Positions 1 to 37,147 of a DNA stretch of 37,147 nucleotides are shown here, piece after piece (position 1 is the first letter of the stretch; every line of letters starts with the position of its first letter). The DNA is from Caulobacteraceae bacterium (lineage in GTDB: Bacteria; Pseudomonadota; Alphaproteobacteria; Caulobacterales; Caulobacteraceae). Position numbers and translations under genes: made by a program. The notes beneath the pieces are model-generated. The model saw only the letters and a list, made by a program, of their open reading frames with translations. It did not search any database and had not been told where the DNA came from. Location of the stretch: NCBI GenBank assembly GCA_025352085.1, contig JANXUA010000020.1, positions 1-37,147 on the forward strand, in the 5' to 3' direction.

Positions 1-1
1 A

Positions 2-1219
2 CCACAGAAATACGACCAGTTTACGCAAGAAGTGCGCTTCAGCCACGACTTCGGTGCGCGCGCCAAGATCATGGTGGGAGGTTACTATTTCCATCATACT
101 ATCTCGGCCGTACAACTGACGCGCCTTGGTTTACCATCACTTGCCTACAATCAAGTGTTTACGAATCAGATCTCCGGTGAGTCAAACCACAGTCTATCGT
201 TCTTTGGGAATTTTGACCTGAACGTGACCAATCGATTAAAGCTATCGGCTGGGATACGCTACATTGATGAATCGACAAGTTATCACAATGCTTACAATTT
301 GTTGCCCGGAGTGTTGAATGTACCTCTAATCAACGTTCGCAGTTCAGCGTCCTGGCAAAAGCCGATCACGCGCTTTGGCGCTGAGTACAGAGTAACGGAC
401 CAGAATCTTGTATATGGGACCGTCTCGCAGGGCTTCAGATCCGGAGGTTTTTCACCTCGCGGCACGCTGTCGGAGGCACAACCGAGTTCGACGAACTATT
501 CGCCGGGAGCAAACTATCTGGCGTTTAGTCCTGAGACCGACAGGTCGTTCGAAATCGGATCGAAGAACCGGTTCTTGGAGAACCAGCTGACATTGAATCT
601 GGCCGCCTTTTACACCCTGGATTATGGCAGCCAGGCCGGTAGTGTTGTCCAAACACCGGGTTATGGCCCGGGCACCAACACCTACATCGTCAATCTGCCA
701 AAGGAAAAAATCTACGGGATCGAACTCGAATCGATCCTTCGTCCTCAGGCCACTCCGGGGCTGACGCTGACTTTCTCCGGCGGTTATCTGCATGCCACAC
801 CACCGTCTGGCTCGCTTCCCGGGATCCTTTTTCCGATCGGACCAAACAACCAAGCGGGAGCGCCAGGTTCGATCTTCCCTGTCGCCGGCGGCGCGTTCGC
901 TTATGCGCCGAAGTGGAATTTCCAGGTTAGCGGGGATTACAGTCATGACCTCGGTCCCGGCCTGGTCGATTTCAGTGTTCGGTACCACTGGATCCAGCGG
1001 TATAACATCGGCGGATTGGGAGCGCCCTATTACGACTATGTAGATACCTATGGGCTCGTCGATGCGTCCGTTTCCTATGCGTGGAAAAACTACAAGCTGA
1101 CGGTGTCGGGGAAGAACCTCGGAAACGCGGTTTATCGGTCCAACACCCTTGCCGCAGTCGACTTCCAGGGATTTGGCGATCCAAGGACCTTCCTGGTGGA
1201 ACTGCAAGCCCACTTCTGA
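2..1219 (+). CDS. TonB-dependent receptor, C-terminal barrel (partial, 5' end outside window)
   Basis: The reading frame is open from base 2 (PQKYDQFTQEVRFSH...) and ends at TGA 1217-1219, so the N-terminal signal, plug and first barrel strands lie outside the window. About 405 residues remain. They carry typical outer-membrane receptor signatures: alternating aromatic beta-strands, the YGTVSQGFRSGGF segment around 125-145, a late FEIGSKNRFLENQL block, and a C-terminal strand ending in Phe (ELQAHF). Family knowledge: such proteins import ligands across the outer membrane using TonB energy; ligand unknown. The first 600 bases are clearly lower in G+C than the genes downstream (24 of 60 bases at 241-300), which suggests a different history. 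The GTG at 32 is an internal codon, not the start. Confidence 0.93.
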   Translation, partial: PQKYDQFTQEVRFSHDFGARAKIMVGGYYFHHTISAVQLTRLGLPSLAYNQVFTNQISGESNHSLSFFGNFDLNVTNRLKLSAGIRYIDESTSYHNAYNLLPGVLNVPLINVRSSASWQKPITRFGAEYRVTDQNLVYGTVSQGFRSGGFSPRGTLSEAQPSSTNYSPGANYLAFSPETDRSFEIGSKNRFLENQLTLNLAAFYTLDYGSQAGSVVQTPGYGPGTNTYIVNLPKEKIYGIELESILRPQATPGLTLTFSGGYLHATPPSGSLPGILFPIGPNNQAGAPGSIFPVAGGAFAYAPKWNFQVSGDYSHDLGPGLVDFSVRYHWIQRYNIGGLGAPYYDYVDTYGLVDASVSYAWKNYKLTVSGKNLGNAVYRSNTLAAVDFQGFGDPRTFLVELQAHF

Positions 1220-1285
1220 TGCAGCAGCGATGCCGTTAGGCGCCGCCGCAGGAGCTAAAACCGTTTGTCCCGACTTTAACCGGCA

Positions 1286-1303
1286 GGCTTGACTTTTTAA
1301 GCC
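1286..1303 (+). terminator. Weak hairpin after the TonB receptor, possible terminator
   Basis: GGCTT (1286-1290) and AAGCC (1299-1303) can pair around a T-rich loop, 67 bases after the receptor stop. The stem is only five pairs and no T run follows it, so this is a weak candidate. The same bases contain TTGACT, which could instead be a -35 element. Confidence 0.2.
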
Positions 1304-1397
1304 CCGCCACGGATCAGTCGCATTGCCCATCGATGGCAAAGCGACTTTGATCCCCGCCGCCGCTAACGGCTGGCGTCATGGTCTTTTCGTCAGGCGA

Positions 1398-1413
1398 CGT
1401 ATCGGCCAATACG
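1398..1413. promoter_or_regulatory. Imperfect 16-bp palindrome upstream of the first E1 operon
   Basis: CGTATCGGCCAATACG matches its reverse complement at 14 of 16 positions. It lies about 65 bases before the E1 alpha start and just upstream of TAAGAT (1419-1424), the same -10-like hexamer seen in the VOC promoter at 15446. No good -35 is visible. It could be an operator for the plus-strand operon; this is an inference from position and symmetry only. Confidence 0.3.
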
Positions 1414-1477
1414 CTGGATAAGATCGACGTTCGACGCCAGCCTCGGCCGACGTCCAGAACCCAGAGGAACACCCTTG

Positions 1478-2443
1478 ATGCAGCTGAGCCGAGACGATCT
1501 CAAACGGGCATACCGCGGCATGTTCACCATCCGCGTGTTCGAGGAACGGGTGAACAAGGAATTCGCGCTGGGGAACATCCCCGGGTTCGCCCACGTCTAT
1601 CTCGGCCAGGAAGCCTCGGGCGTGGGCGTGTGCTTTGATCTGACCGACGAGGATTACATCGGCTCGACCCACCGCGGCCATGGCCACTGCATCGCCAAGG
1701 GCTGCGACGTGCGGGGCATGATGCTGGAGATCATGGGCAAGGAAGGCGGCCTTTGCGGCGGCAAGGGCGGCTCCATGCACATCGCCGACATGTCCAAGGG
1801 CATGCTCGGCGCCAACGCCATTGTCGGCGGATCGCCACCCATCGCCGTAGGCGCGGCCCTGACGCAGAAGCTCAGGAAAACCGGCAAGGTCGCGGTGGCC
1901 TTTTCCGGCGACGGCGCCTCCAACCAAGGCACCACCTTCGAAGCGCTCAACATGGCGGTGGTGCTGGGCGCGCCGGCCATCTTCGCCTTCGAGAACAACG
2001 GCTATGGCGAGCACACCGCCGCCAGCTACGCCGTGGGTGCGCCGTCCATCGCCGAACGGGCGAAGAGCTTCGGCATGCCCGCCGAGGTGGTGGACGGCTC
2101 GGACTTCTTCGCCGTACGCGAGGCGATGGGCCGCGCCCTTGAGCGGGGCCGGGCCGGCGAGGGACCCTACGCTTTGGAGATCGTCTGCTCGCGCTTCCTG
2201 GGGCATTTCGTCGGAGACCCGCAAGCCTACCGCCTGCCCGAGGAACTGGCCAAGGCCAGGGCCAACGACCCCATCCCGCGCTTCCGCGCCCGGGTCACGG
2301 AGGCACAACTGCTGGATGACGCCGACCTGGACGCCATTGAGCGGGATATTCATGCGGAGGTCGAGGCCGCGGTTCAGCTGGCCGTAGCCGCACCCCGTCC
2401 AAACATCAACACCCTCGAAACCGACGTCTACCTTAGGTATTGA
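1478..2443 (+). CDS. Thiamine-diphosphate-dependent dehydrogenase E1 alpha subunit, acetoin-dehydrogenase type (AcoA-like), copy 1
   Basis: 321 residues, the usual length for AcoA/PDH-alpha-type subunits. The ThDP-binding motif is visible as GDG at 144-146 followed by the ENN at 172-174. The HRGHGHCIAKG segment (65-75) and GKGGSMHIAD (95-104) are typical of acetoin-cleaving E1 alpha rather than pyruvate E1. It should decarboxylate or cleave a 2-oxoacid, diketone or ketol and pass the acyl group to a lipoyl E2. I chose ATG 1478 over the in-frame TTG 1475 because an AGAGGA ribosome site precedes it and copy 2 (33585) starts MQLSR at the same place. It is followed one base later by E1 beta. No E2 is adjacent; candidates are at 27633 and 35597. 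Confidence 0.93.
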   Translation: MQLSRDDLKRAYRGMFTIRVFEERVNKEFALGNIPGFAHVYLGQEASGVGVCFDLTDEDYIGSTHRGHGHCIAKGCDVRGMMLEIMGKEGGLCGGKGGSMHIADMSKGMLGANAIVGGSPPIAVGAALTQKLRKTGKVAVAFSGDGASNQGTTFEALNMAVVLGAPAIFAFENNGYGEHTAASYAVGAPSIAERAKSFGMPAEVVDGSDFFAVREAMGRALERGRAGEGPYALEIVCSRFLGHFVGDPQAYRLPEELAKARANDPIPRFRARVTEAQLLDDADLDAIERDIHAEVEAAVQLAVAAPRPNINTLETDVYLRY

Positions 2444-2444
2444 A

Positions 2445-3455
2445 ATGTCAAAGAAAACCTACAGTCAGGCGATCAACGAGGCCCTGCGCCAGGAGATGCG
2501 CCGGGATCCTAATGTTATCATCATCGGCGAGGACGTCGCCGGCGGCCACGGCGCCTCGGGCGAGACCGGTGGCGTGGGCGGGGTCTTCGGCCTGACCAAA
2601 AGTCTTTACACCGAGTTCGGGCCCGAGCGGGTGCTGGATACGCCGATCAGCGAAAGCGCCATCATCGGGGCGGCCTCAGGGGCGGCGGTGACCGGCCTGC
2701 GGCCGGTGGCCGAGATCATGTTCGTCGACTTCGTCGGCGTTTGCTTCGACCAGATCTACAATCAGGCCGCCAAGTTCCGCTACATGTTTGGCGGCAAGGC
2801 CAAAACGCCCATGGTGATCCGCACGGCCATCGGCGCCGGTCTTCGCGCCGGCGCCCAGCACAGCCAGACCCTGCATCCCCTGTTCACGATGGTGCCGGGG
2901 CTGAAGGTGGTTATGCCGGCCAATCCCTATGACGCCAAGGGCCTGCTGATCAGCGCAATCCGCGACGACGATCCGGTGATCTTCATGGAATCCAAACTGC
3001 TCTATGGCATGGAGGGCGAAGTGCCCGACGAGGCCTACCGTGTCCCCTTCGGCGAGGCCAATATCGCCCGCGAGGGCAAGGACCTTACCTTCGTCGCTTT
3101 CGGCGCCATGGTCCAGCGCGCCCTGGCTGTGGCCCAGACCCTGGCGGGGGAAGGGATCAGCGTGGAGGTGATCGATCCACGCACCACCTCTCCATTGGAC
3201 GAGGAGGCGATCCTCGACAGCGTCGCCAAGACCGGCCGCCTGGTGGTGATCGACGAGAGCCCGCCGCGCTGCTCCTTGGCGGGCGATATCTCTTCGCTGG
3301 TGGCGGAAAAAGGTTTCCGCTCGCTCAAGGCGCCGATCGGAAAGGTGACCTGCCCGCACACGCCCGTGCCTTTCGCTCCCAACCTCGAGGATGAGTTCAT
3401 GCCCAATCCCCGCCGTATCGAGGAGGCCGCTCGGGCGGTCCTCGCCTACCGCTGA
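2445..3455 (+). CDS. Thiamine-diphosphate-dependent dehydrogenase E1 beta subunit (AcoB-like), copy 1
   Basis: 336 residues, the family length. The N-terminal transketolase-type pyrimidine-binding domain shows GED (28-30, with the likely cofactor-activating Glu), DTPISE (65-70) and AQHSQ (His139). The C-terminal domain shows VIDPRTTSPLD and DESPPRCS. It forms the alpha2beta2 E1 with the gene just upstream; one base separates the TGA from this ATG, so translation is probably coupled. The 3' neighbour is a Rieske oxygenase 32 bases on, which ties this E1 to an oxygenase pathway rather than to central metabolism. It is a paralogue of 34572-35582 with the same motif numbering. Confidence 0.93.
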   Translation: MSKKTYSQAINEALRQEMRRDPNVIIIGEDVAGGHGASGETGGVGGVFGLTKSLYTEFGPERVLDTPISESAIIGAASGAAVTGLRPVAEIMFVDFVGVCFDQIYNQAAKFRYMFGGKAKTPMVIRTAIGAGLRAGAQHSQTLHPLFTMVPGLKVVMPANPYDAKGLLISAIRDDDPVIFMESKLLYGMEGEVPDEAYRVPFGEANIAREGKDLTFVAFGAMVQRALAVAQTLAGEGISVEVIDPRTTSPLDEEAILDSVAKTGRLVVIDESPPRCSLAGDISSLVAEKGFRSLKAPIGKVTCPHTPVPFAPNLEDEFMPNPRRIEEAARAVLAYR

Positions 3456-3487
3456 TCGCCACAATTCTTCGCCGCCAGGAGGCTGCC

Positions 3488-4735
3488 ATGACTCTGAGCT
3501 TCGCCGAACGCCTGCATGAGACCCGACTGGGGCTGGGCCGCCGGATCGTGGAACACATCCGCAGCGGCACCAGCGATCTGGCGCCCGCGGCCATGCGCAA
3601 CGACGTCTCTGTCTATACCGATCCGGTCCGCCATGCCGCCGAGCGCCAGACGCTGTTTCGCGAAACGCCGGTGGTCGCGTGCTTCTCCAACGACGTCAGG
3701 GAGCCGGGCCAGTTTCGCACCTTCGACGAGACCGGCGTACCCATCGTCGTGGTCCGCGGTCGGGACGGCGAGGTTCGGGCTTTTCTCAATGTCTGCCAGC
3801 ATCGTGGCGCGCGCCTTGTGCGCGAGGCAGAAGGCAAGGCCAATCTGTTCACCTGCTGGTTCCACGGCTGGTCCTACGCCAACGACGGTCATCTGGTCGC
3901 GGCGCCGGAGGCCGATCGGTTCTGCGACGCCGACGGCGTCAGCGCGATCGGATCAAGCGACCATTTGATTTCGGTTCCGGTGGCCGAGCGCCACGGCCTG
4001 GTCTTTGTGCAAGCCACGCCGGGCTCGACCATGGATATTGACGCCCACCTCGGCTCGTTCGGAGCCCAGTTGGAACTGCTTGAGCTGGACAAGGCCGAAA
4101 AGGTGAAGGACGGCGTCCTGCCGGTGGACTCCAACTGGAAATTCGCCCTGGACACCTACGGCGAGGGCTATCATTTCGCCGCGCTCCACAAACAGACCTT
4201 GGCGCCGTACTTCCGAAGCGACATTACCGTCTACGACCCGTTCGGCCCGCACCATCGCGTGCTGTTCGTGGCTCGCGAGATGGAGACCTGGGCGAACCGG
4301 GCCGAGGAGGACTGGGGCGTCGACGACGCTCTCGGCGGCATTCACTACATCTTTCCCAACACAATCCTGTTCGCGGGGGCGGTGTCGCCGGGCAAGCGCT
4401 ATTACACCACCTTCCGGCATTTCCCCGGCGAAACGCCCGGCGAGACCGTCACCTACAAAACCATCTATGCGCCGGGCGGCGTGAAATCGGACGCCCACCG
4501 CAAGGAGGTCGAAGACGCCTGGGACGCAACCGCCCATGTGGTGCGCACCGAAGACTATGTCGTTTCGGCCGAAGGCTATCGCAACCTCCAGCACCTGCCG
4601 CCGGGGAGCACGGTCATTTACGGACGACAGGAAATCAGCCTGCAGAACGTGCACAAATCTCTCGCCGAGGCCATCGGCATGCCCCTGCCGCCGGTAACGG
4701 CGACCAATCCGCAAATGCGCGAGGCGGCGGAATGA
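3488..4735 (+). CDS. Rieske [2Fe-2S] non-heme iron oxygenase, alpha subunit
   Basis: 415 residues. The Rieske cluster ligands are visible as C103-x-H105 and C123-x2-H126 (CQHRG...CWFHGWSY). The mononuclear iron site is DTYGEGYHFAALH with His229 and His234. An AGGAGG ribosome site at 3476 supports ATG 3488. Family role: NAD(P)H-driven hydroxylation or demethylation of an aromatic or alicyclic substrate, with electrons from a ferredoxin and reductase, neither of which is in the window. Its N-terminal layout resembles the minus-strand Rieske gene at 11883-13073 more than those at 8830 and 22805. The stop overlaps the next start (ATGA), so the VOC protein is translationally coupled. Substrate unknown. 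Confidence 0.93.
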   Translation: MTLSFAERLHETRLGLGRRIVEHIRSGTSDLAPAAMRNDVSVYTDPVRHAAERQTLFRETPVVACFSNDVREPGQFRTFDETGVPIVVVRGRDGEVRAFLNVCQHRGARLVREAEGKANLFTCWFHGWSYANDGHLVAAPEADRFCDADGVSAIGSSDHLISVPVAERHGLVFVQATPGSTMDIDAHLGSFGAQLELLELDKAEKVKDGVLPVDSNWKFALDTYGEGYHFAALHKQTLAPYFRSDITVYDPFGPHHRVLFVAREMETWANRAEEDWGVDDALGGIHYIFPNTILFAGAVSPGKRYYTTFRHFPGETPGETVTYKTIYAPGGVKSDAHRKEVEDAWDATAHVVRTEDYVVSAEGYRNLQHLPPGSTVIYGRQEISLQNVHKSLAEAIGMPLPPVTATNPQMREAAE

Positions 4736-5271
4736 GCGGGCGCGGCGGTATAGCCGATCTGGGCGAGATCATGCAGCTGGCCTATGTGCCGGCCGATTTC
4801 GACGCGGCTCTGCGGCACTGGACGCAGGGGGTGGGTGCCGGACCATTCTTTGCCCTGGACCATGTGCAACTCGAGGACGTTCGATATTGCGGCGCGCCGT
4901 CCACGATCGATTTCTCCATGGCCCTCGGCTACTGGGGCGACATGCAGATCGAGTTGATCCGCCAGCACAACGACGCGCCCTCTATCTACAAGGCCTGGCG
5001 GGACGCCGGCCATGAGGGCCTGCAACACGTGTGCATACTGGTCGACGACATCGCCCATGCCCGCGCGGTCTGCGCGGCGGCCGGCGCAACCGTCGCCCAG
5101 GAAGGCCGCGTGGCCGGCGGCGGCGAGGTGATCTATGTCGATACCGGCGGCGGCCCGGGCACGATGGTGGAAATCCTGCAACCTGGACCTGGCACGCGAG
5201 GTTTCTTCACCATGATGCGCGACGCGGCCCGCGGGTGGGACGGCTCCGAACCGCTGCGCCGTCTCGGCTAA
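4732..5271 (+). CDS. VOC/glyoxalase-superfamily protein, copy 1
   Basis: 179 residues with two vicinal-oxygen-chelate half-domains. Candidate metal ligands follow the methylmalonyl-CoA-epimerase-like pattern: the MQLAYV strand, IELIRQ, LQHVCILV and MVEILQ. The segment HNDAPSIYK recurs almost unchanged (HNETPSIYR) in the VOC protein at 14868-15395, so the two are paralogues. Members of this superfamily include epimerases, isomerases, lyases and extradiol dioxygenases; the reaction cannot be assigned here. The ATG overlaps the Rieske stop by four bases, so it probably acts on the oxygenase product or a nearby intermediate. Confidence 0.85.
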   Translation: MSGRGGIADLGEIMQLAYVPADFDAALRHWTQGVGAGPFFALDHVQLEDVRYCGAPSTIDFSMALGYWGDMQIELIRQHNDAPSIYKAWRDAGHEGLQHVCILVDDIAHARAVCAAAGATVAQEGRVAGGGEVIYVDTGGGPGTMVEILQPGPGTRGFFTMMRDAARGWDGSEPLRRLG

Positions 5272-5304
5272 AATCCTCTTAACTGCGACTTTGGAATTGC
5301 GAAC

Positions 5305-6306
5305 ATGACACAGACCAATCGTCAATGGCTTATCAACGGCCGGCCCAACGGCCGCAGCCTCATCGACGATGATTTCAAACTGGTCGAGACGCCCGTCGGC
5401 CGGCCCGGCGAAGGCGAGGTGCTGGTGAAGACCCTATACCTGGCCTTCGACCCCGCGCAGAAGGGCTGGATGGAGAATATCGGCGGCTACGTCGCGCCCA
5501 CCGAGATCGGCGAGATCATGCGCGGCGGAGGGCTGGGCGAGGTGGTGGCGTCCAACGCTCCGAACTTCGCGCCGGGGGACAAGGTCTCCGGCATGCTGCG
5601 CTGGCAGGACTACGCCGTCCTGCCTGGCAAGGAGTTGCTGAAGCTGGACGACGACGACCTGTTGACGGCCAATCTGGGGGTTCTGGGCACTACGGGCCTG
5701 ACGGCCTTCTTCGGTTTGAACAAGATCGGCAAGCCTTTTCCGGGCGACACCTTGATGGTGACGGGCGCCGCGGGCGCCACGGGCTCGGTGGTCGGCCAAT
5801 TGGGCAAACTCGCCGGCTGCCGCGTGGTGGGCGTGGCCGGCGGTCCTGCCAAATGCGCGTGGCTGATCGACGAACTCGGCTTCGACGCGGCCATCGATTA
5901 CAAGGCCGGGGATATCCGCGACCAGGCCCGCAAGGCGGCGCCTGACGGCATCGACGTCTTGTGGGATAACGTCGGCGGGCCCGCGTTTAACACCCTCCTG
6001 GCGCAACTGGCGATGCATGCGCGGGTCGTGGTGTGCGGCGGCATTTCGCGCTACGAACTGGGCAAGATGCCGGCGGGCCCGGAGAATTATTTCAACCTGA
6101 TTTTCAAGCGCGCTTCCATGACGGGCTTCATCCTGACCGACTTCCAGGCAGAGTTTCCCTGGGCGCGGAGCCGGTTGGTGGACTGGATTCGCGCGGGCCA
6201 GCTTCGCTACAAGGAAGACATTCAGCACGGTCTGGAGAACGCGCCCACGACCTTGCGACGGCTGTTCCAGGGCGAGAATTTTGGCAAACAACTTCTCAAG
6301 CTCTGA
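5305..6306 (+). CDS. NADP-dependent MDR-superfamily oxidoreductase (zinc-free, prostaglandin-reductase/CurA-like)
   Basis: 333 residues. The N-terminal GroES-like domain (about 1-120) lacks the catalytic zinc cysteines. A Rossmann domain follows with GAAGATGSVVGQ near 153-164 and the family segment VLGTTGLTAFFGL before it. LWDNVGGPAFN and the C-terminal FQGENFGKQLLKL are typical of the leukotriene B4 dehydrogenase / CurA / YncB group, which reduces C=C bonds of alpha,beta-unsaturated ketones with NADPH. It sits 33 bases after the VOC gene in the same operon. A related but frameshifted gene is at 28906-30017. Confidence 0.9.
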   Translation: MTQTNRQWLINGRPNGRSLIDDDFKLVETPVGRPGEGEVLVKTLYLAFDPAQKGWMENIGGYVAPTEIGEIMRGGGLGEVVASNAPNFAPGDKVSGMLRWQDYAVLPGKELLKLDDDDLLTANLGVLGTTGLTAFFGLNKIGKPFPGDTLMVTGAAGATGSVVGQLGKLAGCRVVGVAGGPAKCAWLIDELGFDAAIDYKAGDIRDQARKAAPDGIDVLWDNVGGPAFNTLLAQLAMHARVVVCGGISRYELGKMPAGPENYFNLIFKRASMTGFILTDFQAEFPWARSRLVDWIRAGQLRYKEDIQHGLENAPTTLRRLFQGENFGKQLLKL

Positions 6307-6314
6307 GGCGCGCC

Positions 6315-7160
6315 GTGCCCGCGATCCGCTACGGCGAACCGCTCAATGTTCTGGTGGCCGCCAAGGGCCATCCCTATTTGCGCGATCCGTTCATGGCGAT
6401 CTTCGACACCTTGCCGGGCATCGCCTGCACCCTGGTTGAACAGCCAGCAGTCCAGCGGCTGATGAACCCGGAGGGCATGAAGGGTTTCGACGCCTTGGTG
6501 CTGTACGACATGCCGGGCCTCGACTTCGCCGCGACCCATCCGCCGGGTTATGTGAAGCCTGATCCGGCGTTCAAGGCCGGCCTTCTCGCCCTGCTCGACG
6601 AGGGCAAGGGCGTCGTCGCCCTGCATCACGCCATCGCCGGCTGGCCTGGCTGGCCGGAATACGCCGAGCTGCTGGGCGGTCGGTTCCTTTACCGGGCCGG
6701 TCCGCTGCGCGGAACCGATCGACCGGATTCCGGTTATCGCCACGATGTGGATCACGAGGTGACAGTGCTCAATCGCGCCCATCCGGTCGCGGCGGGCCTG
6801 CCTGAGCGATTCCGCCTGACCGATGAGCTTTACCTGGGCGAAGTGTTCGAGGATATCGTCCATCCTCTGCTGGCGTCGGATGCGTCCTTCACCCACGAAC
6901 ACTTTTATTCGTCGGCCCTAGCGGTCAACGGCGCTATGTTTTCCAACAACGGCTGGAGTCATCCCGACGGATCGAACCTGGTGGGATGGGCCAAGGCGGC
7001 GCGCAGAAGTCCGCTGGTCTATCTTCAGCCGGGGGACGGACCGGCCACCTATGAGAATATGCACTATCGGCGCATGGTGGAGAACGCCATTCGCTGGGTG
7101 GTCTCGCCCGAGGCGCACGCCTGGGCGCGAGAACGGGCCATGCGGCGAAAACAAACTTAG
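6315..7160 (+). CDS. ThuA-like domain protein
   Basis: 281 residues when started at GTG 6315, eight bases after the reductase stop and with a GAGGCG site before it; longer readings of this frame run inside the upstream gene. Class-I glutamine-amidotransferase-like ThuA fold features are visible: LVAAKGHPYLRDPF near the start, FDALVLYDMPG, GKGVVALHHAIAGWPGW, the H-D-V-D-HEVTV segment, and HPVAAGLPERFRLTDELY. ThuA homologues are usually linked to sugar metabolism (e.g. 3-keto-disaccharide hydrolysis) and have no agreed general reaction. Its place inside a Rieske/E1 operon is unusual and hints at a hydrolytic role on a pathway intermediate. Function not assigned. Confidence 0.8.
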   Translation: MPAIRYGEPLNVLVAAKGHPYLRDPFMAIFDTLPGIACTLVEQPAVQRLMNPEGMKGFDALVLYDMPGLDFAATHPPGYVKPDPAFKAGLLALLDEGKGVVALHHAIAGWPGWPEYAELLGGRFLYRAGPLRGTDRPDSGYRHDVDHEVTVLNRAHPVAAGLPERFRLTDELYLGEVFEDIVHPLLASDASFTHEHFYSSALAVNGAMFSNNGWSHPDGSNLVGWAKAARRSPLVYLQPGDGPATYENMHYRRMVENAIRWVVSPEAHAWARERAMRRKQT

Positions 7161-7241
7161 ACGCTTGAACAAAACAATGATGACTTTTTTCACCGACGGC
7201 GTATGGTCCGACGGTTGCAACCAAGTTGGAGAGACGAGGGC

Positions 7242-7649
7242 ATGAGCGTCGCTGTTGCGGATGACCTTTTCGTCGAGCGAGCCGACGGCGTGCGATTGAT
7301 CGCGGGACGCCGCAAAGCCGACGGCGAAATGCGTTTTCCCATGCCCCGCGGCGCCGACGCGGCGTTGTACGATCCCGTGGAACTTGCCCCGGTTGGCAAG
7401 CTCTGGAGCTATACGGTCCAGCGTTTCCGTCCCAAGACCCCGCCCTATATCGGCGCCGATGATGAGAAGAGCTTTGTGCCCTTCGCGCTGGGCTATGTGG
7501 AATTTGCCGGCCAGGTGATCGCCGAGGGCCGCATTCTCATCGACGATCCGTCCAGCTTGAAGATCGGCCTTCCCATGAAGGTGGCGATCGAAGCCTTTCC
7601 AACCTCCACCCGGGGCGAGGTCGCGACCTACGCCTTCCGCCCCGCCTGA
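7242..7649 (+). CDS. DUF35 OB-fold protein, thiolase partner, zinc ribbon lost
   Basis: 135 residues when started at ATG 7242, preceded by GACGAGGG; the in-frame ATG at 7203 has no visible ribosome site and would add an atypical leader. The C-terminal two-thirds match the DUF35 OB-fold (GKLWSYTVQRF, PFALGYVEFAG, MKVAIEAF). DUF35 proteins usually carry an N-terminal four-cysteine zinc ribbon, but this protein has no cysteine at all. Established context: DUF35 partners bind thiolase-fold enzymes such as the Ltp2 aldolase of steroid side-chain breakdown. The thiolase gene begins 26 bases downstream, so a heteromeric complex is likely. Confidence 0.82.
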   Translation: MSVAVADDLFVERADGVRLIAGRRKADGEMRFPMPRGADAALYDPVELAPVGKLWSYTVQRFRPKTPPYIGADDEKSFVPFALGYVEFAGQVIAEGRILIDDPSSLKIGLPMKVAIEAFPTSTRGEVATYAFRPA

Positions 7650-7675
7650 TTCAGACTTGAGGAGCCAGACCCAAC

Positions 7676-8818
7676 GTGACTGACGTGCATATTATCGGCG
7701 CCGGCATTCATCCTTTCGGCCGGCATCCCGACATGACCGGCCTCGATCAGGGCGTCTATGCGGTGCGCGAAGCCCTGGACGACGCCGGAGTCGCATGGGC
7801 AGACATGCAATTCGCTTTCGGGGGATCGGCCGCCGCAGGCAGCGCCGACGCCGCCTTGCCGAGACTGGGGCTGACCGGCGTCCAGTTCATCAACATCTCC
7901 AATGGTTGCGCCACGGGCGGGTCATCCATGCTGTCGGGCTATTGGGCGATCAAGTCCGGTGAATTCGACATCGGAGTGGTGTTGGGCTTCGACAAGCACC
8001 CCCGCGGCGCCTTCAACGCCGACCCGGAGGCCTCGGGCCTGCCGCGCTGGTACGGCGAGACCGGCATGATGCTCACCACCCAGTTCTTCGCCATGAAGAT
8101 TCGCCGCTATATGGAACTTTACGGCGTCAGCGAAACGTCGCTCGGCCGGGTGGCCGTCAAGGCTTATGAAAACGGCGCACGCGCACCGCACGCCTGGCGA
8201 CGTGAACCGGTGGATATTGAAACTGTGCTCACCAGCCAGATGCTGTCCGATCCGCTGACCAAGTTCATGTTTTGCTCGCCGGCCGAGGGGGGGGTGGCCA
8301 TGGTGCTGGCCTCGGACAAGAAGATGCGCGAACTTGGGCTCACCGGGCCCAAGGTGCGCGGCGCGGCCGTGCGCACGCGGCTGCGGGGCTCGTTCGAGGT
8401 TTTCGCGCCGTCGCTTGATGTGGAACGCGGCGTGGCCCCGACCGTTCTGGCCTCCGAGGCGGCCTATGCCATGGCGGGGGTCGGACCGGGGGATATCGAC
8501 GTCGCCCAGATTCAGGACACCGAGTCCGGTGCGGAGATCATGCACATGGCGGAGAACGGTTTGTGCGCCGACGGCGAACAGGAAGCCTGGCTGGCCGATG
8601 GCGTCACTAGCCTGGGCGGCCGCTTGCCGATCAACACCGATGGCGGATGCCTCGCCTGCGGCGAACCGATCGGCGCCTCGGGCCTGCGCCAGATCTATGA
8701 AAATGTGCAGCAACTGCGTGGGCGCGCCGAAGGTCGTCAGGTTCCGGACGCAAAACTGGCCTACAGCCAGGTGTACGGCGCCCCTGGCATCTCCGCCGTC
8801 GCCATATTGGAAGCCTGA
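7676..8818 (+). CDS. Thiolase-superfamily enzyme of the lipid-transfer/SCP-x type, probable DUF35 partner
   Basis: 380 residues, GTG start with GAGGAG at 7659-7664. The thiolase nucleophile is present (Cys78 in SNGCATGG). The usual GHP loop is replaced by GEP (about 329-331, in CGEPIGASG), and the C-terminal C-x-G motif is replaced by VYGAPG. Loss of two of the three classical catalytic elements argues against ordinary thiolytic beta-ketothiolase activity. It better fits the divergent thiolase-like group that includes retro-aldolases acting with DUF35 proteins. A role in C-C cleavage or condensation of an acyl-CoA is inferred. Same operon as DUF35 (26-bp gap) and Rieske (11-bp gap). Confidence 0.85.
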   Translation: MTDVHIIGAGIHPFGRHPDMTGLDQGVYAVREALDDAGVAWADMQFAFGGSAAAGSADAALPRLGLTGVQFINISNGCATGGSSMLSGYWAIKSGEFDIGVVLGFDKHPRGAFNADPEASGLPRWYGETGMMLTTQFFAMKIRRYMELYGVSETSLGRVAVKAYENGARAPHAWRREPVDIETVLTSQMLSDPLTKFMFCSPAEGGVAMVLASDKKMRELGLTGPKVRGAAVRTRLRGSFEVFAPSLDVERGVAPTVLASEAAYAMAGVGPGDIDVAQIQDTESGAEIMHMAENGLCADGEQEAWLADGVTSLGGRLPINTDGGCLACGEPIGASGLRQIYENVQQLRGRAEGRQVPDAKLAYSQVYGAPGISAVAILEA

Positions 8819-8829
8819 GGATAACTATT

Positions 8830-10239
8830 ATGGACGGATCGCAAGCCTCTCACCGACCTGATCGACACCCCTCGGAGTCCTATGAGGACATCCTATGCCG
8901 CGACACGCGTCCGGTTCCGGACCATTTGCGCCAGGGGCCGACGCCCGACGTCGGCATCGAGCCAGTGCCGGCCTCGCGCTACTACAGCGCCGATTATTTC
9001 CAGAAAGAAGTCGATCATGTCTGGTCGAAAATCTGGCAAATGGCGTGCCGGGAAGAGGAAATTCCAAATCCAGGCGATTACCATATCTATGAGATCGTCG
9101 GTAAGTCGTTCATCGTCACCCGCACGGCGAGCGGCGAGATCAAGGCCTTCTACAACACCTGTCTGCACCGGGGTCGCAAGCTTGTCACCCTCAACGGCTG
9201 CAAGGAGGAGTTCCGCTGCCCCTATCATGGCATCGCCTGGAACAACGACGGCAGCTTTAAGGACAATCCAATCGGCTGGGATTTCCCGCAATGGGAAGGC
9301 AAGGACCTGAGCCTGCCGCAGGCCCAGGTGGGTACATGGGGCGGCTTCGTGTTCATTAACATGGACCCGCACGCCAAGCCCCTGATGGATACGATCGGGA
9401 CCCTGGCCGCACATTTCGAGCGCTATGACTATCCTAATCGCTACAAGGCGATCCATGTGGCCAAGGTGGTGCGCTGCAACTGGAAGGCCTTGGCTGAGGC
9501 CTTCATGGAAAGCCACCACTCCATAACCACCCATCCGCAGATTCTACCCTTCCTGGCCGACGCCAACAGCCAGTACGACATCTTCGACGACTTCGTCAGT
9601 CGGCAGTTCTCCGCCTCGGGGGTTCCCAGCCCGTTCGTCCATGACAAGAACTACACGCCGTCGGAAATCCTCCAGGCCATGGGCGGCACGCAGGCTGGCG
9701 GCCGTCGGGGCGGGCTCGACGACGGCCAGAACGAAGTGCCGGACGGTGTGACCGCTCGGGCGTTCGCCGCCGAACAGCTGCGTGTCGCGCTCAACGCCGA
9801 GGATGGTCACGACTATTCGGCCTGTTCCGACGCCGAACTGGGCGACGCCCTGCTGTATAATGTCTGGCCCAACATGAGCTTCTGGGCGGGATACAACCCC
9901 AACCTCGTCTACCGGTGGCGCCCGAACGGACGCGATCCCGAGAGCGGCATCATGGACGTGATCATGCTCAAGCGCGTTCCCAAGACCGGACCACGCCCCA
10001 AGCCCGCTCCCGTGCATGAACTGGGCGTGGACGACCCGTGGAGCGATGCGACCGAAATGGGCGGGCTTGCCGGCATTTTCGAACAGGATATGGGCAATTT
10101 GCCCTATGTGCAGGAGGGTTTGCGCTCGTCGGGCAACGGCCTGGTGCACTTCGGCAAATACACGGAGATGCGCATCCGCCACCACCACCACATGATCGAG
10201 CGCTACATTGCCGAAGGCGAAGCGGCGCGGGGTCTGTAG
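8830..10239 (+). CDS. Aromatic-ring-hydroxylating dioxygenase-type Rieske alpha subunit
   Basis: 469 residues. Rieske ligands: C111-x-H113 and C130-x2-H133 (CLHRGRKL...CPYHGIAW). Iron site: AFMESHHSITTHPQ with His230 and His235. The C-terminal domain is longer than in the 3488 gene, which places it with the 22805 gene and the pseudogene at 15727-16910. GAGGA ahead of ATG 8830 supports the start. It is the last gene of the plus-strand run and is convergent with the SDR that ends at 10279. No beta subunit or electron carrier follows. Substrate unknown. Confidence 0.93.
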   Translation: MDGSQASHRPDRHPSESYEDILCRDTRPVPDHLRQGPTPDVGIEPVPASRYYSADYFQKEVDHVWSKIWQMACREEEIPNPGDYHIYEIVGKSFIVTRTASGEIKAFYNTCLHRGRKLVTLNGCKEEFRCPYHGIAWNNDGSFKDNPIGWDFPQWEGKDLSLPQAQVGTWGGFVFINMDPHAKPLMDTIGTLAAHFERYDYPNRYKAIHVAKVVRCNWKALAEAFMESHHSITTHPQILPFLADANSQYDIFDDFVSRQFSASGVPSPFVHDKNYTPSEILQAMGGTQAGGRRGGLDDGQNEVPDGVTARAFAAEQLRVALNAEDGHDYSACSDAELGDALLYNVWPNMSFWAGYNPNLVYRWRPNGRDPESGIMDVIMLKRVPKTGPRPKPAPVHELGVDDPWSDATEMGGLAGIFEQDMGNLPYVQEGLRSSGNGLVHFGKYTEMRIRHHHHMIERYIAEGEAARGL

Positions 10240-10278
10240 AGGCGGCCGGAAACCGGGCTACGACGTGAGGAAGAACGC

Positions 10279-11070
10279 TTAACCGGCCTTCATCGCGGCC
10301 ATCACCGAGGCGGTGATTTCCTCCTGCGTGGGATTGCGTCGCAGGGTCAGGCCGCCGTTCACCTGCAGGTTCTGGCCGGTCATGAAGCATTCGTCGCTCG
10401 CCAACCAGACCGCCGCGGCGGCGATGTCTTCCGACGTACCGATGCGCCCGAGGGGATAGGCCGAGGCGAAGGCTTCGTAGATACCGGGTGTCTGCTTCGC
10501 GCCCGCCGTCATCGGCGTGTCCGTCAAACCCGGTGAGATGGAGTTGGCGCGAATGCCCCGCGCGCCGAACTCGTTGGCGACGCAGCGCAGCACGTGATCG
10601 GCGCCGGCCTTAGCGCCCATGTAGGCGGCGTGGTCGTTGAGCATGATCGTGGCGGTGGCGGAACTGATCTGGATGATCGAACCGCCGCCGTTCATCGCGC
10701 CAATCATCGCCTGATAGAAAAAGAACGGCCCGATGAACTGCAGGGCGGTCATTGCTTCGAGCTCTTCCTGGGTGTTGTCCAGGAAGGGTTTGAGCAAGCC
10801 CCAGCCGGTGGCGTTGACGCCGATGTGCACCCCGCCAAGCTTAGCCGCGGCCATCCTGGCTAGGTCGAACACCTCGTCCCGCCGGGTGATATCACAGTGG
10901 GCCCATTCACAGCCGATCTCTTCGGCAAACCTGGCAAGTTCGCCGTCCTTGCGGCCCGCGACAAGCACTTGGGCGCCCTCATCCTTGAACCGCTTGGCGA
11001 TTACTTGACCCATATTGCCGGCGCCGGCGGCGCCCAGGACAATCGCCCCCTTGCCTTGCAGACGTCCCAT
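10279..11070 (-). CDS. Short-chain dehydrogenase/reductase
   Basis: 263 residues from ATG 11070, which has GGGAG six bases upstream; an in-frame ATG at 11088 lacks a ribosome site. The cofactor loop is GAAGAGNMG rather than the standard TGxxxGIG, a variant seen in divergent classical SDRs. The catalytic Ser (ISSATATI) and Tyr-x3-Lys (AYMGAK) are present, and the C-terminal NLQVNGG is typical. It should oxidise or reduce a hydroxyl/keto group with NAD(P). It is the last gene of a minus-strand operon, 37 bases after the neighbouring SDR. Confidence 0.9.
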   Translation of the reverse strand: MGRLQGKGAIVLGAAGAGNMGQVIAKRFKDEGAQVLVAGRKDGELARFAEEIGCEWAHCDITRRDEVFDLARMAAAKLGGVHIGVNATGWGLLKPFLDNTQEELEAMTALQFIGPFFFYQAMIGAMNGGGSIIQISSATATIMLNDHAAYMGAKAGADHVLRCVANEFGARGIRANSISPGLTDTPMTAGAKQTPGIYEAFASAYPLGRIGTSEDIAAAAVWLASDECFMTGQNLQVNGGLTLRRNPTQEEITASVMAAMKAG

Positions 11071-11107
11071 TTGTGCACTCCCGATCATAGCCGTTGGTGG
11101 TGAATCT

Positions 11108-11878
11108 CTAGATGCCCGGGTGGCCGGCCATCATGCCGCCGTCCGCGAGGTATTCCGCTCCAGTGACATAACTGGCCTCGTCGGAGGCCAGAAAGAGGGC
11201 GACGGCGGCGATTTCGTCGGGCCGAGCCATCCGCCCCATGGGCGACATGGCGTCGAATGCCGCGCGCATGTGGGGCGCAGCTCCCAGGGCCGGAGCGAGG
11301 ATCGCCGTATCGGTGGCGCCCGGGTGCAGGGAATTGCAGCGGATCGCGTAGCCCGCGCGGGCGCAGTGCACGGCCACCGCCTTGGTAAGGAGCCGCACCG
11401 CGCTCTTCGTGGCCGAATACGCCGGATCGCTGGGGATGGCGGCGTAGGCGGCGGTGGAGGCGGTGTTGATGATCGAGCCCTTGGGACCGCCAGGATTCTT
11501 CTTCATCAGGGCTATGCCCTTCTGACACCCCAGCATGACGCCGGTCAGATTGACGCCGATTATGCGGTCCCAGTCGGCTAGATTCAGATCCTCGATGGAC
11601 TGGCCAAGAACGATGCCGGCGTTGTTGAAGAGGACATCGAGACGCCCCTGGCCCGCTTCGACCCCCGCCATAAGGCTGGTCCACCCCGCGTCGCTGGCCA
11701 CGTCGAGCTGAAAGAATTCGCCGCCGATCTCGCGCGCCAGCCCGGCGCCAAGGTCGGCCTGAATGTCGGCCACAACCACCCGCGCGCCCTCCGCCGCGAA
11801 TAGCCGCGCGGCGGCCGCGCCGATACCGGACGCACCGCCCGTAATGACGGCGACCTTGTCTTGGAGCCTGCCAATCAA
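11108..11878 (-). CDS. Short-chain dehydrogenase/reductase (TTG start)
   Basis: 256 residues. TGGASGIG near 13-20 binds the dinucleotide, NNAG is present, and the catalytic Ser and YSATK motif are intact; it ends in the usual DGG region. The only start matching the family N-terminus (MIGRLQDKVAVITGG) is TTG 11878, four bases after the Rieske stop. Translation is therefore probably coupled to the upstream oxygenase gene. The tight coupling suggests that it dehydrogenates the oxygenase product, for example a diol or alcohol. Confidence 0.9.
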   Translation of the reverse strand: MIGRLQDKVAVITGGASGIGAAAARLFAAEGARVVVADIQADLGAGLAREIGGEFFQLDVASDAGWTSLMAGVEAGQGRLDVLFNNAGIVLGQSIEDLNLADWDRIIGVNLTGVMLGCQKGIALMKKNPGGPKGSIINTASTAAYAAIPSDPAYSATKSAVRLLTKAVAVHCARAGYAIRCNSLHPGATDTAILAPALGAAPHMRAAFDAMSPMGRMARPDEIAAVALFLASDEASYVTGAEYLADGGMMAGHPGI

Positions 11879-11882
11879 AGCG

Positions 11883-13073
11883 TCAACCGACGGCGAACAG
11901 AGCTTCGAGTTTGTCGTCGTCGGTCTGAATCAGCTTTTCCACCCATTGGTGGAAGCGCTGGGCGCCTCCCTCGTTCTCGCCGAACAACACATGGTCGCGG
12001 CCGCCGTTCTTGAGCGCGGCCTGCTGACGCAGGCCCGTGGCGTAGTCCTCTTGCTCGACCACGAACTTGAGGAACTCGAACTGATCGTGGGCCTCTTTCG
12101 CCTGCGCCTCGTTCGGCGCTTTTTCCATCAGATAGATCTGGGTGGTGAAGGACTCGCCGACCGTCTCTCCGGGCAGCAGGCGCGAGATCATCACGCTTCG
12201 CCCGCCGCCATCGAAGCTGGCGATCGAGACGTGCGGGAAGATGGTCCACACGCCGTTGAGCATGGCCTCCACCGGCCATTCGGCCTCGGGTGTGGTTTCG
12301 AACACCTCCAGATCCCGCGTGGGGGCCTGAACCCGCTGATGCGGACCCCATGCGTAATAGTTGGCCTGGTTCGACATGCCCTCGCCGAAGGTGTTTTTGT
12401 GCAGGACGGGCAGGTGGTAGAAGTCGAGATAGCCGTCGTAGGCGATCTTCCAGTTGGGTCCGGCGACCACCCGGCTGGAAAAGAAGTGCCAGTCCTGGAA
12501 ACCAAAGTGCTCCAGCAGCTTGTCGTATCCGGCCAGGAACGTGTCGAAACTGAGGGTCGAGGCGGGGTCGAGAATCCCCCAGATCAGGCCCGCGCGTTCG
12601 GTCACCCGCAAGGCGACCAGACCGTAGCAGGACTTGTCGATCGCGCCGAAATCGTCAGCCGAGGCGATGCCCACCAGATCGCCCTTCGCGCTGAAGGTCC
12701 AGCCGTGATACGGGCAAACGAACCGGCGGGCGTTGCCCTTGGGCTCGGCGGCCACGGCGGTGCCGCGATGGCTGCAGGAATTGACGAAGGCGCGCACCTC
12801 GCCGTCCTGGTCGCGGGTGAGCAACACCGGCACGCCGGCCGCCTCCAGCGTTTTGAAGTCGCCCGGGGCGGGCATCTCGGCGGTGACCGCCAGGAGCAGG
12901 GGCAGGCGGCGAAAGACTCGCGTCATCTCTGCGTCGAACACCGCCGGATCGTAATAGTTCTTCGCCGGAAGTTTCAGCACGCCGGGCGCTTTGGCGATGG
13001 TGTGAGCTTTGGCATGGACCATGCCGGCCTTGACCATGGCGGCCAGTTCGGAGCGATCGAGGATCTTGTTCAT
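11883..13073 (-). CDS. Rieske [2Fe-2S] non-heme iron oxygenase, alpha subunit
   Basis: 396 residues. Rieske ligands: C100-x-H102 and C120-x2-H123 (CSHRG...CPYHGWTFS). Iron site: AYDGYLDFYHLPVLH with His220 and His225. Overall plan and the KNYYDP/VFRRLP N-terminal region resemble the 3488 gene (SVYTDP/LFRETP), so these two form one subgroup. In the operon it follows the ABM gene by 37 bases and precedes two SDRs. The ribosome site is poor. It is probably a monooxygenase or dioxygenase terminal component; electron donors are not in the window. Confidence 0.93.
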   Translation of the reverse strand: MNKILDRSELAAMVKAGMVHAKAHTIAKAPGVLKLPAKNYYDPAVFDAEMTRVFRRLPLLLAVTAEMPAPGDFKTLEAAGVPVLLTRDQDGEVRAFVNSCSHRGTAVAAEPKGNARRFVCPYHGWTFSAKGDLVGIASADDFGAIDKSCYGLVALRVTERAGLIWGILDPASTLSFDTFLAGYDKLLEHFGFQDWHFFSSRVVAGPNWKIAYDGYLDFYHLPVLHKNTFGEGMSNQANYYAWGPHQRVQAPTRDLEVFETTPEAEWPVEAMLNGVWTIFPHVSIASFDGGGRSVMISRLLPGETVGESFTTQIYLMEKAPNEAQAKEAHDQFEFLKFVVEQEDYATGLRQQAALKNGGRDHVLFGENEGGAQRFHQWVEKLIQTDDDKLEALFAVG

Positions 13074-13110
13074 GGCGCGATTTCCGTGCGCGGAGCGTCG
13101 AGACGCGCCG

Positions 13111-13458
13111 CTAGGGGGTGGTGAAGAAGTCGGCGCGAGGCTTGCCGTCCGGATCGTACACCGGCTCGATCAGATCGACGCGATATTTGCGCGTTGCCGC
13201 GTTCTTCATCCCCACGCCGGCGAGATGGGCGCCCATTTTCCTATAGGGCTCCGCCGAGAAGTGATAGGCGAGGTCGCCCTCGGTGGCCCATTCCTCGAAC
13301 ACATTGACCCGGCCCGGACGGCTGAGGTCGGCGCTCCAGGCGTAGTGAACACATCCCTTTTCGGCCAACGCCGCGTCGATGAGCGGTTTGGCGTCGAGCA
13401 GCGCCTTTTCGCGGGCTTCGGGATCGAGATCTATTTCACCGGAAATGACAATGGGCAT
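13111..13458 (-). CDS. Antibiotic-biosynthesis-monooxygenase (ABM) domain protein, copy 1
   Basis: 115 residues, a single ferredoxin-like ABM domain (EARE.ALLDAKPLI near 12-27, NVFEEWATE near 52-60, YHFSAEPY after it). Such proteins are small dimeric barrels. Some are cofactor-free oxygenases acting on anthrone-type substrates, others have no known activity. AGGA sits seven bases before the ATG. It follows the SnoaL-like gene by eight bases and is a close paralogue of 20271-20618 (about 13 differences, clustered in the C-terminal half). Confidence 0.85.
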   Translation of the reverse strand: MPIVISGEIDLDPEAREKALLDAKPLIDAALAEKGCVHYAWSADLSRPGRVNVFEEWATEGDLAYHFSAEPYRKMGAHLAGVGMKNAATRKYRVDLIEPVYDPDGKPRADFFTTP

Positions 13459-13466
13459 GGAGATTC

Positions 13467-13880
13467 CTAGGTTTGTTCATCATGAAGGACGTTGTAAGCC
13501 CTGCGGGCAAACAGCCATTGACCATCCCGCTTGACCAGAGTGTCGTCGTAGGCGCCAATGATCTTGCGCACCCCACTTCCGTCTTTGGCCACGAGGATTT
13601 CCTGTGTGTAGGAGCGGGCGGTGGCCGTGTCGTCGTTGATCTCGATCGCCCCGGGCACGGCGAAGAAGCCTGCCATGGCGAAGGTGCTCATCGCCTGTTC
13701 CCAGGCCGCGCGGATAGCCGGCCGGCCGGTAAGATCGAGGCCGAGCGCAGGCAAATGCCAGACGCCGTCTTCCGCCCAGTTGGCGATCCAGGCGTCCGCG
13801 TCGTGACGGAACACCGCATCGCTATAGGATTCGATCCGTTCACGGATCGCCAGACGATCGTCCGCGGCGCCTTTGTACAT
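13467..13880 (-). CDS. SnoaL-like/NTF2-fold protein, copy 1
   Basis: 137 residues with the NTF2-like pattern: an N-terminal helix (RLAIRERIESYSDAVFRHDADAW), WAEDGVWHLP, GRPAIRAAW and a C-terminal strand WLFARRAYNV. The family includes polyketide cyclases, ketosteroid isomerases and the beta subunits of ring-hydroxylating dioxygenases. It differs from copy 2 (20627-21040) at only eight residues. It lies in an operon with a Rieske alpha subunit, so a partner or isomerase role is plausible. No function is proven by the sequence. Confidence 0.85.
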   Translation of the reverse strand: MYKGAADDRLAIRERIESYSDAVFRHDADAWIANWAEDGVWHLPALGLDLTGRPAIRAAWEQAMSTFAMAGFFAVPGAIEINDDTATARSYTQEILVAKDGSGVRKIIGAYDDTLVKRDGQWLFARRAYNVLHDEQT

Positions 13881-13893
13881 CAGTCTGCTCTTC

Positions 13894-14440
13894 TCAGGAC
13901 GGCACGATGGCCGGGGTTACGGTCAGGGTATTGTCCACCACCAGTTTCTGACCGCTGACGAACCGCGATTCGTCCGAGGCCAGGAACAGCACGGCGTTGG
14001 CGATATCGTCGGGGGCGCCCAGAGAGGTGGTGGAAGCCGGCGGCGTGTCCGACGCCGCCGGCGGTGGGGCCATGCCGGCCTCGGCCAGCTTCTGGCCCAT
14101 GCTCCGGACCATCGGCGTGTCCATGCCGGCAGGGTGAATCGAATTGCATCGAATGGGCGTCTTTGTCGCCGCGCAATAGGCGGTCACCGATGCGTGGCCG
14201 TCGATCGAGGCGACAGAGGCCATGTTGATAATCGAGCGGCCAAGCCGCATCGTCGCGCACGTCGTGATGGGCAAACCGGGCGGCGGCGGCGATTTCGGTG
14301 GCGACCCAGGCACCGTTCGCGTCATCGACGTCGGTAAGAATAACGCGAGCGCCCTCGCGGGCCATGATGCGTGCGTCGGCCCCGCCGAGCCCCTTGGCGG
14401 CGCCGGTGACGATAGCGACCTTGCCCTCCAGCCGTCCCAC
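13894..14440 (-). pseudogene. SDR gene, copy 1, inactivated by two internal deletions
   Basis: The N-terminus (MGRLEGKVAIVTGAAKGLG) and C-terminus (VVDNTLTVTPAIVPS) match the intact SDR at 21054-21842, but two pieces are missing. Comparing offsets with copy 2 shows 191 bp lost near 14240-14255 (frameshifting, removing the middle of the Rossmann fold) and 51 bp lost near 14165-14174 (in frame). The 51-bp loss falls between two copies of TCGCCGCGCA in the intact gene and removes residues just after the catalytic Tyr-x3-Lys region. It is the first gene of the minus-strand operon; the downstream genes remain intact. Confidence 0.92.
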
Positions 14441-14512
14441 GGTGTCAGTCTACCTTTCGGTGCGCAATCAGGCTCAAGCTGCCCGTTTTCCAAGAGAAAG
14501 ATCACCCATGCT

Positions 14513-14552
14513 GGAAGCCAACGCAAGTGACTTTAAGCAAAATCGATTAAAC
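14513..14552. promoter_or_regulatory. 40-bp block identical in both copies upstream of the SDR genes
   Basis: Forty bases identical to 21916-21955, while the flanks have diverged. The block contains the odd palindrome AAGTGACTT (14525-14533) and lies about 75 bases before the SDR start. The first bases of this block in the minus direction include the tetR stop codon. It probably holds a promoter or operator, possibly for the TetR protein encoded beside copy 2; this is inference. Confidence 0.45.
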
Positions 14553-14574
14553 CTCCGGCGCGGCCGGGGGCCAC

Positions 14575-14764
14575 GGCTCTGTCAGTGAAAATGCACCGGG
14601 CGGCCAGGCGGGGTTGGATGGCCCGCAAGAAGGAGACCGAAGACCCGCTTCGCTGGTTCGACAGCTCGCCGGAGGTGATCCGGCTCGTGGTCATCATGCA
14701 TGTTCGGTACCCGCTGTCACTCAGGAACGGCGAGAAGCCTGGGCTGAGTGGCGGGCAGTCATAA
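14575..14764 (+). mobile_element. IS6-family remnant: terminal end plus transposase N-terminus
   Basis: GGCTCTGTCAGTGAAAAT at 14575-14592 resembles the terminal repeat of IS6-family elements (GGCTCTGTTGCAAA type). From ATG 14618 a 48-codon frame reads MARKKETEDPLRWFDSSPEV then IRLVVIMHVRYPLSLRN, the N-terminus of an IS6 transposase. It then leaves the family at NGEKPGL and stops at 14764. About 38 bases are identical to the second remnant at 19714-19751. Everything after the first 40 codons is missing. Confidence 0.75.
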
Positions 14765-14867
14765 GCTAGCTCCAGGTTGGGTTTGAGTCACCTGCGTCTC
14801 ACCGGAGACAGGCTGCCGTTGGACTGAAACCACCGTTCAACGGGATACTTGGTCGGCTACTCCGCGA
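14765..14867. other. Non-coding stretch between IS6 remnant and VOC gene
   Basis: No gene seen. GTCTC (14796-14800) and GAGAC (14805-14809) form a small perfect hairpin with a four-base loop, about 60 bases past the VOC stop on the minus strand. It could be a weak terminator for that gene or debris from the mobile element; no T run follows. Confidence 0.3.
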
Positions 14868-15395
14868 TCACATCATCAGGAACGGGCTGTCGCCTGGCTT
14901 GAACAGTTCATGGGCTCGCTTCCATTGAGCGAAGGCGCCCAGGATATGCGGCGGGTCGCCGTGCAGCTCGGTGAAGCCGCCGTTAACCGAACGGGTGTCG
15001 AAATAGCAGGCGTCGACCTCGTCGGCGTAGAGGCGGCAGGCATCGACGAAACCGGCACCTTGTAGGCGAGAGTATTCGGCTTCGAAGTCATGCACCAGCA
15101 AGCCGAGGTGGTGGTAGCCCTCCTCGCCAGCCTTGTACATGTCGCGATAGATCGACGGCGTCTCATTGTGCTGCTGGATGAACTGGATCATCATATCGCC
15201 GAGATAGCCGAAGGCGTAGGATACGTCGGCCTCCACCGGCTGGCCGCGATAGTGGAACTTGTCGGTCTTGTGATGGGGAACCATCACGAAAGGCCCGGCG
15301 AAATATAGCTTGGCCCATTTGTTGATCGAGGCCTCAAGGTCGTTCACGTAATACGCATATTGGAAGATCGGATAGTGGGATAATGTCCCGGTCAT
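14868..15395 (-). CDS. VOC/glyoxalase-superfamily protein, copy 2
   Basis: 175 residues. Candidate ligand strands are FQYAYYVND, MIQFIQQHN, YHHLGLLVHD and GFTELHG. It is a paralogue of 4732-5271: both contain HN(D/E)(A/T)PSIY(K/R) and end with a short hydrophobic tail (SPFLMM here). GGAGGA lies nine bases before the ATG and a strong sigma-70-type promoter lies about 50-80 bases upstream, so it is a single-gene transcript. The reaction cannot be assigned from sequence. Confidence 0.85.
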   Translation of the reverse strand: MTGTLSHYPIFQYAYYVNDLEASINKWAKLYFAGPFVMVPHHKTDKFHYRGQPVEADVSYAFGYLGDMMIQFIQQHNETPSIYRDMYKAGEEGYHHLGLLVHDFEAEYSRLQGAGFVDACRLYADEVDACYFDTRSVNGGFTELHGDPPHILGAFAQWKRAHELFKPGDSPFLMM

Positions 15396-15445
15396 TGCGG
15401 GCTTCCTCCAAGCCGGTCTTTCGCCGACGAGATCGAATCCAGTGA

Positions 15446-15474
15446 ATCTTATGGAGCGTCCGTCTGACTGTCAA
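15446..15474 (-). promoter_or_regulatory. Sigma-70-type promoter for the VOC gene
   Basis: On the minus strand TTGACA (15474-15469), a 17-base spacer and TAAGAT (15451-15446) form a near-consensus promoter. The VOC ATG at 15395 would give a leader of roughly 45 bases. It is the clearest promoter in the window. A second TTGACA at 15543-15538 has no matching -10. Confidence 0.65.
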
Positions 15475-15672
15475 AACAAAACTCCGCTGGTAGCTCCCAA
15501 ACCTGCACTGTCAGAGCAAATTAACCCGGAACGGCATTGTCAAGGCAACCAAGTAGAGGCCCGTTTGACCGAAAAACGCTAGTCGGCGAACTGGAATCCC
15601 GGACAAAAACAATTACGGCGACTCGCTCAGGCATCCGCAAAACGCAGTATTCGAGTTTGCCTTGACAGTGCC

Positions 15673-15723
15673 CCTTGGGGAAGGGCGCGCGCAGCGCGGG
15701 TGAGGGTCCCTCCGCCCCAAAGG
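15673..15723. repeat. REP-like palindromic element
   Basis: CCTTGGGG (15673-15680) can pair with CCCCAAAGG (15715-15723). Inside are a GC-rich GCGCGC/GCGCG segment and the perfect palindrome GAGGGTCCCTC (15702-15712). The layout resembles intergenic palindromes common in alphaproteobacterial genomes. It lies directly after the stop of the Rieske pseudogene and may also act as a terminator. I see no second full copy in this window. Confidence 0.5.
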
Positions 15724-15726
15724 CGC

Positions 15727-16910
15727 TTACCCCTTCGGCGCGACGTAACTATCCAAGGTCCGGTGAAACCGCCGCAACCGCCCTTCCTGATAGCGCGACA
15801 GCGCCAGGGTCGGGGCGAACGTCGCCGGCAGACCCTCCTGCACCGCGGCCATGTTGGTGGTTCCTGGTCCAGCACCCCGGCCAGCTCGCCCAGCGAGGGA
15901 ACCGACGCCCATGGCGTTTCGACGGCCAGCAGGATCATGTTCGCCGGGGCGGGCTTGGGCTCATCGCGCCGATGCCGCATGACATAACCCACCTCCATCT
16001 GCGTTTCCTCGTGACCGTCCAACCACGGACGAAACCAGTACCACATGTTTGGCCCATAGCCGCCCCAATGCATCAGGTTGGGGAACACATTGTAGTACCA
16101 CCCGTCGATCAGCTCCGTGTCCGACACCGTGGGAAGGTCTGCGCCGGTGGCCGCCTGCGCCGCCGCGCGGTTCTCGCCGGCCACCCGCGCCCGCGCCGTC
16201 TCGCCCGCGTCGAAGCCGAGCGGCTCGTCGCCCCCCAGCTCGGTCGCCGTTTCCAGCCCCTGAACCCTTCATAGACGTCCTGATCGGCGACGTAGGGGCT
16301 GGTGGTTACGAACGGCACCATCATCCGCTTCACGTGCGGCTCGTCCTAGACGTCGTACTGACAGCCGATGTCGTCGATATAGCCCATGATTTGCGGGTGG
16401 GTCTCCAGGGAGTGAAACGGCTCCATGGACGCCTGCTGCACCACCTTCCAATTGCCGCGCAGCTGCTTGGCGACATTGCAGGCCCAGATAGCACCGCTCT
16501 CACGGATACGGCTCGAACTGCCGCCTGATCGGATCGAGATAGGCCTCCAGCCGCATCGCCTGTGGATGGGGATTGATGAACACCCACCCGGCCCAGGTCC
16601 CCACCTGCACGGTCCGCAGGCTCATTGACTTCACGGCGCCCTCGGGGAAATCCCATGCGCACGGCAGGTGCGTCAGCGCCCGTCGAGGCTCCAGGTCAAA
16701 CCATGGAACGGACAGCGCATCGCTGCCGCGTTGCCTGACGCCGTTCGAAGCTTTCGGCCACGGTGCAGGCAGGCGTTCGGATAGGCCCTGATCACGTTCG
16801 GCTCGACCCGCACGACCAGGTACGAGCGCCGTGCAATGTCATAGACATGCTGGTCGACGACGTTTGGGATGTGCTCATCCCGGCCGGCCATCTGCCAAGT
16901 CGTGTCTTAC
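15727..16910 (-). pseudogene. Rieske oxygenase alpha subunit, multiply frameshifted and N-terminally truncated
   Basis: Minus-strand pieces line up in order with the long Rieske subgroup. They are TWQMAGRDEHIPN; a Rieske site CLHRGRKL...CPFHGLTW (16673-16891); in another frame LRTVQVGTWAGWVFINPHPQ; then EPFHSLETHPQ at the iron site; then GWYYNVFPNLMHWGGYGPNM (16184-15961); and finally RRFHRTLDSYVAPKG ending at 15727. At least three frame changes are needed, and a stop lies five codons before the first matching Met, so about the first 60 residues are absent. It is closest in layout to 8830-10239. Not functional. Confidence 0.88.
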
Positions 16911-17005
16911 ATCGCCCGCTTGGGGCCATCTGACGGGCCGGCACCGAAGGTGTCTTGTTTGGGCAACACTAAAGAGACGAACGCGTCGGTTTAAAACAAC
17001 CAAGC

Positions 17006-17033
17006 TTGACTTTTATGGCGACGCATTTAGCTA
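17006..17033 (+). promoter_or_regulatory. Candidate promoter of the second TonB receptor
   Basis: TTGACT (17006-17011) followed by TAGCTA (17028-17033) with a 16-base spacer. The upstream AAAACAACCAAG (16994-17005) is an AACAA-rich tract resembling those at 7168 and 27496. The -10 match is modest. Confidence 0.35.
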
Positions 17034-17115
17034 TGGAAACGAATAAAATGCAGGCTAGATGTTTAGGAACCTGCACTCATGCGCATCCGCATGGCCAGGG
17101 GGAAAACTGAATCCG

Positions 17116-19605
17116 ATGATCACAAATTCGAATCACACACGCACGACTATGTTGAGCGGCGTGGCCATGGCCATCGCTTTGGCGGCTCATCCGGCGATCG
17201 CCGCCGGGGCGTCGGCGTCAACCGGCGCCACCGAAAACAAGGTCACCAATCTCGAAGAGGTGACCGTCACGGCGCGGAAGAAGACCGAGCGTCTGCTCGA
17301 CGTGCCGGTGTCGGCCAATGCGATCAGCGCCGCTGGGCTGGCCAAATACGCCACCACCGACCTCACCGCGGTCGGCGTCCAGATTCCCCAGGTCAGCATC
17401 GACCACGCCGCTTCGGGCGCTGGCGCCATCATCACCATCCGGGGCATCGGTTCGGCCAGCGTCGACGCAGCGATCGAACAGGAAGTCACAGTCAATATCG
17501 ACGGCGTTCCGATCAGCCGCGGACGGGTGATCGAGCAGGCCTTCTTCGACGAGGCGTCCGTCGCAGTACTTAAAGGACCGCAGGCGCTCTACTTCGGCAA
17601 GAACAGCCCGGCCGGGGTGATCTCGATCACGAGCCAGGGGCCGAGCGATATCGCCAGCGGCTATGCGCGCGCAGGCTATGAAGAGGGGGCGCAGAACTAC
17701 TTCGGCGAAGCGGCGTTCGGCGGGCCGATTGCCGACGGCCTCTCCGCCCGTGCAGCCTTCCGTTATAGCGACATGAGGGGCGGTTATGTAAACGGCGTAG
17801 GAGGGCCGCTCACCGGAACCCAACTGCCCTACCTGCTGCGGACGGCGCCGGGCGGCGCCATCAACGAACCCGGTTCGCCCTTCTCCAACTATCCCGGCTC
17901 GCGCGAAGTGATCGGTCGCCTGACCGTTAATTTCAAGCCTGTCGGCAGCCGTTTCGACGCCAGCTTCAAGTTCCTGGGCAGCGATCACCATGACCGCGGC
18001 GACAGCATGGAGACCGTGATCTGGCGTTGTGCGCCAGGCAATAACCACACAACCAGCCTGGACTTCGGTGCGTTTCTAGACCCGACTCATACTTCACCGA
18101 TCTATGCATCTGATCCCTACAGCTCGTGCCACGGAGCGCGCGCGAACTCGCTGGGCGGTCTGCCCCTCCCCTGGGCGGCCGGCTACCCCGGTTCGAACGG
18201 CGGCATACCATACACCGATGTGCTGACCTATCTGTCGTCGCTGACCATGAACTACAAGGTCGCCGATCACCTGACCCTGACCTCCGTCACCGGCTACTAC
18301 GAATACAACCAGACCCAGTGGTCGAACTACGACAGCACCGACCTGGTCCTGGCTTCGGGAGTCAACAACGACCAACAGACGTCGCTCAGTCAGGAGCTGC
18401 GGCTGCAGTCGTCGTTCCAAGGCCCGCTGAATTTCACGATCGGCGGCTTCTACGGTCACGACCGGCGCAGTTTCCACCAGGTCGGCAGCATCGGCTATCT
18501 CGGCGTCGATGCGGCGACCGGCAACACCGACCTGTTCCAGAGCATCGACTATTACCGCACCGACACCTATTCGGGCTTTGGCGAACTCAGCTGGAAGATC
18601 CTGCCGAATGTCGAACTCGCCGGCGGCGCGCGCTATACGTCCGAGACCAAGTACGGCAACAACGGCATGACCTATCTGCACCCGGTACTCGCGCTGCTGA
18701 CCGGCGGCACGATTTCGTCGCCCGTCGGTCAACGTCTCATCTCCACCTTCACCGACACCAATGTATCGCCGCAGGTCACGCTGTCCTGGCACCCGTCTTC
18801 GAATGTGATGCTCTACGGCGCCTACAAGACCGGCTTCAAATCGGGCGGGTTCTCGACACCGGCGCTTATTCCCTTCACCGCCACCGTGAACAACCAACGC
18901 TTCCGTCAGGAAACCGTCAGAGGGGGGGAACTCGGTCTGAAATTCTCAGAACTGGACCGCCGCTTGACGGGCGACGTGACCCTCTATCGCTACAGCTTCT
19001 ACGGCCTGCAGCTAACGGCATTCGACGCGGCGACGACCTCCTATTTCACGCAGAACGCGGCCTCGGCCACAAGCCAGGGCGTCGAAGTCAATTTGAACTA
19101 CCAGGCCACGGAGGAATTCGGGATCCACGGATCCATTGGCTATAACCGGGCTAGATACGACAAATTTACGGACTCGCAGTGCTGGACTGGGCAATCGCTC
19201 GCCGAAGGTTGTAGCGCCGCCGGGACCCAGGTCCTGACCGGCAAGCCGCTGTCGCGCGCGCCCGATGTCGTCGCGCTGATTGGCGCCAGGTACGCGCACC
19301 AGATCGTCGGGGACTATAAGCTCGCCCTCACCGGAGACATTCGCTACAGTTCCAGCTACGGGCTGGAAACCAACAACAACCCCGGTGGATTTCAAGGCAA
19401 GTACGCGACGCTCGATCTGAGCGCGCGCGTCTATGACGACAAGTGGGAGTTCGCGATCATCGGAAAGAACCTCACCGACACCTACTATGCGGTGTTAGGC
19501 GGCGACAAGCCGCTGAGCCAAGTCGTTCCGGGGCAAGGCGGCGACATCACCGCCGCGCTGGGGCGTCCGCGCGAGGTGACGTTCCAGATCACTCGTCGCT
19601 TCTAG
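17116..19605 (+). CDS. TonB-dependent outer-membrane receptor
   Basis: 829 residues from ATG 17116, chosen because MITNSNHTRTTMLSGVAMAI begins a good signal peptide (cleavage near AIAAGA) and AGGGGG lies 12 bases upstream; an earlier in-frame ATG at 17059 adds a non-signal leader. After the signal come the TonB-box region (EEVTVTARKK), plug-domain motifs (VPVSANAIS, IRGIGSAS, VNIDGVPISRG, VLKGPQALYFGKNSPAG) and a 22-strand-type barrel ending in FQITRRF. FKSGGF and AILGKNLTD-like segments are typical of the sphingomonad receptor group associated with catabolic islands. It should import a pathway substrate; ligand unknown. Confidence 0.94.
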   Translation: MITNSNHTRTTMLSGVAMAIALAAHPAIAAGASASTGATENKVTNLEEVTVTARKKTERLLDVPVSANAISAAGLAKYATTDLTAVGVQIPQVSIDHAASGAGAIITIRGIGSASVDAAIEQEVTVNIDGVPISRGRVIEQAFFDEASVAVLKGPQALYFGKNSPAGVISITSQGPSDIASGYARAGYEEGAQNYFGEAAFGGPIADGLSARAAFRYSDMRGGYVNGVGGPLTGTQLPYLLRTAPGGAINEPGSPFSNYPGSREVIGRLTVNFKPVGSRFDASFKFLGSDHHDRGDSMETVIWRCAPGNNHTTSLDFGAFLDPTHTSPIYASDPYSSCHGARANSLGGLPLPWAAGYPGSNGGIPYTDVLTYLSSLTMNYKVADHLTLTSVTGYYEYNQTQWSNYDSTDLVLASGVNNDQQTSLSQELRLQSSFQGPLNFTIGGFYGHDRRSFHQVGSIGYLGVDAATGNTDLFQSIDYYRTDTYSGFGELSWKILPNVELAGGARYTSETKYGNNGMTYLHPVLALLTGGTISSPVGQRLISTFTDTNVSPQVTLSWHPSSNVMLYGAYKTGFKSGGFSTPALIPFTATVNNQRFRQETVRGGELGLKFSELDRRLTGDVTLYRYSFYGLQLTAFDAATTSYFTQNAASATSQGVEVNLNYQATEEFGIHGSIGYNRARYDKFTDSQCWTGQSLAEGCSAAGTQVLTGKPLSRAPDVVALIGARYAHQIVGDYKLALTGDIRYSSSYGLETNNNPGGFQGKYATLDLSARVYDDKWEFAIIGKNLTDTYYAVLGGDKPLSQVVPGQGGDITAALGRPREVTFQITRRF

Positions 19606-19679
19606 TACGCGGGCACAATCACTGTAGGCATCAGCCCAAACCTTCACGGCGCGCTAGGGGGTGGCGGGTAAGCCCTGAC

Positions 19680-20270
19680 CGTGGCCCAATCTACGGAACC
19701 CGTTTCGGTACTTCGACAGCTCGCCGGAGGTGATCCGGCTCGTGGTCATGATGTATGTCCGGTACCCGCTATCGCTTCGCGACGTCGAGGACCTGTTGTT
19801 CGAGCGCTGCATCGACACCTGTCATGGGACGGTGCGGCTGTGGTGGACCCGGTTCAGCTCGATGTTCGCCGCTGAGATCCGCCGCAAGCGCGTTCCTCAC
19901 ATGCGCGCCTATACCCACTGACGAAGGCACTTGGACGAGGTCTACGTCAGGATCAACGTTGAGATGCGCTACCTTGGGCGCGCCGTCGATCATGAGGGCG
20001 AGGTGCTGGAATCCTTCGTCACCAGGACGCGAAATGAGGCCGCGGCGCTGAAGTTCATTAAAAGAGCTATGAAGCGTCACGGGGGGGCGGGCGCCATCGT
20101 CACCGATGGCCTGCGCTCCCATGGCGCCACCATGAAGGACACCGGCAACGCCGGTCGTCAGGAGGTGGGCCGCACCAAAATCCATCCCGTTAGCGGCCGA
20201 AACGTCGCCAACAAGCCAAAACTCGGGCCATCAGCCACTCAAAATTGGAGGCGTTTGAGAAATCGAGAAG
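19680..20270 (+). mobile_element. IS6-family transposase remnant
   Basis: The frame reads NPFRYFDSSPEVIRLVVMMY, then PLSLRDVEDLLFERCIDTCH, TVRLWWTRF and AAEIRRKRV, a normal IS6 N-terminal half. TGA at 19919-19921 stands where Trp (TGG) is expected. The same frame continues with RHLDEVYVRI (first catalytic Asp), AVDHEGEVLESFVTRTR and IVTDGLRSHGA (second Asp). The region that should hold the catalytic Glu has degenerated (NVANKPKLGPSATQNW). No intact terminal repeats were found. It abuts the end of the duplicated block at 20271-20281. Confidence 0.85.
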
Positions 20271-20618
20271 CTATTGGGCCGTGAAGAAGTCGGCGCGAGG
20301 CTTGCCGTCCGGATCGTACACCGGCTCGATCAGATCGACGCGATATTTGCGGGTGACGGCGGACTTGATGCCGACCCCGGCCAGGTGACCGGCCATTTTC
20401 AGATAGGGCTCGGCCGAGAGGTGATAGGCGAGGTCGGCCTCGGTTTCCCATTCCTCGAACACATTGACCCGACCGGGACGGCTGAGGTCGGCGCTCCAGG
20501 CGTAGTGAACGCATCCTTTTTCGGCCAACGCCGCTTCGATAAGCGGTTTGGCGTCGAGCAGCGCCTTTTCGCGGGCTTCGGGATCGAGATCTATTTCACC
20601 GGAAATGACAATGGGCAT
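20271..20618 (-). CDS. ABM-domain protein, copy 2
   Basis: 115 residues, the same domain as 13111-13458, with identical residues 1-27 and about 13 changes later. The last residues (FFTAQ versus FFTTP) differ because sequence similarity between the copies ends here. The final codons and stop were probably supplied by the junction with the IS6 remnant. Expected to be a small dimeric ABM barrel; activity unknown. It follows the SnoaL-like gene by eight bases and is the last gene of its operon. Confidence 0.83.
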   Translation of the reverse strand: MPIVISGEIDLDPEAREKALLDAKPLIEAALAEKGCVHYAWSADLSRPGRVNVFEEWETEADLAYHLSAEPYLKMAGHLAGVGIKSAVTRKYRVDLIEPVYDPDGKPRADFFTAQ

Positions 20619-20626
20619 GGGGATTC

Positions 20627-21040
20627 CTAGGTTTGTTCATCATGAAGGACGTTGTAAGCCCGGCGGGCGAACAGCCATTGGCCATCCCGCTTGACCAGAG
20701 TGTCGTCATAAGCGCCGACGATCTTGCGCACCCCGCCTCCGTCTTTGGCCACGAGGATTTCCTGGGTGTAGGAGCGGGCGCTGGCCATGTCGTCGTTGAT
20801 CTCGATCGCCCCGGGCACGGCGAAGAAGCCCGCCATGGCGAAGGCGCTCATCGCCTGTTCCCAGGCTGCGCGGATGGCCGGCCGGCCGGTAAGGTCGAGG
20901 CCTAGCGCAGGCAAATGCCAGACGCCGTCTTCGGCCCAGTTGACGATCCAGGCGTCCGCGTCATGGCGGAACACGGCATCGCTATAGGATTCGATCCGTT
21001 CACGGATCGCGAGACGATCTTCCACGGCGCCTTTGTACAT
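20627..21040 (-). CDS. SnoaL-like/NTF2-fold protein, copy 2
   Basis: 137 residues, differing from 13467-13880 at eight positions spread along the protein, with all recognisable NTF2-fold segments retained (WAEDGVWHLP, GRPAIRAAW, WLFARRAYNV). Thirteen bases separate it from the SDR stop. Possible roles are an isomerase or cyclase on a ketone intermediate or an NTF2-fold partner of a Rieske alpha subunit; no Rieske gene follows in this copy. Confidence 0.85.
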   Translation of the reverse strand: MYKGAVEDRLAIRERIESYSDAVFRHDADAWIVNWAEDGVWHLPALGLDLTGRPAIRAAWEQAMSAFAMAGFFAVPGAIEINDDMASARSYTQEILVAKDGGGVRKIVGAYDDTLVKRDGQWLFARRAYNVLHDEQT

Positions 21041-21053
21041 CGGTTTTCTCTTG

Positions 21054-21842
21054 TCAGGACGGCACGACGGCCGGGGTTACGGTCAGGGTATTGTCCACCA
21101 CCAGTTTCTGGCCGCTGACGAATCGCGAATCGTCCGAGGCCAGGAACAGTACGGCGTTGGCGATGTCCTCGGGGGCGCCCAAGGGGGTGGTCGAAGGGGG
21201 TGGCGTGTCGGAAGCCCGCGGCGGCGGGGCCATGCCGGCCTCCGCCAGCTTCTGGCCCATGCTCCGCACCATCGGCGTGTCTATGCCTGCGGGGTGAATT
21301 GAATTGCATCGAATGGGCGTCTTTGTCGCCGCGCAGTGCACGGCGACGGCCCGGGTGAGGGACTCCACCGCCCCTTTCGCCGCGCAATAGGCGGTCACCG
21401 ATGCGTGGCCGTCGATCGACGCGACAGAGGCCATGTTGATGATCGAGCCGCCGCCGGAGGCGCGCATGGCGGGGATGGCGTGCTTGCAACCGTAAAATGT
21501 GCCGTCGGCGCTGACGGCCATGACGAAGCGCCAGTCCTCGGCCGTGGTGTTTTCGATATTGCCCACTTCGACGACCCCGGCGTTGTTGACCAGCACGTCC
21601 AGCCGACCTTCCCGGCTCATGACGTCGGCGACCAGCGCCTGCCAGGCCGCCTCGTCGCGCACGTCGTGATGGGCGAACCGGGCGGCGGCGCCGATTTCGG
21701 CGGCGACCCGGGCGCCGTTCGCGTCATCGACGTCCGTGAGGATGACGCGAGCGCCCTCGCGGGCCATGATGCGTGCGTCGGCCTCGCCCAGCCCCTTGGC
21801 CGCGCCGGTGACGATCGCGACCTTGCCATCCAGTCGTCCCAT
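21054..21842 (-). CDS. Short-chain dehydrogenase/reductase, intact copy 2
   Basis: 262 residues. TGAAKGLG (12-19), NNAGVVEVGN, catalytic Ser (NMASVAS) and YCAAK are all present, and VVDNTLTVTPAVVPS closes the protein. It is probably an NAD(P)-dependent alcohol/ketone dehydrogenase. The gene is the intact counterpart of the pseudogene at 13894-14440. It lies 107 bases downstream of tetR on the same strand, with the conserved 40-bp block between them. Confidence 0.92.
   Translation of the reverse strand: MGRLDGKVAIVTGAAKGLGEADARIMAREGARVILTDVDDANGARVAAEIGAAARFAHHDVRDEAAWQALVADVMSREGRLDVLVNNAGVVEVGNIENTTAEDWRFVMAVSADGTFYGCKHAIPAMRASGGGSIINMASVASIDGHASVTAYCAAKGAVESLTRAVAVHCAATKTPIRCNSIHPAGIDTPMVRSMGQKLAEAGMAPPPRASDTPPPSTTPLGAPEDIANAVLFLASDDSRFVSGQKLVVDNTLTVTPAVVPS
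21326..21386. repeat. 10-bp direct repeats TCGCCGCGCA, 51 bp apart
   Basis: TCGCCGCGCA occurs at 21326-21335 and 21377-21386 inside the intact SDR gene. In copy 1 only one repeat remains (in 14166-14175) and exactly 51 bp are missing. This is the pattern expected from replication slippage or short-homology recombination. Confidence 0.9.
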
Positions 21843-21915
21843 CGTGTCAGTCTACCTTTCGGTCCGCGATCGGGCTCAAGCCCGCCGATTTTCCGGGAGA
21901 AAGATCAACCATGCC

Positions 21916-21955
21916 GGAAGCCAACGCAAGTGACTTTAAGCAAAATCGATTAAAC
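21916..21955. promoter_or_regulatory. 40-bp conserved regulatory block, copy 2
   Basis: Identical to 14513-14552, with AAGTGACTT at 21928-21936. It spans the tetR stop codon and the start of the tetR-SDR gap, so it can serve the SDR-SnoaL-ABM genes. A TetR-family operator is a reasonable guess. Confidence 0.45.
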
Positions 21956-22699
21956 TTCGGGTGCGTTCGGCCGCGACGGCGCGGCGCCAGCGCCAACCCG
22001 GAACCGCGGCTTGGTGGTCGACGGTTGCGCATCCAGGCTGGGAAGCCGCCAGAGTGTGTGCAGGGCGATGCGTAGAGCCGCTCGAACCTCGGCGATCCGC
22101 ACCTCGCGCTGATCCGGAAAGACCTTGATGAAAAGCCAGTCGTTCACGAGCGCGGTGAGGTCGCGCGCGGCGCGAAACTGGGGGCTGTCGGCCAGCTCTG
22201 CGTTACCGAACAGAAGGCCGGTGAAGCGCTTGGACTGGTCCTCTACGAGGCGGGCGCTCTCCTCGAGCACTGGTCGCAGGACAGGCATGGTGCGCGCCGC
22301 CGACAGAAGCTCCAGCTGGGCGACGCGGTAGCGATCCGTCGCCGGGCTCGCCACCAGATCGATGGCGAACTCGATGAGATCGCGACCGTCCGGCGGGTTG
22401 ACGGCCTGGGCCTCATAAGCCTCCCAGTTGCGCTGGGAAACGTAGCGCGCGAGGGCGATCAGAACCTCTTCGGACGTCATAAAATAATATTGCAGGCAGC
22501 CGCGCGTCACGCCGGCGATCTCGGCCACTTTGGCCAGACCGGCGCCCCGGATGCCGTAACGATTGATCGACTCGACGGCGGCCTCAAGAATCAGGAGGCG
22601 GGTCTGCTCGCTTTTGGGCGTGACGCCGCGCACCTTCACGCCGCGCGCCCGACGCGCCGGACCCTCGCGGTTCTCCCGAACCAGTTTCAACTTCACCAT
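21950..22699 (-). CDS. TetR-family transcriptional regulator
   Basis: 249 residues. After a basic N-terminal stretch (REGPARRARGVKVRG), the TetR DNA-binding domain is clear: ILEAAVESINRYGIRGAG, VAEIAGVTRGCLQYYF (helix-turn-helix) and EEVLIALARYV, roughly residues 32-85. The C-terminal ligand-binding helices are divergent, and the protein ends in a proline-rich tail (APSRPNAPEV). It is divergent from the Rieske gene at 22805 and codirectional with SDR-SnoaL-ABM, so it is placed to control both. Family members are mostly repressors released by a small ligand. A fragment of a second tetR survives at 14552-14575. Confidence 0.92.
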   Translation of the reverse strand: MVKLKLVRENREGPARRARGVKVRGVTPKSEQTRLLILEAAVESINRYGIRGAGLAKVAEIAGVTRGCLQYYFMTSEEVLIALARYVSQRNWEAYEAQAVNPPDGRDLIEFAIDLVASPATDRYRVAQLELLSAARTMPVLRPVLEESARLVEDQSKRFTGLLFGNAELADSPQFRAARDLTALVNDWLFIKVFPDQREVRIAEVRAALRIALHTLWRLPSLDAQPSTTKPRFRVGAGAAPSRPNAPEV

Positions 22700-22804
22700 T
22701 GCCGCCTCGCATATTTTCCGAATTCATTTTCTGCGTAGTTGCTTTTTTTGTCGACCCGTTATTCAATGAGATTCTCAGTACGCCCGAAATCCACGAGGGA
22801 CCCC
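22700..22804. promoter_or_regulatory. Divergent tetR/Rieske control region
   Basis: This 105-bp gap between divergent starts is AT-richer than its surroundings and must contain both promoters. I see no convincing -35/-10 pair and no long inverted repeat. GAGGGA immediately before 22805 is the Rieske ribosome site. Confidence 0.4.
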
Positions 22805-24148
22805 ATGTCCGAAACGCTCGATCATTCCGGCTCCGCGGCGCGCCAACTGGCCGATATATCCCAGACGCCCGATCCGGTGCTGGACGATCGCCCCATCGCG
22901 GCGGACCGCTACTGGTCCAAGGACTTTGCCCAGAAGGAGTGGGACAAGGTTTGGACCAAGACCTGGCAGATCGCCGGCCTGGCGCGCCAGTTGACAAAGC
23001 GGGGCGATTACATCTCCACCACCCTGGGGAGGGAAGTGATCTTGTGCGTGCATGGCGATGATGGTCAGACGCGAGCCTTCTACAATGTCTGCCAGCATCG
23101 AGGCATGCAGCTCATGGAGCAGGAACAGGGCAACACCCGACGCCTGGTCTGCCCCTATCATGGCTGGGCCTACGATCTGAAAGGCGTGCTCAAGGTGGTG
23201 CCGGACGAGGCCGACTTCATCAGCGGCAGCCCGTGCGGCAAGGCCAATCTGGTCGAGATCCCGTGCGAAACCTGGGCCGGCTTCGTCTGGTACAACATGG
23301 ACCCCGATTGCGTGTCGCTGCGATCCTATATGCAGCCTATCGCTGACCAGATCGACACCTACCCCATGGACGACATGGTGCGCACCCACTGGGTGACGCT
23401 GGAGGGCGACTTCAACTGGAAATTGGTGCAGGACAATTTCAACGAGTCCTACCACGTACCCTTCGTCCATCCGCAGACCAAGTTCGTGATGGAGTACGCC
23501 TACGACAACAGCCAGTTCGACCTGTATCCCAGCGGCCACTGCCGCATGCTGATGCCGGGGGCGGGGCCCACCAAGACCCTGCAAGGCGGCGAAGACGAAA
23601 CAATTAACTACCTCGAAACCGAGCTGCGGTTCTGGGACCTGGATCCGGAGCGGTTCCGGGGCGGCAAGACAGGCGAGATCCGCGCCGCCCTGCAGCGCCA
23701 AAAGCGCCTCCTCGGCGAGCAGAAGGGCTTCGATTTTTCGACCTATCACGACGCCCAACTCACCGATCACTGGCACTTCACCATCTTCCCGAACCTGTCT
23801 TTCAGCCTCAAGCCGGACGGCAACATCTGGCTGCGGGCGCGCCCGCATGAGAGCGACCCGGAGAAGTGCTATTTCGACATGTGGTACATGACGCTCTTCC
23901 CCAAGGGGCAGACGCAGTACTATTCGCAGAGCATGGCCGAATGGGTGGACGTCTCCGTTCCGGCGCCGCACGTGCAGGGCAAGCTCGGCGAAGTCAGCAT
24001 GGGTCCGGGGATCGATCAGGACCTGGCGGTCTGGTACGGCACCCAGAAGGGCCTGCACTCGCGCGGCTACAAGCGCGAGAACCTGGCGCACCAGGAACGC
24101 CGCGTACGCTACTTCCACCAGAACATCGATCGCTGGATCGCGAGTTGA
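22805..24148 (+). CDS. Aromatic-ring-hydroxylating dioxygenase-type Rieske alpha subunit
   Basis: 447 residues from ATG 22805, preceded by GAGGGA; an earlier in-frame ATG at 22739 lies inside the control region. Rieske ligands: C96-x-H98 and C116-x2-H119 (CQHRGMQL...CPYHGWAY). Iron site: NFNESYHVPFVHPQ with His217 and His222. The gene is divergent from tetR and is followed 115 bases later by a SnoaL-like protein in place of a canonical beta subunit. Probably hydroxylates the inducing substrate or a close derivative; electron donors are not in the window. Confidence 0.94.
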   Translation: MSETLDHSGSAARQLADISQTPDPVLDDRPIAADRYWSKDFAQKEWDKVWTKTWQIAGLARQLTKRGDYISTTLGREVILCVHGDDGQTRAFYNVCQHRGMQLMEQEQGNTRRLVCPYHGWAYDLKGVLKVVPDEADFISGSPCGKANLVEIPCETWAGFVWYNMDPDCVSLRSYMQPIADQIDTYPMDDMVRTHWVTLEGDFNWKLVQDNFNESYHVPFVHPQTKFVMEYAYDNSQFDLYPSGHCRMLMPGAGPTKTLQGGEDETINYLETELRFWDLDPERFRGGKTGEIRAALQRQKRLLGEQKGFDFSTYHDAQLTDHWHFTIFPNLSFSLKPDGNIWLRARPHESDPEKCYFDMWYMTLFPKGQTQYYSQSMAEWVDVSVPAPHVQGKLGEVSMGPGIDQDLAVWYGTQKGLHSRGYKRENLAHQERRVRYFHQNIDRWIAS

Positions 24149-24263
24149 CTCCGCTAGACCGTCGACGTCCGTCTGGAGCGGGCGAAGTTGATTGAAAGGT
24201 CGATTTGGGCTTTGAGACGGTCGCGGCGGCGCGATAGCAAATGCGTAAAACCTTGACCTTGGG

Positions 24264-24695
24264 ATGACCACGATGGCTGAAAATACCTATGCCGCAGACC
24301 GCATCGCGCTGATGGACGTGATGCTGCGCTACGCCAAAGGCGTCGATCAACGCGACATGGCGCTTTATGCATCTGTATTCGCCGACAACGTGGAAGTGGT
24401 CGGGTTCGGCGAGGAGACCTTCCATGGTCGCGATCAATGGGTTGGTTATGTCGCCGAGGCTCTGAAGGCCTATGGTCCGACCCAACACATGTTGGGCCCC
24501 CAACTGGCCACGATCGATGGCGACACGGCGCATTGCCGTACGGACGTGCAGGCTTTGCATTATCTCGCGGCCGAGCCGAACAAGACGCTAACACTGTGGG
24601 CGACCTACAATACCGACATGCAGCGAATCGCCGGCGAATGGAAAATCACCCGGCACCACCTGGAACCCCGAGGGACGCGTATCCAGGCGGACTGA
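24264..24695 (+). CDS. SnoaL-like/NTF2-fold protein
   Basis: 143 residues from ATG 24264; the ATG at 24273 (MAENTYAADRIAL) is an equally good start because GGGATGA lies just before it. NTF2-fold features: RIALMDVMLRYAKGVDQRDMALYASVFADNVEV, FHGRDQWVGYV and IAGEWKITRHHLEPRG. It is clearly different from the two 137-residue copies. Position after a Rieske alpha gene matches that of dioxygenase beta subunits, which share this fold, but it is shorter than those (usually 160-190 residues). Isomerase or dehydratase activity is the alternative. Confidence 0.82.
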   Translation: MTTMAENTYAADRIALMDVMLRYAKGVDQRDMALYASVFADNVEVVGFGEETFHGRDQWVGYVAEALKAYGPTQHMLGPQLATIDGDTAHCRTDVQALHYLAAEPNKTLTLWATYNTDMQRIAGEWKITRHHLEPRGTRIQAD

Positions 24696-24723
24696 GGCGA
24701 CGCCGGCGCCGGTATACACTCAT

Positions 24724-24754
24724 GCCCCCCAGGGAGCGCGCTCCGCAGGGGGGC
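24724..24754. terminator. Strong GC hairpin between convergent genes, bidirectional terminator candidate
   Basis: GCCCCCC (24724-24730) pairs with GGGGGGC (24748-24754) around the perfect palindrome GGAGCGCGCTCC (24733-24744). It sits between the ends of the SnoaL-like gene (24695) and the TonB receptor (24772). There is no T run on either side, so it may block transcription by structure or need Rho. Confidence 0.55.
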
Positions 24755-24771
24755 GACATTGAATTTGTGCT

Positions 24772-27351
24772 CTAATATTTGACGGTCAGTTGGATCGCGA
24801 TGGTCCGGGGGTTCTGGACGGTGGAGAACTGGTCGGAGACCAGCGGCGTACCGCAGACCGCCACCTTGCACCCGGAGGCGCCGCCCGAAAGCGGCAGGCC
24901 TCCCGCGCTCGTCGCCACGAAGGCGTTGGTCAGATTGCGGCCGATGACCGACATCGCCCAGCGGTTGTCGATGGTGCCCAGGGAGAAGACGGCGTCGAGC
25001 ATCCCGTAGGCGTTCTGGTGATCAAGCTGCTGAACGACGTTGCTCGGGAAGGAGTTCGTCGTATAGCTACTGCTAAGCCGGACGTTGGCGGCGATGCTCA
25101 TCTTCAGACTGTTGGTCACCGGGTGGGTGTATTCGCCGCCGATTACCGCCGTCCACTTCGGCGCCAGCGCCGTGCGTCGACCGTTCACATTCATGAAATC
25201 GCAATTGGCTTGGCCGCCGCCGTTTCCGCAATTGGGCGAGAAGAAGTAGGTTTTGTCCGGGTTGACCACGCGCAGGGCGTCGCAGCCCTGTTCATAGGTC
25301 AGGCCCGCGGGCGCGCACGGGGCTTCGAAGGTCTCATAGTGCGCGTCGTTGTAGGCGCCGTCGAGGTGCAGCGTCAGGCCGGGCATGGCATTGGGGGCGT
25401 ATTCCACCTCGTACTCCACACCATAGGTGCGGGCGCTCGCTGCGTTCAGGGTGAGATAATTGAAGGTTGGCGTATTGAAGAAGTCGACCTGGAGGTTCGA
25501 ATACAGATAGTCGAACGCGTCCACGTTCAGGCGCAGCTGGTGGTTGAACAGGATCGCCTTTTCGCCGACCTCGAAACCCTTGGAGGTCTCCGGTTTAAAC
25601 TGGAAGTCGGCCGCGGAGGTGAAGATGCTCAGAATGGCCGAGTCCGAGAAACCGCCCGACTTGTAGCCGGTTTTGTAGGCGGCGTAGAGCGTGAGGTTGG
25701 ACTGGGGCTTCCAGGTCAAGGTGACTTCGGGGGACCAGTTGTTGAAGGTCTGGTTGGCGTGAACCGAGGTCGTTGCCGGGTTGGCGGGGTCATACATGGT
25801 GAACAGGCCGCGAACCGGAACCCAGACGTACGGCTGGAGGAAATAGGAGTTCTTGGTCTCGTGGGTGTACCGAGCGCCGCCGGTCAGTTCGACATTCTTG
25901 ACGATATCCCAGATTGCTTGGCCAAACACGGCGTAGGTGCGCCCGCTCGTCGCGGACCTCTTGTTGTAGGCGACGTACTCGTCCAGCGGCGGAGCGGAGG
26001 AGTCCTGGGCTCCCAGGAAGTCCACGTCCTGCGCGAAACGCAGATTGGTGGTCTGGAAGTATAAGCCGCCCGCGAAATTGATCGGGGAATGGAAGGACGT
26101 CAGGAGGCGTTCTTCGGTTGAGAACTGGTTCCAGACAAAATGCTCGCCGGCGAAGACCGGGGCGACCGCGCCCGGGACATTCTGGGGATTGTTAGTGAAG
26201 TTCTGATTGTCGGCCCAGTCGTTGAACATGTGCTGGTAGGCGTTGGTCGACGTCAGCGTGTAATTGGCGCCGGTGTAGTTCACCTTCAGATAGACATTGC
26301 TGTCCTGGTAGCGTTCGAACGCTTGGCCGTTGGCCAACCCTTCGAGCGAATGAGGCACGTTCGCGATGACGAGCGGCAAGGCGGGTTGCGCCGAGGTGAA
26401 GAAATTGCCGCAGACGGAGTGGACCGGCAGGCCCTGTTCCGTCTGCGGATAGCCGAGGGGGCAATAGGTGACGGCGCCGTTGTCGACGTTGTTGTTGGTG
26501 CGATGCTGGTCGTAGGTCGTCTTCAGCGTGACCGTGAGATTGTCTATCGGCTTCCACTTGGCCGTGAACCGCAACAGCAGATCCTTATCGCCGCCGAGGA
26601 AGTTCGGCGGACTGGCGGTCGGTCCGGAATTCGCCGTCAGCGTGGCGATGTCGAAGCTGTGGAAGGTTCCCTGCCGGGCCGTGTTGGCGATCAAACCCGA
26701 CCGCTGGTCGCTCCAACGCGCGGCGAACCGCAAGCCGAGGGTGTCGTTGAGGGGACCCGACACCACGCCTTCCAGGTAGGGTTGCTGGGCGTTGAACTCA
26801 TATCCGGCGGTGGCCCTGGCCTCGAACTTGGAGGTCGGGTCATTGGTCTGGATCGCCAGAGCGCCGGCGGTGGCGTTCTTGCCGTAGAACAGCGCCTGCG
26901 GGCCCTTCATGACCTGCACGCCCGAGACGTCGAAGGTTCCCTCGTCGATGACCCGGCCCTGGCCGTAGTAGACGCCGTCGATGTTAACCGAAACCGACTG
27001 CTCGATACCGATGTTTTCGGTCGGCGTTCCGATGCCGCGCAGACTGATGTCCGCGCCGCTACCGCTGGAGCCGCGGGCGATGATCAGTTGAGGTGTCGCC
27101 TGAGCGACATCCTCGATGCTGGTGATATTGAACTTCTCGATCTGCTGGCCCGAAAGGGAGGTGACCGCGACCGGAATGTTCTGGACGTTTTCTTCGCGCT
27201 TGCGGGCGGTGACGAGCACCTCGGCGACCTGGGCCTGCGCCGCCGGAAGGTCCGCGACAAAGATCCCCAGGGCCGCGCCAATCAGAACGAGATGACTTGA
27301 TCGGCTCCCTGGCGACCATGAGGCGCATCGATCCCGTGTCGACCTGAACAT
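24772..27351 (-). CDS. TonB-dependent outer-membrane receptor
   Basis: 859 residues. A signal peptide (hydrophobic LVLIGAALGIFVADL, cleavage near AAQAQ, about residue 40) precedes the TonB-box region AEVLVTARKREENVQNIPVAV. Plug motifs follow (ISLRGIGTPTENIGIEQSVS, VYYGQGRVIDEG, VMKGPQALFYGKNATAG), then a barrel ending in IQLTVKY. GGGGAG lies nine bases before the ATG. It resembles the receptor at 17116 in plan but is not a recent copy. The gene is transcribed away from the AcoC-type gene, with a 280-bp gap between starts. Ligand unknown. Confidence 0.94.
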   Translation of the reverse strand: MFRSTRDRCASWSPGSRSSHLVLIGAALGIFVADLPAAQAQVAEVLVTARKREENVQNIPVAVTSLSGQQIEKFNITSIEDVAQATPQLIIARGSSGSGADISLRGIGTPTENIGIEQSVSVNIDGVYYGQGRVIDEGTFDVSGVQVMKGPQALFYGKNATAGALAIQTNDPTSKFEARATAGYEFNAQQPYLEGVVSGPLNDTLGLRFAARWSDQRSGLIANTARQGTFHSFDIATLTANSGPTASPPNFLGGDKDLLLRFTAKWKPIDNLTVTLKTTYDQHRTNNNVDNGAVTYCPLGYPQTEQGLPVHSVCGNFFTSAQPALPLVIANVPHSLEGLANGQAFERYQDSNVYLKVNYTGANYTLTSTNAYQHMFNDWADNQNFTNNPQNVPGAVAPVFAGEHFVWNQFSTEERLLTSFHSPINFAGGLYFQTTNLRFAQDVDFLGAQDSSAPPLDEYVAYNKRSATSGRTYAVFGQAIWDIVKNVELTGGARYTHETKNSYFLQPYVWVPVRGLFTMYDPANPATTSVHANQTFNNWSPEVTLTWKPQSNLTLYAAYKTGYKSGGFSDSAILSIFTSAADFQFKPETSKGFEVGEKAILFNHQLRLNVDAFDYLYSNLQVDFFNTPTFNYLTLNAASARTYGVEYEVEYAPNAMPGLTLHLDGAYNDAHYETFEAPCAPAGLTYEQGCDALRVVNPDKTYFFSPNCGNGGGQANCDFMNVNGRRTALAPKWTAVIGGEYTHPVTNSLKMSIAANVRLSSSYTTNSFPSNVVQQLDHQNAYGMLDAVFSLGTIDNRWAMSVIGRNLTNAFVATSAGGLPLSGGASGCKVAVCGTPLVSDQFSTVQNPRTIAIQLTVKY

Positions 27352-27495
27352 CGTGTTTTTCTCCCCGTTTATCGTGGGTCCGAAGCACCAAACGACCTCT
27401 AAGACCGTGCGCAGGCCTTACAGTGAGGGTGAAATTCTCGCATGCGTTGGGCCCGCGAATGCCAGATTGCGTGAGCCAGGGATCGATGTCCAGCA

Positions 27496-27521
27496 AAAAA
27501 CAAACAATCTTGTTGGTTTTT
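27496..27521. promoter_or_regulatory. 26-bp near-perfect inverted repeat upstream of the AcoC-type gene
   Basis: AAAAACAAACAA (27496-27507), two bases, then TTGTTGGTTTTT (27510-27521); the arms match at 11 of 12 positions. It lies about 110 bases before the AcoC-type start and 145 bases before the divergent TonB receptor start, a good place for an operator controlling both. Similar AACAA/TTGTT tracts occur at 7168, 16994 and 33449. Confidence 0.5.
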
Positions 27522-27632
27522 GACGTCGATGCTAGCGTGCGGGCGCATGATGGCGGAAGCTTTGGTCGCCGCCACGCTTGCATTGATCGGACGGCGGCGG
27601 AACCGCCCGTCTTCTTTGGCCAGGAGTCCTTG

Positions 27633-28754
27633 ATGTCCGTGATTACGCCCGTCCGCATGCCCAAATGGGGGCTCTCGATGCAGGAGGGCGCCATCGTCGA
27701 CTGGTGGAAGGCCGAGGGCGCGATAGTCGCCGAGGGCGAGGATCTGGTGGACATCGAGACCACCAAAATCACCAATGCGTGCGAGAGCCCTGTGGCCGGC
27801 GTGCTCCGCAAGATCATTGCCCGGCCGGGCGAGACCCTGCCGGTGGGCGCCCTGATCGCGGTGATCGCCGAAGCCCAGACGCCCGAGGCGGAGCTCGACG
27901 CCTTCATCGCCGAATTCCAGGCCACCTATGTGCCGCCAAGCGATGACGACGAGGCGGCTGCGACCCTCAGACTCTCTATTGTCGATACCGCCGCGGGCGC
28001 GATCCGCGTGGGCCGGGCCGGGGCGGACGAAGGTGTCCCGGTGGTGCTGATCCACGGCTATTCGGGCGATCTCAACAACTGGCAGTTCAACCTTGAGGCC
28101 TTGGCGGCCATCGCGCCGGTCATCGCCCTCGATTTGCCCGGCCATGGCGGCTCCACCAAGGCCGTGGGCGACGGTTCGCTGAAAACCTTGGCCGTCGCGG
28201 TCGCCGGCGCGCTCAAGGTTCTGGACGTGAGCCGCGCGCACCTCGTCGGCCATTCCCTCGGCGCGGCCGTGGCCGCACGCCTCGCCATTGACAATCCAAG
28301 CTTGGCGCAAAGCCTCACTTTGATCGCCCCCGCGGGCCTCTCGAAAACCCCGGTGTCCGAGGCATTCCTCACCGGCGTCATCGAGGCGCAGCGCGCACGC
28401 GACCTGAAGCCTGTCATCGAAATGCTGGTGGCCGACCCGGCCTTGGTGACCAAAGACATGGTGGAGGACGTGCTCAAGGCGAAGCGGATGGACGGCGTGG
28501 AAGAGGCCCTGACCGCAATGCGCGACCGCATGGTGGCGGGCGACGACTCAATGACCCTGCGCGCGGACCTTTCGGCGGCGCCCGCGACACTGATCATCGC
28601 GTCAAGGGCCGACCGCATCGTCGGCCCCGTCGACGAGGCCAGCCTGCCGGCTGGCTTTCGTGTGGTTTGGATCGATGGCGCTGGCCACATGCCCCACCTG
28701 GAGAAGGCCGCCGAGGTGAACGCCCTCCTGATGGTGACCGTGAAGGGGCCGTGA
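27633..28754 (+). CDS. Lipoyl-domain/alpha-beta-hydrolase E2 of acetoin-cleaving type (AcoC-like)
   Basis: 373 residues from ATG 27633 with AGGAG eight bases upstream; longer readings run through the control region. Residues 1-80 form a lipoyl domain with the modifiable Lys45 in ETTKITN. Residues 110-373 form an alpha/beta-hydrolase with VVLIHGYSG (oxyanion region), nucleophile Ser208 in GHSLG, the ASRADRIV acid region and a late GAGH histidine. The acetoin-system AcoC proteins have exactly this architecture and length and serve as dihydrolipoyl acyltransferase. No peripheral-subunit-binding domain is visible. It may partner the E1 at 1478-3455, which lacks its own E2. Same strand as the reductase and hydrolase downstream. 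Confidence 0.9.
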   Translation: MSVITPVRMPKWGLSMQEGAIVDWWKAEGAIVAEGEDLVDIETTKITNACESPVAGVLRKIIARPGETLPVGALIAVIAEAQTPEAELDAFIAEFQATYVPPSDDDEAAATLRLSIVDTAAGAIRVGRAGADEGVPVVLIHGYSGDLNNWQFNLEALAAIAPVIALDLPGHGGSTKAVGDGSLKTLAVAVAGALKVLDVSRAHLVGHSLGAAVAARLAIDNPSLAQSLTLIAPAGLSKTPVSEAFLTGVIEAQRARDLKPVIEMLVADPALVTKDMVEDVLKAKRMDGVEEALTAMRDRMVAGDDSMTLRADLSAAPATLIIASRADRIVGPVDEASLPAGFRVVWIDGAGHMPHLEKAAEVNALLMVTVKGP

Positions 28755-28905
28755 CCGCTTCAATCTTCCACGTCAACGGCGGGCCTTGGTCTGTGTCCGG
28801 ATTGACCGGCGCCTGGGCTGCCTCTGCGGCGGCGGCCGGACGGCACAGTTTGAATTGGCGGCCGACGTGCGATTCGGGCGCCAGACATGACGGAGGGAGC
28901 ACGGC

Positions 28906-30017
28906 ATGACCCTGGTCAATCGTGGTTGGTTCTACACCCATTTTCCCGAGCGTGACGGCGCCTTGTTGCCGGCCCGGGAGATCTTCGAGCAGCGCGACCT
29001 GGGGCCGATGCCGGCTCTGGCCGACGGCCATGTCCGTCTGAAACTTTCGCTCATCGCCGTGGCGCCCATGGCCAAGACCTATCTCGAACTCCCGGCAACG
29101 ACACGGGCGCGGATGAGCTTGGTCTGCATCGGACCCGCCTTGGGTCACCCTCGCCCTGCGAGTACATCGCCGACGTGGTGCAAAGCGCCAGCCCCGCCTA
29201 TGCCGTCGGCGACAAGGTTTGGGGCATGGGCCCTCTGTTTCAATACCGCGACCTGCGCGCCGACGGCGCCGACCAGCCCGGCGGAATGCCGCCCATGAAG
29301 GCCATGCCGGGGGTTCCGGCGGAGACGCTGCTGTCCGTGGTGACGGCGTCCGCCGGCATCACCGCCTATTGCGCCGTGGAGCATCACCCCTGCGGTCAGG
29401 TGGAGGCGCCGTTCGCCGACAAGACCATACTGGTGACCTCCGCCGCCGGGGCGGTCGGGCTCATCGCCGGCCAGCTCTACAAGCTCAAGGGCTGCAAGGT
29501 GATCGGCGTCACCAGCAGTCGCGAAAAGGCCGACCGGCTGGAGCGTTTCGGCGGCTACGACCATGTGATCGCCTACAGGACCGAGAACCTCGACGAGCGG
29601 CTGAACGCGCTGGCCCCCGAAGGCCTGGATGTCTTCATCGACAATGTCGGCGCTGAACAGCTCGACGCGGGCGCGCGCCACATGAAGATCGGCGGGCGCA
29701 TCCTCAGCGTCGGCGCCATCGGCGAGATGGACGCCATGGTCAGCGGCAAGCTGCACGGCTTCAGGGAATACCTGCGGGTCCCTGCCAAGGAACTGACCTT
29801 CGGCGGTTTCCTCATGTACAACCACTTCAGACGGATTCCGGGGGCCGCCGCCGCCCTCATCGGCCTGCTCACCGAGGGCAAGCTGAAGAGCGAGGAGACC
29901 GTTCTGCACGGCGGCTTCGACGACTGGGCGGCGTGCGTCGACAAGCTGTACGACTCCCAGACCTTCGGACGCATGATCCTGGCGCTCGACGGCAATGGCC
30001 TCGCGATCGCAAGCTAG
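28906..30017 (+). pseudogene. NADP-dependent MDR oxidoreductase with a -1 frameshift
   Basis: The frame from ATG 28906 (GGAGGG site) encodes a normal MDR N-terminus (MTLVNRGWFYTHFPERDGAL ... ALADGHVRLKLSLIAVAPMAKTYLELP). At about 29108-29113 the reading must change to the frame that continues DELGLH...CEYIADVVQ and carries the rest (AAGAVGLIAGQ nucleotide site, DVFIDNVGAE, end at 30017). One missing G in GCGCGGATGAG explains it. The joined protein would be about 370 residues. Either the gene is recently broken or the base is a sequencing or assembly error; the downstream part shows no further decay. Related to 5305-6306. Confidence 0.85.
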
Positions 30018-30028
30018 AGGACGCCCTC

Positions 30029-30760
30029 ATGATCGAACGTCAGATCGAAATCGCCACCAAGGACGGACCCTGCACCACCTTCGTGGCGCACCCCGACAGG
30101 GGCGGACCCCATCCGGCCATCGTCATCCTGATGGACGCGCCCGCCATTCGCGAGGAATTGCGCGACATGGCCCGGCGGTACGCCAGCAGCGGCTATTACG
30201 TTATGCTGCCCAATCTCTATCACCGCGCCGGGGTGTTGGAGCTCGGTCCGGGCGTGCTCTCGGGCGATACAACCGCGCGCGAAAAGATGATCGCGCTGAT
30301 GAACGGCCTGGGCATCACCTCGGCCATGGACGATCTTGACGGCATGCTGGCCTTCGCCGACGCCGACCCCGCCGCGCGGGCGGACGCCGTGGGCGTGGTC
30401 GGCTATTGCATGAGCGGTCGTTTCGCCCTCTGCGCCGGCGCCCATCGGCCGGAGCGGGTCAAGGCGGTCGCCTCGTTCTACGGCGTGCGCCTGCTCACCG
30501 ACAAACCCAACAGCCCCCACCTGATCGCCAAGGGCGCGCCGGCCGAATTCTACATCGCCTGCGCCGAAACCGATCACTGGGTTCCCGCGGAGATGATCGG
30601 TCAGCTGCGGACCGAACTGGCCGGAGCCCATGGCGAGGTGGAGCTCTACGCCGGGGTGGAACACGGCTTCGCCTTCCCCCAACGCGCCGTCTACGACAAG
30701 ACGGCGGCCGAGCAGCATTGGGAGCGGGTGTTGTCCCTGTTCCGGCGTAACCTCGGCTGA
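30029..30760 (+). CDS. Dienelactone hydrolase family protein
   Basis: 243 residues from ATG 30029, preceded by AGAGGA and 11 bases after the reductase. The catalytic triad is visible: Cys127 in GYCMSG, Asp182 in ETDHW and His212 in VEHGFAFP. The N-terminal IVILMDAPAIREELRDMARR is typical of the DLH group. Established role: hydrolysis of lactones or other esters in ring-cleavage pathways, cytoplasmic. Here it may open a lactone produced after ring oxygenation. It is convergent with the OYE gene, 12 bases away. Confidence 0.92.
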   Translation: MIERQIEIATKDGPCTTFVAHPDRGGPHPAIVILMDAPAIREELRDMARRYASSGYYVMLPNLYHRAGVLELGPGVLSGDTTAREKMIALMNGLGITSAMDDLDGMLAFADADPAARADAVGVVGYCMSGRFALCAGAHRPERVKAVASFYGVRLLTDKPNSPHLIAKGAPAEFYIACAETDHWVPAEMIGQLRTELAGAHGEVELYAGVEHGFAFPQRAVYDKTAAEQHWERVLSLFRRNLG

Positions 30761-30772
30761 CGCCCGGCCGGA

Positions 30773-31873
30773 TCAGGCGGCGGCGGCCGGCTCTTGCTTG
30801 ACCACGAAGTTGTCCCAGGTCGCCATGTACTTCAGGAAGCGGCGGCCCAGACCCTCGGTCGCCAGATAGTCGGCGGTGACCGGCAGGGGAACAGGCTCGA
30901 AGTCGAGGTCGGCGCGGGCGCGCAGAGGGAAATCGTGGTGCAATATGGCGGCGCGGCCGATCAGCGCGAAGTCCGCGCCGTCCGCCAACATGCGCTCGGC
31001 GATGCGCGGGGTCGCGATCTTGCCCGCCACGCCGAAACGCGCTCGCCCCCGCGGCACGTCGGCGAACCAGCCGATCAGGCTGCGTTGCCGATACGCGGCG
31101 TCTTCCGGCGATTTGGCCGCGTCCCACATGGACATGTCCAGGAAGTCGATCTTGCCGCCGGTCATCACCTCCTGGGCCAGTTCCCGCATTTCCGGCAGCA
31201 GCAGGCCGTACCGCTCCGGCGAGAGCCGCACACCAAGCTGGAAATCGGGCCGGCAGACCGACCGTATGCCGTCGATGATCTCGAAGACGATCCGCGCGCG
31301 ATTCTCCAGGCTCCCGCCGTAGCGATCATCCCGGCGGTTATCGGTGGTCGAGAGGAATTGCGTCAGGATATAGCCGTGGGCCCCGTGCAGTTCGACACCG
31401 TCGAAGCCGGCCTGTTCGGCCCGGCGGGCGCCGGCGATGAAATCGGCGACGAGCTGCCCGACCTCGTCGGTGGATAGCCCCCGGGCGCCTGACGAAGCGT
31501 CGTCGGAGGGGCCCACGGGCTGCGGGACGCAGCGCTTGGGCGAACGGTAGCCGGCATGGTGCAACTGCAGGCTCGCAACCCGGCCCTGCGCCTTGATCAG
31601 CTTGGCTATCTCAGCGAAGCCCTCGACATGATCGTCCGTGGTGATACCGAATTGGCCCTGGCCGGCCTTGCCATGGGGCTGCACATAGCAGGCCGAAGTC
31701 ATCACGAAGCCGAAGCCGCCGCGGGCCCGCATGCCGAGCCAGCGCAGCTCGTCGTCCGTCACCTTCCCGTCGGGCGTGGCCTGGTCGCTGGTCATGGGCG
31801 CCAGCATCAGGCGGTTTTCCATGGCCGGGCCGCGCGCGAAGGTCAGCGGCTCAAAAAGTAGAGAAGAGGTCAC
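30773..31873 (-). CDS. NADH:flavin oxidoreductase, Old Yellow Enzyme family
   Basis: 366 residues, GTG start. An FMN-binding TIM barrel: NRLMLAPMTS near 20-29, LQLHHAG near 102-108, catalytic His163/His166 pair in ELHGAHGYILTQFLS, NRRDDRYGGSLENRAR, and late FALIGRAAILHHDFP. The family reduces activated C=C bonds, usually of enones, with NAD(P)H; some members act on steroid or terpenoid enones. It lies in a minus-strand pair with the MFS gene upstream, 159 bases apart. The ribosome site is weak. Confidence 0.92.
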   Translation of the reverse strand: MTSSLLFEPLTFARGPAMENRLMLAPMTSDQATPDGKVTDDELRWLGMRARGGFGFVMTSACYVQPHGKAGQGQFGITTDDHVEGFAEIAKLIKAQGRVASLQLHHAGYRSPKRCVPQPVGPSDDASSGARGLSTDEVGQLVADFIAGARRAEQAGFDGVELHGAHGYILTQFLSTTDNRRDDRYGGSLENRARIVFEIIDGIRSVCRPDFQLGVRLSPERYGLLLPEMRELAQEVMTGGKIDFLDMSMWDAAKSPEDAAYRQRSLIGWFADVPRGRARFGVAGKIATPRIAERMLADGADFALIGRAAILHHDFPLRARADLDFEPVPLPVTADYLATEGLGRRFLKYMATWDNFVVKQEPAAAA

Positions 31874-32032
31874 AGGCGGCAGGCTCCAGGGTTGGGGCGG
31901 GCAGGTCTGCGACGGGGACCCGAGGGATCGCGGATGAAACCGGGTGGCGGACGCAAAGGCTCACTTTCGCGCCATGGTCTGGCGCGCGCAAGGTTCTGGC
32001 GGTGGGCGGTCCAGCCGATTCGAGAGCCTCGC

Positions 32033-33433
32033 CTATGAAGCCACCGCTTCGACCACCGGCGTCCGGGGCGCCGGACGCAGAGCCAACATGCCGAAGACCA
32101 GCGCCAGGAGGGGTGCGGCGGCCATCACGAGATAGGCGTTCCTGAAGGCGGCCAAGCCGGCGAGAGGTCCGGCGAGGCCCAGCACCGACAGGGCCACCGT
32201 GGCGCCCAGAGGTACGCCCAGGGCCTGGAAGGTGAACATGACCGCCGAGGCGGCGCCTTGTTGCGAGGCGGGAATGTCGGCCGTGGCCTCGGCCAGCAGG
32301 GTGATGAAGGCGGTGGTGGCGCCCAGCGCCGTTACCACCGAGCCCAAGGCGATGGCGAGCCAGTAGTTCGGCTGATCGCTGAGCACGGCCAGCATGGTGA
32401 TGCCGAGCACGAACAGGCCCGAAGCACCGAAGATGATCACCCGGTTGGGCAGTCGCGCCATCAGGGGCGCCAGGGCCTGCCCCGACACTATGACCGCCGC
32501 CGCATAGGGCATCATGCCCAGGCCCGACTGCATGGCCGACATCTTGAGACCGGTCTGCATATAGACGCTGAGCAGCACGAACACCCCGCCGACGGCGACG
32601 AGCAGGAGAGGCATGATCACGTTGGCCGCCGCATAGTTGCGCCGGCCGAACATGGACAGGGGAGCCAGCGGCTCGCGCGCCCGACCTTCGGCCACGAAGA
32701 AAAGGGCGAAAACCACGACCCCCGCCACCGTCATGGCCAGGGGGCGCAACGCGGTCCACCCCTCCTTGCCCATGGCCGACACCCCCAGCAGCAGAAGGAT
32801 CATGGCCGTGCCGATGAGGACGGCGCCGAGCCAGTCGATATGGCTGTCCAGACGCGCCGGCGTCGCGGGTTTTGGCACGCACCGCAGGGTCAGGAGAATA
32901 GCGAGGATCGCCAGGGGCGGATTGAGGCCGAATACCCATCTCCACCCCAGCTGGGTGGTGACGGCCCCGCCGACCAGCAGCCCGATGATCAGTGACACCC
33001 CTTGCATGAGACCAAACACGCCCATGGCCATTCGGCGAGGAGCGCCTTCGGGCACGAGGACGTTGATCAAGGAGAAGTTGGCCGGCCCCAAGATGGCGCC
33101 GCCCACGCCCTGAAGCGCGCGCGCGGCGATCAGCATGGGCAGGCCCGGCGCGACCGCGGCCGCCAACGATCCGGCGACGAACAGGGTCAGCCCCACCAGC
33201 AGACACAGTCTCTGTCCAAAGATGTCGGCGGCGCGGCCGGCCAGGATCAGCAGGCACCCGCCCGCCAGGGCGCCGGCCGAAATGACCCAGGACAGGGCGG
33301 CGGGCGGTATGTGCAGATCGCGACCGAGCGAGGGAAGAGCGACAGTGACGATGGAAAAATCGATCGTCACGATAAGCTGCGTCAGCCCCACGAGAAAAAT
33401 CACGAGCCGATAGCGCGGGCTAACCCCTTCCAT
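32033..33433 (-). CDS. MFS transporter, DHA2 (14-TM) type
   Basis: 466 residues, strongly hydrophobic with about 14 predicted membrane helices. The N-terminus has LTQLIVTIDFSIVTVALPSL and the following WVISAGALAGGCLLILAGRAADIFGQR loop, a variant of the DHA2 motif A. ARALQGVGGAILGPA and the motif-C-like GLLVGGAVTTQLGWRWVF also fit. DHA2 members are proton-coupled drug or metabolite exporters. GGAG lies upstream of the ATG. Divergent from the second E1 operon, so it may export a toxic intermediate or substrate of that pathway. Confidence 0.92.
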   Translation of the reverse strand: MEGVSPRYRLVIFLVGLTQLIVTIDFSIVTVALPSLGRDLHIPPAALSWVISAGALAGGCLLILAGRAADIFGQRLCLLVGLTLFVAGSLAAAVAPGLPMLIAARALQGVGGAILGPANFSLINVLVPEGAPRRMAMGVFGLMQGVSLIIGLLVGGAVTTQLGWRWVFGLNPPLAILAILLTLRCVPKPATPARLDSHIDWLGAVLIGTAMILLLLGVSAMGKEGWTALRPLAMTVAGVVVFALFFVAEGRAREPLAPLSMFGRRNYAAANVIMPLLLVAVGGVFVLLSVYMQTGLKMSAMQSGLGMMPYAAAVIVSGQALAPLMARLPNRVIIFGASGLFVLGITMLAVLSDQPNYWLAIALGSVVTALGATTAFITLLAEATADIPASQQGAASAVMFTFQALGVPLGATVALSVLGLAGPLAGLAAFRNAYLVMAAAPLLALVFGMLALRPAPRTPVVEAVAS

Positions 33434-33584
33434 TACGTTCTTCTCCGCTTGTTTTCGACAAACCTGCTTGTTTTTTGGAGCTGACGCAACCTATTTCATT
33501 GCAGCGGCCACCGATGTTCGGCTAGGCAAGGGCCGGGAAGCTGGTTTAAGAACGCGATATGTTTTTAGGGAGAGGGACGAGCCC
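33434..33584. promoter_or_regulatory. Divergent MFS/E1 control region with TTGT-N5-ACAA site
   Basis: This 151-bp gap holds both promoters. TTGTTTTCGACAA (33449-33461) is an inverted repeat with four-base arms, followed by CTTGTTTTTTGG (33467-33478). The tract resembles the AACAA/TTGTT palindrome at 27496. AGAGGGA before 33585 is the E1 alpha ribosome site. No clear -35/-10 pair was found. Confidence 0.4.
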
Positions 33585-34556
33585 ATGCAGCTAAGCCGCG
33601 AGGCGCTTCTGCGCGCCTACCGCCAGATGAAGGTGATCCGCGAGTTCGAGGAGCGGCTTCACGTCGAGATCATGACCGGCGAGATTGCCGGCTTCACCCA
33701 TTTGTATTGCGGTCAGGAGGCGGTCGCGGTCGGCGTGTGCGAGCACCTCGACCACGCCGACATGATCGTCTCCACCCACCGCGGTCACGGCCACTGCATC
33801 GCCAAAGGGTGCGATGTGAAGGGCATGATGAAAGAGATCTGGGGCAGCCGCGAGGGGATCTGCAAGGGCAAGGGCGGCTCGATGCACATCGCCGACATCG
33901 ATGTCGGCATGCTGGGCGCCAACGGGATTGTCGGGGCCGGGTCGCCGATCGGGGTCGGCGCGGCGCTGTCGGCCAAGATCGACGGCAACGGCAAGGTGGC
34001 GATCACCTTCTCCGGCGACGGAGCGTGCAATCAGGGCACCACCTTCGAGGCCATGAACATGGCCGTGGTGACCAAAGCGCCGTGCATTTTTCTGTACGAA
34101 AACAACAAGTATTCCGAGCACACTGGCGTCTCGTACTCCGTGGGCACCAACAAGGACATCGCCAGTCGAGCCGAGGCCTTCGGCATGAAGATTTGGCGTG
34201 GGGACGGCACGGACTTCTTTTCCGTACATGACACTATGCGCGATGTTCTCGAATACGTGCGGGCGGGGAATGGTCCGGCGGCGGTCGAATTCGACACCGA
34301 ACGGTTCTTCGGCCATTTCGAAGGCGACCCGCAGCGCTATCGCGGCAAGGGCGAACTCGACCACATTCGCGAGAACCGAGACGCGCTGAAGATATTCCGC
34401 GCCCGCGTCACGGAGGCCGACCTGCTCTCCGGCGCCGATCTCGACGCTATCGACGCCGAGGTCATGACCCTGATCGACGAAGCAGTCGCCGAAGCGCGCC
34501 TGGCCGAACGGCCCACCGCCGCCGACGTCCTCACCGACGTCTATATCTCCTATTAG
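33585..34556 (+). CDS. Thiamine-diphosphate-dependent dehydrogenase E1 alpha subunit, acetoin-dehydrogenase type, copy 2
   Basis: 323 residues from ATG 33585 with GAGGGA upstream; a longer in-frame reading runs through the control region. ThDP motif GDG at 144-146 with ENN at 172-174; HRGHGHCIAKG at 65-75. At residues 61-120 it matches copy 1 (1478) at 44 of 60 positions, so the two are old paralogues, not a recent duplication. Here the E1 genes are followed by a conventional E2, giving an almost complete dehydrogenase complex operon. Substrate probably a diketone, ketol or 2-oxoacid. Confidence 0.93.
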   Translation: MQLSREALLRAYRQMKVIREFEERLHVEIMTGEIAGFTHLYCGQEAVAVGVCEHLDHADMIVSTHRGHGHCIAKGCDVKGMMKEIWGSREGICKGKGGSMHIADIDVGMLGANGIVGAGSPIGVGAALSAKIDGNGKVAITFSGDGACNQGTTFEAMNMAVVTKAPCIFLYENNKYSEHTGVSYSVGTNKDIASRAEAFGMKIWRGDGTDFFSVHDTMRDVLEYVRAGNGPAAVEFDTERFFGHFEGDPQRYRGKGELDHIRENRDALKIFRARVTEADLLSGADLDAIDAEVMTLIDEAVAEARLAERPTAADVLTDVYISY

Positions 34557-34571
34557 CGAAGGGCCTTCGAC

Positions 34572-35582
34572 ATGGCGCAAATGATGTATCGCGACGCCGT
34601 TCTGCAGACCCTGTTTGCGGAGATGGAGCGCGACGAGAACGTGGTGGTTCTGGGCGAGGATATCGTCGGGGGCATGGGGACCGCCGGCGGACCCGAAGCC
34701 ATCGGCGGAATCTGGAGTACGTCAGTCGGCCTGTTCGACAAGTTCGGCAAAGACCGTGTGATCGACACGCCGATCTCCGAGAGCGCCATCGTCGGCGCGG
34801 CGGCGGGTCTGGCCCTGGCCGGCAAGCGGCCGGTGGCCGAACTGATGTTCGCCGACTTCATCGGCGTCTCGCTCGACCAAATCTGGAACCAGATCGGCAA
34901 GTTTCGCTACATGTTCGGCGGCAAGACCACCTGCCCGGCGGTGATCCGCATGGCCTATGGCGCCGGCTTCAACGCCGCCGCCCAGCACTCCCAATCGGTC
35001 TACGCCCTGCTCACCGCCATGCCCGGGATCAAGGTCGTCACACCCTCCACCCCGGCGGACGTGAAGGGCCTTCTGACCCAGGCGATCCGCGACGACGACC
35101 CGGTGATCTTCATGGAGCACAAGGCGCTCTATGGGACGATGGGCGAAGTGCCCGACGGCGACTACGCCATCCCGTTCGGCCACGCCCGCCTGTGCCGCGC
35201 CGGCCAGGACGTCACCATCGTCACCCTGGGTCTGATGGTCGGCTTTTGCGAAGCGGTGGCTGACAAGCTGGCCACCGAAGGCATAGGCTGCGACGTCATC
35301 GATCTGCGCACCACCAGCCCGATGGACGAAGAAGCCATTCTGGATTCGGTGGAAATCACCGGCCGCCTGGTGGTGGTCGACGAAAGTCCGCCACGCTGCT
35401 CGCTGGCGTCCGACATCGCCGGCCTGGTCACCACCAAGGCTTTCGCCAGCTTGAAGGCCCCGCCCGCGCTGGTCACCACGCCGCACACGCCGATCCCGTT
35501 CGCGCGCGAGCTCGAGAGCAACTATCTGCCCTCGCCGGACAAGATCGAAGCCGCCATCCGCCAAACCCTGGCCTGGCGCTGA
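34572..35582 (+). CDS. Thiamine-diphosphate-dependent dehydrogenase E1 beta subunit, copy 2
   Basis: 336 residues, the same length and motif positions as copy 1: GED at 28-30, DTPISE at 65-70, AQHSQ with His139, then VIDLRTTSPMDEEA and DESPPRCS in the C-terminal domain. Fifteen bases follow E1 alpha and fourteen precede E2, so the three genes form one operon. It builds the E1 tetramer with the upstream subunit. Confidence 0.93.
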   Translation: MAQMMYRDAVLQTLFAEMERDENVVVLGEDIVGGMGTAGGPEAIGGIWSTSVGLFDKFGKDRVIDTPISESAIVGAAAGLALAGKRPVAELMFADFIGVSLDQIWNQIGKFRYMFGGKTTCPAVIRMAYGAGFNAAAQHSQSVYALLTAMPGIKVVTPSTPADVKGLLTQAIRDDDPVIFMEHKALYGTMGEVPDGDYAIPFGHARLCRAGQDVTIVTLGLMVGFCEAVADKLATEGIGCDVIDLRTTSPMDEEAILDSVEITGRLVVVDESPPRCSLASDIAGLVTTKAFASLKAPPALVTTPHTPIPFARELESNYLPSPDKIEAAIRQTLAWR

Positions 35583-35596
35583 GGGAGGCCAGGATC

Positions 35597-36994
35597 ATGG
35601 CCAATATCCGCGCCTTCACCATGCCCAAGTGGGGCATTGAAATGACCGAGGGGACCGTCGCCGAATGGATGCTCAAGGAGGGTGACGCCTTCGTCCGGGG
35701 CGACACGCTCTGCCTGATCGAAACCGACAAGATCACTAACGACGTAGACGCCGAGTTCGACAGCGTACTGCGCAAGGTGGTGGCGCCGATGGGCGAGGCC
35801 CTGCCGGTCGGAACCCTGCTGGCGGTGTTCGCCGACGCCGACGCCGACGACGCGGCGATCGACGCCTTCGTCGGCGCTTTCAAGGCCCCCAACACCGCCG
35901 TGGCCGCCGGCGCCGGCAAGACGCCCGCCCCCGCCCCGGCCGCACCCCCGCGGATCATCGAGACCAATCGGCCGATCAGCCCGGAAGCCCTGAGACTCGC
36001 GCAGGAACTGGATATCGACTTGGCGCACGTCGAAGGGACGGGGCGCAACGGCCGCATCACCTATCAGGATGTGCAACAGGCCAGCCGCCCCGAGGCGCGG
36101 CCCGTTCTGTTGGGGCCGCTGGACCTCGATGACGCTCCGGAAAAACACTATGGCTCGCCGCTCGCCCGGCGCCTGGCGGCCATGCACGGGATCGATCTTG
36201 GGACTGTTAAAGGAACGGGAGCGCGCGGGCGCATCCGCAAGGCCGACGTCCTGGCCCTCGTCCCGCAACCAGCCGCGGCCAGGGTCGGCGCACCCTTCAC
36301 GCCCGGCGAGAACCGACCGCGCATCGCGCCGATGGACAAGATCCGCAAGGTCGTCGCCCGGCGGCTCACCGAAGCGGCGACGACCATCCCGCACATCTAT
36401 CTGCGCGCCAGCGTAAAGGTCGACGATCTACTGGCCATGCGCAAGACAGCCAATCTGGTGCTAGGGGTCAAGGCGTCGATCAACGACTATCTGGTCCGCG
36501 CCGCCGCCGTCGCCCTCGCGCGCCACCCCGACATCAACATCCAGGTGCATGGCGAGGCGATCCACCACTTCCCCCATGCCGACATCGCCATCGCGGTCGC
36601 CACCGAACGGGGTCTCGTCACGCCGATCGTGCGCGGCGCCGACCAGATGCGGATCGACCAGATCGCCACAGCGACCTCGGCGCTGATCGCCAAGGCGCAG
36701 ACGGGCAAGCTTGCCTACGCCGACGTTGACGGGGGCACCTTCTCGATCTCCAACCTCGGCATGTTCGGCCTGGACGCCTTCGACGCCATCATCAATCCCC
36801 CGCAAGGCGCGATCCTCGCGGTGGGCGCCGTCATGCGCGCGCTGGCCGAAGAGAATGACGGCGAAATCCGCTTCGAAAGTCGCCTAGCGCTGACCCTGTC
36901 ATGCGACCACCGCGCCATCGACGGCGCGGCTGGGGCCAGGTTCATGGCGACGTTGAAGGGCCTGATCGAGGCGCCGGAAGGACTGTTTGAATGA
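35597..36994 (+). CDS. Dihydrolipoamide acyltransferase (E2) of a 2-oxoacid/acetoin-type dehydrogenase complex
   Basis: 465 residues. An N-terminal lipoyl domain has Lys45 in ETDKITN. An Ala/Pro-rich linker follows, then what look like two peripheral-subunit-binding domains in tandem (ISPEALRLAQELDIDLAHVE with GTGRNGRIT at about 126-155; SPLARRLAAMHGIDL with GTGARGRIR at about 190-220). The catalytic acyltransferase domain ends with the HxxxDG motif (His438, Asp442). Most bacterial E2 proteins have one subunit-binding domain, so the second is notable, though double-domain forms occur in acetoin-type E2 annotations. No E3 gene is adjacent. Confidence 0.93.
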   Translation: MANIRAFTMPKWGIEMTEGTVAEWMLKEGDAFVRGDTLCLIETDKITNDVDAEFDSVLRKVVAPMGEALPVGTLLAVFADADADDAAIDAFVGAFKAPNTAVAAGAGKTPAPAPAAPPRIIETNRPISPEALRLAQELDIDLAHVEGTGRNGRITYQDVQQASRPEARPVLLGPLDLDDAPEKHYGSPLARRLAAMHGIDLGTVKGTGARGRIRKADVLALVPQPAAARVGAPFTPGENRPRIAPMDKIRKVVARRLTEAATTIPHIYLRASVKVDDLLAMRKTANLVLGVKASINDYLVRAAAVALARHPDINIQVHGEAIHHFPHADIAIAVATERGLVTPIVRGADQMRIDQIATATSALIAKAQTGKLAYADVDGGTFSISNLGMFGLDAFDAIINPPQGAILAVGAVMRALAEENDGEIRFESRLALTLSCDHRAIDGAAGARFMATLKGLIEAPEGLFE

Positions 36995-37065
36995 CCCGGC
37001 GCGATCAGGCTTGACCTGCCCTGGCGGCACACGCGGAATTTATCTACACACACAAGGAAACGCCG

Positions 37066-37147
37066 ATGACCCCCGACGACCTGATGTTCAAGCCCGGCCT
37101 GATGAAGGGGGAACGCATTCTGATCACCGGCGGCGGCACGGGCCTGG
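37066..37147 (+). CDS. Short-chain dehydrogenase/reductase, N-terminus only (runs off right edge)
   Basis: Starts at ATG 37066 with AAGGAA nine bases upstream. The 27 visible residues (MTPDDLMFKPGLMKGERILI, then TGGGTGL) show the extended N-terminus and TGGGTG dinucleotide site found in 2,4-dienoyl-CoA-reductase-like SDRs. It lies 71 bases after E2 and may belong to the same operon. The remainder is outside the window. Confidence 0.75.
   Translation, partial: MTPDDLMFKPGLMKGERILITGGGTGL

Follow-up and report, generated by a model that had tools for sequence, protein, structure and literature searches.

Why should an island of Rieske oxygenases carry two sets of acetoin-dehydrogenase-type genes? 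The question is raised by a stretch of 37,147 bases, hereafter the window, which is one whole contig (C155) of a 3.0-Mb Caulobacteraceae assembly. The island spans nearly the whole contig, so both of its ends are cut. Profile matches confirmed the gene content read by a first-pass annotation: two E1 alpha/beta pairs with two E2s, one conventional and the other an AcoC-type lipoyl-hydrolase. Around them lie SDRs, enone reductases, TonB receptors, a DUF35/thiolase pair and four Rieske oxygenases that are intact. The features, with the E1 and E2 genes assigned to the predicted complexes I and II, are as follows:

1475..2443, +, E1 alpha of complex I (E1 alpha1), AcoA-type, clade I (PF00676, 266 bits)
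2445..3455, +, E1 beta of complex I (E1 beta1; PF02779/PF02780)
3488..4735, +, Rieske oxygenase alpha RieA, adjoining the complex I E1 (PF00355/PF00848; C-x-H/C-x2-H motif)
4732..5271, +, VOC protein, methylmalonyl-CoA-epimerase-like (PF13669)
5305..6306, +, MDR enone reductase, curcumin-reductase-like (PF16884/PF00107; NF058644 343 bits, below the cut-off of 440)
6360..7160, +, ThuA-domain protein, start not settled (PF06283)
7203..7649, +, DUF35/OB-fold partner of the thiolase (PF01796)
7676..8818, +, thiolase-like "lipid-transfer protein" with nucleophile Cys (PF22691)
8830..10239, +, Rieske oxygenase alpha RieB (domain and motif match)
10279..11878, −, two SDR dehydrogenases (10279-11088 and 11108-11878; PF13561)
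11883..13073, −, Rieske oxygenase alpha RieC (domain and motif match)
about 13111-14562, second ABM/SnoaL/SDR copy, SDR broken
about 15.6-16.9 kb, decayed Rieske oxygenase
17059..19605, +, TonB-dependent receptor
20271..21842, −, ABM, SnoaL and SDR genes
22739..24148, +, Rieske oxygenase alpha RieD (domain and motif match)
24772..27351, −, TonB-dependent receptor
about 27633..28754, +, E2 of complex I, AcoC-type lipoyl domain plus alpha/beta hydrolase (NF011457)
29995..30760, +, dienelactone-hydrolase family protein (PF01738)
30773..31873, −, Old-yellow-enzyme family reductase (PF00724)
32033..33433, −, MFS transporter (PF07690)
33585..34556, +, E1 alpha of complex II (E1 alpha2), AcoA-type, clade II (PF00676, 259 bits; ORF 33468-34556, start maybe upstream at 33468)
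34572..35582, +, E1 beta of complex II (E1 beta2; PF02779/PF02780)
35597..36994, +, conventional E2 of complex II (lipoyl PF00364, E3-binding PF02817, 2-oxoacid acyltransferase PF00198)

Broken genes lie mid-island: one of the SDR copies (13.9-14.5 kb), an MDR at around 29.17 kb and one Rieske gene. PDB matches for three of the four Rieske proteins (RieA, RieC and RieD, RieB aside) were generic, comprising dioxygenases and carnitine oxygenase. The best PDB fold match of the VOC protein was 3gm5 (E 3.6e-12), and its Q15, E74, H99 and E147, which we take to be the four metal ligands, were invariant (28/28). The DUF35 protein adjoins the lipid-transfer thiolase-like protein, as in the ChsH2-DUF35/Ltp2 aldolase that acts in steroid side-chain breakdown. 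According to the portion of PMC8399759 consulted, Sal2/Ltp2 are without the thiolase Cys, whereas the island thiolase keeps it (Cys78 in the window protein; Cys in 22 of 25 aligned rows).

Family and pairing of the E1 and E2 proteins

The E1 phylogeny drew on 94 loci: the 80 best among 361 relatives, plus 14 plasmid stretches that carry annotation. Four loci lacking an E1 alpha of at least 280 aa were dropped (L091, L099, L126 and L134, the last three being island loci), and a fused 665-aa E1 (L070_14641) was removed before the tree and all counts. In the resulting 99-row tree, both E1 alphas grouped within the AcoA (acetoin-dehydrogenase) superclade, at a distance from PDH of 3.5 changes per column, E1 alpha1 in a subclade of 28 rows (I; support 100/100) and E1 alpha2 in one of 20 rows (II; support 100/99). 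Both subclades lay outside six acetoin reference operons having AcoX/AcoR or E3; L104 and L123, two rows of the comparison set of 45 other AcoA-type loci used below, are labelled acetoin in the tree solely for a nearby E3 gene. All 23 columns that distinguish Aco from PDH were Aco-type in both E1 alphas (23/23), in a comparison that used five of six PDH references; L032, a long row that strays to the Aco side of the tree, was excluded, and L004, a fragment, lacks the final five columns. The E1 alphas also missed the PDH E1 alpha cut-off of TIGR03182 (320.9 and 312.2 against 393.85 bits). The earlier view of the E1s as acetoin-dehydrogenase rather than PDH type was thus upheld by columns and tree alike, with each E1 alpha in a subclade of its own. 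Against the NF006667 E1 beta subfamily (cut-off 321 bits), E1 beta1 scored 344.7 and E1 beta2 315.3. At E1 beta column 94, Met or Ile occupied 8/8 reference rows, Val 25/27 clade I rows and Ala 20/20 clade II rows, a change that possibly widens the pocket; a Thermus 2-oxoacid E1 beta also has Ala there.

The two E1 pairs and the two E2s do not look like one mixture: genome co-occurrence, neighbours and the AcoC tree point to two separate, complete complexes. Complex I is predicted to consist of E1 alpha1/beta1 and AcoC, which passes NF011457 ("acetoin dehydrogenase ... acetyltransferase") with 394 bits against a cut-off of 307. AcoC was found in 13/13 examined genomes having E1 alpha1, six of them family genomes picked for holding it; the fairer test is the set of 16 genomes of the genus, including our own, where AcoC occurred in 7/7 with E1 alpha1 and 1/9 without (p 0.0014). 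The window AcoC grouped with those of clade I loci (22 rows, support 100/100) in a tree that omits pieces of fewer than 330 aligned residues and includes two identical rows (L062 and L149) and one (L151) from a genome without detected E1 alpha1 (G115). Its lipoyl Lys and Ser/Asp/His were invariant in 35/35 sequences; AcoC gave no match to an E3-binding domain, which counts against the reading that we favour below. Complex II is predicted to comprise E1 alpha2/beta2 and the conventional E2, in whose translation HxxxDG is seen, and has the form found on Novosphingobium aromaticivorans pNL2.

The co-location of the E1 pairs and AcoC is not chance, because the whole genome holds six PF00676 matches and one AcoC above cut-off. 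Of those PF00676 matches, four lie elsewhere in the genome: the tree shows two of them to be PDH-type and leaves out a 1029-aa open frame of OGDH size and a weak match (27.6 bits). As had been claimed, acoX, acoR and E3 are missing from the window: AcoX, AcoR, E3 and butanediol dehydrogenase references gave no tblastn match in it (E 1e-3), and the E3 search found nothing on the island contig and two genes above cut-off elsewhere in the genome (C75, C142), from which both complexes can borrow. Lipoyl Lys, E2 catalytic residues and an E3 in the genome, the prerequisites of an acyl-CoA-forming ThDP/lipoate complex, are all present.

Each complex resembles a known acetoin dehydrogenase. With the AcoXABC type (Azospirillum, Mycetohabitans and Caballeronia plasmid loci L131, L136 and L140), complex I shares the AcoA/AcoB-type E1 and lipoyl-hydrolase AcoC, but it lacks AcoX/AcoR, forms its own subclade, has an AcoC 42-46% identical and sits among Rieske, DUF35/thiolase and TonB genes. 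Complex II shares E1 alpha/beta and a conventional E2 with the E2/LpdA type (Klebsiella L130, Rhodococcus L133, Acinetobacter L135) and differs in its subclade, in column 94 (Ala, not Met) and in having no adjacent E3 or butanediol dehydrogenase; acetoin reductase could not be told apart among the SDRs.

Recurrence beside oxygenase genes

We compared neighbours within 11 kb of the E1 genes with those of 45 other AcoA-type loci, a mixed set of mostly putative function. Rieske genes were found at 18/27 clade I and 14/19 clade II loci versus 5/45 others (p 2.6e-6 and 1.7e-6), ThuA at 19/27 and 15/19 versus 5/45, and DUF35/thiolase at 7/27 and 15/19 versus 2/45. The rows are related by descent, so these p values overstate independence, and the reference proteins came mostly from island loci, which biases the search toward finding them there. 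When only loci with 6 kb on both sides that had not donated reference proteins were kept, the association was weaker but still significant for Rieske (14/19 and 10/13 versus 3/18; p 8e-4 and 1.2e-3) and ThuA (13/19 and 11/13 versus 3/18); for clade I, neither DUF35/thiolase (4/19 versus 1/18, p 0.34) nor acyl-CoA dehydrogenase (8/19 versus 6/18, p 0.74) was enriched. The oxygenase association seen in the window recurs significantly across loci, and the two E1 groups appear next to oxygenase genes in Caulobacterales, Sphingomonadales, Rhodobacterales and some Gammaproteobacteria. Sphingobium RAC03 and Niveispirillum both have an SDR and a Rieske gene immediately upstream of the E1 alpha/beta/E2 genes, and acyl-CoA dehydrogenase and MaoC genes close by.

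No Rieske gene was found within 11 kb at 9/27 clade I and 5/19 clade II loci, some of which are cut short. Four Rhodobacteraceae-type loci (L067-L069, L071) carry complex I and no Rieske gene in the stretch covered; L067 has TRAP-transporter and FAA-hydrolase genes in its place. AcoX, AcoR, E3 and butanediol dehydrogenase were near none of the 27 clade I or 19 clade II E1s, acetoin reductase, an SDR, being inseparable from other SDRs. The absence of AcoX and E3 is not distinctive, because most other AcoA-type loci examined also lack them (E3 in 5/45, p 0.15 and 0.31; AcoX in 3/45, p 0.29 and 0.55).

Proposed reaction and its rivals

We give about even odds (roughly 0.5) to the reading that the two complexes encoded by the island are complete, belong to the acetoin-dehydrogenase family, no longer serve acetoin and cleave an oxygenase-made ketol or diketone to acyl-CoA; that acetoin has been lost as substrate is inferred from the neighbouring genes. 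The likeliest chemistry would be retro-benzoin cleavage. Rieske (and P450) oxygenation and SDR oxidation would set a ketone beside a hydroxyl or second ketone; the ThDP of E1 would attack the ketone and break the adjacent C–C bond, leaving one side as ketone or aldehyde and handing the acyl group over to the lipoyl arm. This group would be converted by E2 to acyl-CoA, on which the DUF35/thiolase pair, acyl-CoA dehydrogenase and the epimerase-like VOC protein would then act, while both complexes would draw E3 from elsewhere in the genome. The order of steps and the catabolic role are those that we infer from the observed genes. Acetoin E1 uses alpha-diketones and the tertiary ketol methylacetoin and accepts ketones, according to the portion of PMC12247030 consulted; the same portion says that the Bacillus enzyme transfers acetyl or propionyl only, which counts against this reading. 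The first-pass interpretation stood as to E1 type, the missing acoX, acoR and E3 and the oxygenase link; it was refined to two separate complexes and weakened as to what the acoX/E3 absence signifies.

The same genes could instead encode 2-oxoacid dehydrogenases that oxidatively decarboxylate a large 2-oxo acid from ring or side-chain cleavage to its acyl-CoA. Pfam and NCBIfam place the E1s in the general 2-oxoacid dehydrogenase E1 family, with PDH E1 alpha y as best model, acyl-CoA users follow in several clusters, and E1 beta2 shares Ala at column 94 with the Thermus enzyme. The sub-threshold PDH scores, the 23 Aco-type columns, the branching within AcoA-type sequences and the failure of profile matches to recognise a 2-oxo-acid-forming aldolase among the window ORFs scanned make this rather unlikely, if the foremost rival. 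Genuine acetoin or butane-2,3-diol catabolism lying in the island by chance, or disposal of acetoin-like small pathway fragments, would fit the closest named family, the AcoC score above the acetoin equivalog cut-off and the commonness of AcoX/E3 absence among AcoA-type loci; the minimal clade I locus with its TRAP transporter also suggests a small soluble substrate. The separate subclades, two complexes in one island, the recurrent link to ThuA, VOC and Rieske (for complex II also DUF35/thiolase) and the want of AcoX, AcoR, E3 and butanediol dehydrogenase in the window and at the island E1s leave this account improbable. Carboligation, in which the E1s would form tertiary alcohols or branched sugars like the alpha-KADH2 group of natural-product clusters, has precedent in related E1-type enzymes (PMC12247030, portion consulted), and ThuA and TIM-barrel proteins lie nearby in pNL2. 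The E2 partners retain lipoyl Lys and catalytic residues, however, and acyl-CoA enzymes and TonB receptors are among the neighbours, so that we give it very little credence.

Within the ketol/diketone reading, one or both complexes might cleave an alicyclic substrate within its ring: Rieske/P450 oxygenation and SDR oxidation would yield a 1,2-diketone or alpha-ketol in the ring, which ThDP would split and lipoate capture. We consider this unlikely; the minimal form without oxygenases adjoins a TRAP transporter, which argues for small or side-chain ketols. To our knowledge, cyclohexane-1,2-dione hydrolase of Azoarcus needs no lipoate or CoA. It splits a C–C bond of a cyclic diketone by means of ThDP, which is what the first-pass annotation had proposed; the portion of PMC12247030 consulted lists it in the decarboxylase superfamily, whereas the island has E1/E2 complexes. 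If rings are opened, ring opening and CoA activation would coincide in one step with no CoA ligase, a strategy that would extend across Alpha- and Gammaproteobacteria, megaplasmids included in the case of complex II, and be hidden under the name acetoin dehydrogenase.

Two substrate clues were rejected. A KstD-family FAD protein in the pNL2 island, suggestive of steroids, falls below KstD cut-offs and, beyond its own plasmid, has matches in only two loci searched (27-28%). An RPE65-family oxygenase in a Phenylobacterium island, suggestive of carotenoid/stilbene-type cleavage, has an 80% identical counterpart on contig C173 of the window's own genome and, apart from L047 (the same Phenylobacterium contig), a match only in L125 (31%). 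Three progesterone/bile-acid papers (PMC12239570, PMC12882949, PMC8399759) contain neither "acetoin" nor "thiamine" in their main texts. Among the texts searched, "acetoin dehydrogenase" and "Rieske" met only in PMC8079746, for unrelated genes in the portion consulted, and the literature searched, which covered few subscription journals or preprints, gave no description of an E1-Rieske association.

Annotation pipelines name these proteins after acetoin or pyruvate dehydrogenase, and the recurring oxygenase pairing suggests a little-known way of cutting carbon–carbon bonds. If their targets are ketols or diketones from natural products or pollutants, they would couple C–C cleavage to activation with CoA and could close gaps in pathways without a known aldolase or extradiol enzyme. 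The hypothesis can be tested in complex II carriers, for example N. aromaticivorans DSM 12444. On pNL2, SARO_RS18650-18680 run DUF35-thiolase-ACAD-E1 alpha-E1 beta-E2-VOC, in the company of Rieske, ThuA and TonB genes; the annotation assigns no pathway to this cluster, its E1 alpha is 82% identical to E1 alpha2 and, unlike the window, the pNL2 stretches covered (156.9-193.9 and 120-160 kb) show complex II only.

Gene content of the window and type of its E1 proteins

The window is one entire contig (C155, 37,147 bases) of an assembly that totals 3.0 Mb and comprises 187 contigs. Analysis of its open reading frames and domains showed that the gene list of the first-pass annotation was correct. 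The features are as follows:

1475-3455: E1 alpha1/beta1
After E1 beta1, up to 10.2 kb: Rieske oxygenase, VOC protein, MDR reductase, ThuA protein, DUF35 protein, thiolase-like protein and second Rieske oxygenase
Up to 13.1 kb, minus strand: two SDRs and third Rieske oxygenase
Between the third Rieske oxygenase and the lipoyl-hydrolase gene, in this order: TonB receptor; ABM, SnoaL, SDR and TetR proteins; fourth Rieske oxygenase; second full TonB receptor
27.6-28.75 kb: lipoyl-hydrolase protein (AcoC)
Between AcoC and E1 alpha2: broken MDR, dienelactone-hydrolase family protein, old-yellow-enzyme family reductase and MFS transporter
33.5-37.0 kb: E1 alpha2/beta2/E2

The ABM-SnoaL-SDR block is duplicated (13111-14562 and 20271-21970, ~90-96% DNA identity), and the SDR of the first copy is missing an internal stretch. 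A remnant resembling RieB (the intact Rieske oxygenase at 8830-10239), with several stops and frame breaks, lies on the minus strand at 15600-16900. The open frame of the MDR reductase at 28900-30017 starts only at ~29.17 kb, and a complete N-terminal region is missing from that frame, which may reflect either decay or an assembly error.

Among the best 80 of 361 relatives, the closest named relatives of the window E1 proteins were from Caulobacteraceae and Phenylobacterium metagenome assemblies. An E1 alpha tree was constructed from 99 proteins, comprising the two window sequences, six PDH-type references and 91 sequences drawn from relatives or annotated plasmid loci. Both window proteins fell inside the AcoA-type superclade. 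A branch 3.5 changes per column long lay between it and five PDH references; the remaining reference (L032), a stray long row, was placed on the Aco side. E1 alpha1 belonged to clade I (28 rows, support 100/100) and E1 alpha2 to clade II (20 rows, support 100/99). The apparent true acetoin operons fell outside both clades, namely L131, L136 and L140 (sigma-54 regulator, NAD-kinase-like AcoX and AcoC), L133 and L135 (E2, E3, acetoin reductase and butanediol dehydrogenase) and L130 (E2 and E3). Moreover, both window E1 alphas carried Aco-type residues at 23/23 columns separating Aco from PDH (for example, STHRGHGHC vs TGYR-HGHM and GHF-GDP vs GHSMSDP) and scored below the PDH E1 alpha cut-off. 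The first-pass annotation had judged the E1s to be of acetoin-dehydrogenase rather than PDH type and had proposed a phylogeny against AcoA and PDH; this phylogeny and the diagnostic columns bear out the assignment, with both proteins in clades of their own outside the acetoin operons.

Neighbourhoods of the island E1 genes

Neighbours were counted within 11 kb of E1 at 27 clade-I, 19 clade-II and 45 other AcoA-type loci.

Genes near E1 (clade I; clade II; other AcoA-type loci)
Rieske oxygenase: 18/27; 14/19; 5/45
ThuA: 19/27; 15/19; 5/45
DUF35 and thiolase: 7/27; 15/19; 2/45
Acyl-CoA dehydrogenase: 8/27; 16/19; 8/45
VOC: 18/27; 7/19; 3/45

Of the five other Rieske-bearing loci, L087 and L141 are close neighbours of clade II in the tree without belonging to it. 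When only loci with 6 kb on both sides that were not the source of any reference protein were compared, Rieske oxygenases were present in 14/19 clade-I and 10/13 clade-II loci vs 3/18 others, and ThuA in 13/19 and 11/13 vs 3/18; the DUF35/thiolase enrichment survived in clade II only. Two AcoA-type complex lineages thus occur in oxygenase islands, an observation more general than was apparent from the window alone. No paper on AcoA-type complexes in oxygenase islands was found in the literature searched, outside which lay most subscription journals and preprints. The absence of E3 and acoX recorded in the first-pass annotation extended to all island E1s (0/27 and 0/19 for each gene) but carries little weight by itself, as the counts did not differ significantly from those at other AcoA-type loci (E3, 5/45; AcoX, 3/45).

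The gene order on plasmid pNL2 of Novosphingobium aromaticivorans DSM 12444 is DUF35-thiolase-ACAD-E1 alpha-E1 beta-E2-VOC, with SARO_RS18665/18670 as the E1 alpha/beta pair; it recurs in Croceicoccus and Novosphingobium ES2-1 and, without VOC, in Sphingobium TomTYG65. In Sphingobium RAC03 and Niveispirillum (whose E1 was outside the 99-protein set), SDR and Rieske genes lie directly upstream of E1 alpha/beta/E2, with acyl-CoA dehydrogenase and MaoC close by; Terrarubrum has the same parts.

The pNL2 region at ~144-194 kb (L127, L132) combines complex II with several nearby Rieske genes and with genes for a P450 and a KstD-family FAD protein; sugar-related genes, including one for a DUF6379 protein, lie alongside the complex. 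Proteins resembling coenzyme F420-related enzymes by eye are encoded close to the island copy in genome G019 (L164, 8287-11400). ThuA (window 6360-7160, for example) may be key to the substrate.

Another contig of the same assembly, C173 (L181), carries a P450, a CoA ligase, a ThuA protein, a Rieske oxygenase, an RPE65/carotenoid-oxygenase family gene and an OYE-like gene. These genes match island genes of relatives, and the P450 shares 76% identity with a P450 that recurs, conserved at 59-82%, across 13 clade-I loci; C173 is probably another part of the island to which the window belongs.

Two complexes and their partners

The two E1 pairs and two E2 types previously described are all present, but neighbour counts indicate two separate complexes, not one mixture. 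Within 11 kb of E1, a conventional E2 was found in 18/19 clade-II and 0/27 clade-I loci, and AcoC in 12/27 clade-I and 0/19 clade-II loci. In the window, 24 kb separate the genes for AcoC and E1 alpha1. However, AcoC (at least 54% identity) was present in 13/13 examined genomes with E1 alpha1 and, among 16 genomes of the genus, including that of the window, in 7/7 with E1 alpha1 vs 1/9 without; the predicted pairing of AcoC with E1 alpha1 is therefore firm despite the gap. The lone carrier without E1 alpha1 (G115) is an 83%-complete assembly with orthologues of RieA (the Rieske oxygenase adjoining E1 alpha1/beta1), the thiolase and E1 alpha2; a further genus genome without E1 alpha1 (G046) has an AcoC relative at 41%. 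The AcoCs of clade-I loci and examined genomes formed one clade in the AcoC tree (22/22 rows, 100/100).

The lipoyl lysine and Ser-Asp-His triad of AcoC were invariant (35/35 rows), and HxxxDG was kept in the complex II E2. No E3 gene was found on C155; the genome has two above the cut-off, on C75 (adjoining a PDH-type E1) and C142 (adjoining an E1 of 2-oxoglutarate-dehydrogenase size). Given these genes and the retained E2 catalytic residues, each complex should be able to function if E3 is shared.

Candidate chemistry of the island complexes

The best reading, to which we assign a probability of about 0.5, is that the island complexes cleave a ketol or diketone other than acetoin. The E1s would perform a retro-benzoin cut, as in acetoin-type cleavage, and the RAC03/Niveispirillum gene order fits oxygenation, dehydrogenation, ThDP cleavage and then beta-oxidation. 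With an unchanged donor pocket, a short acyl piece would be released as acetyl- or propionyl-CoA and the ketone would stay on the skeleton, so that a side chain would be removed. If the pocket were wider, CoA could instead receive the large half, or both ring ends. E1 beta column 94 is Met/Ile in 8/8 reference rows, Val in 25/27 clade-I rows and Ala in 20/20 clade-II rows, a hint of a wider pocket in the island E1s; the Ala is shared by a Thermus 2-oxoacid E1. The main rival, oxidation of 2-oxoacids by the complexes, appears somewhat unlikely; the Aco-type placement of both E1 alphas counts against it, and the Ala that clade II shares with Thermus counts in its favour.

Ring opening, as originally proposed for the window, would be a special case of ketol or diketone cleavage and is, in our judgement, unlikely. 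Natural cleavage of a cyclic dione is described in PMC12247030 for cyclohexane-1,2-dione hydrolase, which belongs to a different ThDP superfamily. Rhodobacteraceae-type clade-I loci (L067-L069, L071) have VOC-AcoC-E1 alpha-E1 beta and SDRs, with no Rieske gene in the available stretch of these four loci. L067, the most fully scanned, also has a LacI regulator, a TRAP transporter, an FAA-hydrolase and a TIM-barrel protein, and its substrate is probably small and soluble; clade-I chemistry therefore need not involve rings.

For cleavage of a ketol or diketone, the accessory proteins suggest further steps. The window VOC protein has a methylmalonyl-CoA epimerase fold (best structural match 3gm5) and may epimerise the ketol or an acyl-CoA; its four polar residues invariant in 28/28 rows are presumably metal ligands. 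The window thiolase-like protein retains the Cys that Ltp2 is reported to lack, making thiolysis a likelier predicted activity than aldol cleavage of the Ltp2 type.
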